From positions 186,001 through 250,000 of the IMG/VR virus record IMGVR_UViG_3300032157_000001: DNA of 64,000 nucleotides. One strand, 5' to 3'. Below the pieces are notes generated by a model. That model saw nothing but the letters and a program-made list of their open reading frames with translations, made no database searches and was not told the DNA's origin. This DNA comes from a virus. The translations under genes were made by a program, and so were the position numbers. This document shows, one piece after another, positions 1 through 64,000 of the stretch (the stretch's first letter is position 1; the number at the start of each line of letters is the position of its first letter).

Positions 1-1
1 C

Positions 2-457
2 ACACCAGAAGAACATCAAAAAAGATTAGACGATCATGAAATATCTGCCCTAGAGTGTTACTTCTTGCCACGAGAAATGGTACTCTTTACCGCCAATCAT
101 CCACTGAACAAAGAGAACGTCGAGTTTAAATTCAAACTTGACTTAGGCAAACTCAGACACTCTCTATCGGCTAAGTCATCAAACAGTTGGGTTAAAGCAA
201 AAAAGAAACTTACTGTTGAAAAGGATTATGATGTCAACATCGGAAAGAAGAGTTTATTTCATGCCATGCGAATAATCACCTTCGGCATCCAGATCGCAAT
301 GACTGGTCGTATCGTTGATTATGGTGCTTGCAATCACATCAATCATAGCATCTCTCTTCAGTCAGATATGTGGCCAGAATTGTTTGAGACGTATAAAAAA
401 TATTACAACAGACTACTATCTGATTTCCGGGTAGTTGCTCCGAAAGAAATTGCATGA
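2..457 (+). CDS. Nucleotidyltransferase-like protein, C-terminal part (truncated by window edge)
   Basis: The frame is open from base 2, so the true start lies outside the window; the first in-window candidate starts (TTG 65, ATG 77) are probably internal. The visible segment has KSLFHAMRI, FGIQIA and RIVDYGA, a pattern I associate with the C-terminal region of phage nucleotidyltransferase-like proteins. The catalytic Gly-Ser and Asp-x-Asp motifs would lie upstream and cannot be checked. The stop overlaps the next start in an ATGA junction (454), so the two genes are probably co-translated. Family assignment is from memory of motif shape and is tentative. Confidence 0.5.
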   Translation, partial: TPEEHQKRLDDHEISALECYFLPREMVLFTANHPLNKENVEFKFKLDLGKLRHSLSAKSSNSWVKAKKKLTVEKDYDVNIGKKSLFHAMRIITFGIQIAMTGRIVDYGACNHINHSISLQSDMWPELFETYKKYYNRLLSDFRVVAPKEIA

Positions 458-885
458 CACTCCAAGAAGAACGGTTGACCTTTCTTAATGACATGGTGTA
501 CTACTACGGGAGCAACGTTAAACGTAGAGCCGTTTTTGGTGAACCACATTTTCGTCAATCAAAGTACAAAACTGAGGATGGGCGTTGTTGTCCTGTTGGT
601 AGATTCATACCCAAAGAAAAGAATCCGGAAAAGTTGAATGGTAGCTTAAAGAATCTTTGGATAAGCAATCCAGAAAATAACACAAGAATTTTTGTTGAAG
701 CTGTAGATTATGTACCTCATAAAATTTATATGTTGGGGCCAAAATTCTTGGACGCTGTGACAGGACTCCATGATACTGATTCGTATTGGTATAAGTTTGG
801 TTTAAATTATTTGGGTCAGATGCGTTACAATCAAATAGTCAAAGATTATTGTGATATTGTACTGGACTATGAAAATTACTTCTAA
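454..885 (+). CDS. Conserved phage hypothetical protein with DGRCCPVGRFIP motif
   Basis: A 143-residue protein starting in an ATGA overlap with the preceding gene and ending one base into the next ATG. Residues 41-52 read DGRCCPVGRFIP, a compact Gly/Cys motif like one I have seen in other phage hypotheticals. Signal peptide and membrane segments are absent. The aromatic, acidic C-terminus (CDIVLDYENYF) suggests a folded cytoplasmic protein. Function is unknown. Confidence 0.7.
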   Translation: MTLQEERLTFLNDMVYYYGSNVKRRAVFGEPHFRQSKYKTEDGRCCPVGRFIPKEKNPEKLNGSLKNLWISNPENNTRIFVEAVDYVPHKIYMLGPKFLDAVTGLHDTDSYWYKFGLNYLGQMRYNQIVKDYCDIVLDYENYF

Positions 886-1349
886 TGTATATTAATGATC
901 AGAGCATTACTGCGGGTAATAAAAGCATAGCAACTTTCTTGGGGTATGAGTATGTTCCAAACAATTCGTCCAACCGTGGAAATCCAACCTATCAAGATGG
1001 TACTCTGATGCTACATGGATTCTGGCGTAGAAAATATACGAGTTTGACCGATTTGGTTTTCACATCAAAAGATGGTCTTCCACTAACGATATACACACCA
1101 AAACTATTATATCATAATAGTTGGGATGATCTCATGAGGATTGTCGTAAGATTAGAGAATTTGTCCGACTATGTTGTTGAAGTTACAATGGATAAGGTTC
1201 ATGTTGAATTGAGAGCAACACACGAAGATGAGGACAGGTCATTCCATATCTCAGTCCAGTACAAGAAGAATGATTTCTTCGAGAGAAGAAAGACACTGTG
1301 GTATTGTGTTGCTAACTTCTGTGAGCACTACAATAAGCAATTCAATTAA
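885..1349 (+). CDS. Hypothetical protein
   Basis: A 154-residue protein whose ATG shares its first base with the stop of the preceding gene. It has a central NSWDDLMRIVVRLE segment, a W-D-x-L-M-x-V-V pattern common in Bacteroidetes phage hypotheticals, and a basic C-terminus. It is the last gene of the leftmost plus-strand operon and converges on the minus-strand gene ending at 1342, overlapping it by 8 bases. Confidence 0.7.
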   Translation: MYINDQSITAGNKSIATFLGYEYVPNNSSNRGNPTYQDGTLMLHGFWRRKYTSLTDLVFTSKDGLPLTIYTPKLLYHNSWDDLMRIVVRLENLSDYVVEVTMDKVHVELRATHEDEDRSFHISVQYKKNDFFERRKTLWYCVANFCEHYNKQFN

Positions 1350-1590
1350 AGACTCGGTGATACATCTCGTATGGCCATTCAATCTGAAGGTCATACACAC
1401 AGTCCCAAATTTTTTCGACGATAGCCTTATGCTTACCGTATTTGAAAATAAGGTCGTTTTTCTTGATGGGTGTTTTGCGCAGGTTGGAGTAGTAGATTTC
1501 CTGCCATATCTTAATTAAGAGCATCATTTTTTGACGATCAAATGTCTCCCCGGATGGTTTCACATCCTTGTAGCTAACTCCCTTTTTCAT
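1342..1590 (-). CDS. Small basic hypothetical protein
   Basis: An 82-residue Lys/Trp/Tyr-rich protein (residues 21-33 MMLLIKIWQEIYY). It lies 3 nt downstream of the 1594-1890 gene on the same strand and probably shares the promoter at 1897-1906. No family is recognised. Confidence 0.6.
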   Translation of the reverse strand: MKKGVSYKDVKPSGETFDRQKMMLLIKIWQEIYYSNLRKTPIKKNDLIFKYGKHKAIVEKIWDCVYDLQIEWPYEMYHRVFN

Positions 1591-1593
1591 GAC

Positions 1594-1890
1594 TTAGTAT
1601 TTGGGTTTTTTGGAAGCCTTTATTTTCCTCGTTGGCACCTTGCAGAAGGCAACGACATCGTTCAAATTTCCCCCGTTTTCAAGCGTCAGGTAAAGCTTTC
1701 TCAAAGAGTCCACTCTAGGGTTGTTTACATACTGAAGATCGCTCAGGATCGTTTCTAGGCCTTTTAGAAGGTCAGGTTTCGCTGGCTCTACTTTTTTGGC
1801 CACAACAGCCCTCGGTTTCGCGATTTTAACGGGATTTTGAACCAGTACTGGCTCTTTTGGGGTGATTCCGATGTTGAAGATATTGAACAT
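1594..1890 (-). CDS. Small Pro/Lys-rich hypothetical protein
   Basis: A 98-residue protein with a hydrophobic start (MFNIFNIGI), a Pro/Lys-rich low-complexity stretch around residues 11-40, a helical centre and a very basic tail (TRKIKASKKPKY). The start is fixed by the phage-type promoter that ends 6 nt upstream. The gene contains one of the five perfect CCAGTACTGG palindromes (1842-1851). No function recognised. Confidence 0.65.
   Translation of the reverse strand: MFNIFNIGITPKEPVLVQNPVKIAKPRAVVAKKVEPAKPDLLKGLETILSDLQYVNNPRVDSLRKLYLTLENGGNLNDVVAFCKVPTRKIKASKKPKY
1842..1851. repeat. CCAGTACTGG palindrome, copy 1
   Basis: A perfect 10-bp palindrome inside the 1594-1890 gene. It is one of five identical copies in the window; see the finding on this motif. 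Confidence 0.7.
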
Positions 1891-1896
1891 ACTACC

Positions 1897-1906
1897 TTAT
1901 ACGCGA
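1897..1906 (-). promoter_or_regulatory. Phage-type promoter (TCGCGTATAA)
   Basis: A variant of the TTACGTATAA motif, read on the minus strand, ending 6 nt before the ATG at 1890. This is the same spacing as at most other copies. Confidence 0.65.
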
Positions 1907-1927
1907 TTTTGGCGCTTAAGGTTTCAC

Positions 1928-2080
1928 TCAGGTTGGAGAAATGTAATAAAATAGGATGACAAACATCGTCACTATGAGGTATGCCGTTGCTGCACCGATC
2001 AGAATTGCGGTCAAAATAAACGCCACAATATTAAGTCTCATTGCTATCTCCATGAGTTTGGTCATGTTGATCTTGCTCAT
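1928..2080 (-). CDS. Single-span small membrane protein
   Basis: About 50 residues if started at the ATG at 2080 (MSKINMTKLM...); a longer form starting at 2137 is possible. One strong hydrophobic segment covers most of the second half (LNIVAFILTAIL onward to VTMFVILFYYI), so it is probably an inner-membrane miniprotein. No family is recognisable at this length. Confidence 0.55.
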   Translation of the reverse strand: MSKINMTKLMEIAMRLNIVAFILTAILIGAATAYLIVTMFVILFYYISPT

Positions 2081-2137
2081 CGTTTCCTTTAAGTGATTGT
2101 ATGACGATAACCAAAAAGAATGCAGCATAGATTGCAA

Positions 2138-2322
2138 TAAAAATGTTAAAGAAAATCATTGGGTTTAGTTTAAAAACTGCAGCCACATGGAAGGTTTTAT
2201 ATGCTCGGTTTCACTCCGGTCTTACGTTAAACATCCATGCGGCCCCTTACGTTATCCCCCTTATCACCAGTGTGCTGGTTTACGGTAGGTTCCCATATTA
2301 GTTTGCAGAAAAAAAAAAAGCG
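2138..2322. other. Intergenic stretch ahead of the tRNA block
   Basis: About 185 nt without a credible reading frame. It contains an A11 run at 2309-2319, a U-run in minus-strand RNA, placed just downstream of the last tRNA-like gene. It could end the tRNA transcript, although I see no strong hairpin directly before it. Confidence 0.4.
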
Positions 2323-2428
2323 TAGGGGCAAATGGATTTGAACCATTGCGGGACTTTGTCTTTTAATATCATAAGACATTACCACTAACACACCGCTAAG
2401 TGCCGCTCTACCACTGAGCTACACCCCT
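2323..2428 (-). tRNA. tRNA-like gene with enlarged anticodon/variable region (about 105 nt)
   Basis: Read on the minus strand: acceptor AGGGGTG pairs with TGCCCCT (two wobble pairs), the D-arm is GCTC-AGTGGTA-GAGC, and the T-arm is AATGG-TTCAAAT-CCATT. The middle is abnormal. A candidate anticodon stem GGCAC/GTGTT encloses an 8-nt loop (TTAGCGGT), and a second hairpin GTCTT/AAGAC lies in an oversized 39-nt variable region. The amino-acid identity cannot be assigned. It could be a functional odd tRNA, a decaying one, or a tRNA-like RNA. Confidence 0.6.
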
Positions 2429-2439
2429 ATATAAAATTG

Positions 2440-2585
2440 TGGAAAGAAAAGGATTCGAACCTTTGAACTTTCTTCTCGCATTTTACTACATTAAAATGAG
2501 GGTGCATCCATCACATTAATGTCCATACGTACATTAAAAGACAACCCTAATTGGATTGCGCATTTAGCCGCTTTGCTATCTTTCC
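2440..2585 (-). tRNA. tRNA-like gene with a 77-nt insertion after the anticodon arm
   Basis: Acceptor GGAAAGA/TCTTTCC pairs perfectly and the T-arm is AAAGG-TTCGAAT-CCTTT. The D-arm (GCA...TGC) resembles that of the adjacent tRNA-Tyr. The candidate anticodon arm is CAATC-CAATTAG-GGTTG, which lacks the usual U33. About 77 nt then separate it from the T-arm, holding two perfect 7-bp hairpins (TTAATGT/ACATTAA and CATTTTA/TAAAATG). Its 5' end lies one base from the CCA end of tRNA-Tyr, which supports the mapped ends. Specificity is not assignable. Confidence 0.55.
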
Positions 2586-2586
2586 T

Positions 2587-2672
2587 TGGTGGGAAGAGGC
2601 AGATTCGAACTACCGAACTCCGAAGAGACCCTGTTTACCACAGGGCGTGTTTAGCCACTTCACTATCTTCCC
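2587..2672 (-). tRNA. tRNA-Tyr (GTA), CCA encoded
   Basis: Acceptor GGGAAGA/TCTTCCC, 3-bp D-stem GTG/CAC, anticodon stem CCCTG/CAGGG, a class II variable arm (TCTCTTCGGAG), T-arm GGTAG-TTCGAAT-CTGCC and an encoded CCA. The loop is TGGTAAA, giving anticodon GTA with A37. Position 33 is G instead of the nearly universal U. Class II shape plus GTA makes tyrosine the clear assignment. Confidence 0.85.
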
Positions 2673-2690
2673 GTAATTTTTTTCCAATGA

Positions 2691-3230
2691 GGTCAGAGAT
2701 TTGGTATGGAGCTTGCACCTACCAGACTGTACGTTTTTATACGGAGCAACAAAACCTCTGCGCTTAAAATCCTCTCTTCCTCAATGGTATTTGATGAACT
2801 AATTCGGGTCTCTGCATCATCACACTTAAGTGCTGGCTGTATCTTTTAAACAGACTTCTAGCAAGGACTTTTGACCCACTCACCAATGTGCATCGTAGCA
2901 GTCCTTCCGGCTAACACATAGTTTAGATCGTTTCATCAAATGAGATAATATCAAAATCAAAAGCACTTATCGAGTTAGAAGATCAATTCGTTTATCAGCG
3001 CCGCTTTCTCTATCCATATCAACGTTGAATCCTTGCGGACGAATTACGACTGGTTTTCAAGAATATACATCTGACTCACACATGTCTAATCCCCAATGCC
3101 TTGTTGAGGGGGCAACTTGAAGACATTAGTCTCCTTGGGTTTAACCGATGATTCTGACATTAATGATTAGGTGATACAGGGTATGCGCCGTGCCGTTATG
3201 AGGGGTTACACAACATCCCTCCCCACACCG
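2691..3230 (-). ncRNA. Possible structured RNA region within the tRNA transcript
   Basis: About 540 nt without a credible gene. On the minus strand it holds several strong inverted repeats: GGTGATACA/TGTATCACC (9 bp, enclosing about 50 nt, roughly 3170-3240), ATGTCT/AGACAT flanking CCCC/GGGG, and AAGGACT/AGTCCTT. The density of pairing suggests one or more structured RNAs or degenerate tRNA-like units. No known family is recognised and orientation is assumed from the flanking tRNAs. Confidence 0.35.
2736..2745 (-). promoter_or_regulatory. Possible phage-type promoter (CTCCGTATAA) for tRNA-Tyr
   Basis: Matches the CGTATAA core on the minus strand, about 63 nt upstream of the tRNA-Tyr 5' end. 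No ORF starts nearby, so any transcript would be RNA-only. A single partial match, therefore weak. Confidence 0.35.
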
Positions 3231-3261
3231 TGTATCACCATTTCTTCAAAGAACGTATTTG

Positions 3262-3338
3262 TGTAGACAGATGGACTCGAACCACCGACCTTGGGGAATG
3301 TTTGACCCCACGCTCTACCAATACTGAGCTACATCCAC
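3262..3338 (-). tRNA. tRNA gene with a 9-nt anticodon loop, specificity uncertain
   Basis: Acceptor GTGGATG/TGTCTAC (wobbles), D-arm GCTC-AGTATTGGTA-GAGC, anticodon stem TGGGG/CCCCA, variable loop AGGTC and T-arm GGTGG-TTCGAGT-CCATC are tRNA-like. The anticodon loop is TCAAACATT, two bases longer than normal (or a 7-nt loop closed by a U-U mismatch). CCA is not encoded. The register of the anticodon cannot be fixed. Confidence 0.7.
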
Positions 3339-3348
3339 TATTATCTTG

Positions 3349-3418
3349 TGCGGACAGATGGATTCGAACCACCGACACAGGGAGTAGTCCCTTGCTCTAC
3401 CAACTGAGCTACATCCAC
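3349..3418 (-). tRNA. tRNA gene with a shortened (14-nt) anticodon arm
   Basis: Acceptor GTGGATG/TGTCCGC, D-arm GCTC-AGTTGGTA-GAGC, T-arm GGTGG-TTCGAAT-CCATC and variable loop GTGTC are canonical. The segment between positions 26 and 44 is 14 nt rather than 17: AGGGA-CTAC-TCCCT. With the full 5-bp stem only four loop bases remain, as if the three anticodon bases had been removed from a CT-NNN-AC loop. A Val-like (TAC) origin is possible. Decoding ability is doubtful. Confidence 0.65.
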
Positions 3419-3485
3419 GTGATTTTCTTGCGACAGTAATACCGAGTCTAGGACATTGCATGTCACTTATCGTAAGAAAAAAATC

Positions 3486-3926
3486 TTACTTGTATTCCAA
3501 GAACACAACGTTCGCATTACCATCCTTCACGAAAATTCCGTGAGAGATTGTTTCATGGTTGTTGTAGTTGATAGAATCCTCCAATGCTTTCTGGACATAC
3601 ACTGTGTGTCCCTTTTCGTTATAGGGGTGCAAACTTTCAAAACGAATTTCGTACTCCTTACGACCTCTCAAGAAATCAGCAACTTTTTTCAAGAGAGATT
3701 TGTCTTCTGCATACCCAATAGATAGCAGCACCTTTCCGCTCAATTCGTTATACTCGGCAGAGATGTCCTTTGGTTCGATGTTGTTACTGTTTAGAAAGTT
3801 GTTAACCTCATAATGAGTTAACGAACCATCAGCCAAAGTTTGTGCTCCCGGAGCATCAATTGTGAAAAGTTTAGCCTTTTTCATTTTATTGTTTTGTTTG
3901 TTATTTTTGTCAGTATCTCTAGCCAT
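3486..3926 (-). CDS. Hypothetical protein inside the tRNA block
   Basis: 146 residues from the ATG at 3926, or 132 from an internal ATG at 3884 (MKKAKLF), after a Lys/Asn-rich leader. The protein mixes acidic and basic residues with no signal peptide or membrane span (mid-region EVNNFLNSNNIEPKDIS). It is the only convincing protein gene between the tRNA groups, so it may be carried on the same minus-strand transcript. No family recognised. Confidence 0.65.
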   Translation of the reverse strand: MARDTDKNNKQNNKMKKAKLFTIDAPGAQTLADGSLTHYEVNNFLNSNNIEPKDISAEYNELSGKVLLSIGYAEDKSLLKKVADFLRGRKEYEIRFESLHPYNEKGHTVYVQKALEDSINYNNHETISHGIFVKDGNANVVFLEYK

Positions 3927-4086
3927 CTACAAGGCGTGTTTATCCACATAGTAGTTCTGCATTTACTCACTGCAGTAAGCATTCACAGCCACCGAGACTT
4001 GTGGTATGTGTCGTACTTGAAGCACCCTACCTCGTGCCAATGTAGGCTCACGCATATTTAAGCTGGCTACTCTTCAAATACATTTG
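3927..4086 (-). other. Gene-free spacer in the tRNA block
   Basis: About 160 nt with no credible reading frame and no tRNA T-loop signature. Short inverted repeats occur (for example around ACTCACTGCAGTAAG), but no family is evident. Confidence 0.3.
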
Positions 4087-4159
4087 ACCGGAAGAAGGGG
4101 TTCGAACCCTCGACCACCCGATTTAGAGGCGGGTACTCTACCAACTGAGCTACTTCCAG
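4087..4159 (-). tRNA. tRNA with CTA anticodon (predicted UAG reader)
   Basis: This is the one tRNA in the block whose length fits standard numbering throughout. Acceptor CTGGAAG/CTTCCGG, TA, D-arm GCTC-AGTTGGTA-GAGT, A26, stem CCCGC/TCGGG (C31-T39 mismatch), loop CTCTAAA, variable TGGTC, T-arm GAGGG-TTCGAAC-CCCTT. With U33 and A37 in place, positions 34-36 read CTA, which pairs with the amber codon UAG. If the mismatch instead marks an enlarged 9-nt loop, the anticodon call changes. CCA is not encoded and the discriminator is T. Confidence 0.7.
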
Positions 4160-4207
4160 TAGTTAAGTGAAGGCCCACTGTCCTGACCCCTAGACGAACT
4201 GTCCTTT

Positions 4208-4360
4208 CGGAGAGTAATGGATTCGAACCAATGTTTGCGGGACTCCACTTTTAAATCTTTACGTTCACAAATATGCAGACTTTACTCCATGCGAACTTAA
4301 TCTAACAAGTCGCGGCTGCTACCAATGCGCCCACCATGTTCCATCGTGACTTAACACTCC
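4208..4360 (-). tRNA. Degenerate or insertion-bearing tRNA-like element
   Basis: A clear T-arm (ATTGG-TTCGAAT-CCATT, one mismatch) followed by ACTCTCC can pair with a GGAGTGT about 150 nt upstream on the minus strand (6 of 7 pairs), giving a length close to the 146-nt element at 2440-2585. A candidate anticodon stem GACTT/AAGTT encloses GTTAGATT. It shares the string GTCCCGCAA before the T-arm with the element at 2323-2428. The 5' limit and function are uncertain. Confidence 0.4.
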
Positions 4361-4385
4361 ATGCATGGGATTTGTTACTAGACCT

Positions 4386-4604
4386 TTAGGCTGCTAGGCC
4401 CAATTTCTTTTCAAGGTTATGAATTTCCTTACCGATCCTCGTTTTGTCCTGCTCTGTGTGAGCGGTCGTTTGAGTTGTTGATGTGGAATATCCTTTACTC
4501 CTTTTCTTATTTTCAACTCGTACTGGCTTCTTTCCAGTTGCCAGAACTTGTTTGAGACGTTCAAGAGTTCTTTTCTTTCTGTCCTTTTGTCTTTGTGTTG
4601 CCAT
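4386..4604 (-). CDS. Small highly basic protein
   Basis: A 72-residue protein rich in Lys/Arg/Gln/Thr (starts MATQRQKDRKKRTLERLK), probably nucleic-acid binding or structural. A predicted helix at each end flanks a Ser/Thr-rich middle. The phage-type promoter CCGTATAA ends 8 nt upstream, inside the preceding gene. No family recognised. Confidence 0.65.
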   Translation of the reverse strand: MATQRQKDRKKRTLERLKQVLATGKKPVRVENKKRSKGYSTSTTQTTAHTEQDKTRIGKEIHNLEKKLGLAA

Positions 4605-4791
4605 CTTTTGTATTATACGGTTTGTGGTAGTAAAAGGTTGTGGTGGAATTGAAATAATCTATGATTTTTTCATTGGGACATTTGGTGCATTCACACACTG
4701 TAATTGGCCCATCCCAAGCTACTTCTTTCCAGTCACATACCCACGTATGTTTTGTGAAGACAAATCTAAAAAATTTTTTAATCTTCTCCAT
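4561..4791 (-). CDS. Small Cys-motif protein
   Basis: A 76-residue protein with C-x-C-x2-C (CECTKC) near residues 33-38 and a nearby upstream Cys, suggesting a small metal-binding site. Its last part overlaps the 4386-4604 gene by 44 nt and contains that gene's promoter, so the C-terminal tail could be under dual constraint. It follows the 4778-4909 gene with a short overlap. Confidence 0.55.
   Translation of the reverse strand: MEKIKKFFRFVFTKHTWVCDWKEVAWDGPITVCECTKCPNEKIIDYFNSTTTFYYHKPYNTKDGNTKTKGQKEKNS
4613..4622 (-). promoter_or_regulatory. Phage-type promoter (AACCGTATAA)
   Basis: CGTATAA core on the minus strand, ending 8 nt before the ATG at 4604. It lies within the 4561-4791 gene. 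Confidence 0.6.
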
Positions 4792-4909
4792 GCTTTTTTC
4801 GACAAAATAATTTGTTGGCTTTTTTCTTTTTGTCTGTCGTTATCATTGGCTTTACCGGATGCGTAGTTTCACGCATAACCTTCTTGGCCATCTTAAGACG
4901 ATCAATCAT
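4778..4909 (-). CDS. Very small basic protein
   Basis: 43 residues from an ATG at 4909 that overlaps the stop of the upstream gene (ATGATTGA). A longer form from 4987 would overlap that gene by 86 nt and is less likely. Strongly basic with KKKKANK near the end. No family. Confidence 0.45.
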   Translation of the reverse strand: MIDRLKMAKKVMRETTHPVKPMITTDKKKKANKLFCRKKHGED

Positions 4910-5303
4910 CGTTATCTTCAACGACTTTCTTTTTCTTTTCGAATTTGAAGTAGGCTTCATAGCTTTCATTGTATCCGGGTTTATCAAACATTACACTCCA
5001 ACCCGCTTTTCGGAAAATAGGCTCAAAGTCCAATTGATGTCGATCAAATAAACTATGACGTAATTTTTCTGTTTCCTCAACACCTTTGACTTTAAAATAC
5101 TCCTTGATAACATCCTCTTGTTTAAACGAAGCACTTCTTCGTGAAGAATCCAAATTTTTAATGATCAAATTGTTGACTGCCGTTATCATCTCTGGTTCAA
5201 AAGAGTCAAGTCTTTTTCTAGCAGCCTCTTGAGGTGTTATTGGTTGTACCAATTCTTTCGGTAAAACCTCATCGGGTGTCAATGCAGAAACTTTATCGTT
5301 CAT
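4902..5303 (-). CDS. Phage hypothetical protein
   Basis: A 133-residue soluble protein with a Pro-rich N-terminus (VLPKELVQPITPQEAARKRL), a central helix pair and an acidic/lysine tail. It sits 6 nt downstream of the RNA ligase gene in the same operon. I do not recognise the family, though the layout of helix, F-x-I-F-R-K-A-G-W and a lysine-rich end fits a compact single domain. Confidence 0.7.
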   Translation of the reverse strand: MNDKVSALTPDEVLPKELVQPITPQEAARKRLDSFEPEMITAVNNLIIKNLDSSRRSASFKQEDVIKEYFKVKGVEETEKLRHSLFDRHQLDFEPIFRKAGWSVMFDKPGYNESYEAYFKFEKKKKVVEDNDD

Positions 5304-5309
5304 ATAATA

Positions 5310-6359
5310 TTAATTTTCGTCATCAACCATAAATGGTTTAGCCCACTTAGGTCTAATTTTCTTCCAAATAGCTCTTGAGTAATCCTTTCCATCAAGCATA
5401 TCAAATAGAATTCCAGCGTCACATTCTTTTTGAGAAAGGATCATCATAGCTTGCTCTCTACGTGTAGCAAACTTAGGACTAACAATTTGGTTATCTTCCA
5501 TGAATCTTTTGTGGTTATACTCCAACGTTGTGTACTTACCATTAAGACCCTCGGCTGTTCTACGAATAAACGCATCGAATTCATCTGGTGTTCTTTCCAA
5601 CAATTCATCGAACGACTTGTTTTGTGACAAGTATTCCCACACGGTAACGTTGGACACACCAGTAACAACAGAGTGAAGTCTGCAATACTCTTCGTACTTT
5701 AACTTCATGCGGAAGCCGTTGGAGAACACAATGATGTATCCTTCACGCTGCATATCCTTGTCGTCACGTAATTTTGTAAAGTCGTTTACACCATCGTACT
5801 TCTTAACGATTTCAAATCCGATGTCTTCTAACGGTAAGTCTTTACCACTCTTGTTGTCAACAACAGCAAGCAATACAAGATCATCCTTACCCTTGTAGTC
5901 TACAACGATACGGTTTTCCGGATAGATAATTTCGAACAGGTATGTTGCACCCTTGTTCAATTTATCAAATGTATGTTGGTAACGAGAGTATAGAACTTCG
6001 TTAGCGTGTTTTGATTGATCGCTCTGGAAGCTACCTCTTGAAGCCATGTATGGGCTGTTTCTCAACCAGTACAAGATACCCAACGATCCATCCATCTTTT
6101 CGTATGCGTCAAATGGAAGCGTAGGAATCTGCTCCGGCTTAAGTTGTTCATAGTTAAAGAACTTCTCAAACGGACGAGCAACGATATTCATATCTCCATC
6201 CAAGATCAATCCTCTTGTTAGAAGTGTGATCTCATTCCAGAGGTTTTCGAATTGGGCTTTACGAGTATAGTTGTATATAAACAAGTCTGCATCAGGGTGT
6301 TTTTGCACCATGACGTACTCGTTTGCCAACATCTCACGTAATAACTCCTTGTTTATCAT
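5310..6359 (-). CDS. rnlA: RNA ligase, T4 Rnl1 (RnlA) family
   Basis: A 349-residue ATP-dependent RNA ligase. The nucleotidyl-transfer Lys is K88 in EKMDGS (motif I). The upstream RG pair is at 49-50, motif III is YLFE at 140-143, motif IV is EGYIIVF at 206-212, and motif V is KLKY at 219-222. The length is close to T4 Rnl1. In T4, Rnl1 with polynucleotide kinase reseals tRNA cut by host anticodon nucleases. No kinase/phosphatase partner is seen in the window. Its operon runs towards the tRNA block, and the start overlaps the previous gene's stop. Confidence 0.92.
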   Translation of the reverse strand: MINKELLREMLANEYVMVQKHPDADLFIYNYTRKAQFENLWNEITLLTRGLILDGDMNIVARPFEKFFNYEQLKPEQIPTLPFDAYEKMDGSLGILYWLRNSPYMASRGSFQSDQSKHANEVLYSRYQHTFDKLNKGATYLFEIIYPENRIVVDYKGKDDLVLLAVVDNKSGKDLPLEDIGFEIVKKYDGVNDFTKLRDDKDMQREGYIIVFSNGFRMKLKYEEYCRLHSVVTGVSNVTVWEYLSQNKSFDELLERTPDEFDAFIRRTAEGLNGKYTTLEYNHKRFMEDNQIVSPKFATRREQAMMILSQKECDAGILFDMLDGKDYSRAIWKKIRPKWAKPFMVDDEN

Positions 6360-6637
6360 TTTCTTCCTGTAAAACCTTTTTCTCCCATTTTCTTAAGGTA
6401 CTGATCGAAGGGAATCACAATGATTTCGATATAGTGATTCACCTTGGTTATTGGGAAACTTTTCATATTTCCACCCGCAGCCAACCAGCACTTGGTTGGT
6501 GCGTCAAATTTAATCAATTTGCCGTAGACGACATAATTCCCTTCTCTATTTTTTGAATAGAGAGTATCTCCCGTTTTCAGTTCATAACCCATTGATTCGT
6601 AATAGTCTATTTGAACTTTAGTTTTGAATGGATTCAT
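6356..6637 (-). CDS. Hypothetical protein upstream of RNA ligase
   Basis: A 93-residue, probably beta-rich protein (KTGDTLYSKNREGNYVVYGK in the first half) that ends in an ATGA-type overlap with the RNA ligase start. Translational coupling with the ligase is likely. No known domain is recognised. Confidence 0.65.
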   Translation of the reverse strand: MNPFKTKVQIDYYESMGYELKTGDTLYSKNREGNYVVYGKLIKFDAPTKCWLAAGGNMKSFPITKVNHYIEIIVIPFDQYLKKMGEKGFTGRK

Positions 6638-6658
6638 GATCTTCGTGGTTATGTTAAG

Positions 6659-6910
6659 TTATTGATCATCAAACATACTAAGCTGGCTTGATTGTTCAGC
6701 ATATAGTTTTTCAATATAAATTATTTCATTCAGCATTACTTCAACATCATTCTCCACATACATAAGCATGAATGGCAGTTTTGCAATCAATCCCTTTGGT
6801 GCATTCTTAATTAAGAATGCACGTCTTTTTTCGATCCGCCCAATCAAGGATATTTTTTCTTTCGTTAGCTTATCGTATTGTTTCTTAAGATCAACTCCGT
6901 ATTCTTTCAT
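6659..6910 (-). CDS. Small coiled-coil-like protein
   Basis: 83 residues from the ATG at 6910; a TTG start at 6919 is possible. It has a charged N-terminal helix (DLKKQYDKLTKEK), a hydrophobic middle and a C-terminal QLSMFDDQ, a peptide resembling clamp-binding tails of replication proteins, though this is only a resemblance. A promoter-like motif lies 21 nt upstream. Confidence 0.6.
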   Translation of the reverse strand: MKEYGVDLKKQYDKLTKEKISLIGRIEKRRAFLIKNAPKGLIAKLPFMLMYVENDVEVMLNEIIYIEKLYAEQSSQLSMFDDQ

Positions 6911-6931
6911 AAATAGCAATGACCATTTTTA

Positions 6932-6941
6932 TTATACGTTA
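6932..6941 (-). promoter_or_regulatory. Phage-type promoter (TAACGTATAA)
   Basis: CGTATAA core upstream of the 6659-6910 gene and the RNA ligase operon. Spacing to the ATG is 21 nt, longer than the usual 6-8. Confidence 0.55.
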
Positions 6942-6965
6942 ATAATAAGGAATTGTTTGATAAAA

Positions 6966-7000
6966 ACAAAAAAAAAGAGGTGATATTTCTACCACCTCTT
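6966..7000 (-). terminator. Intrinsic terminator after rIIB
   Basis: On the minus strand, AAGAGGTG and CACCTCTT form an 8-bp stem around a 10-nt loop, followed by at least eight Ts. It lies 25 nt past the rIIB stop. Confidence 0.85.
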
Positions 7001-7024
7001 CGAAACATATGAAAACAAGCGTCT

Positions 7025-8200
7025 TTAAATTTGTTCTGCGGCAAGGATAGTAGTAAGATCAACCAATCGTTTCTCAAGCATTTTCCTATAATCAATTTGA
7101 TCTGGCTTCTTGGTCGGCATCGTAATCTCAGCAGCACGAATGGCCTCCAATTCTTGCTCAATTTTATCCTTTTCAAAGTTGGCGTACTCCGTTTCAAAAT
7201 ACGGTTGGTTTAACACCTTGAACTTACCGGTCTTTAGTGATGAATGGCCATCTGCAAGCTCAAGGATTGCAAACGGATAGTATTCTGCAGTCCTTAACTT
7301 TGTGGTCTCCCTTGAGGGAATGTGAATCACGTGTGCGGGATTTATGAGAACCATCAATGCCGTGTCTGTTGGATTGTAGAAATTATTAACATAACTCGTT
7401 GAACCAACATGAAGTCCATTGGAAGAGCACTCAACCTCGTGAGGGTCTGCAAGTCTTTCCTTTTGAACGGCCTGACCCAAGATGATTCTTGTTGTACCGT
7501 TATACTTATCGGTGTATATAGTATCAGAAACACCACTAGCAACGGTAGCATAAAGTTCATCAAGATTACCTCTCTCAACAAACTCTTTATGTAGATGTTG
7601 ATCTCCGTTAGCTACGGCCATGTACTTGTCAGTTGTCGGATTGTGCATCACACAATAATTCTTCGGCGATTTCTTCCAGCCCTTAAACTTCTCGTAATGT
7701 TCAATCACGAAGTTAATCAAGTTCTGATCGGTGATACCGGTCTTGAATGTTTTTACGACCTTGTATGCAATGAAGTATCCGTTGTCTGTGATTGCAAAAT
7801 CATACTGAGTCAAGAACTTGAAAAGGTCTTCGCGAACTTGCTTATCCGGATTAAGCATAAGCAATTTCCAGAAGTTAACAATTGCAGTGACCGGGAAATC
7901 CTTCTCAAGATATTCGTTAATGGTCTCAACCAAAATTTCAGGTACTGGATGGGAGAAACCTTGTAGGTAAAATCTACCCGTGTTGTCGGTCTCAAGGACA
8001 CCATTTACAAGTACCCTATGAACATGATTCAGAGCCATCATCATGACATCATACTCTTTCTTTCCACCCTTCTTTGCGTCCAGAACGATTCTGAAAAACT
8101 TATCAGCCTCTTCATTAGACTCACACTTCTTTTGGTATACATTTCCATCGATCAAAAGATTGATGACTTTACCAATTTTATTCGCCACAATTGTTGTCAT
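7025..8200 (-). CDS. rIIB: rIIB-like protein
   Basis: A 391-residue homologue of T4 rIIB. Diagnostic features are the region with LLMLNPDKQVREDLFKFL, then YDFAITDNGYFIAYKVV near residues 127-143, and the later ECSSNGLHVGS segment. In T4, RIIA and RIIB form a membrane-associated complex needed for growth on lambda lysogens that express Rex; the biochemical role is unresolved. It follows rIIA on the same strand with its own host-type promoter overlapping the rIIA 3' end, and is closed by a strong terminator. Confidence 0.9.
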   Translation of the reverse strand: MTTIVANKIGKVINLLIDGNVYQKKCESNEEADKFFRIVLDAKKGGKKEYDVMMMALNHVHRVLVNGVLETDNTGRFYLQGFSHPVPEILVETINEYLEKDFPVTAIVNFWKLLMLNPDKQVREDLFKFLTQYDFAITDNGYFIAYKVVKTFKTGITDQNLINFVIEHYEKFKGWKKSPKNYCVMHNPTTDKYMAVANGDQHLHKEFVERGNLDELYATVASGVSDTIYTDKYNGTTRIILGQAVQKERLADPHEVECSSNGLHVGSTSYVNNFYNPTDTALMVLINPAHVIHIPSRETTKLRTAEYYPFAILELADGHSSLKTGKFKVLNQPYFETEYANFEKDKIEQELEAIRAAEITMPTKKPDQIDYRKMLEKRLVDLTTILAAEQI

Positions 8201-8223
8201 GTTACTGAAATTTAATGCCGGTA

Positions 8224-8251
8224 CAAATATAAGTTATTTTACGTAAACCAA
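8224..8251 (-). promoter_or_regulatory. Host-type promoter for rIIB (TTG-N17-TATATTTG)
   Basis: On the minus strand a TTG (8249-8251) precedes TATATTTG (8224-8231) by 17 nt, matching the Bacteroidetes TTG/TAnnTTTG pattern with a slightly short spacer. It lies 23 nt upstream of the rIIB ATG. Confidence 0.5.
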
Positions 8252-10480
8252 GTCGATAAGCTTCATCAAATCCTTGTTTTTTGTCGCATCTTCCCAATGT
8301 GGGATATTCACGTACTTGATCATGTTGTTCTTTTCCATCTGAGACTCGATGTAGGTGAACTGCTTTTCAAATCCAACCTGAACCTTCTTTGTGTCGATCT
8401 TCATCTTGTCAAAATCCAAGTTAGACAAATATGAATGTTCGCTTTTTGAGGCCGCATTGTATCTCTTCTTAAGAGCATCAGTGTAAAGTTTCAATTTGCT
8501 GTCCGCAGCCGTAATTGCTTTATTGAAAAACAGGGTGTTCAATTTGTTGTATCGTGACACGAAGGCTCTATCCTCCAAAACAGACATGACTTTATCTCTC
8601 TTCTTCATTACGAATTTTCCATACACATCACCATATGGAACAGCATTTTTTAAGTGCTTCATGAGAGGCAGTGCCGTTTTGTTAACTATGATTGCTTGGA
8701 TTGTTGTTGTGAATCCATGAAAATCAGTCTTGTCGTTTTTCTTCACCATGCCCAAACCATTGAGAGTGTCAAGATTTTCTTTCATCATCCTTTCGTCTTC
8801 GCGAAGACCATAAATGAAAGTTCCTTTGAAACTCATTAATTCTCGGAAGGTTGTTTGTTTACGTTTTGGATGATAATTACTTTTCACTACGGAAACGTAC
8901 ATTTTCCGATCAAGCATCTCTTTTCCAAATTCATTATTGCGAAGCACTTTGAAATCTGCAGGAACTTGGATTTTTTCATAAACCAGCGACCTACTCCGAA
9001 TCAAATCCAATCCTTCCTCTATGAGTTGGCGAATTTGTTTGACTGTGTGCTTCGTTGGTTTGTTTACATAACTAACTGTGGCATTTTTGATTGCTGTGAG
9101 TTCAGCATAAGTATCTTGACCGACCTTAACAATCATCTCTGCATTGTTGTTCTTGAGAATCAATTCCTCAAGGTTTTGAAAAAAATCTGCATCAATAAAT
9201 TCGCTGCTCGAAACAAAGTAATAATTCTCGTGCTGTTGCTTCAACCAGCTTTGTGTGCGTCTAACCTTGCGAGTCGTATTCTCAATGAAATAGAGATTCG
9301 ACCAGTCACCCATTGAATCCAAATCCTCGTCCCAAACCTTTTCTTTTTTGGATTTCTTACCCATTCTTTTTACATCAACAAGTAAATCAGTTAATGTCTC
9401 AGTTGATGGAATTCTGATGTCTGCAAGTTTTGGATAAATTAAATCATCCGGCTTGACAACTCCGCGAAGTTGAAGTGTTAATCCTTTATCTTTATCGATC
9501 ACTAATTGACCGAAATTCTTTTTTACTTCGTAATAATCTGCCAGCGATGCGATGTTTTTATACTGCTTGAGCATCATCGTCTTTAACTCTTCCTTAACAA
9601 CCTCAAGCTTTTTCTTGATAGCTTTTATGGTCTTATCGGTGTACTGGATAGTCTCGCGAGATGGCGTTACCTCAATGTCGCCAATATTGAATTTGAGTGC
9701 TACGGGTACATCAAAGTCCTGTTCATTCAAACCCAATGCAGAAAAGTCCAAAGGATAAGCAACTCGACCTAAGCAAATATGCATTCTTGACGAATAGTCC
9801 TCACCGCGATAGATGAAATCTTTTCCTTGGTAGATTGTATATGTGTTGGTCAGATAACTTGTGAATCCACCATATATGATGTTTTCGAAATAGTATAACT
9901 GACGATACATTTCATACTCAAACTTCGAATAGTCAATGGTGTTTATTGGCACCTTCACGGTTGTACCGTTGTGTTCTTTCGTTGATGTCTCAGACATCAG
10001 GTCATACAATGGCGACTCTTCGCCCTTGTAGATGCACCAAACATATTTTTTACCATCAAAATTTGTAATCAAATAGAAAGACTCGCTGTAGGCTAATGGT
10101 GTTTTACCACCAATACCATAACCACCAATTTGATTTGGATCGTCTCTTTTGGTTGAGTTGAAGTATTCTGCAAATATTGTGGTGACACGTTCATATGACA
10201 TGCCAATACCAACGTCCTTGAAATTTATGTAGTGCTGGTTGTTCTCTTTAGTGAGAGTTAATTCAACTGGTGCATCAACTCCGGCTTCTTGGTGTGAGTC
10301 AAAACAGTTTGAAGTAATCTCTCTGACAATAGACCCTATTGGATTTGAATAGAGACTTTTTGTGAAGATGGAAAAAACCATCTTTTGGGCATCTTTTGCA
10401 AATTTAAAATTACCGGTTTCTTTTATACCTTCTGTGGACTCCACCTTATCGGGAGAGAAGGTTGCTACGTTAAGTTTCAT
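8234..10480 (-). CDS. rIIA: rIIA-like GHKL ATPase
   Basis: A 748-residue homologue of T4 rIIA. The N-terminus is a GHKL ATPase fold. The N box is REITSNCFDSHQ around residues 53-64 (E54, N58, D61), the G1 box is DVGIGM at 89-94, and the G2/lid loop is GGYGIGGKTPLA at 119-130, leading into YSESFYLITNF. The length matches T4 rIIA. Together with rIIB it is a classic exclusion-related pair. A TTACGTATAA promoter lies 26 nt upstream. The opposite-strand ORFs within it are shadows. Confidence 0.92.
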   Translation of the reverse strand: MKLNVATFSPDKVESTEGIKETGNFKFAKDAQKMVFSIFTKSLYSNPIGSIVREITSNCFDSHQEAGVDAPVELTLTKENNQHYINFKDVGIGMSYERVTTIFAEYFNSTKRDDPNQIGGYGIGGKTPLAYSESFYLITNFDGKKYVWCIYKGEESPLYDLMSETSTKEHNGTTVKVPINTIDYSKFEYEMYRQLYYFENIIYGGFTSYLTNTYTIYQGKDFIYRGEDYSSRMHICLGRVAYPLDFSALGLNEQDFDVPVALKFNIGDIEVTPSRETIQYTDKTIKAIKKKLEVVKEELKTMMLKQYKNIASLADYYEVKKNFGQLVIDKDKGLTLQLRGVVKPDDLIYPKLADIRIPSTETLTDLLVDVKRMGKKSKKEKVWDEDLDSMGDWSNLYFIENTTRKVRRTQSWLKQQHENYYFVSSSEFIDADFFQNLEELILKNNNAEMIVKVGQDTYAELTAIKNATVSYVNKPTKHTVKQIRQLIEEGLDLIRSRSLVYEKIQVPADFKVLRNNEFGKEMLDRKMYVSVVKSNYHPKRKQTTFRELMSFKGTFIYGLREDERMMKENLDTLNGLGMVKKNDKTDFHGFTTTIQAIIVNKTALPLMKHLKNAVPYGDVYGKFVMKKRDKVMSVLEDRAFVSRYNKLNTLFFNKAITAADSKLKLYTDALKKRYNAASKSEHSYLSNLDFDKMKIDTKKVQVGFEKQFTYIESQMEKNNMIKYVNIPHWEDATKNKDLMKLIDLVYVK

Positions 10481-10506
10481 GAATGCTTTAATTATGTTTC
10501 AAGCTC

Positions 10507-10516
10507 TTATACGTAA
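10507..10516 (-). promoter_or_regulatory. Phage-type promoter (perfect TTACGTATAA) for rIIA
   Basis: Perfect consensus on the minus strand, 26 nt before the rIIA ATG, so this transcript would carry a short 5' leader. Confidence 0.65.
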
Positions 10517-10523
10517 AATCTGA

Positions 10524-10970
10524 CTAATTTGTTGTTGAAAAACAAAATTTATGGCTCTGATACGTGATACATTTTATTTGATAATAGGCACGACCAAGCA
10601 TTGTCAATCTCTCACGGTCTTTCACGTCAATGCGTAACGAACCACCAGCCACATGATCACTACTAATCACCAATGTTTTATTTTTCTCGACCGAATTAGC
10701 GTGGATGAGTATTCCTTCTTTTGGGTCAAACGTTTGTTTTGTTATTGCATAAATCGAACCCTCATGCACGACATGGTCGTCATCAATAATGAACACACCT
10801 TTCTGTACACTACATGTGTCTATCTGAATTTTTTTCGGATCAATTTCTTTTGCTGTGCCGCAGACTCTTTCGTAGTCAATTTCAATCATAGGAAGAGCAT
10901 TATAAATTTCCGTCTGTGCATTACACAAGACGGAAATTAAAATCGCAGCACACGTGAATAATGTTTTCAT
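10524..10970 (-). CDS. Exported hypothetical protein
   Basis: 148 residues with a Sec signal peptide: basic MK start, hydrophobic LFTCAAILISVLC, probable cleavage in CNAQ-TE. The mature part has several Cys (VCG, DTCSVQK, KCITY, KFCFS) that could form disulfides in the periplasm. It starts one base after the stop of the 10972 gene. A phage protein sent to the periplasm next to rIIA might modify the envelope, but that is inference. Confidence 0.7.
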   Translation of the reverse strand: MKTLFTCAAILISVLCNAQTEIYNALPMIEIDYERVCGTAKEIDPKKIQIDTCSVQKGVFIIDDDHVVHEGSIYAITKQTFDPKEGILIHANSVEKNKTLVISSDHVAGGSLRIDVKDRERLTMLGRAYYQIKCITYQSHKFCFSTTN

Positions 10971-10971
10971 C

Positions 10972-11511
10972 TTATTTAATCAACGCTATTTCGTTTTTGA
11001 TCTTTTTCAATTGATCTTCAAGAACTTTTTTCTTTTCGGCCAGTGATGCTTTGATGAGTGTCTTCTCGTCAAATTTCACTGCTTCTTTACGACCATTCAA
11101 AACTTGTGGTTCAATTTCGTTGAAAATGGAAATTGTAATTTCTTCGTTGAATTCACTCGTCATCACCGCGCCATAGTCATATAGTTTCCACTTAAGTCTG
11201 ATTTTAGTTAACACCGAATTGTTTGGCGTAACATCAACCGCTGCAACCACCTTAGTCTTCCTGTAGTTGATTTTCGCTGCCGTTGTTGTTGGAAGTATTT
11301 CGAACCCCACAAGATTGAAATATGCGGTTTGTCCCTTATCGTTGGTTCTAGTATACCAACGTTTTAATCCTGCGGTTACGAGACCGGTCATTACCTGCTT
11401 TAGGTGTTGCAATGCATACTCTGGCGTTTGCTTCAGCTTAGTTAGAACTGCTCTGCGCTCTTTGTCAAGAGCACCAAGTTGCTTGGATAGGGCTTCATAA
11501 GATGTTTTCAT
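10972..11511 (-). CDS. Hypothetical protein with terminal coiled coils
   Basis: A 179-residue soluble protein with charged helical segments at the N-terminus (LSKQLGALDKERRAVLTKLK) and C-terminus, around a beta-rich core (residues 60-125). It is the first gene of the operon leading into the exported protein, with a promoter motif 21 nt upstream. No family recognised. Confidence 0.7.
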   Translation of the reverse strand: MKTSYEALSKQLGALDKERRAVLTKLKQTPEYALQHLKQVMTGLVTAGLKRWYTRTNDKGQTAYFNLVGFEILPTTTAAKINYRKTKVVAAVDVTPNNSVLTKIRLKWKLYDYGAVMTSEFNEEITISIFNEIEPQVLNGRKEAVKFDEKTLIKASLAEKKKVLEDQLKKIKNEIALIK

Positions 11512-11532
11512 CGTATTTGTGTTATAATTCGC

Positions 11533-11542
11533 TTATACGTTA
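11533..11542 (-). promoter_or_regulatory. Phage-type promoter (TAACGTATAA)
   Basis: CGTATAA core 21 nt before the ATG at 11511. Confidence 0.55.
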
Positions 11543-11618
11543 GTTTTTTATAAAAAGTTTAACCAACTTTGTAAATTCACCCAAAGATAGAAATTCTGGC
11601 GGTAAAAACAAACACATT

Positions 11619-12086
11619 ATGGAATATCGTGGATTAAGAGCAACAAAGGAACAATTGAAGCGAATGCAATCGACAAAATCCATTACAGACGTAATGAAGA
11701 ATCACTATAAGAGAAAGTGGGGGTTTAGTGTGCTTGACGAATACTATGTTCATTACAAGTATGTCCGAACGGAAGACCTAATTGTAATGCTTCAACGGTT
11801 AACCATCTTTAACGGATTCATGGGTTATTTGGATTTTCCATCAACAGAATCTTTGGAGCGATTGTCTTATCTCAACATAGTGGAAGATTACGCAAACATC
11901 AAAGTGACTGAAAAAGAATTTTCAACCATTAAAGAAATGGTGAGAAATAAAAACTTTGTAGAAAAAAGGGATCACTTCATAAAACAGTTGAAATTAGAAT
12001 TAGCCACCAGAGAACATGTTCCTAATAAAGAAGATAAAAAAATTATTCGCAAACTTAAGGCTCAGGGTCGGTATATCATCGACTAG
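11619..12086 (+). CDS. Hypothetical protein
   Basis: A 155-residue soluble, basic, probably helical protein, first gene of the plus-strand run. It ends in TAG, 58 nt before the likely bestrophin start. The C-terminal half is Lys-rich. No known domain; upstream I find no match to either promoter type. Confidence 0.65.
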   Translation: MEYRGLRATKEQLKRMQSTKSITDVMKNHYKRKWGFSVLDEYYVHYKYVRTEDLIVMLQRLTIFNGFMGYLDFPSTESLERLSYLNIVEDYANIKVTEKEFSTIKEMVRNKNFVEKRDHFIKQLKLELATREHVPNKEDKKIIRKLKAQGRYIID

Positions 12087-12144
12087 ACAATACCGATTTG
12101 CGACTAATCTAACATTCAAACCGCTTAGGAAAAAGTGGTGGATA

Positions 12145-12888
12145 ATGCTATTCTATAGACCTCACATCTACCTGACAAGTCTACTGATCAATGCATCAAC
12201 AATGGGGTTGGTCGTTGCATTAATCTATACGATTTTCAATTATCACACGAAGACAGATCATGCAACAATACCTGTTGCATTCCATAACGTAATTGGTGTT
12301 GTATTGGGTTTGTTGCTTGTCTTTAGAACAAACACGGCATATGATCGATGGTGGAAAGCTCGTGAATTGTTTGGAGACTTCGAAGCCAAATTCGTACATC
12401 TTATTGGCAAAATTAAAAACCATGAAACCCACAAAAGACTTGTTAAGAGTCTCTTACTTGAAGCCACCGATCACACTGAAATGTGTTTGGTAAGCCGAAC
12501 GACAACGAATGTTCATAAAAAATTCTATTCGGTGATCTATCGTCTTCAACAATTGAACAAAGACGACCAATATAAAATTGATAATCTTTGTGGGGAAATA
12601 CTTATGACATTCACCTCTCTTGAAAGAATTCGAGATACACCTATACCAACGTCATACTCATTGCATATAAAAGTATCCATTTATCTTTATTTTTTAACGA
12701 TGCCGTTTGGATTATTGTATGAAATGAAGTACTGGTCGATACCACTAACGATGATCCTTTACTATATTGTTGCCGGAATAGAAATAATTTCAAACGAGAT
12801 TGAAAATCCATTTCACGGTGACCCGAACGATTTACCCGTTCGCGCATATCTTGATAGACTACGAAATGAAATCAACGAAGAATTATGA
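12145..12888 (+). CDS. Bestrophin-family (UPF0187) membrane channel
   Basis: A 247-residue protein from the ATG at 12145 (MLFYRPHIYL); the frame is open from 12016 but an earlier start would overlap the preceding gene. Two hydrophobic segments near the N-terminus and two near residues 175-205 surround the family hallmark LLLVFRTNTAYDRWWKAR-ELFG. The C-terminal IENPFHGDPNDLPV matches the usual calcium-clasp-like region. Bacterial bestrophins are pentameric inner-membrane ion channels. A phage copy is unusual and could alter membrane ion flux during infection. Its stop overlaps the next start. Confidence 0.85.
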   Translation: MLFYRPHIYLTSLLINASTMGLVVALIYTIFNYHTKTDHATIPVAFHNVIGVVLGLLLVFRTNTAYDRWWKARELFGDFEAKFVHLIGKIKNHETHKRLVKSLLLEATDHTEMCLVSRTTTNVHKKFYSVIYRLQQLNKDDQYKIDNLCGEILMTFTSLERIRDTPIPTSYSLHIKVSIYLYFLTMPFGLLYEMKYWSIPLTMILYYIVAGIEIISNEIENPFHGDPNDLPVRAYLDRLRNEINEEL

Positions 12889-13340
12889 GACCATTTAATC
12901 ATTACGAGTTACGAATTGGAAATTGGGTTATGAATTCACACGGGACACTCATGCAAATGACCTTGGATGAATTTCAATTCATGTACGATGAGTCCGACCC
13001 CGCACATCATCCTAAACCAGTACCACTTACCACTGATTGGTTGTTGGATTTTGATTGGCCGTGTGATCGCAAGGCATCTAAAAAAACCGACACTGACGGA
13101 CTCTGGATTAAGAATGGCATAACCATCTATCAGGGTGGTTGGGATCAAGACCAATTCAACTACGCTACATATGTGAGAGGTGATGGTGAATTCAAGGGAG
13201 GATTCAGTATCCAATTTGTTCATCAATTACAGAATTTGTACACTGCACTCTCCGGTCAAGAGTTGGTTCGTTGCATTCATGCCAAGCAATGGTTTCAACA
13301 CACATCAGTTGAAAAAGAGACTGAAGAAGATGAAGATTAA
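12885..13340 (+). CDS. Bacteroidetes-phage RIGN-motif protein
   Basis: 151 residues with an N-terminal ELRIGNWVMNSHG, a short beta motif I associate with a common Bacteroidetes prophage/phage protein of unknown role. Acidic C-terminus (EKETEEDED). Coupled by ATGA to the bestrophin gene. Confidence 0.7.
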   Translation: MRPFNHYELRIGNWVMNSHGTLMQMTLDEFQFMYDESDPAHHPKPVPLTTDWLLDFDWPCDRKASKKTDTDGLWIKNGITIYQGGWDQDQFNYATYVRGDGEFKGGFSIQFVHQLQNLYTALSGQELVRCIHAKQWFQHTSVEKETEEDED

Positions 13341-13803
13341 TGTTCCTCGTAAAATATCCGCTAATTTCGCACAGCGCATTATGCGCACTATTGATCCCAT
13401 ACTTGGATCAAGCAAATTGGTCAAAAGAAATGTTTGGATAGATAACTATCCGTTTGAAGTGAGGGAGGGAATGATGGTCTCCAATGTAGATTGGAGATAT
13501 GTTGAAATCGTTCCTTATGAGGAAACAAGTAAACCAGCAATCTATCGAGATCAAGTTTTTCAGATTTGTGTAATTGATTGGGACAATGATTGTGTCCTAA
13601 AGGATGACTTTAATGGTGTTCAGATAATACATGATGTGGTCACGGGTGATGAGGAATATGACACAAGGATGATTGAAGAGTTTCCGGAACATCCTCTCAG
13701 GAACCTTTATCAGTTAAAATATCATAGCACAATTCTCTCTGGAAAAACTTTAGATTTACAACTAATACTCGATTTGCAATATCGAAAAAAACGCTATATT
13801 TGA
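13330..13803 (+). CDS. Hypothetical protein
   Basis: 157 residues using the ATG at 13330, which overlaps the preceding gene by 11 nt; a longer in-frame extension back to 13180 is less likely. It has a basic N-terminus (KINVPRKISANFAQRIMR) and a Trp/Tyr-containing beta-rich middle. No recognised family. Confidence 0.65.
   Translation: MKINVPRKISANFAQRIMRTIDPILGSSKLVKRNVWIDNYPFEVREGMMVSNVDWRYVEIVPYEETSKPAIYRDQVFQICVIDWDNDCVLKDDFNGVQIIHDVVTGDEEYDTRMIEEFPEHPLRNLYQLKYHSTILSGKTLDLQLILDLQYRKKRYI
13774..13802 (+). promoter_or_regulatory. Host-type promoter (TTG-N18-TATATTTG)
   Basis: TTG at 13774-13776 and TATATTTG at 13795-13802 fit the Bacteroidetes -33/-7 pattern. The next ATG (13820) is 18 nt downstream. 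Confidence 0.55.
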
Positions 13804-13819
13804 TACACAAAACAGACTT

Positions 13820-14410
13820 ATGGGAAAAATAATATCTTACGAAACGGCAGTTCTTGCCAAAAAATTTGGCTACGATGAGTATACATCGGCAAAATATAAT
13901 GCAGACAGACAGTATGTCTTTCACACCAACGGAAATAACATCCCCGCACCAACACAAGACCAACTTCAAACATGGTTGGAGACAAGGGGTCTATATGTTT
14001 CAATAGCACCAGAATTCTATGCAGACGGTATCAATTGGAATTGGCAAGTCCTTTGGTATCTTCCCAAAAATACGTGGGAATGGGAGGAATATGAGGATGA
14101 AGGAAAAATCATAAAGCATGCAAGAAACATCGTCACGGGCACCGGTTACTATGGTGACAATGGAGAGTACCCAACAAGACATCTAGCGATGGAAGCAGCC
14201 CTTCAAATGGCGTTGAATAAAACAGACCTGATGTTCAGACATAATTCCGTCGATAAGCTTGCAAAACTATACAACATGGACATGAATGGTATGCTATCCA
14301 AACTCAGAACCTTTTCTGACGAATTGGGCGATTGGAGTTTCAGGGATTTGACTGAACAACAATTGGCAACCATCGTGAGTAAGCTAGGCCCACCACCATC
14401 ACAGGAATAA
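13820..14410 (+). CDS. Conserved Bacteroidetes-phage hypothetical protein
   Basis: 196 residues. PTQDQLQTWLETRGLYVSI (about 44-62) and the later HLAMEAALQMALNKT resemble a protein repeatedly found in Bacteroidetes phages: a helix-strand unit in which a short (L)Q-x-W-L-x-x-x-x-x-I-x-V segment precedes a helical tail. A paralogue-like segment occurs in the 24816-25286 product. Function unknown. Confidence 0.75.
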   Translation: MGKIISYETAVLAKKFGYDEYTSAKYNADRQYVFHTNGNNIPAPTQDQLQTWLETRGLYVSIAPEFYADGINWNWQVLWYLPKNTWEWEEYEDEGKIIKHARNIVTGTGYYGDNGEYPTRHLAMEAALQMALNKTDLMFRHNSVDKLAKLYNMDMNGMLSKLRTFSDELGDWSFRDLTEQQLATIVSKLGPPPSQE

Positions 14411-14412
14411 CT

Positions 14413-14679
14413 ATGGCTGAACAAACACAGAACAAACCTTCAAAGGCATGGAGGCTTGAAAGTATTAAAGTCGAATATCAAAAATATGGCGACAAAAAAG
14501 GAAAGTATGTCGGAACCATTAAGTTTGAAAACGAAGAATCGGAAAGCTTTGTCTTCAACATCAAACCAGACATGGCTGAAAAATATTTGAAGGTTCTGTC
14601 TGGTGACCTTGTTCGTAACGTCTGTGATCTAACCAGAGATTTAGTTTATACCCTTCCAATCGATAAGAATAATGGCTGA
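14413..14679 (+). CDS. Small hypothetical protein upstream of helicase
   Basis: An 88-residue Lys-rich, beta-leaning protein (starts MAEQTQNKPSKAWRLESIK). It overlaps the helicase start by 8 nt, so it is probably co-translated. Could be a helicase accessory factor; this is inferred from position only. Confidence 0.7.
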   Translation: MAEQTQNKPSKAWRLESIKVEYQKYGDKKGKYVGTIKFENEESESFVFNIKPDMAEKYLKVLSGDLVRNVCDLTRDLVYTLPIDKNNG

Positions 14680-16114
14680 AAATAAAGAAGAGAATGATGC
14701 ATACATCAGGGAAGTTAATGACTACTTTGTTAGCGACAAAAAAATTGGAGATGAAGTAGAGTTTGTGTTCGGTAAGGAAATTATGAAAATTATCCTTACT
14801 GAAGAGTTTGAGGATGCCGTAAACAAACTTGAGAATACTAATAGAAGTGCGTTCATAACTGGAAAGGCTGGTACTGGTAAATCAACGTTATTGAAATACT
14901 TTAGAAGTAAATCAAAAAAGGAGATTGCTGTACTTGCATACACGGGTTTGGCTGCGGTGAATGTGGGCGGGGAAACGATACACTCCTTCTTCAATTTCCC
15001 CGTTGGATTTCTTGATAAGAGGTCAGTACAATCGGATAAAAAAACACAAATGATTCTAAGAACTGTAAAGACAATTGTCGTTGATGAGGTGTCTATGGTT
15101 CGAGCAGACCTAATGGATGCTATCAATGTGTCGCTACAAAAGAATAGAATGAATGGACAACCTTTCGGTGGAGTACAGATGATTTTTATTGGTGATCTAC
15201 ATCAATTGCCACCGATAATTGAAAAGGAAATGAGAGACGTTTATTCTCGATACTATAAAACACCCTTCTTTTTTAGTGCTGATGTATTCAACGAACACAA
15301 GATTATCAAAATCGATTTACAAAAAATACACAGACAAACTGAGCCTCTGTTTGTTGAGATACTGAACAACATAAGGGAGAGAAAACATGTGTGGGCATCA
15401 GCAAAGATGCTCAACAGGAATGTGGTGGATAAAAATTTTTTGGTTGGCCTTCAAACAAGTAGTTATGTTGTGCTTTGTACAACAAACGACAAAAGTAAGA
15501 AGATCAACGATTACTACATGAACAAAATTGATTCGCCGGTTAAAGGATATAAGGCTCAAATATCTGGTGAATTCGATGAAGTTTCTTATCCAACCACAAA
15601 CTACCTTGAATTAAAGGAAGGAAGCAAGGTCATCTTTATTAAGAATGATACACATAAGAAGCAGTATGTAAATGGTGACGTTGGTGTAGTGAGACAAATG
15701 ACAAACTACTCAATACTTGTTGAAATGAAAACGTCCATGATTTCTGTGGAACGTGCACGATGGGATAAGTACAAGTACGATGTTCAAAATATAAAGGTGA
15801 CTGATGAAAATGGAATAGTGGAGGTTAAAAGGGTTGTTGTAAAAACATTGGTTGGTGCTTTTGAACAATTTCCACTTAAGCTTGCGTGGGCCATATCGAT
15901 ACATAAAAGTCAAGGCCAAACATATGATAATGTGTTGATTGATTTTGATCGCGGATGTTTCTCTTCTGGTCAAGCATATGTTGCTCTTAGTCGATGCAGA
16001 AGTTACAACGGTATTAAATTGAGAAGACCGATGATCGAATCTGACGTGATATTGGATAACCGGATTTATGAAATTGATAAAATCATTGACCGTGAAGAAA
16101 AAGTAGAAATTTAA
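14672..16114 (+). CDS. PIF1-family SF1B DNA helicase
   Basis: 480 residues. Walker A GKAGTGKS at 64-71, the PIF1 signature TGLAAVNVGGETIHSFF at 91-107, Walker B VVDEVSM at 136-142, motif III GDLHQLPP at 174-181, then near the C-terminus SIHKSQGQT and YVALSRC. These identify a 5'-3' SF1B helicase of the PIF1 type, filling a niche like Dda/RecD2 in other large phages. Probable roles are replication fork restart, recombination or displacement of bound proteins. All key motifs are intact. Confidence 0.93.
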   Translation: MAENKEENDAYIREVNDYFVSDKKIGDEVEFVFGKEIMKIILTEEFEDAVNKLENTNRSAFITGKAGTGKSTLLKYFRSKSKKEIAVLAYTGLAAVNVGGETIHSFFNFPVGFLDKRSVQSDKKTQMILRTVKTIVVDEVSMVRADLMDAINVSLQKNRMNGQPFGGVQMIFIGDLHQLPPIIEKEMRDVYSRYYKTPFFFSADVFNEHKIIKIDLQKIHRQTEPLFVEILNNIRERKHVWASAKMLNRNVVDKNFLVGLQTSSYVVLCTTNDKSKKINDYYMNKIDSPVKGYKAQISGEFDEVSYPTTNYLELKEGSKVIFIKNDTHKKQYVNGDVGVVRQMTNYSILVEMKTSMISVERARWDKYKYDVQNIKVTDENGIVEVKRVVVKTLVGAFEQFPLKLAWAISIHKSQGQTYDNVLIDFDRGCFSSGQAYVALSRCRSYNGIKLRRPMIESDVILDNRIYEIDKIIDREEKVEI

Positions 16115-16116
16115 AC

Positions 16117-16353
16117 ATGACAACAAAGGAGCCTAAAATATTTGTTGGTGTTCACAATAGTATTGTCGGTGATGATTATGATGTGATCATTTTCACACCA
16201 GAGAATTTTAGTGGAAGTACAGAAGAAATAACTAGAAATGCTAGACTCAAATTCATTGAGTTGTCAGAGCGGAAACATTTTGAAGAAACAAAAGTACAAT
16301 CAGGGGTTCATCCGGTTCGCGACAGAGAGAAGCGAAAAAGGATTGTGAGATGA
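16117..16353 (+). CDS. Small hypothetical protein
   Basis: 78 residues, a beta-like N-terminal half (KIFVGVHNSIVG) and a basic C-terminus. Located 2 nt after the helicase and coupled by ATGA to the next gene. Confidence 0.6.
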   Translation: MTTKEPKIFVGVHNSIVGDDYDVIIFTPENFSGSTEEITRNARLKFIELSERKHFEETKVQSGVHPVRDREKRKRIVR

Positions 16354-16604
16354 ACCAAAAAGAAAAAAACGTTGTACCATTCCTTGATTTGGTTTGCACC
16401 AAATGTAGTATTAGACCTTCTGAGGTCGAAATAATTGCGGACACTATAATCTGTGGTGATTGCAAAGACCTCAATCTGCTCGAAAAAAATCCCTATTTGT
16501 TCTGTGGTAAATTTCCATTCTTAGTCCACGAGATTGTGGACATCGAAAGATTCAAGTACCTGCACGAAATTAAAAGATTTGATCAAGAAGGGAAAAATGA
16601 CTAA
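16350..16604 (+). CDS. Small four-Cys zinc-ribbon-like protein
   Basis: 84 residues with CTKC (about 16-19) and CGDC (about 35-38), the spacing of a small zinc ribbon. Such proteins often bind nucleic acids or other proteins. No closer family is evident. Confidence 0.65.
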   Translation: MNQKEKNVVPFLDLVCTKCSIRPSEVEIIADTIICGDCKDLNLLEKNPYLFCGKFPFLVHEIVDIERFKYLHEIKRFDQEGKND

Positions 16605-16613
16605 TTTTGAGTT

Positions 16614-17141
16614 ATGGTGATAACTAATACCAAATTTGATGGGGTTTTGGTGATAGAACCCAAAATTTTTACCGATGAACGTGGTCATTTCTTTGAATCA
16701 TATCTCCGCGACTCATTGAATGAAGCGGTTGGTGAATCTATTGAATTCGTACAAGATAACGAGTCCTGTTCCACTATAGGTGTGTTCAGAGGATTTCATT
16801 TTCAGATAGGTGATGCTGCACAAGCAAAACTTGTCCGAGTAGTATCCGGAAGTGTGACTGACATCGTTGTTAATGTTCAGACGGGAGAATATATGAGTGT
16901 TACGTTGAGTGCTGCAAACAAAAGACAACTCTTCATCCCACGTCATTATGCTCATGGATTTTTGTCACTAACGGACAACACCATACTTCAATACAAATGT
17001 GATAGACTTTACAACAAAGAAGCAGAGCGTGGATTTATTTACGATGATGAAATATTTAAAGACTTGAGATTAGACGGTGTTATCGTGAGTAAGAAAGATT
17101 TGTTATTGCCAAAATTATCAACAATATTAAAAACAACATGA
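16614..17141 (+). CDS. dTDP-4-dehydrorhamnose 3,5-epimerase-like protein (RmlC family)
   Basis: A 175-residue cupin with the RmlC order: IFTDERGHFFESY (17-30), FRGFHFQ (58-64) with the catalytic-type His at 62, AKLVRVVSGSVTDI (71-84), FIPRHYAHGF (107-116) and QYKCDRLYNKEAERG. Known members epimerise C3/C5 of dTDP-sugars in rhamnose synthesis. The usual Asp-x-Arg after the VTD segment is replaced here (VNVQTGEY), so substrate or activity may differ. No other rml gene is in the window; it may tailor host surface sugars or a phage glycan. Confidence 0.88.
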   Translation: MVITNTKFDGVLVIEPKIFTDERGHFFESYLRDSLNEAVGESIEFVQDNESCSTIGVFRGFHFQIGDAAQAKLVRVVSGSVTDIVVNVQTGEYMSVTLSAANKRQLFIPRHYAHGFLSLTDNTILQYKCDRLYNKEAERGFIYDDEIFKDLRLDGVIVSKKDLLLPKLSTILKTT

Positions 17142-17554
17142 TACCATTATATCCTTGGGACAATAACGAAAAACCATACTTCGTGAATGCGGAGGGGTTT
17201 GAGTGGTATGTCGATAAATCGACAACAGAATGGGCCACAAAGGATGTGGCTCTTATTGATGGTCGCACCAGAAAAGGTTTGAAAAATGTTGTTGCGTTTT
17301 TTGTAAAGAAGGGTGAGTCTGTCCGAAGTGTATTGATTAACAACAAACAAGAAATAGTTGCAGAGCATGAAAGTTTTGTCGGTTTATGTTCTCGAATCGA
17401 TATGCTTAAGGTGTGGGAAGATTATGCAACACATGAAGATAGAGAATCGTTAATTCAGAGAAAAAATTATGTTGATGCTGTTGCTGATTATGCTAGTGAG
17501 GAAATTGCGCCGATTAAAATCCACTCAAAACCAAATGAAAAGGGTATATACTAA
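17138..17554 (+). CDS. Hypothetical protein between epimerase and ATP-grasp genes
   Basis: 138 residues, coupled by ATGA to the epimerase and by a one-base overlap to the ATP-grasp gene. It starts MIPLYPWDNNEKPYFVNAEG and looks like a single mixed alpha/beta domain. Position suggests a role linked to its neighbours. Confidence 0.65.
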   Translation: MIPLYPWDNNEKPYFVNAEGFEWYVDKSTTEWATKDVALIDGRTRKGLKNVVAFFVKKGESVRSVLINNKQEIVAEHESFVGLCSRIDMLKVWEDYATHEDRESLIQRKNYVDAVADYASEEIAPIKIHSKPNEKGIY

Positions 17555-18363
17555 TGAATCCAACAATACTATTCCGAAAAGACTACTCGACTGAAGAAGA
17601 GTTAGAGATCGCAAAAAAATATTTCAATGTGGTTGAGTACCGCTCTGAAGTTCCGTCAAACTCATTGGTGATTGGTCGCTATTCGACTCTACCCTACTAC
17701 CGTGAATTAGAACACGACCTGAAAACAAACGGATCAAAATTAGTTAACACCATTGATCAATATCATTGGGTAGCAAATTTTGAATGGTATGAAGCATTGA
17801 AAGAATTTACGTTTGAGACATGGTTCCGCGCTCAGGATATACCTGATGATGGAACTCAATTTGTTCTTAAGGGTAGAACCAATTCTCGAAAGCATGAGTG
17901 GAATAGGTTGATGAAAGCAGACTCTCGTCAACGAGCAATTGAAATAATGATTGCACTTAATGAAGATTCGCTGATCGCACCACAAGGAATTGTTTTCAGA
18001 CGATATGAACCCCTTGTCACATATGAAATCGGATTGAATGGACTTCCAATAACAAATGAGTGGAGATTTTATTTTTATAAAGACACCATGTTGTCATATG
18101 GATACTATTGGACTATGGCCGAAAATGTTGATCGTGAGATTAGTGGAAAGGCAATGAAGTTTGTAAAAGAAGTTGCTGATGTCGTTAAAGATTACACAAA
18201 CTTTTTTGTTCTTGACATCGCAGAAAAGCAATCTGGTGGATGGGTGTTAGTTGAGGTTAATGATGCACAGATGGGTGGACTTAGTGAAAACGATCCAAAT
18301 ACTTTATATCAGAATCTTAAGAATGCAATTAATTTCGATGGTAAACAAATTAAGGTTGTATGA
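17554..18363 (+). CDS. ATP-grasp enzyme of the R2K clade (DUF4343-like)
   Basis: 269 residues. LVIGRYSTLPYYRELEHDL (about 38-56), FVLKGRTNSRKHEWN, RYEPLVTYEIG, TNEWRFYF, GYYW and the metal-binding VLVEVNDAQMGGLSENDPNTLY match the R2K ATP-grasp group. ATP-grasp enzymes join a carboxylate to an amine via acyl-phosphate; comparative genomics of R2K proteins suggests peptide tagging or conflict roles. Substrate unknown. It is in an operon with the RmlC-like gene. Confidence 0.85.
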   Translation: MNPTILFRKDYSTEEELEIAKKYFNVVEYRSEVPSNSLVIGRYSTLPYYRELEHDLKTNGSKLVNTIDQYHWVANFEWYEALKEFTFETWFRAQDIPDDGTQFVLKGRTNSRKHEWNRLMKADSRQRAIEIMIALNEDSLIAPQGIVFRRYEPLVTYEIGLNGLPITNEWRFYFYKDTMLSYGYYWTMAENVDREISGKAMKFVKEVADVVKDYTNFFVLDIAEKQSGGWVLVEVNDAQMGGLSENDPNTLYQNLKNAINFDGKQIKVV

Positions 18364-18542
18364 AAAAACCAACAAAAGTAGAAGTTGCATTGCTTGAAGC
18401 TGTTTGGATTATGCGTTGGAATAAAACAAAAACGGCAATGACGGCAGTGTTGGAGCCAGAAGAGGCGATGGGGATCGTTAAAGACATCCATAAACAACTT
18501 CATGCTATCGGATATGAAATAAGAAAAAAACCTAAACAATAG
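18360..18542 (+). CDS. Small basic helical protein
   Basis: 60 residues coupled by ATGA to the ATP-grasp gene and ending in TAG just before the next promoter. Helical and Lys-rich (EVALLEAVWIMRWNKTKTAM). No family. Confidence 0.6.
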   Translation: MKKPTKVEVALLEAVWIMRWNKTKTAMTAVLEPEEAMGIVKDIHKQLHAIGYEIRKKPKQ

Positions 18543-18551
18543 TTAGATATA

Positions 18552-18561
18552 TTACGTATAA
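18552..18561 (+). promoter_or_regulatory. Phage-type promoter (perfect TTACGTATAA)
   Basis: Perfect consensus ending 7 nt before the ATG at 18569. Heads the 18.6-22.8 kb operon; transcription would begin at or next to the start codon. Confidence 0.75.
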
Positions 18562-18568
18562 GAAGGAT

Positions 18569-19153
18569 ATGATTGTACCAAAACCAATTTTTAGTGGCTA
18601 TGCCAGTAAGGATGATATTGTTATTAACACATCCTCAGTACTGGAATTTTGGCTATGTAATGAGGATGGACACACGATTCTGTTGAAATGGTGGGGTAAT
18701 GGATGGGTCATTAAGTCTGGCAATTCCTACTTCTGCAAAGACAAAACATTCCAACACAAAGATGATATATCATCATTTGATCACTCTTCAGTGGGTATGT
18801 CAAATGAATGGAAGCACGTCTTTCAAACCAAAGAAAAGGCCGTTGAATTTTTCCGCACAAGAAATTTTCCATCGCTACCAACCGACGAAGAATTTTACAA
18901 TAAGGTATACGACATCCTTGTAAACCTTGGTGGTGCATCTGCAGACATCAGCTATCGAGAAGCATTCATTTTCAATTTCAGCAAGAAGGAAATATTTCCA
19001 GATAGAGAATGGAGATTTCAAGGTAAGTTGGGGTTTGGTGGCAAATACAGAAATGAACTGAATTCGGTGGATTGCTACCAAGAAGATGAAACTCCGGAAC
19101 GATTAGAACTCATTGCAAAAATAAACGAAGAACTCAAAGGACTTGTAAGATGA
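18569..19153 (+). CDS. Conserved phage hypothetical protein (GKLGFGGKYR motif)
   Basis: 194 residues, first gene of the operon. The C-terminal third carries EWRFQGKLGFGGKYRNELN and CYQEDETPERLELI, a block I recognise as conserved in phage hypotheticals. N-terminal residues 20-50 form a Trp-rich strand region (KWWGNGWVIKSG). Function unknown. Confidence 0.7.
   Translation: MIVPKPIFSGYASKDDIVINTSSVLEFWLCNEDGHTILLKWWGNGWVIKSGNSYFCKDKTFQHKDDISSFDHSSVGMSNEWKHVFQTKEKAVEFFRTRNFPSLPTDEEFYNKVYDILVNLGGASADISYREAFIFNFSKKEIFPDREWRFQGKLGFGGKYRNELNSVDCYQEDETPERLELIAKINEELKGLVR
18635..18644. repeat. CAGTACTG-core palindrome (TCAGTACTGG)
   Basis: Eight-base palindromic core of the CCAGTACTGG family, with one mismatch at the outer pair. 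Confidence 0.5.
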
Positions 19154-19815
19154 AAAATCACAGCGAAAAAGAATCATTAACCTATCTCTTCAAAGATAAT
19201 CTTGAAAATAGACGGGGTGAAACTTATGAGACTGATAGTAGTAATCTACGCAACGTTTTTGCACATCTTTTTGATATTATGCGAGAAGAGACTGCAGAGG
19301 CTTTACTTCATGATGCATATCGAGACAGAAAGAAGGGTGGTTGGTTTTATGATTTCCATAAATCGTTGAGGCAGGTTGATGTGTATAATGATTGTTATCG
19401 TCTCGATGATGATCCTCAGCTTGATGCTTCAGAAGAAGTAGAATTGAAAATGCTCAATGAAGAACTTAACGAAGTTCATGAGAAGATGAGTAAATTCGAA
19501 AGAAAATTGCATGACGCAATACCTGCAATTACTGACCCCACTTATCCTCAAAAACAAGCCGAGTTTGATGTGAAGTACAAGCTTCACTACAATGAGTTGT
19601 GGTCAAAAGAAAAGAACAGAAGAAGATATGATCTGAACCAGAAACTTAGAAACAAAGAAAAAACCAGTATCAATGGTCATCTCGATATGATTCTCTGGAA
19701 CATGATCAATGTTGATAAGGAGAATGTTTTTAAGGAAACGATGGAAAAAACATTTGAAGACTATCTTCGTCAAAAGAGAAGAGCCATAGTTAAGAAATCC
19801 GCAGTAAAAAAATGA
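19150..19815 (+). CDS. Charged helical hypothetical protein
   Basis: 221 residues, ATGA-coupled to both neighbours. Residues 95-125 (ELKMLNEELNEVHEKMSKFE onward) predict a coiled coil, and the C-terminus is very basic (RQKRRAIVKKSAVKK). No recognised domain. Confidence 0.65.
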   Translation: MKNHSEKESLTYLFKDNLENRRGETYETDSSNLRNVFAHLFDIMREETAEALLHDAYRDRKKGGWFYDFHKSLRQVDVYNDCYRLDDDPQLDASEEVELKMLNEELNEVHEKMSKFERKLHDAIPAITDPTYPQKQAEFDVKYKLHYNELWSKEKNRRRYDLNQKLRNKEKTSINGHLDMILWNMINVDKENVFKETMEKTFEDYLRQKRRAIVKKSAVKK

Positions 19816-20156
19816 TACTAGTTGCGCCAATATTTTTGCTTAACAGTGGGAGCCATCGTTTACAATACGAAACATATCGTCTTATCAACACAGTATATAA
19901 AGAGAGTACGGCAATGGCAGTTTGTGAACGACTGTCAGACCAGCTATACGCAGATGCACCCGTGGATAAATATGGAAGGAAAGTACAAGCACGTAAAGGC
20001 GATCTTTTCACAACAGAACTCCACTTTCTTCGAGTTGTGGTGAATAACACCAATGAAGAAGAAGAAAAGCAAAGAGAACGTGATAATTACTTAAGAGAAT
20101 TGGGTATATTAGTGGGAGGAAAAAAGAAAAATGGGAAAGCCAGTAAAGTTAGTTGA
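19812..20156 (+). CDS. Hypothetical protein
   Basis: 114 residues with a hydrophobic start (MILVAPIFLLNSG), too short to be a confident signal peptide, and a basic C-terminus. It overlaps the next gene by 26 nt. Confidence 0.6.
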   Translation: MILVAPIFLLNSGSHRLQYETYRLINTVYKESTAMAVCERLSDQLYADAPVDKYGRKVQARKGDLFTTELHFLRVVVNNTNEEEEKQRERDNYLRELGILVGGKKKNGKASKVS

Positions 20157-20469
20157 TTTGGGTAATAGCCGTTATTGTCTTATCTTTACCGGGGATGATT
20201 GGAGAGAGGGTGTTGCTTTAAAGTTGGACACCAAGGAAATAATTTATTATAATGGAGACTACGGTGATGAACGGCCAGCTAATATCAAGCAGATAGCCGC
20301 AGAACCCGGAGAGATTGGTTGGGTTAAATTTCATGGTGCCTCATCAATTTTTTCAAAATTTGATGAAGTACTTTTCAAAGTAATACCCATCCTAGAAATA
20401 AGGAACGGAAATTGTATATTAGAAGATCACAAAATGGGCGGTAAATACGTCATAAACCTACAAGAATGA
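20131..20469 (+). CDS. Hypothetical beta-rich protein
   Basis: 112 residues, mostly predicted strands (SRYCLIFTGDDW; ILEIRNGNCILEDHK). ATGA-coupled to the downstream peptidase gene. No family recognised. Confidence 0.6.
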   Translation: MGKPVKLVDLGNSRYCLIFTGDDWREGVALKLDTKEIIYYNGDYGDERPANIKQIAAEPGEIGWVKFHGASSIFSKFDEVLFKVIPILEIRNGNCILEDHKMGGKYVINLQE

Positions 20470-21257
20470 AACACGTTATAGACTATAATCGGATACTACC
20501 AGAATTTTGCGCACAGCGATGTTCTGCTCCGTCCATACACGGCAATGGTGACTCCACGGTGTTAAATCCACGGATCAACTATATCCTGCAATTACTACAT
20601 GAGCTTGACATTGTGTTTACAATGGACTCTTGGTCGATAGAACGTGAAGTTTTTGATAAAGAGAGTTTTGCATTTGTGATGAAATCATACCACTTCCACA
20701 ACATATACTTGATGGGCACGACAAATTGTATTGTGACGGCTCATCATGATATTGTAAATCCGAACAGTGATAACTGTAACGACAATAGTGCATCTGTTAT
20801 CAATGCAATTGCTGCCAAAGTATTAAACCCTAATCTTACGGTTGCTATCACAGATTGTGAAGAGTTTGGTGGCATCGGTGCACAAAGAGTGTGTGATAGA
20901 ATCAAAGAAGGATATTTTGGAACTATCAATTTTGTTCTTAATCTTGAGTTATCGGCTGTTGGTGGTAGAAGTTTTTTCACAGAAAAATATCCGAACAGTC
21001 CATTGTTTCAAAAAATTCAAAGATTGTTTCCAAACACACCGACAGTACCAGTACCTTTCCATGATGGCGTTATCATGAGACAAAACAAAATTGACAGCGT
21101 TGTTATCAATCCACTTCCGGTTGATCCTAATACTGGTAGAATGCGTTTTGATTTGTTGAGACTGTGTCACAGTATCGAGGACAGAATCACGGTGGCTAAC
21201 TATCAGGATATGGATGACTTCGTGCGTTACGTTATTACTCCTATCATAAGCAATTGA
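20466..21257 (+). CDS. M28-like zinc aminopeptidase/amidohydrolase
   Basis: 263 residues with the two-zinc layout of M28 peptidases: TAHHD (91-95), NDN (105-107, bridging Asp), CEEFGG (131-136, Glu pair), a later NLEL and H235 in CHSIEDR. No signal peptide, so it probably acts in the cytoplasm. Family members remove N-terminal residues or hydrolyse related amides. It shares an operon region with ATP-grasp and epimerase genes, which fits making and trimming a small peptide or amide, but this is inference. Confidence 0.8.
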   Translation: MKHVIDYNRILPEFCAQRCSAPSIHGNGDSTVLNPRINYILQLLHELDIVFTMDSWSIEREVFDKESFAFVMKSYHFHNIYLMGTTNCIVTAHHDIVNPNSDNCNDNSASVINAIAAKVLNPNLTVAITDCEEFGGIGAQRVCDRIKEGYFGTINFVLNLELSAVGGRSFFTEKYPNSPLFQKIQRLFPNTPTVPVPFHDGVIMRQNKIDSVVINPLPVDPNTGRMRFDLLRLCHSIEDRITVANYQDMDDFVRYVITPIISN

Positions 21258-21261
21258 TCAT

Positions 21262-21747
21262 ATGGGGCACTATGGAGCAAGGATTGGCAAGTACTGGATG
21301 AGTTTTCCAGATTATAACCTTGCCAATTTAAGACAGCAAACGTCAAAGAAAGATTATTTCGACAAGAGAAAGGTTGAGGTTTCCTTTGTACAGTTGAAGG
21401 ATGGTGACAATGAACGTACTGAAGAGACGATCAAATATTCACTTACTCAAGTGATTCCATCAAAAAAAGATCATGAGACGAATAAGTATACGTTGAACTG
21501 GCCTAGATTTGATCTGCAAAAAACACTCTATGATGAGTTGGTTAAGCGTAAGATTGAGTTGTATGTCAATCCGCATGTGCATGTACCAAAGTATAACGAT
21601 GAAAAGTACAATGCTGTGGTTTATTATTTGACAAGTCGATTACATGGAAAGATAATAACATTACAATCAATTAAACCGGTGCCATATAAAATAACTAGCT
21701 ATGAAGATATTTTGTGGTTAGATAAGAATGGTTTGAGGTATGACTAA
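21262..21747 (+). CDS. Hypothetical protein
   Basis: 161 residues beginning MGHYGARIGKYWMSFPDYNL, in the operon after the peptidase. Mixed strands and charged helices; no known domain. Overlaps the following gene by 8 nt. Confidence 0.65.
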   Translation: MGHYGARIGKYWMSFPDYNLANLRQQTSKKDYFDKRKVEVSFVQLKDGDNERTEETIKYSLTQVIPSKKDHETNKYTLNWPRFDLQKTLYDELVKRKIELYVNPHVHVPKYNDEKYNAVVYYLTSRLHGKIITLQSIKPVPYKITSYEDILWLDKNGLRYD

Positions 21748-21985
21748 AAAGAATCGTAGTATGATACTAGCGACAGAATCTGATGTTGAGAATTTCATTT
21801 ATGAAAGGTCTCCCCACATCAAATCAATTGAGATGGAGACTATAGATTATGTTTGTTATGTTAAAATTAAACTACCATTTTGGTACAGGTTTTGGTATGA
21901 GAAAACATACTACAAATTCATCACCGAACAGTTGGAAGAGAACCAAGTTTTTGGTATGTCATTCGATGTAGCATTATCCTCATGA
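21740..21985 (+). CDS. Small hypothetical protein
   Basis: 81 residues, aromatic-rich middle (LPFWYRFWYEKTYYKF), probably soluble. ATGA-coupled to the next gene. No family. Confidence 0.6.
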   Translation: MTKKNRSMILATESDVENFIYERSPHIKSIEMETIDYVCYVKIKLPFWYRFWYEKTYYKFITEQLEENQVFGMSFDVALSS

Positions 21986-22176
21986 TTGATCCGCAAGGGT
22001 ATATGATTGTCAAAATCAGGAATAGAAAACCTGATGGTGTGTACGCAGAAATGGTATATCCCGTCATGTTTTGTATGTTAAAAGATGAAGACAAATTCAA
22101 TGATTTAGTTGATGCTCTTCTCGAAAGAGATAAAAAAGATAAGCCAGAAGATTATATTATTTTACCCTACTGGTAA
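21982..22176 (+). CDS. Small hypothetical protein
   Basis: 64 residues, ending EDYIILPYW; overlaps the next small gene by one base (TAATG). No family recognised. Confidence 0.6.
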   Translation: MIDPQGYMIVKIRNRKPDGVYAEMVYPVMFCMLKDEDKFNDLVDALLERDKKDKPEDYIILPYW

Positions 22177-22355
22177 TGAGGAAGAACGTAGAGAAAGAAG
22201 TAGAGAATCTAAAGAAAGATTACGATACAAAGCTTAAGGTATTGCAAGAAAAATGTAAACATGATTGGATCAAAGATGGCACAGATGTTTGGGGCTATTA
22301 CTCGGTTCAATGTTATAAATGCACAGTGTGTGGTGCAACAAAAACAGAAAGATGA
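22176..22355 (+). CDS. 59-residue Cys/His protein
   Basis: A short ORF starting in a TAATG junction and ending in an ATGA junction with the nucleotidase. The N-terminus is a charged helix (MRKNVEKEVENLKKDYDTK) and the C-terminus has C-x-H then CYKCTVC, a plausible zinc site. Both junctions fit the operon pattern, which supports it being real. Confidence 0.6.
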   Translation: MRKNVEKEVENLKKDYDTKLKVLQEKCKHDWIKDGTDVWGYYSVQCYKCTVCGATKTER

Positions 22356-22828
22356 AAGAAATTGTATACGTTGATATGGACGGTGTTGTTGCTGACTTTG
22401 ATTCTAAGCTACATGAATTGTGTCCAGAATTACACCACATCACAGACCCCGAAGAAAGATCAAATCTTGTTGATGAACACTGTGAGGCGAATCCAGATAT
22501 ATTCCATACACTCTCGCCGATCAAGGATGCTATAGAATCTGTTATGAAATTATCAGATCATTATGAAGTGTATTTCTTATCCACACCGATGTGGAACGTA
22601 CCAAATTCATTTACGGGAAAGAGATTGTGGATTCGTGATCATTTCGGTGAGTGGGCGAATAAACGTCTCATTTTAACACACAGAAAAGATTTGAATATCG
22701 GCCATTATTTGATAGACGACCGACTTAAAAATGGGGCTGCAGAATTCAAAGGCAATCACATACATTTCGGAACACCAAGATTTCCAGATTGGAATGCAGT
22801 ATTAGAATACCTTATTGCTTCAGAGTAA
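22352..22828 (+). CDS. 5'(3')-deoxyribonucleotidase-like HAD hydrolase
   Basis: 158 residues from the ATG at 22352 (MKEIVYVDMDGVVADF), preferred over an earlier in-frame start because of the ATGA junction. HAD motif I is D8-M-D10, motif II is the LSTP loop, and motif III/IV is YLIDDRLKNG. These match the NT5C nucleotidase group, which dephosphorylates deoxynucleoside monophosphates. A phage copy would adjust nucleotide pools or remove an unwanted dNMP. Last gene of this plus-strand run. Confidence 0.85.
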   Translation: MKEIVYVDMDGVVADFDSKLHELCPELHHITDPEERSNLVDEHCEANPDIFHTLSPIKDAIESVMKLSDHYEVYFLSTPMWNVPNSFTGKRLWIRDHFGEWANKRLILTHRKDLNIGHYLIDDRLKNGAAEFKGNHIHFGTPRFPDWNAVLEYLIASE

Positions 22829-23146
22829 GCTTTTCGCTTCATCAACGAAATACACATCAAAATTTAACTTAATGACTTTGTTGGCGTAATAATCCCGCTC
22901 TGACATAAGACCCGCATCACGGGCGAGTGCTGCTGCAGAAAGAACGACAATTGATCTAGTTGGCTCAATTTTAGCAAAGTCCTCAGTAGAATTCAAATAA
23001 TGGTCTGCAACGATTTTTTCAACCTCAAAAGCATCTTTGTATTTTTTTGTTGCTCCATCGATTTCCTTTTTTCTTTCTAAAAAGAAAGCTTCTTCTGCAT
23101 AGTCCATTGCCCTGCGGTGAAGATCGGTCAATTCTTGTTGTTTCAT
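22820..23146 (-). CDS. Helical hypothetical protein
   Basis: 108 residues, almost fully helical, with a repeat-like N-terminal half (AMDYAEEAFFLERKKEIDGA) similar to TPR/MIT-type helical hairpins. Driven by a promoter that overlaps the stop codon of the upstream gene. Converges on the nucleotidase with a 9-nt overlap. Confidence 0.7.
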   Translation of the reverse strand: MKQQELTDLHRRAMDYAEEAFFLERKKEIDGATKKYKDAFEVEKIVADHYLNSTEDFAKIEPTRSIVVLSAAALARDAGLMSERDYYANKVIKLNFDVYFVDEAKSLL

Positions 23147-23152
23147 AATGTA

Positions 23153-23162
23153 TTATACGGTT
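23153..23162 (-). promoter_or_regulatory. Phage-type promoter (AACCGTATAA) containing a stop codon
   Basis: Ends 6 nt before the ATG at 23146. The final TAA of the promoter is also the stop codon of the 23153-23701 gene. Confidence 0.65.
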
Positions 23163-23701
23163 TCTGCGGGAATTTGTTGTGACTTCTTTTTTTCGTAATA
23201 CTTGATTTGCTTGGCCAGCTTCTTGAGTGCGGTTTCACAACGTTTTCTTTTGGACTCCCAAGATTTCTTTCTTTTCAGCAAGGACTCAATTTTGGTATCT
23301 GTGGTTTTTACTGGCTTCGCCTTGACACCATTCTCTTTGATGTGAAATTCTGCACCAATGTAGTCTAATCTACGACTGCTGTCTTTGATCATTTCACCGT
23401 GTTTCATGCCCCTACAATGGTCTAATTCATGGTGGAAGGTTCTGGCTATCCTTTGCTCGAAAGTGTCGCTATCGTAGGGCATTTTCGATTTGGGAAGCTT
23501 CATGACCACTATGTTGTTGTGGTAATAGGCGTAGCCACCGCAAAATCCGTCTTTTGTGCGACGATAGATGCATTTTACCCTGACCGTATCGAATTTGAAA
23601 TTGAAGGAAACTCGCTTGTATTCCTTCAGGACTGTTGCGAACAATTTGGTGAGGTCTCGACTGTTGTAATGTGTCTGGTTATTCAGCAATATTGTTTTCA
23701 T
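23153..23701 (-). CDS. Zincin protein with HExxHxxGxxH motif
   Basis: 182 residues. Residues 91-101 (HELDHCRGMKH) exactly fit HExxHxxGxxH, the three-histidine zinc signature of metzincins and some other zincins. There is no signal peptide, so it is likely cytoplasmic. The N-terminal 85 residues are strand-rich and the C-terminal third is a basic coiled coil (KRKKSWESKRKRCETALKK). Could be a protease or a SprT-like DNA-associated zincin. A phage promoter lies 24 nt upstream. Confidence 0.7.
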   Translation of the reverse strand: MKTILLNNQTHYNSRDLTKLFATVLKEYKRVSFNFKFDTVRVKCIYRRTKDGFCGGYAYYHNNIVVMKLPKSKMPYDSDTFEQRIARTFHHELDHCRGMKHGEMIKDSSRRLDYIGAEFHIKENGVKAKPVKTTDTKIESLLKRKKSWESKRKRCETALKKLAKQIKYYEKKKSQQIPAETV

Positions 23702-23709
23702 AAATTTCC

Positions 23710-23740
23710 TTGTTACTTATTTGTATTATACGTATTTTTG
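23710..23740 (+). promoter_or_regulatory. Host-type promoter (TTG-N20-TATTTTTG)
   Basis: TTG at 23710-23712 and TATTTTTG at 23733-23740 with a 20-nt spacer fit the Bacteroidetes consensus well. It drives the plus-strand operon starting at 23775 and overlaps the divergent phage-type promoter. Confidence 0.6.
23726..23735 (-). promoter_or_regulatory. Phage-type promoter (ATACGTATAA), divergent
   Basis: Minus-strand copy, 24 nt before the ATG at 23701, interleaved with a host-type promoter facing the other way. Confidence 0.55.
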
Positions 23741-23774
23741 GGTTTCAAGGTTTCATTTTAAAACAAACTAATTT

Positions 23775-24359
23775 ATGGATTTTCTCATTTTTGGTACTGT
23801 CTGGTTTTGGATACTCACCATCATCTCTATCGGGTTCATTATCTATTTTCTCGAATCATCAATTGATGATTATGCCGATACCGGTGGTGGATTTCAAGCA
23901 ACTGTAGTGTTGGTTTTGTTCATACTGGCCTATTACTTTTTAGGTTCAAGAGAACACGTTGTTGATATTTTAACGTATGTAAAGCATCACACCGGAATCA
24001 TCGGATTATTATTTGCTAGTTACTTGGTGCTTGGTGTTATCTGGTCATTTTTTAAGTGGTACTTCTTTCTTCTTAACAAAAGAGATAAGTATCGTGAGAA
24101 AATCGCAGACGGATATAAACAGGTTAACATCAACGATTACATTCCTTCAGCTAAAAATAATAAGTCTCGCATTATGTCGTGGATGATGTATTGGCCAATG
24201 TCCGGTCTATGGACACTCATCAACGATCCGGTAAGAAGAGCATTTCAATTTCTTTACAATCGTGTTGAATCTTATTTTGATAGAATGTCGAAAAGTTTGT
24301 TCAGTGAAGACAGGATGGCTTACGAGAAAATTGAAGAAGAGAAAAAGAATAAAAAATAA
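23775..24359 (+). CDS. Multi-span phage membrane protein
   Basis: 194 residues with three hydrophobic segments: residues 5-25 (FGTVWFWILTIISIGFIIYF), about 43-58 and about 74-98. A positively charged cytoplasmic-type C-terminal half includes a Trp/Met-rich amphipathic stretch (MSWMMYWPMSGLW). Similar proteins occur in large phages of this kind, but the function is unknown. Confidence 0.7.
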   Translation: MDFLIFGTVWFWILTIISIGFIIYFLESSIDDYADTGGGFQATVVLVLFILAYYFLGSREHVVDILTYVKHHTGIIGLLFASYLVLGVIWSFFKWYFFLLNKRDKYREKIADGYKQVNINDYIPSAKNNKSRIMSWMMYWPMSGLWTLINDPVRRAFQFLYNRVESYFDRMSKSLFSEDRMAYEKIEEEKKNKK

Positions 24360-24370
24360 ACAATACAACT

Positions 24371-24544
24371 ATGCCAATTTACGGAATCGGATTTCTCCTA
24401 GCAATTGCCCTTTACTTTTATTTTGTGGTTAACATGGGCAGAAAAATTAAATCACTTGACTTGATTGTCGGGATTGTACTCGGTCTATTTTCATGGCTTG
24501 GTGTCATCGCAATGATTATCGTCTTTAAGGCTCACGAAGACTAA
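24371..24544 (+). CDS. 57-residue two-span membrane protein
   Basis: A short ORF MPIYGIGFLLAIALYFYF... ending VFKAHED. Two hydrophobic spans separated by a basic turn (GRKIKS). It lies 11 nt after the larger membrane protein and 2 nt before the next gene, so it fits the operon. Confidence 0.65.
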   Translation: MPIYGIGFLLAIALYFYFVVNMGRKIKSLDLIVGIVLGLFSWLGVIAMIIVFKAHED

Positions 24545-24546
24545 AG

Positions 24547-24819
24547 ATGGCTGTTTACAGAGTAGCACCAAAGTGTCCCATTTGTGGGGAAGAATATGAA
24601 GGTATCTACAATGAAACTCTTGCCTCTCAAGGTTTTATTGGTGATACTTTTATCATGTGGGACACCGAACGCCATGTTTGTAAGTCAGATGAAAATCATG
24701 TGTTGGATAGATACGAAGAAAGACTTGAGCGTATCGTTGATACAATACGTGCAGTTGGAACTTTGGAAGCAATTGGTATCTTGAGAAAGTATGTGCCAAA
24801 ATTACCCAATGAAGAATGA
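24547..24819 (+). CDS. Small Cys-motif protein
   Basis: 90 residues with CPICGEEY (10-17) and a later HVC, giving a possible zinc knuckle, followed by a helical C-terminal half. ATGA-coupled to the next gene. Confidence 0.65.
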   Translation: MAVYRVAPKCPICGEEYEGIYNETLASQGFIGDTFIMWDTERHVCKSDENHVLDRYEERLERIVDTIRAVGTLEAIGILRKYVPKLPNEE

Positions 24820-25286
24820 CACCAAGAGAAGAAGTTGAATATGTAATGAAGACGCATGAAGCCACCACGAAGTTGGCCGAATATCTTACTGCACAGAGCA
24901 ACAAATTTAAAAGTATGTTTGTAGATTGGGATATGTCGAAACGATTGAAGGCGGTTGGCTTTGACGAGCCTTGCTTTGCATACTTTTGGACTACCAAAGA
25001 CACCTTCCACTACACAGTACGTTACGAGAATCACAACACAACAGTGGCTCGTGTCTCTGCTCCACTCATTCATCAAGTCATCGATTGGTTTGACTCAAAG
25101 AAAATATACATCGACATTGATCATGCGTTGGGAAATGATTGGGAGTTTACCATTAGCAATGGTGGTATCACTAGTGATGCCGATGATCGATCATTTGATA
25201 CACGACATAAGGCGATGCTTGCAGCAATCGACACAGCGTTAAAGATCGTGGAGAATGGGTACACCTCTGGAACTCTCAACAAATGA
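24816..25286 (+). CDS. Conserved Bacteroidetes-phage hypothetical protein
   Basis: 156 residues containing GFDEPCFAYFWTTKD (48-62) and HQVIDWFDSKKIYIDI (about 86-101), a conserved pairing in Bacteroidetes phage proteins. The second segment parallels the W-L-E-T-R-G-L-Y-V-S-I element of the 13820-14410 product, so the two may share a domain. Overlaps the next gene by 32 nt. Confidence 0.75.
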   Translation: MTPREEVEYVMKTHEATTKLAEYLTAQSNKFKSMFVDWDMSKRLKAVGFDEPCFAYFWTTKDTFHYTVRYENHNTTVARVSAPLIHQVIDWFDSKKIYIDIDHALGNDWEFTISNGGITSDADDRSFDTRHKAMLAAIDTALKIVENGYTSGTLNK

Positions 25287-25530
25287 CGGATTTGTTGTTG
25301 GATGGAAAGGTAATGTTGTGTTTTGTTATATGATTGATGAGGGTCGCACAAGAAAGTATGAAAAATATCCTCTGTTTCATGGTGTTAATCTATTTACCGG
25401 AATGCAATTTCATTTCGATATAAAAATAACTCCGGGCATAATGGTTACGACCTGTATTCCTTCAAAAGAGCCAGAATTTGATCAAATTTACAATTATTTG
25501 ACCTCATCAGACTACAACCAAAATCAATAG
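25255..25530 (+). CDS. Small hypothetical protein
   Basis: 91 residues, beta-rich start (NDGFVVGWKGNVVFCYM), ends with TAG just ahead of the next promoter. No family. Confidence 0.55.
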   Translation: MGTPLELSTNDGFVVGWKGNVVFCYMIDEGRTRKYEKYPLFHGVNLFTGMQFHFDIKITPGIMVTTCIPSKEPEFDQIYNYLTSSDYNQNQ

Positions 25531-25532
25531 TA

Positions 25533-25542
25533 TTACGTATAA
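25533..25542 (+). promoter_or_regulatory. Phage-type promoter (perfect TTACGTATAA)
   Basis: Ends 6 nt before the ATG at 25549; overlaps nothing coding. Heads the operon of genes 25549 to about 29271. Confidence 0.75.
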
Positions 25543-25548
25543 TACATC

Positions 25549-26532
25549 ATGGAACTTAACGATTTTTACAACGGCCTGAAAAACAAAACCATCAAAATAA
25601 TAGGTGGTAGTCATGTTACAAACCCCATCCTTAGAGATGTTGAGGATTTCGTTAAGCATCATCAGGAGATGATTCGTAAGTACACGGAAGAGGCAAAAAC
25701 AAAGAAGGTCTATAAGAAAGACGAGCCAACGGCACAAAGAATGTTGGAGCATTACAAATTCAGTGCAGACATCCAGCCCGGAAGATATATCTTTGGGATG
25801 AGTGCTGCATACTGCTGGAATTGTGGTGAGAATCTTCAAATAATTCTTCTTGAAGGTGGTAAAGAGGTTGGTCTTATTACCAGTACTGATTACTGGAATT
25901 TACAAAAGGAAAGCGGCGAGAAATTTGATTTCGTTCTCACAAAAAAACACCTCAAAAAATGTTGTGCTACAAAGATGGTAAAAGAAAAATGCTTAACGGC
26001 AACCATCGATGTTCCGACCGGTGAACTTCTTTTTGCAAATCACTTTGGGAGTGTAGATAAATTTTATCAGAATCCCGACAAATCTAAAAGCAGAGATATT
26101 AATAGTTTATTGGGTCGCTCAGAATTGATGAGTGTACTGTCAAAAGAAAGCATTGGTTACGGTCAGATGGGTAACATGTCCGTTGCTGTGCATGTGAAGA
26201 AAGATGGCACTGAAGTTATCATCACAACTCCTTATGGATATGACAGCAAAAAAGATGAAGAATATGATGTTGCATTCAAGGGGTTTGTGAATGCCGGTAG
26301 TATATGTTTGGATGTTTGGAGATGGCAGTGTGGCGACAAGAAAGTATTAAGTGATGGTGGATATAAATTGCCTCCCGGTCTTAAACCCAATAAGGTTATC
26401 AATCATGAGTATAAAGATTTCATCCTCACAAAAGTCAAAAAAGGCAATTGGGAGATAAAACATTACTTTGATTTCTTTAGAGATAATGAACCAAGAAATC
26501 CAATCTACTCTCATCTGAAATTGATAAAGTGA
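25549..26532 (+). CDS. Hypothetical protein with Cys pairs
   Basis: 327 residues. It has YCWNCGENL near residue 85, a later KKCCATKMVKEKC, and a Gly-containing strand region GYGQMGNMSVAVHVKKDG (about 204-221). The Cys spacing could bind a metal. No known family is recognised. It is the first and largest gene behind this promoter, so it is probably expressed strongly. One CCAGTACTG site (25880) lies inside. Confidence 0.7.
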   Translation: MELNDFYNGLKNKTIKIIGGSHVTNPILRDVEDFVKHHQEMIRKYTEEAKTKKVYKKDEPTAQRMLEHYKFSADIQPGRYIFGMSAAYCWNCGENLQIILLEGGKEVGLITSTDYWNLQKESGEKFDFVLTKKHLKKCCATKMVKEKCLTATIDVPTGELLFANHFGSVDKFYQNPDKSKSRDINSLLGRSELMSVLSKESIGYGQMGNMSVAVHVKKDGTEVIITTPYGYDSKKDEEYDVAFKGFVNAGSICLDVWRWQCGDKKVLSDGGYKLPPGLKPNKVINHEYKDFILTKVKKGNWEIKHYFDFFRDNEPRNPIYSHLKLIK

Positions 26533-26535
26533 GAA

Positions 26536-26838
26536 ATGAATCCGTTTGGTTTACCCGAAACAGATTACAAAAACATCAATTGTTATAACGATAAAGAAAG
26601 AAAGATCGTTATCCCCGAAGGTTATATCATAACCAATTTAACTATCCCACAGTTAAAAAAAATCGATGTTCCAACCGCCAAATGCGTTATTGGGTACAGA
26701 CGATTTAACAACAGACGATACCCAAATTTTGCGAATTTGATTCGAATTGAGGATGTCCCCAAGACTGAGGCCTATACTGCCAAAATACAGTCGAGAAAAG
26801 ATTATGGAAAAGACATCCACAATTGGTTATATAAGTAA
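26536..26838 (+). CDS. Small hypothetical protein
   Basis: 100 residues, starts MNPFGLPETDYKNIN, basic and probably single-domain; RRFNNRRYPNF in the middle could contact nucleic acid. Lies 3 nt after the previous gene. Confidence 0.65.
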   Translation: MNPFGLPETDYKNINCYNDKERKIVIPEGYIITNLTIPQLKKIDVPTAKCVIGYRRFNNRRYPNFANLIRIEDVPKTEAYTAKIQSRKDYGKDIHNWLYK

Positions 26839-26853
26839 TTTGGTTTATATTTG
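26823..26853 (+). promoter_or_regulatory. Host-type promoter (TTG-N20-TATATTTG), close to the start codon
   Basis: TTG 26823-26825, 20-nt spacer, TATATTTG 26846-26853. The ATG at 26857 is only 3 nt beyond the -7 box, so the transcript would be leaderless. Confidence 0.6.
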
Positions 26854-26856
26854 AAT

Positions 26857-27024
26857 ATGAAAGATTTTTATGAATTTCTAAACGGGCATGGCGGCTGGAA
26901 TTTTGTCGGCTTTCTCATCTTTACCGGAATTTGTTTTGGTGGTCTACGAGAGATAGCTTCTGCTATTTTCCGAAATAGAATATCAAAACAACCTAAAGCA
27001 AAAAAACAACAACTTAACGACTAA
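26857..27024 (+). CDS. 55-residue membrane protein
   Basis: A short ORF (MKDFYEFLNGHGGWNFVGFL...) with one hydrophobic segment (VGFLIFTGICFGGL) and a Lys/Gln-rich tail. The stop overlaps the NADAR start by one base (TAATG). Confidence 0.6.
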   Translation: MKDFYEFLNGHGGWNFVGFLIFTGICFGGLREIASAIFRNRISKQPKAKKQQLND

Positions 27025-27515
27025 TGGAAAAATTTACATTCTTTTGGGGTGGAGAATTCAGTCAGTGGTATCCATCCAGATTCATGATTGACACTGTCAT
27101 ATACAATTGTGCAGAGCAATACATGATGGCTAAGAAGGCTGAACTCTTCAACGATTCCACAACATGGGAATTGATAATGAATAGTACATCTCCACGCGAA
27201 CAGAAAGCACTTGGTCGTGGTGTTGCAAACTTCAACGCCGATCTTTGGAACGCAAATTGCAAACGATTTGTAAAGGAAGCAACCGTTGCAAAGTTCACAC
27301 AAAATCAAAAGCTTTATGATGTGCTCATGAGAAGCAAAGGAACGACTCTGGTTGAAGCTTCTCCCGAAGACAAGATTTGGGGCATTGGTCTTGCTGAACA
27401 CGATCCTAGGGCTTTAGATCGTGCCACATGGCAAGGAACTAACTGGCTTGGTGAAATCATTACAGAAGTAAGGGAAGAACTGATCGCTCAAGAGGATGTC
27501 CAAGCAGTTAGTTGA
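27024..27515 (+). CDS. NADAR-family ADP-ribosyl N-glycosidase (YbiA-like)
   Basis: 163 residues with the full NADAR pattern: FFWGGEFSQWYPSRF (6-20), CAEQYMMAKKAELF (29-42, catalytic-type Glu31), LGRGVANF, KIWGIGLAEHDPRA and GTNWLGEI (138-145). NADAR enzymes cleave N-glycosidic bonds of ADP-ribose adducts, including ADP-ribosylated guanine left by DarT-type toxins, or of NAD-derived compounds. In a phage this would most simply counter an ADP-ribose-based host defence. Next to peptide deformylase in an overlapping pair. Confidence 0.88.
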   Translation: MEKFTFFWGGEFSQWYPSRFMIDTVIYNCAEQYMMAKKAELFNDSTTWELIMNSTSPREQKALGRGVANFNADLWNANCKRFVKEATVAKFTQNQKLYDVLMRSKGTTLVEASPEDKIWGIGLAEHDPRALDRATWQGTNWLGEIITEVREELIAQEDVQAVS

Positions 27516-28002
27516 ATCCACACACCCCGCTCTTCGGAATAAATCCAAGGAGATACCTTACGGCACTGATATGAGTCAGTTGATCGGTGATATGATTGAC
27601 ATTATGGAAAGTCAGGAATACCCCGAAGCTGTTGGATTGGCAGCACCTCAATTGGGAGAGAATCTTAAGTTGTATCTGGTAAGAACTATCATTCCACCAA
27701 TAGACATAAATGATAAGTCAACAACAAAAACCAGAGTTTTCATCAATCCTAAGATTGAGAAGAAATTTGGTTCTACCTATAAAGAAGTGGAAGGGTGTTT
27801 GAGTTTGCCGGGAATTACAGTTAATGTTATGCGTCATTCTCACATACTCATATCGTATCATGACCAGTACTGGATGAAGCGCAAAGAAGTTTTCAAAGGA
27901 TTTACTGCACGAGTAATACAACACGAACAAGACCATCTCAATGGTAAATTAATAACTGATTATGGAAGCCCCATTCACAGACCAACAGATCAGGAAGCTT
28001 AA
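27496..28002 (+). CDS. def: Peptide deformylase
   Basis: 168 residues with all three deformylase motifs: AVGLAAPQ (45-52), EGCLS with metal ligand C101 (99-103), and QHEQDH with H143, E144, H147. The enzyme removes the formyl group from new N-terminal Met. Phage copies are best known from marine phages, where they are thought to sustain protein turnover. The start overlaps NADAR by 20 nt. A perfect CCAGTACTGG lies at 27864-27873 within it. Confidence 0.93.
   Translation: MSKQLVESTHPALRNKSKEIPYGTDMSQLIGDMIDIMESQEYPEAVGLAAPQLGENLKLYLVRTIIPPIDINDKSTTKTRVFINPKIEKKFGSTYKEVEGCLSLPGITVNVMRHSHILISYHDQYWMKRKEVFKGFTARVIQHEQDHLNGKLITDYGSPIHRPTDQEA
27864..27873. repeat. CCAGTACTGG palindrome, copy 2
   Basis: Perfect copy inside the peptide deformylase gene (read as part of Asp-Gln-Tyr-Trp). 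Confidence 0.7.
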
Positions 28003-28186
28003 CGAGTTTCAAAACGCTGGCCAGTTTCATCCGTTTACTTGCGACCGGAAAGCTGTGGAGTGTGAGACTAACGTTACACCGCGAGACTATTCAAAGGATG
28101 GTGTCTTAATTGCAACAAAGGATGGATGGGTATGTCCTTGTGGAAAATATACTCAGAATTGGGCACATAAATTTATGGGAGAATGA
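27962..28186 (+). CDS. Small Cys-containing protein
   Basis: 74 residues with single Cys (TC, EC) then CPCGKYTQNW near the C-terminus; a possible zinc site. Overlaps deformylase by 41 nt and is ATGA-coupled to the next gene. Confidence 0.6.
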   Translation: MEAPFTDQQIRKLNEFQNAGQFHPFTCDRKAVECETNVTPRDYSKDGVLIATKDGWVCPCGKYTQNWAHKFMGE

Positions 28187-28557
28187 GTCTTAAAGATTTT
28201 TTATTGGAGGGTGGACGAATATCACATCCATATAAGCGAGTCAAAGGGGAATGGGTTGGTGAAGCAAAGCTTTACGGGTTTGCTGGCTATTATAGCAAAC
28301 CAAAAATCATTTTTGACAGCGGATATGAAAGGATCGAATGGAATCTCGATCAAATTGACGAAGCTATTAATCACTTTCAAAAGGTAGTATATAATCCGGC
28401 GAATCTTCATTATAAAATGTTTGAAGCTGTCGTTGAATTTACATCTAAGGGTGAGGAAGTTGATCTTGATGATGAGAAAGACTACGAAAGAGTGAATACT
28501 GTCAGGAAGGCAAAAATACTACAAGCAATCAAACAAGCAGATGGGACACTACGATGA
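28183..28557 (+). CDS. Hypothetical protein
   Basis: 124 residues, N-terminal strands (GRISHPYKRVKGEWVGEAK) and charged helices after. No family. Confidence 0.65.
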   Translation: MSLKDFLLEGGRISHPYKRVKGEWVGEAKLYGFAGYYSKPKIIFDSGYERIEWNLDQIDEAINHFQKVVYNPANLHYKMFEAVVEFTSKGEEVDLDDEKDYERVNTVRKAKILQAIKQADGTLR

Positions 28558-28735
28558 CAGCTATGAACATAGCCGGGAACAGGAGCACAAGGAACACGTT
28601 GAATCTTTAATAAAAAGAATGAATAAACTTTCTTCTAAATTAAAAGTTGAAGAAATGGAAATTATTCTCGATATTGTAGATGATTTCAAAAACTGGAAGG
28701 GACTATACAACTTAATTAAGAAAACCAATGACTAA
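28541..28735 (+). CDS. Small charged helical protein
   Basis: 64 residues, highly charged helix (EHSREQEHKEHVESLIKRM). Overlaps both neighbours. No family. Confidence 0.6.
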   Translation: MGHYDDSYEHSREQEHKEHVESLIKRMNKLSSKLKVEEMEIILDIVDDFKNWKGLYNLIKKTND

Positions 28736-28928
28736 CACAAAAATCAAAGCAACGACAACAGAGAACAAAATCATCATCGGAAAGGTAGTACTTATATACA
28801 CCGATGCTGTTATCTCAGGTACTAATGAGTATACCCCAATCACGGAGATGCTTGTTAAAGAAAAGGGTGGGAAGATTCACACCATTAAGCCAAGGAACGT
28901 CATTGAGGTGATTAAGAAAAAGAAGTAG
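28728..28928 (+). CDS. Small beta-rich protein
   Basis: 66 residues, alternating strand pattern (NKIIIGKVVLIYTDAVISG) with a KKKK tail; SH3- or OB-like size. Ends with TAG. Confidence 0.6.
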   Translation: MTNTKIKATTTENKIIIGKVVLIYTDAVISGTNEYTPITEMLVKEKGGKIHTIKPRNVIEVIKKKK

Positions 28929-28929
28929 C

Positions 28930-29271
28930 ATGATAAAGGAGTATAAGATCGAATTGAGTAAAAGGGAGAAGATCAACGAAGATGCTGCTCCGATTGCATT
29001 GCTGAATAAAGTCAGTGAGATAAGAGATCGACTTCGACGTTCGATTAATCGTCACAACTATTTGATTGATCTTCGTGAAGAGATAGCAAAGGTTCCTTAT
29101 GAATACATGAGAAGCCAATTGAAGGAAATCGATAACGATGAGAATCGTAATCTCTTGGCAAGGGGTTGTACTGCAGAGATCGATGAGCTATCGGCCATAA
29201 TCAAGGGTATCAATGCTGAATTAAGAAAAGCCCTTCCGGTCGAAAATGTTGATGTGGAAGGTCGTTATTAA
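28930..29271 (+). CDS. Helical hypothetical protein
   Basis: 113 residues, mostly charged helices (RDRLRRSINRHNYLIDLREE). Last gene before the next promoter. No known family. Confidence 0.65.
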   Translation: MIKEYKIELSKREKINEDAAPIALLNKVSEIRDRLRRSINRHNYLIDLREEIAKVPYEYMRSQLKEIDNDENRNLLARGCTAEIDELSAIIKGINAELRKALPVENVDVEGRY

Positions 29272-29287
29272 ACAAATTTGCGGTCGT

Positions 29288-29297
29288 TTACGTATAA
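29288..29297 (+). promoter_or_regulatory. Phage-type promoter (perfect TTACGTATAA)
   Basis: Ends 7 nt before the ATG at 29305, which fixes that start over an upstream in-frame alternative at 29278. Confidence 0.75.
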
Positions 29298-29304
29298 GAG
29301 GGTT

Positions 29305-29595
29305 ATGAGCGATATAACCACTACTACCATCGACGAGCGTCACTATTCGATGACAAAGGTTTTGTCTATAAAAGAGACAAAGCCAATGGATAATGTTTTA
29401 ATCCGTGACGGCGAAACTTTTATATTGAAACTACTCTGCCCCGATTGTTTTGAAGAGGGACATAAAAATCCGCTCAAGCATAAGGACAGATTGAATACAG
29501 AACGATATGGCATCCTTAACTATTACAGATGCTCGGTTTGTAAAGAAAATTTTGTATCAAGAAATAATGGGGAGCTTTGTACCCCCGCACCATAG
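29305..29595 (+). CDS. Small four-Cys zinc-ribbon protein
   Basis: 96 residues from the promoter-proximal ATG. CPDC and CSVC are about 38 residues apart in the second half (LLCPDCFEEGH...YYRCSVCKENF), a typical zinc ribbon. Possible nucleic-acid binding; no specific family. Confidence 0.7.
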   Translation: MSDITTTTIDERHYSMTKVLSIKETKPMDNVLIRDGETFILKLLCPDCFEEGHKNPLKHKDRLNTERYGILNYYRCSVCKENFVSRNNGELCTPAP

Positions 29596-29597
29596 TT

Positions 29598-29972
29598 ATG
29601 ATTAAGCCTAATGAAATTGCTCGAAAAGTAAGGGTTCGTTTGAATGCACAATTCAAAGAAAAGTGTCTTGGCGACAAGTACTTGAAGGGTGAACCAATAC
29701 TCTACATTCAAGAACATAATGTCTACACCGATACCCGTGGCCAGTATGTAATGATCAAGGGCACCCACAACTCTGGTTATGCATATCTGAATGAACTTGA
29801 TCTCGTCTTTGACGTAGATGGTGATGGTAACCCAATGCAACCATCAATGACCAGAGAACAAGCCGACCTGCTATTGCGACAATTCAGAACGCAATGCTTA
29901 CCACATGGTGAATACCCTGACTATGTGTTGATTAATTTTCTGAATGAAAAATTTAAAGAGAGGAACTCGTGA
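29598..29972 (+). CDS. Hypothetical protein with SH3-like strands
   Basis: 124 residues from the ATG at 29598, 2 nt after the previous stop. The first 70 residues are strand-rich (EPILYIQEHNVYTDTRGQYV), the C-terminal part helical (EQADLLLRQFRTQC). No family recognised. Confidence 0.65.
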   Translation: MIKPNEIARKVRVRLNAQFKEKCLGDKYLKGEPILYIQEHNVYTDTRGQYVMIKGTHNSGYAYLNELDLVFDVDGDGNPMQPSMTREQADLLLRQFRTQCLPHGEYPDYVLINFLNEKFKERNS

Positions 29973-30286
29973 AAATTAATGCAACAGTTTGGTTATGTGA
30001 AAAGGATGATCATATCCATATCCCAATGGCTTTGGATGACTTAGCGGCACCACCATTTAAGATTGGAGACGTTATCCATTTGGACGTGGAAGAATTGTAC
30101 CCAAAGGATTACGAAAAGTACAAGCCAACGTTGCAGGAGCGCATGATTAAAAACAATGACGACATGATGAGGCTTTTGAATAGGAAGTCTGTCGTCATCA
30201 CCGAAGTCCATATCAGCACACGATTCAACACACTCAACACAGGGAGACTCACCTACGAATATTACTGTATTTTCACAGAAGAATAA
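29969..30286 (+). CDS. Hypothetical protein, GTG start
   Basis: 105 residues beginning at GTG in a GTGA overlap with the preceding stop. Mixed strands and helices; contains a PPFKIGDVIHLDVEELYP segment typical of a small beta barrel edge. No family. Confidence 0.6.
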   Translation: MKINATVWLCEKDDHIHIPMALDDLAAPPFKIGDVIHLDVEELYPKDYEKYKPTLQERMIKNNDDMMRLLNRKSVVITEVHISTRFNTLNTGRLTYEYYCIFTEE

Positions 30287-30591
30287 TGAAGAGAAAGATT
30301 GAACCAAAGATCAAACAAAAGTACCAATACGCAGTCGTTGTCTTAACTGAAAACCCAAATAGGGCAGCATACTTCGCATCATCATCATCGTCAACATCGA
30401 TGATAATTAATCAGACCACGCCCGACACAATGTTTATCAAGGTGTATAATACCCTTCAAAGCTATGCTGAGGATGGGTGGAGATTAAAAACCGATCTAAG
30501 AGTCAATGATGAAGTGATGCTCATATTTGAAAGGTATCATGATGATTTTGAAAAATATACCGACGAGATACTTGACTACATGAAAGACTAA
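30286..30591 (+). CDS. Small protein with the shared C-terminal tail
   Basis: 101 residues. Serine-rich segment FASSSSSTSM around 30-40, then KVYNTLQSYAEDGWRLKTD, a motif of the short DUF4177-like proteins. It ends FEKYTDEILDYMKD, the tail shared with many small proteins further right. The DUF4177-like call is from pattern only. Confidence 0.65.
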   Translation: MKRKIEPKIKQKYQYAVVVLTENPNRAAYFASSSSSTSMIINQTTPDTMFIKVYNTLQSYAEDGWRLKTDLRVNDEVMLIFERYHDDFEKYTDEILDYMKD

Positions 30592-30595
30592 CAAC

Positions 30596-30808
30596 ATGAA
30601 GCCAATTGAGTATAAAGTCGAAAAATTTGAGCACTATATAGGTCAATATGAACTTCAAAAATTTTTTGATAAAATGTCCGAAGAAGGGTGGATATACAAA
30701 GAATGTCTTGGTAAACATGATGGCTATCCTATGTATCTCTTCTACAAATTCGATGCACAATTTCTTCAATACAATAGAGAAGTAACTGAATACATAAAGC
30801 ACGAATGA
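30596..30808 (+). CDS. Small DUF4177-like protein with the shared C-terminal tail
   Basis: 70 residues: YKVEKFEHYIGQYELQKFFD and MSEEGWIYKECLG resemble the DUF4177 pattern. The end, FLQYNREVTEYIKHE, is the recurrent tail. Adjacent to a protein with the same two-part build. Confidence 0.65.
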   Translation: MKPIEYKVEKFEHYIGQYELQKFFDKMSEEGWIYKECLGKHDGYPMYLFYKFDAQFLQYNREVTEYIKHE

Positions 30809-31155
30809 AAAACAAAGCAACAACACACGTGAACTTTCTTCACGTTGAACCCAACTCACAATTTTACACCGATCTAAAGCAAATAGAAACATCGCTGCAA
30901 TTCAGTCCAGTAGATCGTGAATATATTTTGGTTGGCATCCAAAACTCAATTAAACAGGGCTACAGGATCGTTGGGCCGGAACCAGTACTGGCAGTGGGTG
31001 ACATCATTGTTTACATGCCAAAGCACGATTTGCCGATGATCGGCAGACTGATTTCTGTCACCTCAAAGAGATTCAAATTTGAGGTCAGCATGGGCACCAA
31101 GGGCTGGAAAGTCAAATCAACTAAGGATCGAAGCAAATTGTTCAAAATTCGTTAG
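30805..31155 (+). CDS. Hypothetical protein
   Basis: 116 residues, ATGA-coupled. The C-terminal half looks like a small beta barrel (VGDIIVYMPKHDLPMIGRL, then KRFKFEVSMG). A perfect CCAGTACTGG (30982-30991) encodes part of EPVLAVG. Ends with TAG. No family. Confidence 0.65.
   Translation: MKNKATTHVNFLHVEPNSQFYTDLKQIETSLQFSPVDREYILVGIQNSIKQGYRIVGPEPVLAVGDIIVYMPKHDLPMIGRLISVTSKRFKFEVSMGTKGWKVKSTKDRSKLFKIR
30982..30991. repeat. CCAGTACTGG palindrome, copy 3
   Basis: Perfect copy in the 30805-31155 gene, read in a different codon frame from copies 2 and 4. Confidence 0.7.
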
Positions 31156-31187
31156 TTTTCTTACATGAGCAACATTTTAGGGGAATT

Positions 31188-31197
31188 TTACGTATAA
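31188..31197 (+). promoter_or_regulatory. Phage-type promoter (perfect TTACGTATAA)
   Basis: Perfect consensus; the first ATG (31217) is 19 nt downstream, so this unit has a short leader. Confidence 0.65.
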
Positions 31198-31216
31198 TTG
31201 CGTAAAAACCTCTAAT

Positions 31217-31558
31217 ATGAACAAAATCGTCGTAGACAATGCACAATTTACACTGTGCTACCTCTTAATAGCCTCTGACGGGAGTGTCGGAGAGACCGAA
31301 AAAAACGTCTTTTTAGACGTTGTTTCCAGAATTGGTGGATTCACCAAGTCCTATTCCGAATCTGTGTTTAATGCAATGCACAGGTTCACAAAATCACTTA
31401 ATTACAAACAAGCCGTCGAATCGCTTTCGCAAGCCAACGACGAGCAAAAAAGAAAAACCATCGAATTGCTGAGGGAGTTATCCTTTGCGGATAAGACTTA
31501 TCACAAAGATGAGGTCAAATTCATCCTTGGCGTTCAGAAGGATTTACAACTAGTATGA
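31217..31558 (+). CDS. TerB-like helical protein
   Basis: 113 residues, all helical. YLLIASDGSVGETEKNVFLDV (15-35) matches the acidic A-x-D-G-x-V-x-x-x-E motif of TerB-type domains found in tellurite/stress and phage-defence-linked systems. The domain is thought to bind metal or act in membrane-linked signalling. A short single-domain version, so assignment is moderate. Confidence 0.6.
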   Translation: MNKIVVDNAQFTLCYLLIASDGSVGETEKNVFLDVVSRIGGFTKSYSESVFNAMHRFTKSLNYKQAVESLSQANDEQKRKTIELLRELSFADKTYHKDEVKFILGVQKDLQLV

Positions 31559-31842
31559 ATTGGAAAGTAGAAAAATTAACTAAGGGTGAGTCGTTTGTTA
31601 CCTCAGAAAAGGGAAACTCGATGATACCCTTAATTCACAGTGGTCAGGATCATAGGCTGGCACCCATCACATGGGAGGAATGCAAGCCCGGAGATATAGT
31701 GTTCTGTAAGGTCTCTGGTCGCTATTACACCCACCTTGTTAAAGCGACAGACATACACCGTGGCTGTCTCATATCGAACAACAGAGGCCGTTTAAATGGC
31801 TGGACAAAGCATGTGTTTGGAATTGTGGTTGAAGTTTTGTAA
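31555..31842 (+). CDS. S24/S26 peptidase-fold protein
   Basis: 95 residues. GNSMIPLIHSGQ (21-32) has the G-x-S-M-x-P nucleophile loop, PGDIVFCKVSGRYYTHLV (about 45-62) matches the following strand pair, and ISNNRGRLNGW resembles the end of the domain. The general-base Lys is not certain. Signal-peptidase/LexA-type autoproteolysis is possible, as is a non-proteolytic relic. ATGA-coupled to TerB-like. Confidence 0.7.
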   Translation: MNWKVEKLTKGESFVTSEKGNSMIPLIHSGQDHRLAPITWEECKPGDIVFCKVSGRYYTHLVKATDIHRGCLISNNRGRLNGWTKHVFGIVVEVL

Positions 31843-31873
31843 CTTCATCCATTCAATAACCAAAAATAAAACC

Positions 31874-32500
31874 ATGTATCTCATGCGAGTTTTTATCACA
31901 CTCATATTGTTTGTGCTACTGGCAAGCAATATGGGCATCAAAGAAGAAAGTATTTCTCCAAGTTGTTTGCAGATGGACATCTTTATCATTGGAGACTTTT
32001 CAACAAGTATCGACGGTAATGAAAGATTTGTTGCCGATGCTATGCTTGAATTCACGGATCGATTTGATCTCTCAGACTATGGACTCAAAATTGGTATTAT
32101 CGGATTCGGTAGCGAAGCATCTCTCATTACACCACTCACCTCTGATAGAGAGGTAATCATTAGCGGCATTAATAAATATCTTGAAGATGAAGATGGTGGA
32201 ACGACCAATATGACTGCAGCACTCAACATGGGTCTGGCAGAATTCTATTCGAAAAGTGCTCGACCTGACTATAGAAAATTGATTGTGCTAATCTCTGATG
32301 GTGATCCGGACAGTTCAAATGAAGTGTATGCACTGGCAAGTCAAATCAAATCTATGGGTATTGGTATCTGTGGTGTATTGGTACAGGCTTCGGTTAATAA
32401 ACCAGAGTATATGAGAATTATTTCCTCTGAGTTTTGTTATGTTGAATCTGATTATAAGAATTTAGTGTCTGAACTACAAAAACTAGATATATGCATGTAA
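31874..32500 (+). CDS. Membrane-anchored or exported von Willebrand factor A protein
   Basis: 208 residues from the ATG at 31874. An N-terminal hydrophobic segment (VFITLILFVLLASNM) serves as signal or anchor. The vWA MIDAS is complete: D41-x-S43-x-S45, a Thr in GGTTNMTAA, and Asp in ISDGDPD. vWA domains bind metal and protein partners. Outside the cytoplasm this could act at the envelope. No MoxR-type ATPase partner is nearby. Confidence 0.82.
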   Translation: MYLMRVFITLILFVLLASNMGIKEESISPSCLQMDIFIIGDFSTSIDGNERFVADAMLEFTDRFDLSDYGLKIGIIGFGSEASLITPLTSDREVIISGINKYLEDEDGGTTNMTAALNMGLAEFYSKSARPDYRKLIVLISDGDPDSSNEVYALASQIKSMGIGICGVLVQASVNKPEYMRIISSEFCYVESDYKNLVSELQKLDICM

Positions 32501-32814
32501 GTGGAAAATTTAAGGTCAACTATGACGATCAGTTATGGGATGTGGTAGATAGAATTTCTTCCACATTATCAAAGTTTGATTTGGCCATTAATGAACTTGA
32601 TGGGGGAGATGGATTTAATGAATATGAAATCGTTCCTAAGCAGTTCACAAAAGAAAAAGAGACGGCGTATGAATATGAAGTTTTGTTCGATTCTACGCCA
32701 GAATGCTCGATTCAGATACACGGATGGTATCCAATTGCCACCAATAGAATCGTTAAGCCAGAGAACATTGAGAAGTATATAAGCGATGGCATTCTTAGAC
32801 GTATAAAAAAATAA
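32491..32814 (+). CDS. Hypothetical protein
   Basis: 107 residues, overlaps the vWA gene by 10 nt. Contains an acidic centre (NELDGGDGFNEYE) and a strand-rich second half. No family. Confidence 0.6.
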   Translation: MHVSGKFKVNYDDQLWDVVDRISSTLSKFDLAINELDGGDGFNEYEIVPKQFTKEKETAYEYEVLFDSTPECSIQIHGWYPIATNRIVKPENIEKYISDGILRRIKK

Positions 32815-32828
32815 ATTTTAAGAATCGC

Positions 32829-32859
32829 TTGACAATCGTTAAAATCTAAATTAATTTTG
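32829..32859 (+). promoter_or_regulatory. Host-type promoter (TTG-N20-TAATTTTG)
   Basis: TTG at 32829-32831 (within TTGACA), a 20-nt spacer and TAATTTTG at 32852-32859: the best Bacteroidetes-type promoter in the window. It drives the monocistronic ParB-like gene. Confidence 0.7.
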
Positions 32860-32910
32860 TTACCTCTTTATTCCGAATCTCGGAAGAGTTAAACAACTTA
32901 ATTAATTACT

Positions 32911-33765
32911 ATGCAAACATTAACGAATGCTCACGAGTTGGTCACCAAAGTTGGTGTCACTCAGAGACAAGTAACAGTTACTCCCGCCTTAGCGGAACAG
33001 TGGCTCGAAGTAAACACACGCAACAGAAAGCTTAAAGAAGACAATCTTCGAACTCTCACGGCTCAAATGTTGGGTGACACATTTCAATCTCTCAACGGTC
33101 AGACTATCGTATTCTCTCAAAGCGGAATTCTCCTTGATGGCCAGCACAGACTCCAAGCAATCATTAACTCCGGAAAAACTTACGAGTTTGTCGTGGTTGA
33201 TGGTGTAAGTGATGAAGCATTCACAACTATTGATTTGGGTGTGAAGAGAAAGAGTCGTGATGTTTTTCAAATTGAGGGCATTGCTTATGCCAACGGTATC
33301 TCTGCAGCCGTTTCCTTCTATTTGAAATTCAAGAACAACGTGAACTCTTTGAGCAGCGGCCCCATCTACCGTAACATTACGATGGAAGACACGCTGGAAG
33401 CATACCAGCAGCACTCCGACTTGTTTCAAAACTTGTATGAGAAGTCTTTGATCTACAACAAGAAGATGAAAATCTTAACTCCCTCACAGATCACCGGCTT
33501 GATGGCTCACACAGTTCTTCATTCGAAATTCGGTTCAAGATGCTTGAACGAATTCTGGACACCTCTGTTCACCGGAGTAAAGGCCAGCGACCAGATTAAT
33601 CTCCTTCGTAACAAGTACATCCAAACGCTTGGAATGTCGAAGGCGAAGAGTGCAAACATTCAGCACAAGATCGCTTGGTTGGTCGTTTCCTACAACAACC
33701 ATTTCAATGGTAAAACTCAGCAACGTCTGGTCTTCCAAGGGCCGAAGTTACCCGAATTTATGTAG
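32911..33765 (+). CDS. ParB/Sulfiredoxin-fold protein
   Basis: 284 residues. The N-terminal domain carries LLDGQHRLQAIINSG (about 74-88), the ParB/Srx nucleotide-binding loop, preceded by VNTRNRKLKEDNLRTL and followed by the strand FTTIDLGVKRKSRDVF. The C-terminal 170 residues are helical. Phage proteins of this type are often annotated as ParB-like nucleases; DNA binding, CTP/ATP use or nuclease activity is not shown here. It stands alone between a host-type promoter and a terminator, hinting at early expression. Confidence 0.85.
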   Translation: MQTLTNAHELVTKVGVTQRQVTVTPALAEQWLEVNTRNRKLKEDNLRTLTAQMLGDTFQSLNGQTIVFSQSGILLDGQHRLQAIINSGKTYEFVVVDGVSDEAFTTIDLGVKRKSRDVFQIEGIAYANGISAAVSFYLKFKNNVNSLSSGPIYRNITMEDTLEAYQQHSDLFQNLYEKSLIYNKKMKILTPSQITGLMAHTVLHSKFGSRCLNEFWTPLFTGVKASDQINLLRNKYIQTLGMSKAKSANIQHKIAWLVVSYNNHFNGKTQQRLVFQGPKLPEFM

Positions 33766-33792
33766 GATTTCGTTTTGAAATGAATATCAAAA

Positions 33793-33822
33793 TCCCCATC
33801 TTTACCCGATGGGGATTTTTTT
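33793..33822 (+). terminator. Intrinsic terminator after the ParB-like gene
   Basis: TCCCCATC (33793-33800) pairs with GATGGGGA (33808-33815) around a 7-nt loop, followed by seven Ts. The next ATG begins at the last T. Confidence 0.9.
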
Positions 33823-34188
33823 ATGACAGATATTGACTATCTCTTACTGTATGCATATATCAAGACTGAAGATCATGAGTTGCGCAATGCGCTCTATCAT
33901 AACAGACTGGATGAAGCACTCAACATACTTCTTGTTGAGATAAGTCAACGAAACATCCATTTCAAAAATCTAACACGTGGATATGGTATCAGACCAGATC
34001 ACGTTATAGAGGAAACACTATCACATTTGGTGGAGCATGTTGTAAAGTACAGACCATACAAATGTGCATCAAAACCACATACTATGTTGCGTGGGTATAT
34101 AACCACCATTGTTCGCGGGTACTGGTGTGACATGTTCGCAAGAACAAGAAATGAACGAAAAAATTTCAACCGATCAGATTATGAATAA
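33823..34188 (+). CDS. Hypothetical protein with possible sigma region-2-like segment
   Basis: 121 residues. The C-terminal half (HVVKYRPYKCASKPHTMLRG, YITTIVRGYWCDMFARTRNE) has the spacing of an ECF or T4 gp55-type region 2: aromatic/Lys helix, I-x-x-I-V-R, D, then R-x-R-x-x-R-K. There is no region 4. If real it could be a candidate for reading the TTACGTATAA promoter, but the match is weak. ATG abuts the terminator's U-tract. Confidence 0.5.
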   Translation: MTDIDYLLLYAYIKTEDHELRNALYHNRLDEALNILLVEISQRNIHFKNLTRGYGIRPDHVIEETLSHLVEHVVKYRPYKCASKPHTMLRGYITTIVRGYWCDMFARTRNERKNFNRSDYE

Positions 34189-34197
34189 CCTAATCAA

Positions 34198-34503
34198 ATG
34201 GAAGAAGAGAAAAAAATAGATCAACAGAAATATCCGGGGTATAGACCTGATGACACCAGATTTGATGAGCATCATCGATCCCAAGGATTAATGACCAACC
34301 ACGAATTCTTTACCAGCAATGGGCCGGGAGGTTTCTATGAAGGAATGGAGTGGGATGAGAAAAAAAAGGAGTGGGTCTTAAATGCTGAGAACCAACGTAG
34401 AGAACGAGAAGCAAAAGAAAAATGGTATTGCTTTAAATGTGAAGCACACAAATCATTCTGCGAATGCAACGATCAATCATCATATAATGACAACGATTTT
34501 TAA
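34198..34503 (+). CDS. Small acidic/Cys protein
   Basis: 101 residues; charged N-terminus and a C-terminal CFKCEAHKSFCEC cluster that could bind zinc. The stop overlaps the next start. Confidence 0.6.
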   Translation: MEEEKKIDQQKYPGYRPDDTRFDEHHRSQGLMTNHEFFTSNGPGGFYEGMEWDEKKKEWVLNAENQRREREAKEKWYCFKCEAHKSFCECNDQSSYNDNDF

Positions 34504-35000
34504 TGTTAGATATACACCCATACAAACAGAGTGACGATAGCCTATGTGGCCCATCAGTAATTAAGATGGTGCTACAGTATTACGGTATCATCGCAGCAGA
34601 ATTAGATATAGCGGAGAGATGTGGACACACATACCAATTTGGATGTGATGACCTTGGAATGAAGAGAGCGTTGGAGTCATATGGAATGGATGTTACCATA
34701 AAGAACAACTGCACTTTCGACGACATCCAGTACTGGCTTTCGCGACAAGTACCAGTGATAGTAGATTGGTTCAGCAGTGGATATAATGTTGGCGTGAATG
34801 ATCCACCCAATGGTCACTCATCAATAGTGATTGAGATGGACAACACATACATCTACCTGCTTGACCCGGAATTCGGAGGCATTCGTAAAATGCTTCGCGA
34901 CGATTTTATGAGATGTTGGTTTGATTGGAAGAATTCTCCCATCATCATTAATTGGGAAGACATGATCCTACGACAAATTATAGTTGCACTACCAAAATGA
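34503..35000 (+). CDS. C39-like papain-fold cysteine peptidase
   Basis: 165 residues. Catalytic triad candidates are C15 in SLCGPSVIKM, H105 in NGHSSIVI and D121 in YLLDPE, with Gln9 in YKQSDD as oxyanion residue, the classic C39 layout. There is no signal peptide or transporter domain, so it is a free cytoplasmic (or virion) enzyme. Possible roles are cleaving a phage precursor or a host peptide. A perfect CCAGTACTGG lies at 34737-34746. Confidence 0.82.
   Translation: MLDIHPYKQSDDSLCGPSVIKMVLQYYGIIAAELDIAERCGHTYQFGCDDLGMKRALESYGMDVTIKNNCTFDDIQYWLSRQVPVIVDWFSSGYNVGVNDPPNGHSSIVIEMDNTYIYLLDPEFGGIRKMLRDDFMRCWFDWKNSPIIINWEDMILRQIIVALPK
34737..34746. repeat. CCAGTACTGG palindrome, copy 4
   Basis: Perfect copy within the C39-like peptidase gene (part of Ile-Gln-Tyr-Trp-Leu). 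Confidence 0.7.
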
Positions 35001-35818
35001 AAACCATAAAACAAGATTGGGTAAACGACTACCTTTCCACTCAATTGATATTTACATCTGGCCATCCATCTAACAACAAGTATTTGAATCTTGGGGATGA
35101 CGATGAAATTGTGTTTAGATTTATTGAATTGGATGGACAGTTCATATATTTTGCTACAGTAGTGTCAACATCTGACGATGCTGCAAATAATATTGAGGCC
35201 GCAATCTCAGATAATAGAAGATTTGCTCAGTACTTTGATGTATTCCCTAATTTTTTTATTCTTCTTATAAAAGACGATGAGGAATTTTATGCGATAATCA
35301 GAGATCACAAAGCAATGCGGATTAATCTTCTGAGCTTTTTTCAAAATTTTATACCGACTATTGGTGAAAACATCGGTACATTTAAAGCCGTTAACAAATC
35401 AGTCAACGACATCTTTCAATCTTGGACAAGAATCAATTTGTCGAAATATGCGGTGATCTCAGATTTGGATGCAATTTGTTTTGTTGATGGTTCTCCAATA
35501 CTGTTTGAACTTAAAAGAGTTGAAGAGTCAATTGAGGAATGGTTGCCATACATGGATGATGCATCTATTTATCGACGACAGCTTACAATAGCTAAAAGGT
35601 TTGGTGGTAAATTTAGATTGATTGCATATAACGCATATGATGAGGAAGGTCGTGTTGCGTTTTTTACTAAGGTGAATGTATCAAAGGAACGGATAACGGC
35701 AATCAAATTAATTCTACCGAAAGAATATGTCTTATTAAAAAAGGATGTGGATTGGCAATCGTTTCGTGATGTAACTTCAATTTCTTCAGACAGAAGACGA
35801 GTTAAAAGCATGATATAA
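34997..35818 (+). CDS. PD-(D/E)XK-type nuclease-like protein
   Basis: 273 residues from the ATGA junction at 34997. The C-terminal half has D158 in SDLDAICF and FELKR (E171-x-K173), with ASIYRRQLTIAKRF after it, matching the D-x(n)-E-x-K core of PD-(D/E)XK nucleases. The N-terminal 130 residues are a separate domain without a known match. Substrate unknown; host DNA breakdown or recombination are options. Confidence 0.7.
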   Translation: MKTIKQDWVNDYLSTQLIFTSGHPSNNKYLNLGDDDEIVFRFIELDGQFIYFATVVSTSDDAANNIEAAISDNRRFAQYFDVFPNFFILLIKDDEEFYAIIRDHKAMRINLLSFFQNFIPTIGENIGTFKAVNKSVNDIFQSWTRINLSKYAVISDLDAICFVDGSPILFELKRVEESIEEWLPYMDDASIYRRQLTIAKRFGGKFRLIAYNAYDEEGRVAFFTKVNVSKERITAIKLILPKEYVLLKKDVDWQSFRDVTSISSDRRRVKSMI

Positions 35819-35820
35819 TC

Positions 35821-36192
35821 ATGGAAGTGTTTCGAGTTATCGTTGCTGGTAGTCGCACATTCTACGACTATGAGCTTCTGAAAAGTAAGCTCGATAAATT
35901 CTTGTCCAACATCAAAGTACCAATTGAAATTGTTTCCGGGAGAGCAAAGGGTGCAGATCAGTTAGGTGAGCGATACGCCGATGAGCGTGGATATAAAGTC
36001 AAGATGTTTCCCGCACAGTGGACTAAATACCATAGGAAAGCTGGCCCAATACGTAATGAACAGATGGCTCAATATGTTTCACCAGATGGTGCTTGTGTTG
36101 TCTTTTGGGACGGTATAAGCAGCGGAAGTGAACACATGATTGAAACAGCCAAAACATATAAACTTAAATTACGGATAGTTCAATATGAGTAG
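35821..36192 (+). CDS. SLOG-superfamily DUF2493 protein
   Basis: 123 residues. VIVAGSRTFYDYE (6-18), IVSGRAKGADQLGERYA (37-53) and the late VVFWDGISSGSEHMIETA fit the DUF2493/YspA family of Rossmann-like SLOG nucleotide sensors. SLOG domains bind nucleotide-derived ligands in several antiviral systems. In a phage the protein might sequester or process such a signal; this is inference. Confidence 0.85.
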   Translation: MEVFRVIVAGSRTFYDYELLKSKLDKFLSNIKVPIEIVSGRAKGADQLGERYADERGYKVKMFPAQWTKYHRKAGPIRNEQMAQYVSPDGACVVFWDGISSGSEHMIETAKTYKLKLRIVQYE

Positions 36193-36454
36193 CTTGATCA
36201 TAGAAATAGGCATTGAACCCCTTGGCCCCTCACCTAGCTGTACAATTGATTTGATTACAAAGCAATTGAATTGGCACATCTACAGATTCAATAGTAACAA
36301 AGATATACCGTTGGGTCGTGGTAATTTTAACATCAGAACGGATGATGGAAAATTGTATGAGTTTAAGGATTCTGAGATTAGGCGAGATGGTGAATCTTAT
36401 TACGTCCAGATAGGTTATGTTATCAGTGTAACTGAAGTCGCAATCGATTCCTGA
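36185..36454 (+). CDS. Small hypothetical protein
   Basis: 89 residues, strand-rich (SLIIEIGIEPLGPSPSC; YYVQIGYVISVTEVAI). Overlaps the SLOG gene by 8 nt. No family. Confidence 0.6.
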   Translation: MSSLIIEIGIEPLGPSPSCTIDLITKQLNWHIYRFNSNKDIPLGRGNFNIRTDDGKLYEFKDSEIRRDGESYYVQIGYVISVTEVAIDS

Positions 36455-36513
36455 ACTATAGTTCTTTCTATTCTTGATTATCGCGCCATAATTCACTATT
36501 TATGTATAGTGGT

Positions 36514-36930
36514 ATGGCAAAATATTTATACATACTGACCCTCTTCTTACTTTCATTTACCTCTACTGAATGCGCTGCACAGAGCTATACAATTGGAAGC
36601 GATACAACTATATACTACTGGAACAATTGGGACTCAAGAGAAATTAGCACGGACGACATGTCCGGTGTTATTGTTGTCTCTGAATTAAATAGCTCAGTCT
36701 CAACATACGTTTATCAGTTTGGATATATCGATTGGTCAATAGATAAGAGAGATAAAGGTGAGTATCACTTATCTCGTAAAGAAGGTGACAAATGCTTCAT
36801 GAAAGTTATAGCGAACAAAATATACCTACACTACATGTTTGCGTACAAGGGGCAAGTCATCGAGGATCACATTCTCCTAACGTTTCGAATGGTTGTGCAC
36901 GATAAATCTCTACTTTACTCAAAACGATAA
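36514..36930 (+). CDS. Exported hypothetical protein
   Basis: 138 residues from the ATG at 36514 (MAKYLYILTLFLL); an ATG 12 nt earlier is in frame. Signal peptide with probable cleavage in ECAAQ-SY. The mature part is strand-rich. Last plus-strand gene before the convergent terminator; a periplasmic role is inferred. Confidence 0.65.
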   Translation: MAKYLYILTLFLLSFTSTECAAQSYTIGSDTTIYYWNNWDSREISTDDMSGVIVVSELNSSVSTYVYQFGYIDWSIDKRDKGEYHLSRKEGDKCFMKVIANKIYLHYMFAYKGQVIEDHILLTFRMVVHDKSLLYSKR

Positions 36931-36965
36931 AAACTGGACATGTTTTGGGGGTATGTCCAGTTTTT
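36929..36965. terminator. Bidirectional terminator between convergent operons
   Basis: AAAAACTGGACAT (36929-36941) pairs perfectly with ATGTCCAGTTTTT (36953-36965) across an 11-nt loop; the A/T ends serve both directions. Confidence 0.85.
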
Positions 36966-36974
36966 GAGAGAAAT

Positions 36975-37033
36975 CTGGACACGTTGTCCAGATAAGTGTC
37001 CTGATTATGCAAAAGTTGGACAACATGTCCAAC
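36975..37033. repeat. Tandem TGGACA-N3-TGTCCA palindromes
   Basis: CTGGACA-CGT-TGTCCAG (36975-36991) and GTTGGACA-ACA-TGTCCAAC (37015-37033), with a further half site TGTCCAAC just after (37039-37046). The adjacent terminator stem carries the same TGGACA/TGTCCA core. They could be operator dyads or RNA hairpins. Confidence 0.65.
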
Positions 37034-37044
37034 TAAATGTCCAA

Positions 37045-37245
37045 CTAGCCTAATTTCTGAGGTGTTTTATAGAGGGTGTTGTCCAACCTACTGACCGAAA
37101 CCTCAAGAGCTATTTCATAATTCCTGATGATATTTTCTAGCCGGTCAATTTCAGTTATGACGTACTTAGCTGAAGCTTCATCACCTTTGAGCAACTTATC
37201 AAACAACTTACCCTTGTCGCTTGCATCAACGAATAGTGTTTTCAT
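37045..37245 (-). CDS. Small helical protein
   Basis: 66 residues from the ATG in a TAATG junction at 37245; a longer form to 37299 would overlap the upstream gene. Charged helices (RLENIIRNYEIALEVSVSRL). Last gene of the minus operon. No family. Confidence 0.6.
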   Translation of the reverse strand: MKTLFVDASDKGKLFDKLLKGDEASAKYVITEIDRLENIIRNYEIALEVSVSRLDNTLYKTPQKLG

Positions 37246-37457
37246 TATGCTTTGTTGAATTGGTTCTCCATTGGAAATCCCGGTGGTATGTGTGACCATT
37301 CGATCTCTTCGTCGCTAACAAGTGAATCTCCCGGAACGATGAAATCATCAACATCCGTGTCAAGGTCTTCTGTGATATAAATAACCTCTGATCCGTCAGG
37401 ACTTGAGCTATGTATGATTCTTACGGTCACACCAAGCGTACTTTTTTTCTTTGCCAT
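37245..37457 (-). CDS. Small acidic protein
   Basis: 70 residues with a basic start (MAKKKSTLGVTVRI) and an acidic remainder (EDLDTDVDDF). Two nt downstream of the preceding gene's stop. No family. Confidence 0.6.
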   Translation of the reverse strand: MAKKKSTLGVTVRIIHSSSPDGSEVIYITEDLDTDVDDFIVPGDSLVSDEEIEWSHIPPGFPMENQFNKA

Positions 37458-37459
37458 AA

Positions 37460-37654
37460 TTATATTTGTTCAATGATCATCTTATCACCTTCACGTCGAA
37501 CCTCTTTGTAGTTTCCTACAGGAAGGTCGATGTTTCCGTTGTCAGAGAAGTCCGGTAGGAACCAGCGAATCCATGATTTCTCTGGTGAGAAATTAACAAT
37601 CTCTGCAATTGCATTCTTGTTGACCTCAAAGGTCAATTGCTCTTTATTATCCAT
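37460..37654 (-). CDS. Small hypothetical protein
   Basis: 64 residues from the ATG at 37654 (MDNKEQLTFEVNKN); extensions further upstream overlap the previous gene. Strand-rich end (YKEVRREGDKMIIEQI). No family. Confidence 0.55.
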   Translation of the reverse strand: MDNKEQLTFEVNKNAIAEIVNFSPEKSWIRWFLPDFSDNGNIDLPVGNYKEVRREGDKMIIEQI

Positions 37655-37656
37655 GT

Positions 37657-37929
37657 TTATTCGTTTAGTGCCATCGTTAAGCCACCGTAATATCCACTCC
37701 CGCCAATAGACATTTTGCCATGTGTGTGATGCGTCATGGTGAACCAAAAATCGTATTGAAATCCGTTGCTATCAAAATCATTATTGAATTTGAATCCACG
37801 TTTTTCGAGTTCAGATTTCACCTGACTGATGTAAAGATACTTTGCCCCATATGAATTGATTTCACCTTTGAGAAGTTGATCAATCTTTGCTTCAAGTTCT
37901 TCCTTGATTAGTTCATCGATGGTATTCAT
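37657..37929 (-). CDS. Hypothetical protein
   Basis: 90 residues with an N-terminal helix (TIDELIKEELEAKIDQLLKG) and a C-terminal His/Gly stretch (THHTHGKMSIGGSGYYGG). Coupled by ATGA to the upstream gene. No family. Confidence 0.65.
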   Translation of the reverse strand: MNTIDELIKEELEAKIDQLLKGEINSYGAKYLYISQVKSELEKRGFKFNNDFDSNGFQYDFWFTMTHHTHGKMSIGGSGYYGGLTMALNE

Positions 37930-38459
37930 GCTGCTTGATTTATCGTTCTGTGTGGATCATATCCAACCACACACTGCTCCAACTTATCCATTACCCCCTG
38001 ATGCCTATCCGCCTGAGCATTACTAAGAAGAGTCAGAATCAAATTGAACTTGTTGGTTAATTCGATTACATCTCCTATTGATGTAATGATCATCGGTATA
38101 TTGTCTGGTGGAATTTTCCCACATAATATCTTAACCTTATCGGTTGTGTATGGGATGTTTTTAAACGGATTAAAATTGTGGCTCGGCGTGTGAAACGAAA
38201 CGACAGTACCATCAATTTGTACGCTCAATTTTAGAAGACACATTGGTTCTCCTGTTCGAGATGAGTTTGGATTGCATTGAACAATACGTCTGTATTCCAG
38301 TACTGGATACTTCACCATGAGATAACTCATTAGTGACTTCTTTGACCCGTGGAAACTTTTGCTCACACTACTCGGTACTTCCTTCTTAAAGAACTTGAGG
38401 TAGTTCGATGCGTCCTTGGCCATCAATGCCAGACCTAGAAATATTTGATCGTGCGTCAT
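37926..38459 (-). CDS. Hypothetical protein
   Basis: 177 residues, mixed fold with a helical C-terminus (IELTNKFNLILTLLSNAQAD). A perfect CCAGTACTGG lies at 38297-38306 (in the YPVLEY codons). No recognised family. Confidence 0.65.
   Translation of the reverse strand: MTHDQIFLGLALMAKDASNYLKFFKKEVPSSVSKSFHGSKKSLMSYLMVKYPVLEYRRIVQCNPNSSRTGEPMCLLKLSVQIDGTVVSFHTPSHNFNPFKNIPYTTDKVKILCGKIPPDNIPMIITSIGDVIELTNKFNLILTLLSNAQADRHQGVMDKLEQCVVGYDPHRTINQAA
38297..38306. repeat. CCAGTACTGG palindrome, copy 5
   Basis: Perfect copy inside the minus-strand gene 37926-38459. Confidence 0.7.
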
Positions 38460-38462
38460 GGC

Positions 38463-38816
38463 TTAGATGTGGTTTAAAAACATTCTCTGCTTCGCCGGTA
38501 ACAATACGTGCTTCTTTGTCCACACCGAAAGGTAAAGAGCAGTCAAGCTCATTATACCGAACACGGGGATGAACCAGAAGATGAAAAGCTTTTGGAAGTT
38601 CTCAGTTGTCTTCTTGGTATTGATCGCTTTACGAAGCTTACCCTTCTTGTTGACCACAGTCACAATCGGGTGCTTTCTGATAAAGCCAGCATTAACCAGC
38701 ATGATCGATAAATAACGACATGCAAGGAAGTTACCGATGAACAGGACAACAAACCAGAAGATGTGATAAGATTGTGGGTGTCCAGCTATTTGCGATGTTT
38801 GAGTTACGAAGTCCAT
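38463..38816 (-). CDS. Two-span membrane protein
   Basis: 117 residues. Hydrophobic segments at about 20-40 (FWFVVLFIGNFLACRYLSIM) and about 78-97 (LFIFWFIPVFGIMSLTALYL) flank a very basic loop (NKKGKLRKAINTKK). First gene of the minus operon, driven from 38846-38855. Confidence 0.7.
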   Translation of the reverse strand: MDFVTQTSQIAGHPQSYHIFWFVVLFIGNFLACRYLSIMLVNAGFIRKHPIVTVVNKKGKLRKAINTKKTTENFQKLFIFWFIPVFGIMSLTALYLSVWTKKHVLLPAKQRMFLNHI

Positions 38817-38845
38817 TTTGCTTTTTTGTTATTGTTTATACTGTA

Positions 38846-38855
38846 TTATACGCAG
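38846..38855 (-). promoter_or_regulatory. Phage-type promoter (CTGCGTATAA)
   Basis: CGTATAA core on the minus strand, 29 nt before the ATG at 38816. Confidence 0.5.
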
Positions 38856-39042
38856 TTATGGGGCTTATGGTTGCCCTAGATGCAAAGATAAGTCATATAT
38901 TTTTAGGATATTTCTGGCGTATTTTCACTAAATTTACAACAAATAAGGCCTCTTTTGCGTATGAGGTATTATTGATGCAAGAACTCACGTTCTAGGGTCT
39001 GCGCAACCTTGCTGGTCGGAACAGCCAGTTGCATCAATAAAC
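38856..39042. other. Gene-free stretch upstream of the tRNA-like element
   Basis: About 190 nt with no convincing gene. The last 60 nt contain GGTCTGCGCAACCTTGCTGG and CCAGTTGC, partly self-complementary, and may belong to the leader of the downstream RNA. Confidence 0.35.
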
Positions 39043-39242
39043 GGGAAGGTGATTGGAATTGGTTAGACATAGGGGCTTCATCGCCTCTGGTGCTTATGAA
39101 AGGTACTGTTGTGGGTGGCAAGCCCCACTGTCGTCTAAGGAGGGTGTTCAAAGCATGCTCGGACGATAACCCATTGAACGCCTAGGAAGCGGGGTAGGTC
39201 ACTGAGTATTTTGAGATGTGGGTTCGAATCCCGCTCTTCCCA
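39043..39242 (+). tRNA. 200-nt tRNA-like element with giant insertion
   Basis: Acceptor GGGAAGG (39043-39049) pairs with TCTTCCC (39235-39241). The T-arm is GTGGG-TTCGAAT-CCCGC, and the D-arm (TGATTGGAATTGGTTAGACAT) resembles class II tRNA-Leu types. A candidate anticodon stem AGGGG/CCTCT closes CTTCATCG, which contains TCA. About 115 nt follow before the T-arm, with internal hairpins (GTGGG/CCCAC; GTGTTCAA/TTGAACGC). The start codon of the next gene begins two bases after the discriminator. Not a group I intron by any core motif I can see. Confidence 0.5.
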
Positions 39243-39243
39243 C

Positions 39244-39546
39244 ATGAGTCGTTCAACACACATACTTAAGGGAAAATATTTTCCCGCTAAGACCAGAAAG
39301 AAATACAAAGATCGAAAACATTTTGGTTTTACATCTGGTACACACTCTCATTTTGAGATTACACTCAATCCTGAGCTTGCAGAGAGGAACCAATACTTAA
39401 CCGATGTGGCGTTGTTTGCTGGAAAGTCCGTGGAGAGAGAATCAACGACAAAAACATATCCTGTCAAGGGTGTCGATTTTATAAAGTATGGATATGGTAA
39501 AGGCACAAAGAAGAAAGTAAAGAACTACAAAAAAGAAATTGATTGA
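39244..39546 (+). CDS. Small basic hypothetical protein
   Basis: 100 residues from the ATG at 39244, directly after the tRNA-like element. Strongly basic (GKYFPAKTRKKYKDRKHFGF; KGTKKKVKNYKKEID), probably nucleic-acid binding. No family recognised. Confidence 0.65.
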   Translation: MSRSTHILKGKYFPAKTRKKYKDRKHFGFTSGTHSHFEITLNPELAERNQYLTDVALFAGKSVERESTTKTYPVKGVDFIKYGYGKGTKKKVKNYKKEID

Positions 39547-39547
39547 T

Positions 39548-39823
39548 ATGGGTACTATATTCATGACGGCCTCATCTTTGAGAGCAATACTTTGTTACAT
39601 CGATCCGGTCAACACACCAATAATTGCATATGATAATGATAAATATGCATTACCACTGATTTATAAAATCAAAACCGCTGTTGGTGATAGAGACGGTAGT
39701 CAATCCGTAACCATAACATTCTCAGATGACGAGAAGGAATTGGCTCGTCAATTCAATGGAGTTGTTGGAGAGATCAAGAAAATTTTTGAACAGATAGAAT
39801 TCGTTACACGTAACAAATATTAA
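39548..39823 (+). CDS. Hypothetical protein
   Basis: 91 residues from the ATG one base after the previous stop. Strand-rich N-terminus and helical C-terminus (ELARQFNGVVGEIKKIFEQI). No family. Confidence 0.6.
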   Translation: MGTIFMTASSLRAILCYIDPVNTPIIAYDNDKYALPLIYKIKTAVGDRDGSQSVTITFSDDEKELARQFNGVVGEIKKIFEQIEFVTRNKY

Positions 39824-39943
39824 AAGAACCACGCCCGATGCGGTATCTTTCGGAGTCAACGATTGTGGTAGAAGGCCACCAGTACTGTGTCTGCAGCAGA
39901 GTCAGTAGGACGGAAATAGTCGGCGACTTTAACTAACAAAATT
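39824..39943 (+). other. 120-nt intergenic region, possibly structured
   Basis: GC-richer than its surroundings, with short complementary segments (GGTAGAAGGCCACC; CCACGCCCG). It holds a CCAGTACTG site at 39879-39887. It may be a leader or small RNA for the following gene. No promoter match. Confidence 0.35.
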
Positions 39944-40396
39944 ATGAACGCAGAACAACAAAAATCCATTCAGAATCAAGTCAGCGATTACTTCAAAGAT
40001 GTTCCCAATGAAGAATTCAGTAAGATTGCTGAGTCATTTGTATATTTCAAACCAAACAAAAACGTTGGTGAAATCGTTGATAAATTTCTTGTGGATAACA
40101 ACATAAGGATGGCTTATATCAATGTGTTGTCGGATGTTAAAGACCCCGGCAAGTATTTGAAGATGGCAAGCATGAGCGAGAATGACATTATCGATGCTGT
40201 TAGGAATGGTTTTCTCAATGAAATATTTCATCGTTTTCAATCAATAGTTGGGAAACCGAACGAAACAAAGAAACTGAAAAAGGAAATCGAAAACGTTCAT
40301 GAAATGGTGGATAAGCTTATGGATGCTGGTAGTAATGACAGGTATCACGAAGCTCTTGAAGAGTTAAGAGATTATTACTTTACTTGGAAGAAATGA
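39944..40396 (+). CDS. Helical hypothetical protein
   Basis: 150 residues, almost entirely helical; charged C-terminal half (KKLKKEIENVHEMVDKLMDA). ATGA-coupled to the kinase-like gene. No known domain. Confidence 0.65.
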   Translation: MNAEQQKSIQNQVSDYFKDVPNEEFSKIAESFVYFKPNKNVGEIVDKFLVDNNIRMAYINVLSDVKDPGKYLKMASMSENDIIDAVRNGFLNEIFHRFQSIVGKPNETKKLKKEIENVHEMVDKLMDAGSNDRYHEALEELRDYYFTWKK

Positions 40397-40815
40397 AAAT
40401 TGAACAAATCTTACAACAAGACGACAGCGTCCGTGACATAGAGAGTCTTGCTATCATTCATAAGGGTGAGGTGTATACTTTTTTCGATAAGGGTAACACC
40501 CGGAACGTCTTTGTCAACGATTCAAAAACAAAGGTCATCAAACTACTGATCAACAAAAGAGATAAAGACTTCAACCTTGAAGAGATTGAAATCTATAAGG
40601 ATGCTAGTGATTCTGTTAAGGAGCAGATGGCTTACACTTCTTCCGACTATGACGGTTATGTTGTCGAGCAGGAGTTTTGTTTGCCCGTCAAGTATGTTAA
40701 GCGGGAGATGACAATTGCTCAAATATTGTTTGCATCTTCATGTCGTAATGAAGTTGGATGGACTAAGGACGGCAGACTTGTTTGTTTTGATTTGGACGAA
40801 TTCAAAAAATATTGA
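40393..40815 (+). CDS. Minimal kinase-like fold protein (tentative)
   Basis: 140 residues. GNTRNVFVNDSKTKVIKLLI (about 35-54) looks like a glycine-loop strand pair with the VIK lysine, followed by an E-containing helix. The late GWTKDGRLVCFDLDEF resembles the catalytic-loop/DFG end of a reduced kinase fold seen in phage proteins. No HRD is present, so it may be catalytically inactive. Confidence 0.45.
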   Translation: MKIEQILQQDDSVRDIESLAIIHKGEVYTFFDKGNTRNVFVNDSKTKVIKLLINKRDKDFNLEEIEIYKDASDSVKEQMAYTSSDYDGYVVEQEFCLPVKYVKREMTIAQILFASSCRNEVGWTKDGRLVCFDLDEFKKY

Positions 40816-40816
40816 T

Positions 40817-41071
40817 ATGATAGTCGAATGTATCGATGACCAATTTTATGTTGGTGTTAGACGCAGAGTGAAGGCGAGGGGTAGAACTCCAATTAAGGGG
40901 CAACTATATGAAGTTGTTGATGTTGTTAAACAATTTGTAGAGGGAGAGATGCGCACGTTTTATATTCTTCACGAATTCAGACCAACACAATTTTGGCAGG
41001 AAAGCTTCTTCCGGGAAGTGGATGTCAACATAGAAGAGATCAAAGAAGTGTTAGAACTTGAAGCAGTATGA
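40817..41071 (+). CDS. Small beta-barrel-like protein
   Basis: 84 residues from the ATG one base after the previous stop. The strand pattern KGQLYEVVDVVKQFVEGEMR with FYILHEF resembles small SH3-like phage proteins. ATGA-coupled downstream. Confidence 0.6.
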   Translation: MIVECIDDQFYVGVRRRVKARGRTPIKGQLYEVVDVVKQFVEGEMRTFYILHEFRPTQFWQESFFREVDVNIEEIKEVLELEAV

Positions 41072-41280
41072 AAAGTCTTGAAGAACTTGAATCGGAAATT
41101 GCAACTCTTAGGGAATTAAAGAATGGGTATCGTGAGGATTACCTTAAAATGAAGGACGATTTGGATACTGTTACTAGGGAGCGTGAGGGTCTTAAAACTC
41201 AGCTAACCCTACTTATAACGGCAATGAGGACGCAAATTGACGAAGCTGAGAGGCTTTTGCATGTACTGGCCGCAGAATAA
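41068..41280 (+). CDS. Small coiled-coil protein
   Basis: 70 residues forming one long charged helix (LEELESEIATLRELKNGYRE...). Heptad pattern of Leu/Ile is clear. Ends before a terminator. Confidence 0.65.
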   Translation: MKSLEELESEIATLRELKNGYREDYLKMKDDLDTVTREREGLKTQLTLLITAMRTQIDEAERLLHVLAAE

Positions 41281-41326
41281 AGAAATGGCCAACTATTGGC
41301 AGAATTAAAGAATATTGTGTAAATTT

Positions 41327-41351
41327 AACCCTTGGAGACGAGGGTTTTTTT
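41327..41351 (+). terminator. Intrinsic terminator with adjacent start codon
   Basis: AACCCT (41327-41332) pairs with AGGGTT (41341-41346) around 8 nt, followed by a T run. The next ATG begins at 41352, directly after the Ts. Confidence 0.75.
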
Positions 41352-41573
41352 ATGATAGTAATTCTCATAGTTTTCACTCTTTTTGTTTTTGGTGTGGTGA
41401 CGTATATTATACGTCTTAATCTTGATCCTCATTTGAAATATGAAGAACAAATGAAAAGATCGATTATAGAGGAACAAAAAAAGATGTGGGATCGTATTTT
41501 CTTTTTGGATAGAGAAATTAAAATTGAGGACAAGAAATATCTTGATGAGGTAGAAAAATATAAGAAAGAATGA
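41352..41573 (+). CDS. Single-span membrane protein with coiled coil
   Basis: 73 residues: N-terminal span (MIVILIVFTLFVFGVVTYII) then a charged helix with KYEEQMKRSIIEEQKKMW. Spanin-like size and layout, but there is no outer-membrane partner here. ATGA-coupled to the next gene. Confidence 0.65.
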   Translation: MIVILIVFTLFVFGVVTYIIRLNLDPHLKYEEQMKRSIIEEQKKMWDRIFFLDREIKIEDKKYLDEVEKYKKE

Positions 41574-42814
41574 AAAAGATACATATATACGGCGGAGGAA
41601 CATTTACATATGTTCGAACACATTTGGCATTAGCAATGCCAGCGTTTGGTGGAACTGCAAGAAGACTTGCAGAGATCATCCAAATTGATGAAAGATTTAA
41701 GAATATGAGTGTTGAGACTCATCTCACAAAAATGGCTGATTCAAATTCAGACATCGTCACAAATGATGATGTATTTGAACACGTCAAATTAAGACGGGAC
41801 GACCCCGAAACAAAGATCATCATCTTCAACGTTGGTATGTGTGATTATCAAGGAACGATTTTACCAAAGGACGATAATGAACACGTATCATCCGGTAAGT
41901 ATGCAGAGAGATTGAAGAGTATGGATGGGCCACAGAGGATGTTGTTAGTTCCAGAGCAAAAAATTATCAAGTACATACGCAATAAACGTAAAGACATTTT
42001 CTTAATTGCATTCAAAACAACTTCGGGTGCTGAAGAAAAGCAACAATATCTTGCTGGTCTAAAGTTGCTGAAGGAGAACTCCTGCAATCTTGTGTTCGCG
42101 AATGACGTGGTGACCAGAATGAATATGATTATAACACCAGAAGAAGCAACATATCATATCGGCGATAATCGAGATGATGTGTTGAAGCAATTGGTTGATA
42201 TGATCTGGCATCGTTCACAACTAACATTTACCAGATCAACTGTTGTTGATGGTCAGCCAGTACTGTGGGATAGTCCATTGGTCTATCCGGCATTAAGAAC
42301 GGTGGTCAACTATTGCATTGATCAGAACGCATACAAGCCATTCAATGGTGCTACTGTTGGACACTTTGCTTGTAAGATTGGTGAGCGTGAATTCCTTACC
42401 TCTATACGCAAGAGTAACTTCAATGAATTGAAGACAAAAGGATTGGTGCGTGTTACTACTGATGGTGATGATAGTGTGATTGCATACGGCGCAAAGCCAT
42501 CTGTTGGTGGTCAGTCACAACGTATTGTATTCACAGAGCATCCAGAGTATGATTGTATTGTGCATTTTCATTGTCCTAAACTTGAAACATCATTAGTGCC
42601 TGTCATTTCACAGCGGGAGTATGAGTGTGGCTCTCACCAATGTGGACAGAACACTTCAAGAGGACTAACGAAGTTTGGAAACTTGTCGGCTATCATGCTT
42701 GACAATCATGGGCCTAACATCGTATTCAACCATAACATCAACCCACAAGAAGTTATTGACTTCATCGTTAATAACTTTGATCTGCAAGGTAAAACGGGAG
42801 GACTTGTATCATGA
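41570..42814 (+). CDS. CoaB-like (DFP) domain fused to class II aldolase/adducin-like domain
   Basis: 414 residues. The N-terminus (IHIYGGGTFTYVRTHLALA, then GGTARRLAEII and KIIIFNVGMCDYQG) has the Rossmann-like pattern of phosphopantothenoylcysteine synthetase-type proteins, in which VRTHLALA parallels the cofactor loop. From about residue 225 a class II aldolase/adducin fold follows, with ACKIGEREFLTSIRKSNF and the metal-type IVHFHCPKL. The pairing of these folds is unusual and implies a small-molecule reaction, perhaps nucleotide or cofactor related. A CCAGTACTG site lies at 42257. Confidence 0.7.
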   Translation: MKKIHIYGGGTFTYVRTHLALAMPAFGGTARRLAEIIQIDERFKNMSVETHLTKMADSNSDIVTNDDVFEHVKLRRDDPETKIIIFNVGMCDYQGTILPKDDNEHVSSGKYAERLKSMDGPQRMLLVPEQKIIKYIRNKRKDIFLIAFKTTSGAEEKQQYLAGLKLLKENSCNLVFANDVVTRMNMIITPEEATYHIGDNRDDVLKQLVDMIWHRSQLTFTRSTVVDGQPVLWDSPLVYPALRTVVNYCIDQNAYKPFNGATVGHFACKIGEREFLTSIRKSNFNELKTKGLVRVTTDGDDSVIAYGAKPSVGGQSQRIVFTEHPEYDCIVHFHCPKLETSLVPVISQREYECGSHQCGQNTSRGLTKFGNLSAIMLDNHGPNIVFNHNINPQEVIDFIVNNFDLQGKTGGLVS

Positions 42815-42987
42815 GTAAGAAAAGTAAAGAACCCAATTATGACTTATACGATTCCTTCGCTGAAGATCGTAAGGAATTTGCTAAGGCAGCAAAGAAGCTC
42901 ATAAAGAAACTTAAGAAGTCTAAAAAGGCTGCGATAAAGTTTTTGAAGGATATTGGTGTGAGACCAGACGGAACAATGAAACGATGA
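42811..42987 (+). CDS. 58-residue Lys-rich protein
   Basis: A short ORF (MSKKSKEPNYDLYDSFAED...) with ATGA junctions at both ends. The centre is a Lys/Ala helix (KAAKKLIKKLKKSKKAA), so nucleic-acid contact is plausible. Confidence 0.6.
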   Translation: MSKKSKEPNYDLYDSFAEDRKEFAKAAKKLIKKLKKSKKAAIKFLKDIGVRPDGTMKR

Positions 42988-43385
42988 CAAGTATCACAAA
43001 AACATTAGTTGACCGCATTATTACGAAGTGTTTATCTGACGACCTTTTGTCGCCAATGTATCTTAATTTAAGAACTAAACATGATCACATTAGTTTTGGC
43101 CATTGCTATGTAGCTACTGAAGCGGCTTATCATATATACGGTAAGTTTCACGGATATAAGCCATACGTGATGAGAGTTGAACGAGGGAAGTATACGCATT
43201 GGTTTCTAAAGGATTCAAATAATAACATCATTGATCCGACTATAGGTCAGTACAAGGGCAAGACTCCAAAGTATGCTAAAGCAAAGTGTACGGGGTTCTT
43301 GACTAAACAACCGAGTAAGAGAGCACAAATAATAATTGATAGGTATGAATGTTCGAGGAAGACACACATCGATAAGATTGGTTGA
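42984..43385 (+). CDS. Cys/His/Asp papain-like phage protein
   Basis: 133 residues. GHCYVATEAAYHIYG (39-53), THWFLKD (about 70-76) and NIIDPTIGQ (about 80-88) give a Cys-His-Asp order typical of papain/transglutaminase-like amidases; this compact form recurs in phage genomes without known function. Basic C-terminus. Confidence 0.6.
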   Translation: MTSITKTLVDRIITKCLSDDLLSPMYLNLRTKHDHISFGHCYVATEAAYHIYGKFHGYKPYVMRVERGKYTHWFLKDSNNNIIDPTIGQYKGKTPKYAKAKCTGFLTKQPSKRAQIIIDRYECSRKTHIDKIG

Positions 43386-43575
43386 TCCTAGGGTGTTGGA
43401 TTTTCGTCACAAGAGGGCGATATTCAAATACAAGTATTTAATTAATAAGGCCTCTTATTTTACGATCACTGCTAAATCCGTGGTGTCAGCAGAGAAAGCA
43501 GCATTGCGAAGAGCAAAACGAGCGAAGGATAATTTGGGCACTGTGAAATTACTAACGATAACCAAAATTTTATGA
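43345..43575 (+). CDS. Small basic protein
   Basis: 76 residues from the ATG at 43345, overlapping the preceding gene by 41 nt. Basic helix-rich C-terminus (AEKAALRRAKRAKDNLG). ATGA-coupled downstream. No family. Confidence 0.55.
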   Translation: MNVRGRHTSIRLVDPRVLDFRHKRAIFKYKYLINKASYFTITAKSVVSAEKAALRRAKRAKDNLGTVKLLTITKIL

Positions 43576-43769
43576 ATCAAGAGAATAAGAATTATATATA
43601 TGACAAAATGAAATCATTGGCCAATGATGATAAAGTTCCCATCAGACGTGGCTGCAATGTAGAGGGTGGGTGCTTCTGTAGCGGGAAGTGTCAGGAAATT
43701 GTCGGATGGCGAGATAAAACTCTCCAAGAAAAATACCCAACAAGAATTAACTTGAATGGAACCAACTAG
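43572..43769 (+). CDS. Small Cys-cluster protein
   Basis: 65 residues with RRGCNVEGGCFCSGKCQEI (25-43): C-x6-C-x-C-x3-C, a likely metal knot. Overlaps the following gene, which also carries a Cys cluster. Ends with TAG. Confidence 0.6.
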   Translation: MNQENKNYIYDKMKSLANDDKVPIRRGCNVEGGCFCSGKCQEIVGWRDKTLQEKYPTRINLNGTN

Positions 43770-43965
43770 CTTTGAAGAGGAAAGAATTAGGGAGATGCTT
43801 AATTCGGAAATAGAGTACGAAAAAAGAATTTATGGTGGTATTCTTGGTGAAGACAATATCTGTCCTGTGAATAATGAATTGTGCGATGATGAGTGTTGTG
43901 TTCCGGGAGGTACTTGCAATTTGTGGGGATGGGAATTAAATGGAATAGAACCAGATCACCAGTAG
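43756..43965 (+). CDS. Small Cys-cluster protein
   Basis: 69 residues; a charged N-terminal helix, then ICPVNNELCDDECCVPGGTC near the C-terminus (five Cys). Pairs with the preceding Cys-cluster protein. Function unknown. Confidence 0.6.
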   Translation: MEPTSFEEERIREMLNSEIEYEKRIYGGILGEDNICPVNNELCDDECCVPGGTCNLWGWELNGIEPDHQ

Positions 43966-44001
43966 ACTAAATATTTATGATCATGTTTAATAAGTAAGAT
44001 T

Positions 44002-44190
44002 TTGAGAAGCAGGGCACAAAAAACTTTTGGATTGTGGTTCAAATTCTCCATACTGGTTTATATCATTGTGGGATTTACATTTTTTCCATCTGATCACACC
44101 ATATACAACTCTGCTGCTACTTTTGCGGGTATGGTTTGTGTGGTAACACTTCTAAACCTATTCAAACCCAATGGGAAACGTAACCAGTGA
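44002..44190 (+). CDS. Two-span membrane protein, TTG start
   Basis: 62 residues from TTG 44002. Two hydrophobic segments (FKFSILVYIIVGFTFF; SAATFAGMVCVVTLLNLF) and a basic tail. No ATG is available in a better position, so the start is uncertain. Overlaps the next gene by 20 nt. Confidence 0.5.
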   Translation: MRSRAQKTFGLWFKFSILVYIIVGFTFFPSDHTIYNSAATFAGMVCVVTLLNLFKPNGKRNQ

Positions 44191-44464
44191 GTACTACCCA
44201 ACAGGAGACATTGACCATGATATTGTTGGGGAATTTTTTAAGTCTGTCTATGAGGCAATGAATAAACCCGACCACTGCTTGGTCGAAGTTAAAGACTTCA
44301 GAAATTCAGACACCAGATTGTCGATACTTTGGTACAACAACAAAGCAAAAGCATTTGTAATTGAATCAAGAACAGAATTCAACAACATCAACATTATTAA
44401 GGGAGAAATTGATGATCAAGGAACGGAAGATATGGCCACGATACCACGTAATCATGAGAATTAA
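44171..44464 (+). CDS. Small hypothetical protein
   Basis: 97 residues, mixed fold (GEFFKSVYEAMNKPDHCLVE; FRNSDTRLSILWYNNK). Leads into the first member of the small-protein family. No family. Confidence 0.6.
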   Translation: MGNVTSEYYPTGDIDHDIVGEFFKSVYEAMNKPDHCLVEVKDFRNSDTRLSILWYNNKAKAFVIESRTEFNNINIIKGEIDDQGTEDMATIPRNHEN

Positions 44465-44624
44465 AATGGTTCTTGGTGCATATCATTACGATATATGGGA
44501 CGATATTGAGGCTAAATTTCTTGACGATCCAAACATGAGTACTCGATTTCTCGATGTGAAGACAACAGTACTCAATGAAGAGTACTACAGCTACATGCGT
44601 TCACTACACGACTATATAGAGTAA
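44454..44624 (+). CDS. Short WD/YxxxVxxYL family protein
   Basis: 56 residues from the ATG at 44454. It carries YDIWDDIEAKFLDD (WD centre) and the C-terminal VLNEEYYSYMRSLHDYIE. It is the leftmost full member of the small-paralogue family and one of the shortest. Confidence 0.65.
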   Translation: MRIKMVLGAYHYDIWDDIEAKFLDDPNMSTRFLDVKTTVLNEEYYSYMRSLHDYIE

Positions 44625-44626
44625 TC

Positions 44627-45139
44627 ATGACACTTTCACAATATAAGAAGGCCGTTGAACTTCACAAGAAAATGGTCAGAGACTTTAAGAAGGAACAGAA
44701 GAGATGGGAAGCTCTTAGAGTTGGAGATATTGTGTTTGAGCATGGATCATGGGATGACCTTTTCAAAATGGTTATTGAAGAAATTAATGTCAATGAGAGA
44801 TATGCTATTTGTACTGATCATTCTCAAGATAAGATTAAAGTTAAGGTAAGTGGATTCTCCACAATCGGAGAATTAAAAGAGGCTGGTGAAAGAATTGATT
44901 GGATTCGAATACTTCATGATGATAACGACATCATGTTGCCGAACATGTTCTATGTTAAAAAGAAGTACAAGGATAAATTTTTAAAAACTGTTAATGCAGA
45001 CACAGACTACTCTGCCATTGGTGCGTGGGATAATTATCCAAAATATCTTAATGGGATCAACGGCAGACGGTGCGATTATTCTAAAGAATTATTATTTGAG
45101 GATGATGTTGTTTATTGTGTTCTGGTGATGGATTGTTAA
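44627..45139 (+). CDS. Hypothetical protein
   Basis: 170 residues. N-terminal Lys-rich helix (YKKAVELHKKMVRDFKKEQK), then a possible SH3-like barrel (LRVGDIVFEHGSW), then a mixed C-terminus with NADTDYSAIGAWDNYP. No known domain. Last gene before the next promoter. Confidence 0.65.
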   Translation: MTLSQYKKAVELHKKMVRDFKKEQKRWEALRVGDIVFEHGSWDDLFKMVIEEINVNERYAICTDHSQDKIKVKVSGFSTIGELKEAGERIDWIRILHDDNDIMLPNMFYVKKKYKDKFLKTVNADTDYSAIGAWDNYPKYLNGINGRRCDYSKELLFEDDVVYCVLVMDC

Positions 45140-45155
45140 ACATTTTTAGCTAAAT

Positions 45156-45165
45156 TTACGTATAA
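45156..45165 (+). promoter_or_regulatory. Phage-type promoter (perfect TTACGTATAA)
   Basis: Ends 6 nt before the ATG at 45172; heads the operon to 49.8 kb. Confidence 0.75.
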
Positions 45166-45171
45166 CCAGCT

Positions 45172-45465
45172 ATGGAAAAGACTGACAAAAATCTTGAGTT
45201 ATTGATAGCATTATCAATCATGCTGCACCCACATTTGGGGGCTGATAATTACACAGCCAAATTAATCACAGCACTGTACACGGACAAATCAAAACTATCC
45301 AATCGAGACTATTTTGATCTTGGAAAATATTACGACCGGATGGTTGTAGTAATTCAAACTGAAATCACAGATCAGAATATTAAGTGGGAATATTTGAAAG
45401 CCGTAATGGCTATGAAACAAAAATGTTACGGGCCATATTGTTTAAGTGGCGTATCGTTGACCTAG
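45172..45465 (+). CDS. Helical hypothetical protein
   Basis: 97 residues, first gene behind the promoter. Helical with HPHLGADNYTAKLITALY in the first half. No family. One base separates it from the DUF262 gene. Confidence 0.65.
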   Translation: MEKTDKNLELLIALSIMLHPHLGADNYTAKLITALYTDKSKLSNRDYFDLGKYYDRMVVVIQTEITDQNIKWEYLKAVMAMKQKCYGPYCLSGVSLT

Positions 45466-45466
45466 C

Positions 45467-45997
45467 ATGAAAGAACTTAAACTTAGAAACATTAAAACAA
45501 CGCTCCCATTCACGCTGAATAAGGGGCTTTCTGTTTTTAACATACATCAGTTACTTGCATATAGGGACTACGAATTGGATTTCGATGTCTTCCTCCCCTC
45601 AAAGAAGATGAACTTGCAGAGACCATTTGTGTGGACTCTCGAACAGAAACAAGAATTGATTATTTCATTACTTAAGGGTATTGAAATCTCTACTATGGCC
45701 ATGATAAGCTATGATCATAAGATCATGCGGATAATTGATGGTAAGCAAAGATTATCAACTTGGTTGTCATTTGCCAAAAATGAATTCCCGATAGTTTGGA
45801 ATGGAGAGACCTACATGTATGAAAATTTTGATGGCGATGCAAAGTATGTCATCAACCATACTTATATCAAAGCTGATGTGGCATATGAATACCCGGACAG
45901 AATGATTTCCGATGAATGGAAAATCAAATGGTTTGAGTTGATCAACTTTGCTGGTACTAAACAAGACGCTGACCACTTAGAATTATTGAAAAGATGA
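45467..45997 (+). CDS. DUF262-domain protein (GmrSD N-terminal-like)
   Basis: 176 residues: MNLQRPFVWTLEQKQELIISL (48-68), then IIDGKQRLSTWLSF (89-102). This is the DUF262 pattern, a ParB-like fold that is the NTPase/nucleotide-binding part of GmrSD type IV restriction enzymes and BREX/Dnd-related proteins. Here it stands alone, without the DUF1524 HNH half, and uses DGKQR in place of the commoner DGQQR. It might interfere with such a host enzyme. A Lar-type gene follows two genes later. Confidence 0.82.
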   Translation: MKELKLRNIKTTLPFTLNKGLSVFNIHQLLAYRDYELDFDVFLPSKKMNLQRPFVWTLEQKQELIISLLKGIEISTMAMISYDHKIMRIIDGKQRLSTWLSFAKNEFPIVWNGETYMYENFDGDAKYVINHTYIKADVAYEYPDRMISDEWKIKWFELINFAGTKQDADHLELLKR

Positions 45998-46212
45998 AAA
46001 TAATCAACACATTTATTGGTTTGTATTTTAGAGATAGTTATGGTGAGATACAAACAAACATAAATAGAGGGGTGCCGATTTATGTGAAGATACACGTACT
46101 TGAGGATGGAACTTTCATGAAGGAGTCCTACGTGAATGAACGCACTACTCTTGAACCAATCTCAAGAGCAACCGCAGAGAACTATTTTTCAAACATGAAA
46201 TCAACATCGTGA
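45994..46212 (+). CDS. Small beta-rich protein
   Basis: 72 residues, ATGA-coupled to both the DUF262 gene and the Lar-type gene (GTG start). Strand-rich (FIGLYFRDSYGEIQ; VPIYVKIHVLEDG). No family. Confidence 0.6.
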   Translation: MKIINTFIGLYFRDSYGEIQTNINRGVPIYVKIHVLEDGTFMKESYVNERTTLEPISRATAENYFSNMKSTS

Positions 46213-46514
46213 ATTTATTGCCTTGTCCCTTTTGTGGTGGTGTCGATATTGAATTCCTGACTTTTGATTACCAAGAATCGAAAAATCGTGCAATGAGTGA
46301 TCGTGAATCTGGTGGTATGGTTTGTGGTGATTGTGGGGCCGTTGGGGGTACAATGAATATTCAAATTGACTATAAGGATGGTGTGATTATAACTGACTAT
46401 AAAGCCATCGAAGAGATTTCAAGAGGGAGATGGAACAGACGATCATATAGTCATACCGAAGGGTTGATAGAAATTCAAAAATACGATAAAGAACTTAAAG
46501 ACTACATAAAATGA
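46209..46514 (+). CDS. Lar-family zinc protein with the shared C-terminal tail
   Basis: 101 residues from GTG 46209 (GTGA junction). LLPCPFCGG (3-11), then MVCGDCGAVGG, then a W-N-R-R end is the Lar restriction-alleviation pattern. Family members such as Rac Lar modulate host restriction-modification. Unlike standard Lar it continues into SHTEGLIEIQKYDKELKDYIK, the tail shared by the small-paralogue family. It shares the operon with DUF262. Confidence 0.8.
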   Translation: MNLLPCPFCGGVDIEFLTFDYQESKNRAMSDRESGGMVCGDCGAVGGTMNIQIDYKDGVIITDYKAIEEISRGRWNRRSYSHTEGLIEIQKYDKELKDYIK

Positions 46515-46825
46515 AATGGTTCAAGCGTACTATTGTTGGTAGCCAACACCACGAATACAGAAGTGAGGACTCGCGCATATACTATTTTGACATAGAGAAA
46601 CATCCATCAGGATGGATCAGGTTATACGACCTCCGGGAGAATCCGGCTAAGTACTATCTCTTTAATACCCTTGGTGAAGCAAAGAAGATTGCCATTGCAT
46701 CGATAAAGGACAAGACAGTACTAGAACCATACCTTGATCACAAGTGGTATAAAGATTCGTTTGCTTGTGTAGAAGTCATAAGACAGGCCGAGGAACTAAT
46801 TGCCAAGCTTAAAAACCAATCATGA
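46511..46825 (+). CDS. Hypothetical protein
   Basis: 104 residues, ATGA-coupled on both sides. Basic start (MKWFKRTIVGSQ), strands then a C-terminal helix ending IRQAEELIAKLKNQS. No family. Confidence 0.6.
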   Translation: MKWFKRTIVGSQHHEYRSEDSRIYYFDIEKHPSGWIRLYDLRENPAKYYLFNTLGEAKKIAIASIKDKTVLEPYLDHKWYKDSFACVEVIRQAEELIAKLKNQS

Positions 46826-47061
46826 AACGCAAACTCATTAGTGTTAAACGTTACCATGTTATCCTACACACCAAGACCTTAGATTTTAATGACAAGGACT
46901 TGTATGCGGTGTGGGACGAATCTATGGGCAAGTTTGTGTGTACTCCAATAAGGACTATATCTCATTTGAATATACTGGCAAATAAACTTAACACAGAGTA
47001 CGAGGCATATATCAAGGAGGTAAGTGATTATTTAGGGACATATGTCCCAATAAACTCATGA
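46822..47061 (+). CDS. WD/YxxxVxxYL family protein
   Basis: 79 residues and a clear example of the family: RYHVILH strand, LYAVWDESMGKFV centre, and ANKLNTEYEAYIKEVSDYLG tail, followed by 7 extra residues. ATGA junctions at both ends. Function unknown. Confidence 0.7.
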   Translation: MKRKLISVKRYHVILHTKTLDFNDKDLYAVWDESMGKFVCTPIRTISHLNILANKLNTEYEAYIKEVSDYLGTYVPINS

Positions 47062-47336
47062 CACACAAATTCGAAAATCTTTTCAACAAAGAACCTAAAT
47101 TCAATTGCCCCGTCTGTGATCAAGAACTACACACAGATTGGGTAGACATCGGCTTTGGTGCATACTCAGCACAAGTCTCTCCCTACGTTTGTGAAGCATG
47201 TGAATGGACTGAAAAAGGATGCTCAGTCTGTATTTATGAGAAATGTTTTAGTTGGGAGCGGTGCAAGGGAAGAGCACTGATTAACAATGCCGAGAAAAAA
47301 GAAACCGATCAATCCAATTCTGGAAAGTGTAGCTGA
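47058..47336 (+). CDS. Small multi-Cys zinc protein
   Basis: 92 residues with CPVC, CEAC and then CSVC, CFSWERC: enough for two zinc sites. Overlaps the next gene by 50 nt. No specific family. Confidence 0.6.
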   Translation: MTHKFENLFNKEPKFNCPVCDQELHTDWVDIGFGAYSAQVSPYVCEACEWTEKGCSVCIYEKCFSWERCKGRALINNAEKKETDQSNSGKCS

Positions 47337-47664
47337 AATTAGAAGACTCGAACTTAATTGCGAGATCAAATTAGCCTATAAACGTGCAAAAAAAGACCTT
47401 GGTGAGAACTTTGAAACTCACATGAAGGCCGTTGCCGAAGAAATTGTTGCCCTCCAAAAGTCTTGTAAACCCAAAATTTCTTATTATATTGCGGGTATTA
47501 TGCTGACTGTTCCACCTGCCGATGAGGTTGTGGATGAAGAAAGCAATGATGACTTTGCTTTTTATGCAATGCTTGTTAAGGCAGCAATAGGTTGGGGTTT
47601 GCTTAATGGACATGCAGATAAAAATAATCCATTTGTTGATGAGCTAAGAGAAGAAAATATGTAG
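47287..47664 (+). CDS. Helical hypothetical protein
   Basis: 125 residues, basic start (MPRKKKPINPILESVAEIRR) and helical to residue 60, acidic near the end (ADEVVDEESNDDF). No family. Confidence 0.6.
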   Translation: MPRKKKPINPILESVAEIRRLELNCEIKLAYKRAKKDLGENFETHMKAVAEEIVALQKSCKPKISYYIAGIMLTVPPADEVVDEESNDDFAFYAMLVKAAIGWGLLNGHADKNNPFVDELREENM

Positions 47665-47668
47665 TGAG

Positions 47669-47929
47669 ATGACGACAATTAATGAGATAATAGTAATTCG
47701 TACTCTTTTCACTCATGATGTTGAATTGTTTTGTCGTGAACATGATATATCGTATTACATCTTTAGTTCACCCTCTGAATGGAGAACGGCATATAACGTC
47801 AGAGCACAAGATATTTGTCTTCTCCAACTCCAAATTTATCTTGCAAGTCTTGAAAAGGATTTTGCAATCTACATGGAGACATTAGATGATTATGCAATGA
47901 TATACCCATCAATAGTGTACGCAGCATGA
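47669..47929 (+). CDS. Small protein with an internal copy of the tail motif
   Basis: 86 residues. Near the end, YLASLEKDFAIYMETLDDYA resembles the recurrent tail but is followed by 10 more residues. Its N-terminus lacks the RY strand. Possible divergent family member. Confidence 0.55.
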   Translation: MTTINEIIVIRTLFTHDVELFCREHDISYYIFSSPSEWRTAYNVRAQDICLLQLQIYLASLEKDFAIYMETLDDYAMIYPSIVYAA

Positions 47930-48180
47930 GTTACTGGTTTCAATTTACGTTAGTTTTTTTCTCAGTATTCATTGCGGATATTAGTTGGGCTATGTACTTC
48001 TACAAAATATCGCAAGGTAAAAGTATAGCTGCGGGTATTTGGGGGTCGGTGGTAACCATATTGGGAGCCTACACAATTTCTGAGTATGTTCATGATCCAA
48101 CATTCATTATAGCCGCAGCACTAGGTGGTGGAATTGGAACTATCGTTACTGTAGAGTATAACAAACGCAAGATGAAATGA
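47926..48180 (+). CDS. Three-span membrane protein
   Basis: 84 residues: hydrophobic 5-24 (FQFTLVFFSVFIADISWAMY), 35-50 and 60-76 (IIAAALGGGIGTIVTVEY). FIADISWAMYF and the late G-x-x-x-G-T pattern recall a small membrane protein common in large phages. Function unknown. Confidence 0.65.
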   Translation: MSYWFQFTLVFFSVFIADISWAMYFYKISQGKSIAAGIWGSVVTILGAYTISEYVHDPTFIIAAALGGGIGTIVTVEYNKRKMK

Positions 48181-48362
48181 AAACAAAACAAAAGAAAAAA
48201 TTGTCAACCATAACTTATAAAAGAGACAGCAAGCTCGATCTTCCCGAATTAGAAACACTCAAGAAGATTCAAACCATAAGCGAATATGTTTGTTTATGTG
48301 AAGAGTCTACGTATGATGACGGTAGCGAATCAGTAACGGTACAATATCACTTCAAAAGATGA
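48177..48362 (+). CDS. Small basic protein
   Basis: 61 residues, Lys-rich start (MKTKQKKKLSTITYKRDSK). ATGA-coupled both sides. No family. Confidence 0.55.
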   Translation: MKTKQKKKLSTITYKRDSKLDLPELETLKKIQTISEYVCLCEESTYDDGSESVTVQYHFKR

Positions 48363-48661
48363 AAATTGGAGATAATCTCTATGTAGAACTAACTAAATTG
48401 TTGGATCATATGAGTGATAAATATAGATATGCTCTTAAAACTAAAGCAGTCCCTTTAGATGAGGATAGAATGATGATAACATTTACTGCCTATGACAATT
48501 TACTCAAAAAAGAAGTATATTTTCCCGAAAGTCAGTCAGAGTTAATCAAGACCGTTTGTCTCATGAATGAAGAAGATAAATTTTACAACAAGAGTGTTAA
48601 CGAATACATAAATAATGTCGGCAACAAAGAAACCATACATACGCAGAAAGAGCAACAGTAA
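48359..48661 (+). CDS. WD/YxxxVxxYL family protein
   Basis: 100 residues. KYRYALKTKA strand, ITFTAYDNLLKKEVYF centre (YD in place of WD), tail MNEEDKFYNKSVNEYINN, followed by a short Gln-rich end. Overlaps the next gene by 47 nt. Confidence 0.65.
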   Translation: MKIGDNLYVELTKLLDHMSDKYRYALKTKAVPLDEDRMMITFTAYDNLLKKEVYFPESQSELIKTVCLMNEEDKFYNKSVNEYINNVGNKETIHTQKEQQ

Positions 48662-48893
48662 ATTCATTGCAATTTTTAACACACAAAATCGTGAATTTGC
48701 ACCTCTTCTGGTTACATATTGCCACACCAATGGCATTGGGTGTATTCTTGAAAAGACAACACCAACGGGGCATGATCGTTATGTGGTGAGTGGAAGAATA
48801 TCTCAAATAGAACAGGCCAAAGAATATATCAAAACAGCATACAACGAATTTTTACAATATAACAAAGAAGTAAGTCGCTATATAAAAAAATGA
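48615..48893 (+). CDS. Small protein with KH-like part and shared tail
   Basis: 92 residues. The first 70 (basic start, then FIAIFNTQNREFAPLLVTYC, VVSGRISQIEQAKEYI) resemble a small alpha/beta RNA-binding-like unit related to the 59295-59627 product. It ends FLQYNKEVSRYIKK, nearly the same tail as the 30596-30808 protein. Good evidence that the tail is a mobile module. Confidence 0.65.
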   Translation: MSATKKPYIRRKSNSKFIAIFNTQNREFAPLLVTYCHTNGIGCILEKTTPTGHDRYVVSGRISQIEQAKEYIKTAYNEFLQYNKEVSRYIKK

Positions 48894-49219
48894 GAAGATT
48901 CACCATATCAATGTTTGACACAATACCCAACCCGAATGCTACAGAAACAGATCGGGTTCAAAGATTGAAAAGATATGTGTTGTATGATCACATGAAAAAT
49001 AAGATAGTGAGCCAACCAATTACCAAGGATTCACCGGAGTATTTTGATCTTCTTAATGACTATAGACTAAATTCAGATCATTTAACTGCCGAATTCCACG
49101 ACTACAATATAGCACTACAAGAATATCTACAAGACATTAACTTAAACGAGGATGTTTCAAATCAGAGAATCAAAAGGCGAATTAAAAATATTGAAGACGT
49201 TAACAGCATTAAATATTGA
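48890..49219 (+). CDS. WD/YxxxVxxYL family protein with C-terminal extension
   Basis: 109 residues. KRYVLYDHMKNKIV centre and tail FHDYNIALQEYLQDI, then about 24 basic residues that overlap the endonuclease gene in another frame. Confidence 0.6.
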   Translation: MRRFTISMFDTIPNPNATETDRVQRLKRYVLYDHMKNKIVSQPITKDSPEYFDLLNDYRLNSDHLTAEFHDYNIALQEYLQDINLNEDVSNQRIKRRIKNIEDVNSIKY

Positions 49220-49637
49220 ATTTGTCAGGGAGTATAAGTTTGATGAGTGCAGACACAAGAAGCTGCTTCCTTTCGATTTCTACCTGCCTCAGTGGAACGT
49301 TCTGATTGAATTCGATGGTGAACACCACTTTCGATACAAATCGTTTTGGGGTAGAATAAAGACCACTCTGGAAAGAACCCAAGAGAACGACAGGATCAAG
49401 AACAAATTCTGCAGGAAGAAGGGTATTAAACTAATCAGAATACCTTTTAATATGTCTGATAAAATTGAAAGAATAATACAACAAGAGCATAAGCGTGGAT
49501 TTTCAAGAAACTTGAATCACTCGCAAAAATTGATTAAGAAAAAAAGTGACACTCAAAAAGTACATACATCTACCAATGAGATATACGATTACTCAGCAAT
49601 ACAAGATGAAAGCATACTTGTATTCGGATTGTCGTGA
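49152..49637 (+). CDS. Vsr-like/DUF559-type endonuclease
   Basis: 161 residues starting inside the previous gene. ESKGELKILKTLTAL, then LLPFDFYLPQWNVLIEFDGEHHFR (about 38-61) and KFCRKKGIKLIRIPF are the pattern of Vsr/DUF559 phage endonucleases with the D...E-F-D-G core. Such genes often act as free-standing homing or repair nucleases. A basic C-terminal extension follows. The 68-nt overlap suggests insertion into an existing operon. Confidence 0.8.
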   Translation: MFQIRESKGELKILKTLTALNIEFVREYKFDECRHKKLLPFDFYLPQWNVLIEFDGEHHFRYKSFWGRIKTTLERTQENDRIKNKFCRKKGIKLIRIPFNMSDKIERIIQQEHKRGFSRNLNHSQKLIKKKSDTQKVHTSTNEIYDYSAIQDESILVFGLS

Positions 49638-49809
49638 GTTCAGATATTTTGATCTACACAAAGATCGAAGCTTGTTTTTTGATAAGTATGTTACTTCAGA
49701 CAAACACAGCAGTAGAGGTAAAGAGTGGGCCGAGATTTACTTGAGAATCCTAAATTTTGAGAGCGAAAAATATTTGGAGGCGGTGGATGACTACTTGGGT
49801 ATTTCGTAG
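49606..49809 (+). CDS. Short WD/YxxxVxxYL family protein
   Basis: 67 residues from the ATG at 49606, overlapping the endonuclease. CREFRYFDLHKDRSLFF centre and the tail NFESEKYLEAVDDYLGIS. Ends with TAG, converging on the minus operon. Confidence 0.6.
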   Translation: MKAYLYSDCREFRYFDLHKDRSLFFDKYVTSDKHSSRGKEWAEIYLRILNFESEKYLEAVDDYLGIS

Positions 49810-50135
49810 TCCTGTAGATTCATATCCTCTACTTCCACTTCAATCTCATCACCATCACGATAAAAATAAACAGCAACATCGTAGAGAATTGTATCACCGG
49901 GAATGAGTGTATACTCTTTATAATAATATCCATCGGTAGAGATTATTTTTGTTGGTTTTCCTTTATAATCAAACACACCATGCACACGACTATGTTTTGC
50001 AACATTAACATCTGTGATGATGACAGGTGTGGACTGATAAATTTCAATTCTGAAAGCGTCATCTTTCGATCTAACGCAAGTAAAGAGCAATACAATTAAC
50101 GCAAGATAGATTACTATGATCTTTCCCATATTCAT
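49791..50135 (-). CDS. Membrane-anchored or exported protein
   Basis: 114 residues with an N-terminal hydrophobic segment (KIIVIYLALIVLLFTCV) and a strand-rich exported part. The Cys after LLFT is not in a good lipobox (Thr at -1). Last gene of the minus operon. No family. Confidence 0.65.
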   Translation of the reverse strand: MNMGKIIVIYLALIVLLFTCVRSKDDAFRIEIYQSTPVIITDVNVAKHSRVHGVFDYKGKPTKIISTDGYYYKEYTLIPGDTILYDVAVYFYRDGDEIEVEVEDMNLQDYEIPK

Positions 50136-50177
50136 TGGTTTTACAACAAAGATATGAAAATGTGTACTATTTCCAAA

Positions 50178-50576
50178 CTAGTCGTAGTTGTGTGTTTGAT
50201 CTGGTTCCAGTACTGTTTCTGGTCTCCGGACGATATTGTAGTTCACCCTGTCTAAGGCTTCCTTGATGTTTTTAAATGCCTCCCTGAGAGCAATAAAATT
50301 ATAAATCTGGATAGCAAAATTTATCCCATTTTCATCCACGGTTCCCCAATACTTCTTCTCCGAATTCCAGCCCCACATTGTAATCTCAGTGATGTGTATG
50401 ACCTCAATAGTCTGAGTCCACAACCCCAAACATCTGTTGACGGTGTAGGTGTGCGTTCTGGTTTTCATGTTGCATATGAAAAACAGTCTATCTTTGAAGA
50501 GCAACGTTTTGTTGTGAACTTTAGTAAGTTCATCAAATTTATATCGTTGGATTTCAATTGGTCTCTTGAGTATCAT
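50178..50576 (-). CDS. Hypothetical protein
   Basis: 132 residues, strand-rich N-terminal two-thirds (MILKRPIEIQRYKFDEL), helical end with KNIKEALDRVNYN. Contains a CCAGTACTG site (50207). Stop-start overlap with the upstream gene. Confidence 0.65.
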   Translation of the reverse strand: MILKRPIEIQRYKFDELTKVHNKTLLFKDRLFFICNMKTRTHTYTVNRCLGLWTQTIEVIHITEITMWGWNSEKKYWGTVDENGINFAIQIYNFIALREAFKNIKEALDRVNYNIVRRPETVLEPDQTHNYD

Positions 50577-50956
50577 TATGATCTTGTTCTATTGTAGAAA
50601 TCGATAAACGTAATAACCGCTTTGTATGCAGCACCAAGTCTTTCTTTGTCAATACGTCTACACGTAAGTTCACCATCGACATCCTTAATCTTTGCAACGA
50701 AGAACATCTTCTCATTACGATTCTTCAGGTGATATGCTGAGGATAAAGAGAAGGTGTACCCCATACTTTCAATTTTCTCCACAACAGTCTCAAGCCATCC
50801 GTCCCAACACTTATGGTATTTCAGTTCGGAGTCATGTTGTTGGAGATAATGTTGGTAAATGCTGTAACGACCTTGAAAGTCAACGACTGCGCCCATGAAT
50901 AATGCTATCTGTGCATCTGTTTTATCATAGTCGAAAGGTGCTATTAATTGTGTCAT
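50576..50956 (-). CDS. Conserved Bacteroidetes-phage hypothetical protein
   Basis: 126 residues. IALFMGAVVDFQGRYSIY (17-34), CWDGWLETVVEKIESMGY (49-66) and the late AAYKAVITFIDFYN match a frequent Bacteroidetes phage protein built around the W-L-x-x-V-V-E-K-I-E segment. Role unknown. Confidence 0.75.
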   Translation of the reverse strand: MTQLIAPFDYDKTDAQIALFMGAVVDFQGRYSIYQHYLQQHDSELKYHKCWDGWLETVVEKIESMGYTFSLSSAYHLKNRNEKMFFVAKIKDVDGELTCRRIDKERLGAAYKAVITFIDFYNRTRS

Positions 50957-51159
50957 CTTTGTGTGAATCTTTTGTCGTCAATATATAAAACCTTTGATCC
51001 TTCTTTCAATTGCTGGATCATTACGTTAAGACCGGTTCTGTTTTGGATGTCCTCAGCAATTTTAAAGGTGTCCTCAATTGGCACTTCCTGTAAATGCTTG
51101 TAACCAGTTGTGGCTTCAAATTTCATCTGAAATGCCCAAAAGAATATTGTTGTTTTCAT
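50953..51159 (-). CDS. Small hypothetical protein
   Basis: 68 residues in ATGA junctions on both sides. N-terminal hydrophobic/aromatic MKTTIFFWAFQMKF, then a helix (DTFKIAEDIQNRTGL). No family. Confidence 0.6.
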   Translation of the reverse strand: MKTTIFFWAFQMKFEATTGYKHLQEVPIEDTFKIAEDIQNRTGLNVMIQQLKEGSKVLYIDDKRFTQR

Positions 51160-51458
51160 GCTGCTATAAGTTCTTCGATTTTGAAAATGTAACTCTTGCC
51201 GGTGTTAAGTCCTCTGCAGGTACAGAGATGTGGTTTATGCTTCCACTGTCTAAAGAATTGGAAGACATGATCCTGTGCTGATATTGGATGACAATACGGA
51301 ATTGGATTTCCATCAGTACCTTCTACAGGTACACGATCTCTTCTCTTGTTGCTGCTTTTTGTCCATTTCAATACGGTTGGGTTATATATCCCACCGCTTA
51401 TCCAAGGACAAGGATTGATCTGTCTAACGCGATCATTATATTTAAACGGACTCTTCAT
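51156..51458 (-). CDS. Small hypothetical protein with Cys/His residues
   Basis: 100 residues; KPHLCTCRG and YCHP may bind metal. A strand-rich VRQINPCPWISGG start resembles small barrel proteins. No family. Confidence 0.6.
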   Translation of the reverse strand: MKSPFKYNDRVRQINPCPWISGGIYNPTVLKWTKSSNKRRDRVPVEGTDGNPIPYCHPISAQDHVFQFFRQWKHKPHLCTCRGLNTGKSYIFKIEELIAA

Positions 51459-52059
51459 TATCGTGGTATTGATGTAAGTTATGTATCTTCACTATGTGGC
51501 CGAGCGCAATGCTTACCAAAGTTGTCGTTATTTGTGGGCCATCCATAACAATCCTTAAAGCACCAACCTTGATGTTTTGATGTATATCGTCGCGCATAAA
51601 AAATGATTTTTTATCGTTCAAATCAAGTAAAACTGATACTTCGCGCATTTTTTCGATACTTTCGTTGATCTTTGCAGTAAAACTGATATGATCATAGAGA
51701 TGTGAAAGTCGGGCTGGAACAACGTACTGGTCGAATGGACGAAGAACAGTCTTAATTCGAGCCGGTAACTCTAAAAATCCAACGTTTCTTCCCTTAGCAC
51801 CATACAATAGCCAAAGATTAACACCTCTATAGGTGAGAGACCAGATCGAATTGTCGTGATTTATTTTATATACTCTGGTGTGATTTACCTGAGCATCACG
51901 AAGGATTTCGTAGTAATCTTCTGTGGTAATATCCAAATCAAAACGCTCCTTCATTCTCTGTTTAACATGGGCAATATGCTCAGATTCGGGCTTAAAATAG
52001 CCATTTGGGTTGTTAACCCGGAACAAATAGGACTCACTATGGGCTGGTTGTACAGACAT
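51442..52059 (-). CDS. Hypothetical protein heading the minus operon
   Basis: 205 residues using the second ATG (52059), which leaves the usual 6 nt after the promoter; the ATG at 52065 abuts the promoter directly. HIAHVKQRMKERFDLDITTE (about 28-47) is a pattern seen in phage proteins that carry a short A-x-x-R-x-x-x-R-F-x-x-x-x-T helix unit. The C-terminal half is helical. No function known. Confidence 0.65.
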   Translation of the reverse strand: MSVQPAHSESYLFRVNNPNGYFKPESEHIAHVKQRMKERFDLDITTEDYYEILRDAQVNHTRVYKINHDNSIWSLTYRGVNLWLLYGAKGRNVGFLELPARIKTVLRPFDQYVVPARLSHLYDHISFTAKINESIEKMREVSVLLDLNDKKSFFMRDDIHQNIKVGALRIVMDGPQITTTLVSIALGHIVKIHNLHQYHDNEESV

Positions 52060-52065
52060 ATCCAT

Positions 52066-52075
52066 TTATACGTAA
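52066..52075 (-). promoter_or_regulatory. Phage-type promoter (perfect TTACGTATAA), minus strand
   Basis: Directly precedes ATG 52065 and lies 6 nt from ATG 52059. Divergent from the promoter at 52116-52125. Confidence 0.7.
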
Positions 52076-52115
52076 ATTTAAGTAGAATTGTTTGTCTGAA
52101 CAAAAAATATTAATT

Positions 52116-52125
52116 TGCCGTATAA
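52116..52125 (+). promoter_or_regulatory. Phage-type promoter (TGCCGTATAA)
   Basis: CGTATAA core ending 8 nt before the ATG at 52134. Forms a divergent pair with the minus-strand promoter 40 nt away. Confidence 0.65.
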
Positions 52126-52133
52126 TACATATT

Positions 52134-52589
52134 ATGATTAATGGCATCTATGTCCTAGCGTTACTCACTCCGGGTAAAGAAAAGAATCAACTCTTTGCAA
52201 AATTGCTATACCTTCCGGGGTATATAAGCGACATAGAGATTGGAGGCACCGAAGAACAAAGGATCGCATTTTGGAATTCCTTTGATGACAAATGGATGCA
52301 ACCAAAATATGCCACTGTCGATGCTTGTACTGATACGGTCGATAGAGTTTTTCTTGGACGATACTATATGCGAGTTCAAGATGGTGATGAATTCAACACA
52401 TATGATATTGTTGAGTGTGAAACTGAGAATGTTGTTTCATCAAGAACTTCCGATAGAGGATTTGTAGACAGAGATGATGTCCATGTTCAACTTCACCAAA
52501 TGAATATAGATGACATCCAATACATGTTGGATGCGTCAATATTTTTAGATCACAACCATCCACGGATTATTAATTTTACCAAATCATGA
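52134..52589 (+). CDS. Hypothetical protein
   Basis: 151 residues from the promoter-proximal ATG. Mixed strands; C-terminal helix (LHQMNIDDIQYMLDASIFL). The I-L-x-x-Y segment resembles the family tails only loosely. No known domain. Confidence 0.65.
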   Translation: MINGIYVLALLTPGKEKNQLFAKLLYLPGYISDIEIGGTEEQRIAFWNSFDDKWMQPKYATVDACTDTVDRVFLGRYYMRVQDGDEFNTYDIVECETENVVSSRTSDRGFVDRDDVHVQLHQMNIDDIQYMLDASIFLDHNHPRIINFTKS

Positions 52590-52879
52590 AACACAGTAAA
52601 ACAATCAAAAGACCTGACGGTAGCAAAGTGTGTATCGATGTCAGAATGATTGCAGATTCATATCGTAACGAAATGCCGGAGTATCGAGTTACGGTTAGTC
52701 ATTGTCTTCCACGTAAAAGGAATTTTTATTTCGTGGTGTCAACCGATAGTTACGAATGGAGAAAACTAGACAGCAACGGGAAGAGAGACTATGAAATCAA
52801 AAAATATCTTGAATACGTAACTCTCGATGAGATTCAAGCAGTAAAGCTTGAACTTTGGGAGATGATAAAACCACAATGA
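52586..52879 (+). CDS. Small hypothetical protein
   Basis: 97 residues, ATGA-coupled. Basic start and strands (YRVTVSHCLPRKRNFYFVVS), then a helix ending LDEIQAVKLELWEMIKPQ, possibly a distant relative of the small-protein family. No family assigned. Confidence 0.6.
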   Translation: MKHSKTIKRPDGSKVCIDVRMIADSYRNEMPEYRVTVSHCLPRKRNFYFVVSTDSYEWRKLDSNGKRDYEIKKYLEYVTLDEIQAVKLELWEMIKPQ

Positions 52880-53157
52880 CTTTCGAAATTTTCCTTAAGC
52901 GATACAGAGGCAAATACGAAGATCGATTTGACTCAATAGTTGATCGTGATGCTACTCGTGATGAGGTTAGACATGAGTTTGATTACACCAGCTATAACGT
53001 AAGGGTACACAGATACAGAGTGTATGATAAATACGGCACCTTTGTCCACTCCAACATAAAACGTGAAGATGTGGATGGATATGTAAAAGCCCTTAATCAA
53101 GAAGAAAAACTATACCTGACCGAATTATACGAATCCTTCTTCAAGGACATATATTGA
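52876..53157 (+). CDS. WD/YxxxVxxYL family protein
   Basis: 93 residues from the ATG at 52876. NVRVHRYRVYDKYGTFV centre (YD variant) and tail ALNQEEKLYLTELYESFF. Last gene before the next promoter. Confidence 0.65.
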   Translation: MTFEIFLKRYRGKYEDRFDSIVDRDATRDEVRHEFDYTSYNVRVHRYRVYDKYGTFVHSNIKREDVDGYVKALNQEEKLYLTELYESFFKDIY

Positions 53158-53178
53158 GAACAACAATTTGTAGTTAAA

Positions 53179-53188
53179 TTACGTATAA
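53179..53188 (+). promoter_or_regulatory. Phage-type promoter (perfect TTACGTATAA)
   Basis: Ends 6 nt before the ATG at 53195; drives a monocistronic lipoprotein gene closed by a terminator. Confidence 0.75.
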
Positions 53189-53194
53189 TTGACT

Positions 53195-53794
53195 ATGAAA
53201 ACAATAAACATCCTCTCTCTGCTCATTGCAGCAACCTTGATTTCTTGCTCTGAAGAAGAGATCACACCAATACAAGGTTTTACTTCTGAAGAAGAGATCA
53301 AAATAACAACAAAATCTTCTGATCTTATTAAGGTTGAAGAATTGCTTATTGGCACATGGAACACCGATGTGTTAATTATCGGAACGAGCGGAGTCCACAA
53401 TATCCAGACACAATCCAAGGATATTGTTTGTAATTTTCTCGGCGGAGCCAATAGTACTGGTGATGAAGCGTCACAATTGATTGTTGTGTCTGAATCAGAC
53501 ATGCTTAAAGTTACCAAGACATATCTCTGTAGCAACCAATCTTCCGTCACTTACTGGAAGATCACCATAAAAAATGATAGTGAGAATTTCAATGGGTTCG
53601 AGAATGGTCACTCCTTCACGATCAATGAAGTAGATGATAAAGATAAGCTTGTCAGGAGCTACGACATCATGGCTTTGAATCCCATAGTAAATGACTCTCG
53701 CATACAATGGTTAAGTGTAAAATTGTTCTATGATATGAATGAGTATTTCGACCCAACAAATCCAAAATACTATCACATTCAATTTAAGAAATAA
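53195..53794 (+). CDS. Probable surface-exposed lipoprotein
   Basis: 199 residues. Signal peptide with a good lipobox: LLIAATLISC, Cys at residue 18. It is followed by SEEE, an acidic stretch like the lipoprotein export signals that carry Bacteroidetes lipoproteins to the cell surface. The mature part is strand-rich with several Cys. It has its own phage promoter and terminator. A surface lipoprotein made by a phage could block superinfection by masking a receptor; this is inference. Confidence 0.75.
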   Translation: MKTINILSLLIAATLISCSEEEITPIQGFTSEEEIKITTKSSDLIKVEELLIGTWNTDVLIIGTSGVHNIQTQSKDIVCNFLGGANSTGDEASQLIVVSESDMLKVTKTYLCSNQSSVTYWKITIKNDSENFNGFENGHSFTINEVDDKDKLVRSYDIMALNPIVNDSRIQWLSVKLFYDMNEYFDPTNPKYYHIQFKK

Positions 53795-53822
53795 AAAAAG
53801 GAGGTCAGTTGACCTCCTTTTC
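53795..53822. terminator. Bidirectional terminator
   Basis: GGAGGTCA-GT-TGACCTCC flanked by A and T runs, serving the lipoprotein gene (plus) and the adhesin-like gene (minus). Confidence 0.88.
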
Positions 53823-53842
53823 GTTTTTCACCCCTTTTAGGA

Positions 53843-55492
53843 TTAGATACTCTCCACATGGAATAAAACCGTGTGATTTTGATTTGTGCTATATGGTGCT
53901 ATTGTAACAAGTTTACTTGTAGTTGCATTACCAGCCCCTACATAGCTTAAAGCTTCTATTCTACCAAACACTTTTGCAGCACCTATGCCGCTTGTTTTAG
54001 TAAATGTTGCTCTATAAGACATAGTGTCAGTTGCAACGAAAGTTACGCTTGATCCTAATGATGTCCAAGCACCACCGTTTTTAGAATACTCTATTGCTGT
54101 GATGGTTCCTCCACCTTCACCATACCCCAAAGCTTTTGTTGCAGTGAACACTGCAGCAGTTGTAGTCGTAGTTGTTGTTGTGTTGGTGATTGTAACAGGA
54201 TAGCTAGTTGCTACTACAGTACCTGATATACTACCACTTCTTAATTGAAGATAGAATTGCTCAGTCTCAGTTAAAGCATCAACCAAAAGAGTTCTTACTA
54301 TGGACGCAGTACCATTACTAATTGTAACGCTGCCGCTCATCAATCCATCAGTGAAATCAGCACCAGTAAGGGTGCTTCCATTAGCTTGTGCAGTCCAATA
54401 TAAAACAGTTCCGTTGGGCACTGTTGAAGTAACATTGAAAGTAACTGATTGACCTTCTGCTATTGTACTTGTGTTAGGACTTATTGTATAATTGTTTGGT
54501 ACAACAAGAACACTTAATACACCACTTTTTGATCTATTGAGATTTTCTGTATCCACAGTAAATCTGATAGTACCAGTACCAGTAAGACCATATGTAACAT
54601 TAAATTGTGCCAAATTACTGTATGATGTTGTATCATTTACAGTTGCTAAAAATCCATTGTATACGTGAGGATAGTTGGATGTCGCACTATCAAAATTAAA
54701 AGTTTTTAAATTGAGCGTTTGAGTGTTTAACTTTGATGTGAATGGAAGTCCACCTTGTCCTGTGAATTGCACTGTGTACGTGTGTGTTGATCCAGCATAC
54801 ACTGAAGCAGGGCCACTTATAGAAAGGTTACCAAAAATAGTACAGTTATTAGATGCAAAACATCCATCAACAATAAAACCATTCGTATTTTGTACACACT
54901 GATATGAATAATTTCCATCGGAAGGATTAGAAGTATACATAGGAGAACCAGTATTTTGCTCTCTCCAAACGAATTTACCATAAGTATCAGACACACCCGC
55001 TCTCCAAGCTAATGATCTGAAATAATATTCTGCATTAGTGTATGTGTAAGATGTATGACTATTACTAAAGTATATGTATATAATCATTTTACCCATAGAA
55101 TCAGTGTCAGCATTTAAATTGGATTGTAGTGCCGGATTTGCACCAAGGGCACCAGAAGCTAATACATTTATGTATTGTCCTGTAGGATCGGCTAGATATT
55201 CGAGTGCAGGATTGGCAGTATTATTTTGATGATATAAAACTGCTTTAATAAATTTAAGACCACTATATGGCCCCGCTCTAAATCCTATTTCAAAACTACC
55301 AACACCAACCGTAAGGTTTTCATAGTGTTGCATTGTAACTGTTTTTTTTGTTATTACTCCATAATTGTTGTTTGGATCATAACCCATAAATTCTCCAGAA
55401 TCTGGTGTGTTGTTTTGTTGACTTACATCAAGAACTGCATTTGGAGCTTGAGTTCTTAATTTCCATTGTGGCATTGTGGTTGAAAAGGGCAT
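53843..55492 (-). CDS. Adhesin-like/tail-fibre-like protein with Ig or Calx-beta-type domains
   Basis: 549 residues, rich in Thr, Ser, Asn and Gly. Residues from about 230 onward form beta-sandwich repeats; NYTISPNTSTIAEGQSVTFNV then ALTETEQFYLQLRSG matches the Calx-beta/Ig-like pattern. A Thr7 linker (TNTTTTTTTTAA region) precedes a final strand-rich domain. No signal peptide, so a virion surface or fibre protein is more likely than a secreted one. It is isolated among tiny non-structural genes, lacks a phage-type promoter, and its repetitive ACT/ACA-rich coding differs from neighbours, suggesting insertion. Confidence 0.7.
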   Translation of the reverse strand: MPFSTTMPQWKLRTQAPNAVLDVSQQNNTPDSGEFMGYDPNNNYGVITKKTVTMQHYENLTVGVGSFEIGFRAGPYSGLKFIKAVLYHQNNTANPALEYLADPTGQYINVLASGALGANPALQSNLNADTDSMGKMIIYIYFSNSHTSYTYTNAEYYFRSLAWRAGVSDTYGKFVWREQNTGSPMYTSNPSDGNYSYQCVQNTNGFIVDGCFASNNCTIFGNLSISGPASVYAGSTHTYTVQFTGQGGLPFTSKLNTQTLNLKTFNFDSATSNYPHVYNGFLATVNDTTSYSNLAQFNVTYGLTGTGTIRFTVDTENLNRSKSGVLSVLVVPNNYTISPNTSTIAEGQSVTFNVTSTVPNGTVLYWTAQANGSTLTGADFTDGLMSGSVTISNGTASIVRTLLVDALTETEQFYLQLRSGSISGTVVATSYPVTITNTTTTTTTTAAVFTATKALGYGEGGGTITAIEYSKNGGAWTSLGSSVTFVATDTMSYRATFTKTSGIGAAKVFGRIEALSYVGAGNATTSKLVTIAPYSTNQNHTVLFHVESI

Positions 55493-55743
55493 AAGTTTTT
55501 TTGATTAAGTTTTTAAATTATTTGAGGCGTATGCTACAAAGAACATTTAAACTGAGCTTTCCTATAATTACTCGCCAGAAAATTCTGGCAGCATCGTCAC
55601 CAACTTTAAATAGTATAATTTAATCAAATGATTAATGTTTCAGTGGTTTATTTTTGTCTTTTTTTGCAAAGCACCACAATACAAAATAATCTTTGCATAT
55701 ATCCCAACTATTCCGTATTTTTATCCTCAAAATACAAATCAAG
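55493..55743. other. Divergent intergenic region
   Basis: About 250 nt, AT-rich, between the adhesin-like gene and the small-protein array. It contains a GCCAGAA-AA-TTCTGGC hairpin at about 55572-55587 and T-runs. No CGTATAA motif and no clear TTG/TAnnTTTG pair on either strand. Confidence 0.45.
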
Positions 55744-55938
55744 ATGGAAGATAATATAACGCTACAATCCACAGGCGACCTTCAAAATAACAGTATTTAT
55801 TTTCACACCGAACCCGGAAAGCCACCCGTACTTGCACTCATGAGTGATGGTGATATTCTGGTCAATGGAAAGCTGGTGGAGAATGACGAGGAAGTTGTAG
55901 AAGGGTTGCGTAATTTCCTACGTTATCATAATCGATGA
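55744..55938 (+). CDS. Conserved small phage protein (DGDILVNGK motif)
   Basis: 64 residues from the ATG at 55744. MSDGDILVNGKLVENDEEVV (34-53) followed by EGLRNFLRY is a conserved phage/plasmid hypothetical pattern. Function unknown. Confidence 0.65.
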   Translation: MEDNITLQSTGDLQNNSIYFHTEPGKPPVLALMSDGDILVNGKLVENDEEVVEGLRNFLRYHNR

Positions 55939-55958
55939 TGTGATAATGATAATATTGA

Positions 55959-56285
55959 ATGACCATATTACCAAGCAAGATAGAGTCACTAAGTGAATGG
56001 GGAAACTTACACAAACATCTTATTCAAGAAGCTCTTGAAGGAGCACCACTGACAAGATATGTTCGCAGAATAAGATATGACATGTCGGATGGTGATAGCT
56101 GGTACGATGTTTATGATAAAATTGGAGCAAAGTTTATACTTGATGAAACATTTGAGTTAGATATGGGAATGGATGCTATGCATAGTGCAGTAATAAATTT
56201 GCAGAATGTTGATCTGATGGTGAGTATGTTGAATTACGACTACAACGCATACATCAACAACGTATCAGAATATCTTTGTAGATAA
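55959..56285 (+). CDS. WD/YxxxVxxYL family protein
   Basis: 108 residues with a helical N-terminal extension. TRYVRRIRYD strand, SWYDVYDKIGAKFI centre (YD variant), tail MLNYDYNAYINNVSEYL. First member of the main array. Confidence 0.7.
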   Translation: MTILPSKIESLSEWGNLHKHLIQEALEGAPLTRYVRRIRYDMSDGDSWYDVYDKIGAKFILDETFELDMGMDAMHSAVINLQNVDLMVSMLNYDYNAYINNVSEYLCR

Positions 56286-56296
56286 AATTTTACTAT

Positions 56297-56377
56297 ATGA
56301 AAATAATTAAAGTACTAACCTTATTAGCATACGCACTGTTACTTGCAGTGGCTGTTTGGGCTATCTATTTCAGATAG
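56297..56377 (+). CDS. 26-residue membrane peptide
   Basis: MKIIKVLTLLAYALLLAVAV... then WAIYFR: a single hydrophobic span with a basic start. Ends TAG 3 nt before the next gene. Could be a real miniprotein or a chance ORF. Confidence 0.4.
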   Translation: MKIIKVLTLLAYALLLAVAVWAIYFR

Positions 56378-56380
56378 GTT

Positions 56381-56668
56381 ATGAATGCTGAGAGGATAAA
56401 TTCCCATATGAGAGGAACAAACGAGTTGATTGACAAAATAGAAAGAAATGATGCATATCGATATAAGATCAGAAGAACAGAATCGTGCTTCGGTCTTGGA
56501 GATGAAACCATCACGTTATGCAGCTACAATGTGTGGGACACTAACACCAATTGTTTCATCGACTACTCGCCACGCGAACCAAGATCAATCGACTGTGCAT
56601 ATGAGCGTGTCATGCAATTCAATCACGACGATCTCATTTATTTAAGTATAATTGCGATGGATTTATGA
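56381..56668 (+). CDS. WD/YxxxVxxYL family protein (divergent tail)
   Basis: 95 residues. AYRYKIRRTE strand, SYNVWDTNTNCFID centre; the tail FNHDDLIYLSIIAMDL keeps the spacing but lacks the final Tyr. ATGA-coupled downstream. Confidence 0.65.
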   Translation: MNAERINSHMRGTNELIDKIERNDAYRYKIRRTESCFGLGDETITLCSYNVWDTNTNCFIDYSPREPRSIDCAYERVMQFNHDDLIYLSIIAMDL

Positions 56669-56925
56669 CACCCCAATTACGAGAAAAACTAATACGCACA
56701 CTTCTTTCTGGTAGCGGAAAGGAAAGAAACTGTCGTTACTTTGTTAAAGCCGGGAAGCTGAATGATAATGAGGGGAATGAATATCTCACTATGAGAATAT
56801 TTGATGGACATACCCATAAATTTTTAGATGGTAGCTACGCATATAGTGTGGACACCTTGGTAGGGGAATTGAATCATGAATATGATCAATATCAAATTGA
56901 ATTATTCAGATACCTCAACATATGA
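56665..56925 (+). CDS. WD/YxxxVxxYL family protein
   Basis: 86 residues. CRYFVKAGKL strand, MRIFDGHTHKFLD centre (FD variant), tail ELNHEYDQYQIELFRYLNI. ATGA junctions at both ends. Confidence 0.68.
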   Translation: MTPQLREKLIRTLLSGSGKERNCRYFVKAGKLNDNEGNEYLTMRIFDGHTHKFLDGSYAYSVDTLVGELNHEYDQYQIELFRYLNI

Positions 56926-57161
56926 GTAATGTCAGCCACATACCACTATCTCCACGTTACTCACTTAAATTAAATGTTGATGCTGCCTCAATTGATCATT
57001 ATGATATTTGGGATAACTACAAGAATGAGTATGTGAAGAAAGAGGTAAAGAATGCGCTCTTCAACAATGGTAATCATGAAGATCAATTACTTCGAGTATG
57101 TGCTATTTTAAATCGTGATCATTATATCTATATTTGCGAACTTAACAAATACATAAAATGA
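56922..57161 (+). CDS. WD/YxxxVxxYL family protein
   Basis: 79 residues. RYSLKLNVD strand, HYDIWDNYKNEYV centre, tail ILNRDHYIYICELNKYIK. A compact, typical member. Confidence 0.7.
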   Translation: MSNVSHIPLSPRYSLKLNVDAASIDHYDIWDNYKNEYVKKEVKNALFNNGNHEDQLLRVCAILNRDHYIYICELNKYIK

Positions 57162-57226
57162 GTAATCGAAGTGGAGTCGCAATTCCATTGAAAAAGATCG
57201 AAACTTTCGATGCAGGACTAATCTAA
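57158..57226 (+). CDS. 22-residue ORF (doubtful)
   Basis: MSNRSGVAIPLKKIETFDAG..., ATGA-coupled to the preceding gene. It shows no family motif and may be a remnant or a chance reading frame. The region to 57279 is otherwise gene-free. Confidence 0.25.
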   Translation: MSNRSGVAIPLKKIETFDAGLI

Positions 57227-57279
57227 ACCATAGGCTTAAGTTACAAACTAGGAAGGCTGTTTAGCTCTCTGACCTTAGT

Positions 57280-57663
57280 ATGCCAATTGGATATAAAAAT
57301 ACCTGTACTCCTTTTATCCTTACGACGATGAGAATGAAACTGATTGAATTGGAAATTGTTGCGACCATCGCTTGGTTCGTCATGGATATGTTTTGGATGT
57401 GGCAACATACACTCCTTGCACTTCTCATGTTTCCAGTTATATCAATCAGCTTAGTGGCCAGCCGAATTAAAACTAAATCCAAGAATGTTGAAAAAATTAT
57501 ACAAGTAACATTTCTATGGTTGACAATGAACAGCCTTTGGATGGTGTCCGACCTATTAACAAACAACACATACGTTTTGGTGATTAAGATCGTTGCAACC
57601 ATATCTGGATTTTTGGGGTTGTGGTTACTGATCCACTATTTTCTCCCAAAGGGCGATAAATAG
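57280..57663 (+). CDS. Multi-span membrane protein
   Basis: 127 residues, with another Met at residue 17 as an alternative start. Four hydrophobic segments (about 24-40, 43-58, 75-90, 98-118), Trp-rich (WFVMDMFWMW). Basic loop SRIKTKSKN between spans 2 and 3. No family recognised. Confidence 0.65.
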   Translation: MPIGYKNTCTPFILTTMRMKLIELEIVATIAWFVMDMFWMWQHTLLALLMFPVISISLVASRIKTKSKNVEKIIQVTFLWLTMNSLWMVSDLLTNNTYVLVIKIVATISGFLGLWLLIHYFLPKGDK

Positions 57664-57750
57664 ATGAAAATGAGCGATTTAGAGTAATTGTAATTTTGGG
57701 TGGATTTTTACGCCAGAATTGCTTAATTTTGAGTTATAAACAAAACATCT

Positions 57751-57864
57751 ATGAAAACCAAATACAAACCATCAATCGATGAAATCCTGACGACAATTTT
57801 GAAGTACACCCTCATCATCATCACTGTAGCATTCATCTGCTCAGTAGTGTATTTCAACGTCTAA
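57751..57864 (+). CDS. 37-residue membrane peptide
   Basis: MKTKYKPSIDEILTTILKYT then a span LIIIITVAFICSVVYF-like segment. It sits between two transcription units with a weak TAATTTTG box 19 nt upstream. Confidence 0.5.
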   Translation: MKTKYKPSIDEILTTILKYTLIIITVAFICSVVYFNV

Positions 57865-57880
57865 ACAAAATTATCCATTT

Positions 57881-57890
57881 TTACGTATAA
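57881..57890 (+). promoter_or_regulatory. Phage-type promoter (perfect TTACGTATAA)
   Basis: The ATG 7 nt downstream (57898) opens a five-codon ORF (MSCVI) whose TGA overlaps the ATG of the real gene at 57912. Confidence 0.72.
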
Positions 57891-57911
57891 CCAAGGGATG
57901 TCTTGTGTAAT

Positions 57912-58235
57912 ATGATAATTCCAGAACAATACACTACGATTGGAGTAAATGGAAATGAGATTGTCATGATCCAAGCAACGAACCGATATGTTCGAGGTTA
58001 TATGTTGAAGAGAGACGAAAGAGAATTTTTCTGTCTTGAACTACCACCGAACTTATCCCTTTATGCTGCCAGATTTTGCTTGTGGGATTTTGCTGAACAA
58101 AGGGAAATACACATAGAGGCCGATGATCTTATGAATACAAGAAACGGTATTTTTAAAAATCGTGTTGATATGGTTGTTAGTATGCTTGAGCACGAGGAAG
58201 AGTTATATATCAAGGCAGTTAATGATCATGGATAG
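57912..58235 (+). CDS. WD/YxxxVxxYL family protein
   Basis: 107 residues from the ATG at 57912. NRYVRGYMLK strand, ARFCLWDFAEQREIHI centre, tail MLEHEEELYIKAVNDHG. A five-codon leader ORF precedes it. Overlaps the next gene. Confidence 0.65.
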   Translation: MIIPEQYTTIGVNGNEIVMIQATNRYVRGYMLKRDEREFFCLELPPNLSLYAARFCLWDFAEQREIHIEADDLMNTRNGIFKNRVDMVVSMLEHEEELYIKAVNDHG

Positions 58236-58536
58236 ATACATTCAAAAGGAAGGATTTTATCGTTTTCTAAATAAACATAGTTTGGACGTATATCCATACG
58301 TCTACACCCTTGGCATGTGGGACTGTATGATGAATTGTTATGTTGATAATCAGGGTTGTTTATTACCAAATATGACTGAAACTCTACCGAAAGATGCAGC
58401 CGAAGATATTAAAAGAAAGAACATTACTTTGAAAGGAGCACCCTTCAGTCCGGCATTATATAAACACCTTGAACATCTTCTCGCCGTTCTTAACGGACAT
58501 GAAGAAATATATCTAAATGAAGTCAACAATTACTAA
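58228..58536 (+). CDS. WD/YxxxVxxYL family protein
   Basis: 102 residues from the ATG at 58228 (58222 is in frame too). FYRFLNKHSL start, YTLGMWDCMMNCYVD centre, tail VLNGHEEIYLNEVNNY at the very end. Confidence 0.68.
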   Translation: MDRYIQKEGFYRFLNKHSLDVYPYVYTLGMWDCMMNCYVDNQGCLLPNMTETLPKDAAEDIKRKNITLKGAPFSPALYKHLEHLLAVLNGHEEIYLNEVNNY

Positions 58537-58538
58537 CC

Positions 58539-58811
58539 ATGACCACACCGAAAAAAAGATATATCGTCGGCTATCGCACCAGTACCTATGGTTACCTCTC
58601 CACAACATATACGGAATATCCACCAAAGATGTTCGACCCCAAAATTTTTATCACGTTAGTTTTATACGACACGTTGAATCGGAAAGAAACCACGCACATG
58701 ATGAAGGGTTGGTGCTACAAAACAAAAGTTCATTTCAATAAAATCATAAAGGGTTTGGAGAGCGAGGAAAAACTCTATGGCGATGCATTAAAAGATTACG
58801 TTGAGTCATGA
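58539..58811 (+). CDS. WD/YxxxVxxYL family protein (modified centre)
   Basis: 90 residues. KRYIVGYRTS strand, ITLVLYDTLNRKETT centre (YD variant), tail GLESEEKLYGDALKDYVES. ATGA-coupled to the next gene. Confidence 0.65.
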   Translation: MTTPKKRYIVGYRTSTYGYLSTTYTEYPPKMFDPKIFITLVLYDTLNRKETTHMMKGWCYKTKVHFNKIIKGLESEEKLYGDALKDYVES

Positions 58812-59038
58812 CAATAGATGAAGTATTGAGATGCTTTAATTGGACTGACATGCGTTACAGTGTCAGCACAACAAACTATTACTTTACGGTTGTAGATTTG
58901 TGGAGTAAGATTGACAAACTTGAAGTTGAAGCTGATGGTCTAAATTGGACACAATTACACGCAGCTAAGGATAGTTTCAACATCGACTTCAGACTCTACA
59001 ATATAGAAATATACAACTACGTACTAAAAGGACTATGA
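58808..59038 (+). CDS. WD/YxxxVxxYL family protein (short)
   Basis: 76 residues. MRYSVSTTNYYF strand, VVDLWSKIDKLEVE centre (W retained, D lost), tail FNIDFRLYNIEIYNYVLKGL. ATGA junctions. Confidence 0.62.
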   Translation: MTIDEVLRCFNWTDMRYSVSTTNYYFTVVDLWSKIDKLEVEADGLNWTQLHAAKDSFNIDFRLYNIEIYNYVLKGL

Positions 59039-59295
59039 TTTATTTATCCGAAGAACAAGAATTCACAGCACACGAGAAGAGACAAATCTTCCTACACGGA
59101 AGACTATACAACCTAATCATTGAACCAATCAAAACAGGAGACATGTATTGGGCACCATTTTCAGGTGGTAGAATAGAAACTATGTTGAATGCGGACTACG
59201 GGCCATTCAACCCAAACGATCTTGGTGCGTACAAATTGGTTGCTGCGAAAGTAGATAATTCAGCACACAGCTACACAGAAGGAAGTGACTATTAA
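59035..59295 (+). CDS. Small hypothetical protein
   Basis: 86 residues, not a clear member of the array family. LHGRLYNLIIEPIKTGDMYW strand region, acidic C-terminus. Stop-start overlap with the next gene. Confidence 0.6.
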   Translation: MIYLSEEQEFTAHEKRQIFLHGRLYNLIIEPIKTGDMYWAPFSGGRIETMLNADYGPFNPNDLGAYKLVAAKVDNSAHSYTEGSDY

Positions 59296-59627
59296 TGGGG
59301 CCAATTAAACCACCCACATTCCAATATACGCCAAACGATGGTATGGTCTCAATATCAATATACATAACAACTGAATTGTGTGAAGAACTGGAAGAGTTGT
59401 GTAAAAAACACAACATCGATTTCTCTCGCTTATCATCTGTGAATATGAATTCAAGTTCATACTACCTGAGTGGTCGTCCATATGATCTGTATGAAATACA
59501 GATGTTCGTTAAGGCAGAAAAAAGCATGCTAAGAGAAAAGCGTCTCCAAGAACAAAACCTGAAAGACTATTTAAAACCACACAGGATGCGCAGAATTTAC
59601 CGAAAACTCAAAAGTTATCTTTCATGA
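59295..59627 (+). CDS. KH-like small protein related to the 48615-48893 product
   Basis: 110 residues. MVSISIYITTELCEELEELC, then YYLSGRPYDLYEIQMFVKAE resemble the first domain of the 48615-48893 protein (strand, helix, strand with S-G-R, helix). The end is very basic (HRMRRIYRKLKSYLS). RNA or DNA binding is plausible. Confidence 0.6.
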   Translation: MGPIKPPTFQYTPNDGMVSISIYITTELCEELEELCKKHNIDFSRLSSVNMNSSSYYLSGRPYDLYEIQMFVKAEKSMLREKRLQEQNLKDYLKPHRMRRIYRKLKSYLS

Positions 59628-59932
59628 AATTTGGTGAACTTGAAAGATACACCAATAGATATGTCATCAAAACGGGATATATCGAACATGTCTATCACGA
59701 TGGAAGACACCACTATTGGGATACTTGTGATAGTATTTGGGATAAAGACCTTCAAACATTTGTTGATCTGCTTGGTAATCCAAATTCGCGAGTTAGAGAT
59801 AAATGCCCTGTTAATGTTGTTACCACAAACGGAGATCGATCAACAGACATGGATAAAGCGTTGATAAGATTAAATAACGACAATAATCAATATGAAAAAG
59901 ATTTGAAGATTGGTTTGGATAGTATGAAATGA
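59624..59932 (+). CDS. WD/YxxxVxxYL family protein, subgroup with long centre
   Basis: 102 residues. NRYVIKTGYIE strand, HYWDTCDSIWDKDLQTFVD centre, tail RLNNDNNQYEKDLKIGLDSMK. It forms a close pair with the next gene. Confidence 0.7.
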   Translation: MKFGELERYTNRYVIKTGYIEHVYHDGRHHYWDTCDSIWDKDLQTFVDLLGNPNSRVRDKCPVNVVTTNGDRSTDMDKALIRLNNDNNQYEKDLKIGLDSMK

Positions 59933-60234
59933 GAGGGAAGAATACTCATAGATATTGTGTGGGCAAAGGGCACAATGAAGTTAGAAACACGGATGGGTCT
60001 CATAGACATTGGATGTTCGTATATGGTATTTGGGATAGAGATTTGTGTGTGTTCGTTGATGCTGATGGAACACCAAGACAAGACATGTTTCAATATAGTC
60101 CATCAGATGAGGCCGCAAAGATTGTTGATGAGATGTTAATTCCGCAGAATATTCTATCTGCATTAATAGAATTGAATAGAGACAATGATGTGTACGATGC
60201 CGATCTTAACGATACGCTGAATGAAATGAAATAG
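59929..60234 (+). CDS. WD/YxxxVxxYL family protein, close paralogue of the preceding one
   Basis: 101 residues. HRYCVGKGHNE strand, HWMFVYGIWDRDLCVFVDADG centre, tail ELNRDNDVYDADLNDTLNEMK. The shared IWD-[KR]-DL-x-x-FVD and DNxxY segments indicate a local duplication. Ends with TAG. Confidence 0.7.
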   Translation: MRGKNTHRYCVGKGHNEVRNTDGSHRHWMFVYGIWDRDLCVFVDADGTPRQDMFQYSPSDEAAKIVDEMLIPQNILSALIELNRDNDVYDADLNDTLNEMK

Positions 60235-60235
60235 A

Positions 60236-60604
60236 ATGGTTAGATACGTTATACACATATATCAGATTCGATTGCGCCACAAAACAACTAGAAACAGTCC
60301 CGCTTTACTATATTGTGATTATCGTAGAATGTTTAAGTCAGGTAGGTCGGGTGAAACAATACACCCCGCAGAATATGGTCGTAAATTTTTCTTTACTGTT
60401 TGCTACCCTAATGGATTACTTCAAACGTGGGGCATATATGATCGTCAAACTAATCAATATACCGAACCTAAGAATATTCTTGGTGGGGTTGATCTCCACA
60501 GCAAAATGGTTGGGATAAAGGATATACCAAAATTGATCAGACAACATGTAACTCATCTAAATAAGGATTGGACTCTTTACAATAAAGAAATTGATCAATT
60601 GTGA
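60236..60604 (+). CDS. WD/YxxxVxxYL family protein with N-terminal extension
   Basis: 122 residues. A basic 45-residue extension precedes RKFFFTVCYPNG, then TWGIYDRQTNQYTE (YD variant) and the tail LNKDWTLYNKEIDQL. Confidence 0.65.
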   Translation: MVRYVIHIYQIRLRHKTTRNSPALLYCDYRRMFKSGRSGETIHPAEYGRKFFFTVCYPNGLLQTWGIYDRQTNQYTEPKNILGGVDLHSKMVGIKDIPKLIRQHVTHLNKDWTLYNKEIDQL

Positions 60605-60607
60605 GAG

Positions 60608-60907
60608 ATGGACAATAAAAGATACAACATTATTATTGGGTATGTGAGGAATGGTGCAACCAATTATTGGCATGGTGTCCATCTTATTCGTGATACCATG
60701 AATGATGTGTATTTGTACGCATTTGAGAACAAACTTTACATTCTTGATAAATCCGACGAAATAGCATCGGTTGTTCCACAAGATGGTATTGTCGATAACA
60801 TACTTTTATCCACAACAAAACACGATAGTGAATGTTGGTTTAAGAGACTTAACACAGAAGAAAATTTATATCTTGACCAAATTATTGGGTTTCACATTAA
60901 TGAATAA
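60608..60907 (+). CDS. WD/YxxxVxxYL family protein
   Basis: 99 residues. KRYNIIIGYVRNGATNYWHG opening closely resembles the starts of the 61319 and 61666 products; centre VHLIRDTMND, tail RLNTEENLYLDQIIGFHINE. Last gene before the next promoter. Confidence 0.68.
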   Translation: MDNKRYNIIIGYVRNGATNYWHGVHLIRDTMNDVYLYAFENKLYILDKSDEIASVVPQDGIVDNILLSTTKHDSECWFKRLNTEENLYLDQIIGFHINE

Positions 60908-60930
60908 GTTCACAACCTTAGAACCAGCTT

Positions 60931-60940
60931 TTACGTATAA
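60931..60940 (+). promoter_or_regulatory. Phage-type promoter (perfect TTACGTATAA)
   Basis: Ends 6 nt before the ATG at 60947. Confidence 0.75.
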
Positions 60941-60946
60941 GCAGAT

Positions 60947-61276
60947 ATGGAAAAGAAACCCAAATTCAAGGTCGGTGATAAGGTCGTAATGCGATCTAAG
61001 ACCTTATATAATGAGACTGAGGGCATAATTACTGAGATTGATAAGCTTTATGCTGAAACTCGCAGTGATGGCACCTTCGAACCTAGAGGTTTATATATTG
61101 CCGAATCTACTATTGGCAGTATTCAATTACCATACACACACGAAGGTGATACGTTGACAGTTACTTATCCGGGTAACTACAGGAGAGTAAAATACGTCTT
61201 CAAGAAGTACTCCTACTGTGTTGAAACACCCAAGATGAAGACCCTTTACCCTGAAGGCTCTCTGAAATTGAAATAG
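60947..61276 (+). CDS. Small beta-barrel-like (KOW/SH3-type) protein
   Basis: 109 residues. KFKVGDKVVMRSKTLYNETE (6-25) then GIITEID is the pattern of small SH3/KOW barrels. It ends with TAG; the frame then stays open for 14 codons into the in-frame start of the next gene. Confidence 0.65.
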   Translation: MEKKPKFKVGDKVVMRSKTLYNETEGIITEIDKLYAETRSDGTFEPRGLYIAESTIGSIQLPYTHEGDTLTVTYPGNYRRVKYVFKKYSYCVETPKMKTLYPEGSLKLK

Positions 61277-61318
61277 CCCGTACTGGCATATTTCAACACA
61301 ATTTACTACCTTTGTGCT

Positions 61319-61666
61319 ATGCCAAAAATGTCTTCATTTAAACGATACATTCAAAAAATTGGTTACTTTAATCCACCAAACACCAACAGTTGGTATTGGC
61401 ATCAATTTGCATACGACCAAGACCTTAACTGTTTTGTATACGAATCTGGTACTGAAAATAACAACATTTTTGAAAATCCGCCAGATGGATATACCCCATC
61501 GGAAATCACGCCAAAAACAATTTACAGTCAAGGCATCGAAGTAGTTCTTTTAAGATTGAATGATGCTGCAAATTTAATTGATGATGATATACTAAGTTAT
61601 TGTGATGAATTCGACAGCATTGTTGCATACAAGGAAATGGTTATCAAACGTCCAACCATGTACTAA
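61319..61666 (+). CDS. WD/YxxxVxxYL family protein with C-terminal extension
   Basis: 115 residues. KRYIQKIGYFNPPNTNSWYWHQ opening, FAYDQDLNCFVY centre (YD variant), tail RLNDAANLIDDDILSYCDEF, then about 14 extra residues. In frame with the preceding gene across a single TAG. A TACCTTTG box lies 5 nt upstream without a clear -33 partner. Confidence 0.68.
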   Translation: MPKMSSFKRYIQKIGYFNPPNTNSWYWHQFAYDQDLNCFVYESGTENNNIFENPPDGYTPSEITPKTIYSQGIEVVLLRLNDAANLIDDDILSYCDEFDSIVAYKEMVIKRPTMY

Positions 61667-61953
61667 TGAAGCCGAGATACACCATGCGTATCGGATATTT
61701 CGAAGAAGCTCTTGGTCTTTACTCCAAATGGTACAAGATGGAACATATATGGGATGAGCAAACGAAAAAATTTGTGAGAGGTGATGGAACACCACTCAAC
61801 GATGTTCTTACTGCAGAAATGTTGCCCACGGTGTTTGTCGATAACGCAAGACAGAAATATAAGAAAGGGATTTCTTTTGATCTCGATAGATTGAATCGTG
61901 AGAGCATTGATTATGATTGGGAGGTGTTGGATTATTTTATGAAAGAAGCATGA
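61666..61953 (+). CDS. WD/YxxxVxxYL family protein
   Basis: 95 residues. PRYTMRIGYFEEALGLYSKW opening, MEHIWDEQTKKFVRGDGTP centre, tail RLNRESIDYDWEVLDYFMKEA. One of the fullest matches to the family pattern. Confidence 0.72.
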   Translation: MKPRYTMRIGYFEEALGLYSKWYKMEHIWDEQTKKFVRGDGTPLNDVLTAEMLPTVFVDNARQKYKKGISFDLDRLNRESIDYDWEVLDYFMKEA

Positions 61954-62120
61954 TCACAATAAAGAAAATTTCTTCTTCGGGATGGAGACATGATGGAGTT
62001 TCCCGATACTATCAAAAAAGTATCTATTATCTTTACGTCAATGGTCATTACATTAAGTCACACAGGTACTGGTTTAAAGCATACCTACATAAAATACTAA
62101 TACACATCTTTGGATTATGA
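61950..62120 (+). CDS. 56-residue basic aromatic protein
   Basis: From the ATG at 61950 in an ATGA junction; ends in another ATGA junction at 62117. Very rich in Tyr, His and basic residues (YYLYVNGHYIKSHRYWFKAY). It may be a truncated member (the strand and centre without a tail) or unrelated. Confidence 0.55.
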   Translation: MITIKKISSSGWRHDGVSRYYQKSIYYLYVNGHYIKSHRYWFKAYLHKILIHIFGL

Positions 62121-62524
62121 GAGAATACATAGAACGAATTAAGCAGCTTGAAAAGCTCGTCAAAGAGTTTGAAAAAGAGAACAAAACTCTCCATCGTGAT
62201 TTAAGCACCAAGGATGAACAAATCGCCGATCTCAAGGAAGAACTGGCTCTAGCTAAAGATTGGAGATTAGAACTCAAGAAAAAACAAAGTATGCGTTATG
62301 CTCTTGAGTATGGTGTAGAGAAATCTGATCCAACACTCTGTGCTCGATGGGAAGACATCTACGACCGAGACGATAAGAAATTCCTTTCTAAAACCGGCTA
62401 TGTCAAAAGAGTGATCTTTACCGATCCGGGTAATCCCCGTACTGAAGATAGAGAAGCGTTGAAACTTCTTGTCGGTAAATTGAATGACGCTCATGAGTTG
62501 TACCTTAAGGAGGTTAGAAGATAA
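62117..62524 (+). CDS. WD/YxxxVxxYL family protein with N-terminal coiled coil
   Basis: 135 residues. About 55 residues of coiled coil (RIKQLEKLVKEFEKENKTLH) are fused to MRYALEYGVEKSD, RWEDIYDRDDKKFL and the tail KLNDAHELYLKEVRR. It shows the family domain being attached to an oligomerisation segment. Confidence 0.72.
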   Translation: MREYIERIKQLEKLVKEFEKENKTLHRDLSTKDEQIADLKEELALAKDWRLELKKKQSMRYALEYGVEKSDPTLCARWEDIYDRDDKKFLSKTGYVKRVIFTDPGNPRTEDREALKLLVGKLNDAHELYLKEVRR

Positions 62525-62901
62525 TGAAGTATAACATAGTATGTAAGCCTCTACCACACGATCATGAAAAAATTTACATTCGTGATTGTACCCAAAAGAA
62601 TCGTATAGTTTTTGAATGTGTCCTACTTTCTTACAGAACTGACATCAGAGTAGACATAGATGAATTTGGTATTTTATCTAATTGTAATACTGAACCAAAG
62701 GGAGAATCATTAAATGCTTTCCTAACCAAAATCAGAAAAACTCTCGTGTACTGGTGCAGAGAATTTAACGACCATGACGATGATTACCTGACGGCTATCG
62801 TAGATGGAATGGATACTCCCGATAGCATGTACAAAAAGTTGTATTGGGTAGAAGAAACACATCGATGGAATGTCGATGAAAATATCCCGATAATGGCCTA
62901 G
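62524..62901 (+). CDS. Divergent small protein, possible family member
   Basis: 125 residues. Strands IYIRDCTQKNRIVFECVLL replace the usual opening; EFNDHDDDYLTAIVDGMD resembles the tail, followed by about 24 residues. The tail-like spacing is the only link. Converges with the HTH gene. Confidence 0.55.
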   Translation: MKYNIVCKPLPHDHEKIYIRDCTQKNRIVFECVLLSYRTDIRVDIDEFGILSNCNTEPKGESLNAFLTKIRKTLVYWCREFNDHDDDYLTAIVDGMDTPDSMYKKLYWVEETHRWNVDENIPIMA

Positions 62902-63209
62902 ATAGATTTCAAGACACGATGCTTGTATGCTTTGTGAATCCGCTGTGCTTCGTTATTGTAGTCCTTGTCGTAATAAATCATAGTCCCACCACGATCCTGT
63001 CGATCAGATAGATTCTTCTTAAGTCTCTCCGGGAATAGGATGAATTGGATCAATCTCTTGTTCACTTTGAATATCCTTGCAATACCGTTTATAGACGTTC
63101 CCAAGACCTTGTAATGAAAGACGACCATTTCCCGCTGACAAGGTAAAAGTCTCGTCCTGCGGTCTAGGAATGGGTCTTTCAGGGGTATTTTCTCAGTAGT
63201 GTAGGGCAT
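62898..63209 (-). CDS. Phage HTH DNA-binding protein
   Basis: 103 residues. KIPLKDPFLDRRTRLLPCQR (7-26), then SINGIARIFKVNKRLIQFIL (39-58, a helix-turn-helix) and GGTMIYYDKD match a recurrent phage HTH protein. Probable regulator or DNA-end protein; target unknown. The promoter motif is 35 nt upstream. Confidence 0.75.
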   Translation of the reverse strand: MPYTTEKIPLKDPFLDRRTRLLPCQREMVVFHYKVLGTSINGIARIFKVNKRLIQFILFPERLKKNLSDRQDRGGTMIYYDKDYNNEAQRIHKAYKHRVLKSI

Positions 63210-63244
63210 AAATTAACGTTCAAAATGTTGGCATTTGTCATTGG

Positions 63245-63254
63245 TTATACGTAA
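63245..63254 (-). promoter_or_regulatory. Phage-type promoter (perfect TTACGTATAA), minus strand
   Basis: Perfect consensus, 35 nt before the ATG at 63209. The motif is near-palindromic at TACGTA, and it could also serve the plus-strand gene at 63283, but only the minus orientation gives the full match. Confidence 0.55.
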
Positions 63255-63282
63255 TTTCGAGCCATAAAGTTTATCCTCACAC

Positions 63283-63480
63283 ATGAAAAAAAAAGAGCAA
63301 AAGTATCTGGTTGACATCATTGAATCAGAAAGAGGTTGGGGTTCTAAAGTAGATGAGACCCTTGAATTCGATACGGAGCAGGAAGCCAAGGACTATTGCA
63401 AAGAATACAACAAGCGTAACAAAGAAGATGTAGCACCAGATTGGTATACAAGGGCTGATTATGTTGGCCCGAAATCATAA
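63283..63480 (+). CDS. Conserved small phage protein
   Basis: 65 residues: YLVDIIESERGWGSKVDETL, then EQEAKDYCKEYN and the end DWYTRADYVGPKS match a widespread phage hypothetical of about this length. Function unknown. Confidence 0.7.
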   Translation: MKKKEQKYLVDIIESERGWGSKVDETLEFDTEQEAKDYCKEYNKRNKEDVAPDWYTRADYVGPKS

Positions 63481-63511
63481 CACAATTATCTTATAGCAAC
63501 AACAATTATTT

Positions 63512-63964
63512 ATGGCAATCAAAGTTCTCACAAAAAAGTCAACAAAGACTAAAAGAAAAACCACACCACATTACAAACTGGTGTATGATTACATGATCGG
63601 TGATGCAGACGGCTACACCAAAGAAGAAGTACAAATCTCTTTGGATAATCCATACGTCGAAAAATATTGTCGATTACTCAATAAACTCAAACCAGTCAAA
63701 GGTACTTGGGGTTTAATTCTGGATGAAGAGACAATCAAGAAAGCATACAAGGAAAAACAGATTAATGCAAAGGATATGAGTCTTCTTCTTAAACTCATGT
63801 TCGAACCCGACTATGACGATGATCAGGAAGAAGAGGATCAATATGCACAAGAATTCTTTGAGGGTGTTAGATCAGACTCTGAATACACCTTCCTAGTGTT
63901 CCAAGGAGTATCGCTGTACTACATCAACGAATATGGTGAAACACAACAGACCAACATAAAGTAA
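63512..63964 (+). CDS. Hypothetical acidic phage protein
   Basis: 150 residues with a basic start (MAIKVLTKKSTKTKRKTTPH) and an acidic centre (DYDDDQEEEDQYAQEF). HYKLVYDYMIGDADGYTKEE suggests a helical domain conserved in related phages. Stop-start overlap with the final gene. Confidence 0.7.
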   Translation: MAIKVLTKKSTKTKRKTTPHYKLVYDYMIGDADGYTKEEVQISLDNPYVEKYCRLLNKLKPVKGTWGLILDEETIKKAYKEKQINAKDMSLLLKLMFEPDYDDDQEEEDQYAQEFFEGVRSDSEYTFLVFQGVSLYYINEYGETQQTNIK

Positions 63965-64000
63965 TGGGAATACAAACACATCATCAAGTCGCACAAGATT
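63964..64000 (+). CDS. Partial CDS at the window end
   Basis: Begins MGIQTHHQVAQD and is cut by the window edge. The one-base overlap with the preceding stop fits the operon pattern. Confidence 0.5.
   Translation, partial: MGIQTHHQVAQD

Follow-up and report, generated by a model that had tools for sequence, protein, structure and literature searches.

The window analysed here, a stretch of 64,000 nucleotides, comes from a T4-like jumbo phage whose record is 371,504 bases long and contains the T4-type genes gp23, rIIA, rIIB, Dda and Rnl1. Four small proteins encoded in the window were described in the initial annotation as ending in the same C-terminal tail. We confirmed the ends of their reading frames at 30591, 30808, 46514 and 48893, where the tails are FEKYTDEILDYMKD, LQYNREVTEYIKHE, IQKYDKELKDYIK and LQYNKEVSRYIKK respectively:

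30286..30591, + strand, DUF4177-like protein, tail 30532-30588 (RYHDDFEKYTDEILDYMKD)
30596..30808, + strand, small protein adjoining 30286, tail 30746-30802 (KFDAQFLQYNREVTEYIKH)
46209..46514, + strand, Lar-type zinc protein, tail 46458-46511 (EGLIEIQKYDKELKDYIK)
48615..48893, + strand, KH-like alpha/beta protein, tail 48834-48890 (TAYNEFLQYNKEVSRYIKK)

The first two had been called a DUF4177-like pair. Both carry the tail, but the label did not hold for either: 30286 scores 20.2 bits with DUF4177 (PF13783), under the Pfam cut-off of 25, and 30596 has no Pfam match to this family. The Lar domain (PF14354) is over its cut-off in 46209-46514 (31.9 bits vs 28.6, residues 2-78), and about 23 additional residues come after WNRR, where the domain ends. 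The tail is missing from all three other phage Lar-like proteins that we compared, which agrees with the proposal that ordinary Lar proteins end before it. Pfam gave no sequence match to a KH domain in 48615-48893. Foldseek with the AF2 model of this protein (pLDDT 77) returned KH and Rpb11-like matches with a probability of about 0.9-1.0 but with E values of at least 0.002; in the model, the tail is the end of a 30-residue last helix. Protein searches with 48615, 30286, 56665 and 59929 yielded no usable relatives.

Many other proteins in the window carry the tail, or a module resembling it:

14672..16114, + strand, Dda-like helicase, N-terminal tail-like module 14690-14737 (ENDAYIREVNDYFVSD)
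16350..16604, + strand, zinc-ribbon-like protein with two CxxC, end DIERFKYLHEIKRFDQEGKND matching the tail motif
41352..41573, + strand, small protein with hydrophobic N-terminus, tail 41514-41570 (IEDKKYLDEVEKYKKE), weak match
44361..44624 (start 44412 likelier), + strand, WD-family protein, tail 44568-44621
46822..47061, + strand, WD-family protein, tail 46984-47040
47669..47929, + strand, possible KH-like relative of 48615, tail 47846-47902, then 8 residues
48359..48661, + strand, small protein, tail 48560-48616 (LMNEEDKFYNKSVNEYINN), then 14 residues
48890..49219, + strand, WD-family protein, internal tail 49079-49135, then about 27 residues
49546..49809, + strand, WD-like protein, tail 49747-49806
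52855..53157, + strand, WD-like protein, tail 53065-53154
55959..56285, + strand, WD-family protein, tail 56226-56282
56665..56925, + strand, WD-family protein, tail 56866-56922
56922..57161, + strand, WD-family protein, tail 57105-57158
57903..58235, + strand, WD-family protein, tail 58182-58232
58162..58536 (start 58222 likelier), + strand, WD-family protein, tail 58444-58533
58539..58811, + strand, WD-family protein, tail 58719-58808
58808..59038, + strand, WD-like protein, tail 58973-59029
59624..59932, + strand, WD-family protein, tail 59840-59929, second half degenerate
59929..60234, + strand, WD-family protein, tail 60142-60231, second half degenerate
60236..60604, + strand, WD-family protein, tail 60512-60601
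60608..60907, + strand, WD-family protein, tail 60815-60904
61666..61953, + strand, WD-family protein, tail 61888-61944
62117..62524, + strand, coiled coil plus WD-family domain, tail 62432-62521

In the right half of the genome, the tail is borne by about 35 small proteins that are otherwise different: the four named above, about 17 members of the WD/LN family, and some 15 others, among them another zinc ribbon and two chimeric proteins whose N-terminal portions are fragments of the phage's own major capsid protein, gp23. The WD/LN family is specific to this lineage and is the largest tailed group, with nearly all of its members tailed. Thus, the claim of a shared tail on the four proteins and the WD family was borne out, and the set is larger than stated. 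The tailed genes sit in dense operons with overlapping ends, dozens of them side by side. A scan of the window for Bacteroidota-type promoters gave a result no better than the control.

The tail is about 13 residues long, with the consensus [DE]-[F/Y/R]-x-x-Y-x-x-E-[VLI]-x-[DE]-[YFW]-[ILV], which we defined partly by eye. It forms an amphipathic pattern of two heptads, with hydrophobic residues at -3, 0, +4, +7 and +8 and acidic residues at -4, +3 and +6. Its position-specific information peaks at -4, 0, +4, +6 and +7, which is consistent with heptad a/d spacing. In the AF2 model of 46822, strands at residues 11-16 and 27-32 are followed by a single helix (46-73) that contains the tail; fold searches of PDB and BFVD with the WD model gave no match at E <= 0.001. 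In the models of 46822 and 48615, whose folds differ, the tail is thus predicted to be helical, with a heptad-like pattern, and to form the end of a single long helix, the last of the protein. Several tails are not terminal, as 8-36 further residues come after the motif.

Single matches to the tail are weak (13-25 bits), so individual members may be chance. The group as a whole behaves differently. An HMM built from WD tails only had, among its top non-seed matches, the non-WD C-termini of 48615, 47669, 46209, 30286, 48359, 41352, 30596 and 44361, and the reversed-protein control in the window gave at most one match, at 3.4 bits. When 15 tails from other parts of the genome were used to build an HMM, it independently recovered the window tails, and the converse was also true. 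At 7 bits or more, these cross-trained HMMs had 17 and 12 non-seed matches, with 13 and 8 at C-termini (6.3 and 3.9 expected) and none in reversed proteins. An all-against-all comparison of C-termini in this genome gave one cluster of 40 members, the next largest having 6. A few of the 40 are there by chance; for example, DHFR 326142(-) clusters with the tails, but we rejected it as a carrier because it probably has an ordinary DHFR end (identified by eye). Among 346 genes of the right part of the genome, a strict form of the motif lies within 20 amino acids of the C-terminus 23 times and elsewhere 8 times. This corresponds to 3.17 vs 0.24 per 1000 positions, about 13 times denser, so internal copies are the rarer ones. 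The regular expression first suggested for the C-termini missed many of the members. We counted the WD-family tails, which are homologous by descent, as one origin. As judged from these comparisons, the similarity among the tails is more than chance.

Within the sequences searched, the tail is confined to one part of one genome. A refined profile run over the whole genome gave 36 matches, all within 181-324 kb, with no convincing copy left of 181 kb; the gene-based statistics cover about 218 kb and the remainder was covered by profile search alone. The region of 1-60 kb, which has the capsid and tail sheath genes, has no tail, and the strict motif occurs at none of the C-termini of its 72 genes. 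Thus, enrichment in virion proteins, which the initial annotation had put forward for checking, is unsupported. Likewise, none of the 367 genes of two relatives has the strict motif at its C-terminus. In these relatives we found no independent tail families; their largest C-terminus clusters had 2 (G002) and 5 (G008) members, and several clusters were full-length paralogues. A search of 78 related records (23 + 9 + 46) gave no convincing copy, on which ground a clade-wide tail was rejected, and no close relative carrying the tail was found among them. The best matches had E values of 0.006 (A1) and 0.016 (A2) in G008; there the motif lies close to an N-terminus. Among the records searched, the tail is restricted to this genome.

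The tail is conserved as an amino-acid sequence only. At identical tail residues the same codon was used in 885 of 1797 comparisons, vs 854 expected from codon usage, and tyrosine codons in the tails were TAT or TAC in ratios of 15:14 and 13:11. The most similar pair of tails, 30596 and 48615, has only 60% DNA identity over the tail. As codon sharing is close to expectation, recent copying of DNA and a DNA or RNA element beneath the tail were both rejected, and selection at the level of the peptide is likely.

Two enzymes, Dda helicase and a DUF4326 protein, have the motif at the N-terminus. This extension is absent from the homologues examined; among those listed for Dda, the alignments of the best 25 all begin at residue 23 or beyond. 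Each of the two enzymes is represented by one sequence, and its match is weak (13.2 bits in Dda). Two tailed minus-strand proteins, 288819(-) and 289956(-), contain fragments of the gp23 encoded by this phage, corresponding to its residues 71-116 and 304-369. BLAST against this gp23 gave 1e-7 and 5e-13, respectively; the match of 289956(-) to PF07068 is partial but over the cut-off (32.7 bits), and that of 288819(-) is under it (20.8 bits). Both proteins are homologous to gp23, but they are small, are encoded away from the structural genes, and have pieces of only 40-70 residues at 42-46% identity. Proteins of another cluster at 313-314 kb, whose N-terminal module is different, hold two further gp23 pieces. 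We did not count 294220(-) and 306339(-), whose weak matches cover only 17-21 residues. Taken together, these cases show the tail fused to parts of unrelated origin.

Based on these results, we propose a lineage-specific docking function for the tail helix, which would link varied effector domains to one putative partner; we give this model about an even chance. In about 35 small proteins, the amphipathic two-heptad tail would lengthen the final helix, having been attached to domains as unrelated as WD/LN, Lar and other zinc ribbons, KH-like, DUF4177-like and gp23 fragments; in Dda and the DUF4326 protein the same module would act from the N-terminus. The helix would be exposed and would bind one common partner from the phage or the host, thereby gathering diverse effector domains at the same place. 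Tolerance of up to 36 residues after the motif is expected of docking rather than of a terminal signal. Like short linear motifs and docking helices, the tail is short, amphipathic, found at either end of unrelated domains and conserved only in its amino acids, but it differs in being spread over dozens of proteins in one phage lineage. We know of no motif with this consensus, nor of a receptor for such a motif. The suggestion of a shared end module thus stands for unrelated domains and fits docking, but not as a module confined to C-termini. A nucleus-localization tag, also suggested, is unsupported. Import into the phage nucleus (Imp1/PicA) likewise sorts phage proteins selectively, but it is reported to proceed without terminal signals (PMC13282480), and the phage here is T4-like in its gene content (gp23, rII, Dda).

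Alternatively, one tail may bind another in a short coiled coil rich in tyrosine, giving homo- or hetero-oligomers with no separate receptor. The 3-4-3 hydrophobic spacing over two heptads, the unbroken final helix of the two AF2 models and the encoding of dozens of tailed proteins side by side are consistent with this. However, a stable coiled coil usually needs more than two heptads, and the strong conservation of tyrosine and acidic residues suggests a specific receptor surface; we consider self-association unlikely.

It is also conceivable, but rather unlikely, that the tail is a local WD C-terminal helix whose own role is only to cap a helix. Recombination within operons would swap N-terminal parts and leave in place the original 3' end, together with the stop codon and the start of the next gene. 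The size of the WD family, the overlapping gene ends and the gp23 fragments, which show that such chimeras form, all point in this direction. However, the chimeras must be old because no excess of shared codons remains, and Y0, V/L+4 and Y+7 have nevertheless been kept on several unrelated domains. The N-terminal copies in two enzymes also argue against passive transfer.

The tail could also be a head-packaging tag that brings small anti-defence proteins into the prohead and, with the DNA, into the next host. The capsid targeting sequence of T4 is N-terminal and leads into the scaffold core, whereas our tail is mostly C-terminal (23 of the 31 strict motifs) and stands on more, and more varied, domains; Dda helicase and nucleic-acid-type domains would be atypical head cargo. 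The likeness lies in one short address on many diverse small phage proteins. One tailed protein is of the Lar type (restriction alleviation) and two contain gp23 pieces. The internal proteins of T4 are highly diverse small proteins acting against host defences, including restriction, and share only one short conserved targeting sequence (PMC3012670). By this analogy, packaging of the tailed proteins is a hypothesis that we regard as quite improbable. Least probable by far is a C-terminal degradation signal limiting the lifetime of early proteins, which the initial annotation had also listed: the tails lie near the C-termini of small, probably early proteins, but an ssrA-like degron occupies the very last residues, and here these vary, 8-36 residues may follow the motif and two enzymes carry it N-terminally.

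The docking model may be extended to a plug-in system in which one receptor reads one helix and the phage gains new effectors by fusing fragments, some of them from its own capsid protein, to that helix; the gp23 fragments would then act as decoys or competitors at the docking site. This extension is decidedly doubtful. A 2026 review treats the function of the many small uncharacterized genes of jumbo phages as an open question (PMC13282480). If dozens of such proteins share one docking helix, a pull-down with a single helix could give them all a common place of action. If docking is true, the chimeras with gp23 fragments would illustrate how existing genes are recombined into proteins of this kind.

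The C-terminal tail that the initial annotation had quoted for a DUF4177-like pair, a Lar-type zinc protein and a KH-like protein was confirmed in all four window ORFs. An HMM trained exclusively on tails of WD-family proteins (WD/LN, lineage-specific small proteins) was run on all 467 window ORFs. Among its top non-seed matches were the C-termini of the ORFs starting at 48615 (KH-like), 47669, 46209 (Lar-type), 30286, 48359, 41352, 30596 and 44361, and reversed window ORFs gave at most one match, of 3.4 bits. Trained instead on 15 tails from 270-324 kb, a second HMM picked up window tails, and the window HMM picked up tails of that region in turn. Applied to called genes with a 7-bit minimum, this cross-search gave 17 and 12 non-seed matches, with 13 and 8 within the last 30 residues (6.3 and 3.9 expected by chance; P ~0.001 and ~0.016); reversed sequences gave 0 at that threshold. 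Model-free pairwise comparison of C-termini yielded one 40-protein cluster, some chance members included, in the right part of the genome; the next largest anywhere had 6. The strict motif is not as common internally, with 23 occurrences within 20 residues of the C-terminus and 8 elsewhere in 346 genes, but it was derived from the genes counted, and the cross-validated HMM figures are the fairer measure. It closed 0 of 72 left-part genes and 0 of 367 genes of two relatives.

About 17 carriers are WD/LN-family or WD-like proteins. A separate HMM of the WD core, tail excluded, detects the family in this genome and recognized nothing in the examined stretches of relatives. Other carriers are the Lar zinc protein, which passes the Pfam cut-off, two DUF4177-like proteins below it, a KH-like protein with weak structural support, and the following.

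Further tailed proteins (genome coordinates unless stated)
window 16350; 323800; 324013: zinc-ribbon-like, by eye
289956(-): gp23 chimera; matches gp23 304-369 (42%, 5e-13), then tail YKDRRIYIKEIEDW
288819(-): gp23 chimera; residues 3-48 match gp23 71-116 (46%, 1e-7), then EFYAYDEELRIYVGEE

The gp23-derived parts of the two chimeras cannot be diverged WD domains. Thus, the tail has become attached to sequences of separate origin. The window ORFs 47669, 48615 and 59295 may form a small KH-like family; at 59295-59627 the C-terminal helix is related but less regular.

A similar module is found at N-termini. In the Dda helicase, ENDAYIREVNDYF occupies residues 7-19, and the best 25 of 602 matched phage records align from residue 23 or later. 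In the DUF4326 protein at 320329(-), EDRRLYREQVNDYC stands before the methionine equivalent to the start of its homologue (78% identity, from a 735-kb phage). Immediately upstream of this gene start, a sequence resembling a tRNA was recognized by eye.

The window spans bases 186001-250000 of the record (371,504 bases), which encodes rIIA, rIIB, an Rnl1-type RNA ligase, a Dda-like helicase, gp23 (major capsid protein, 1105-2757) and a tail sheath. Thus, the phage is a T4-like jumbo myovirus. Two loci with gp23 relatives (74-77%) come from metagenome bins labelled Bacteroidota and Bacteroidales, which hints weakly at the host. In IMG/VR, gp23 with 70-83% identity is encoded at 80 loci; a different gene, at 50-64%, is shared with a further 9 contigs. 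A convincing tail was found in 0 of 78 related records, many of them fragments and close relatives possibly left out, and so at present sampling the tail is lineage-specific.

Differing gp23 fragments recur in separate small ORFs, possibly as decoys for capsid-sensing defence. A second shared module, N-terminal YDxxIxxMxxxEIExS, occurs in about six small proteins with differing C-terminal parts, one with a gp23 fragment.

Fragment and second-module ORFs (present record unless stated)
288819-289070, 289956-290306, 313192-313512, 314119-314451, all (-): gp23 fragments, covering own-gp23 residues 71-116, 304-369, 360-380, 476-536
94290-94796 of relative G005 (L140); 51275-51688 of relative G001 (L141): gp23 fragments, residues 375-472 and 340-370
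313192-314177(-); window 43756-43965; 171169-171564(+): YDxxIxxMxxxEIExS proteins

ARAGORN called a CTA-anticodon tRNA (tRNA-Pyl) at window 4086-4159 (-), a possible amber suppressor, although TAG ends 18 of the window's 124 called genes. TTTTACGTATAA occurs three times in the window (31186, 57879, 60929) upstream of + strand genes and is a possible phage promoter.

The Tyr at position 0 is encoded by TAT (n=15) or TAC (n=14), and identical residues across all tail pairs share a codon in 885 of 1797 cases (854 expected). As codon sharing is near expectation, either selection acts on the peptide or the motif has more than one origin. In AF2 models, the tail ends a single continuous last helix in the WD (46-73; pLDDT 84) and KH-like (62-91; pLDDT 77) proteins. 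Conserved positions -3, 0, +4, +7 and +8 share one face at heptad spacing, and acidic residues occupy -4, +3 and +6.

We believe that the tail is best read as a putative docking helix, at roughly even odds, because it is conserved as peptide, joins unrelated domains, tolerates either end and trailing residues, and presents one face. The same face could let tails associate with each other, which we consider rather unlikely; passive retention after recombination would fit the chimeras and is slightly less probable again, and packaging is possible but improbable. The refined profile A2 (30 rows, E <= 0.17) hits 36 places, all at 181.7-324.1 kb and none in the left half, and no C-terminal tail was found at 1-60 kb, where the gp23 and tail-sheath genes lie. 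Thus, the tail does not characterize the structural genes seen; the suggested enrichment among virion proteins was negative at the sequence level. A terminal degradation signal, also proposed initially, is unlikely. Nucleus targeting found no support, because the phage is T4-like and import in nucleus-forming phages reportedly does not use terminal signals (PMC13282480).

In the open-access literature searched, we found no earlier description of this tail, nor of small proteins with gp23 fragments. The nearest known system is the T4 capsid targeting sequence, alike in giving many cargoes one address. That signal is N-terminal, whereas the tail is mostly C-terminal, and we therefore do not class it as a member. 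The T4 internal proteins that have this sequence in common are diverse and defence-related (PMC3012670). We propose that, here, a one-faced tail helix on unrelated domains would serve docking.
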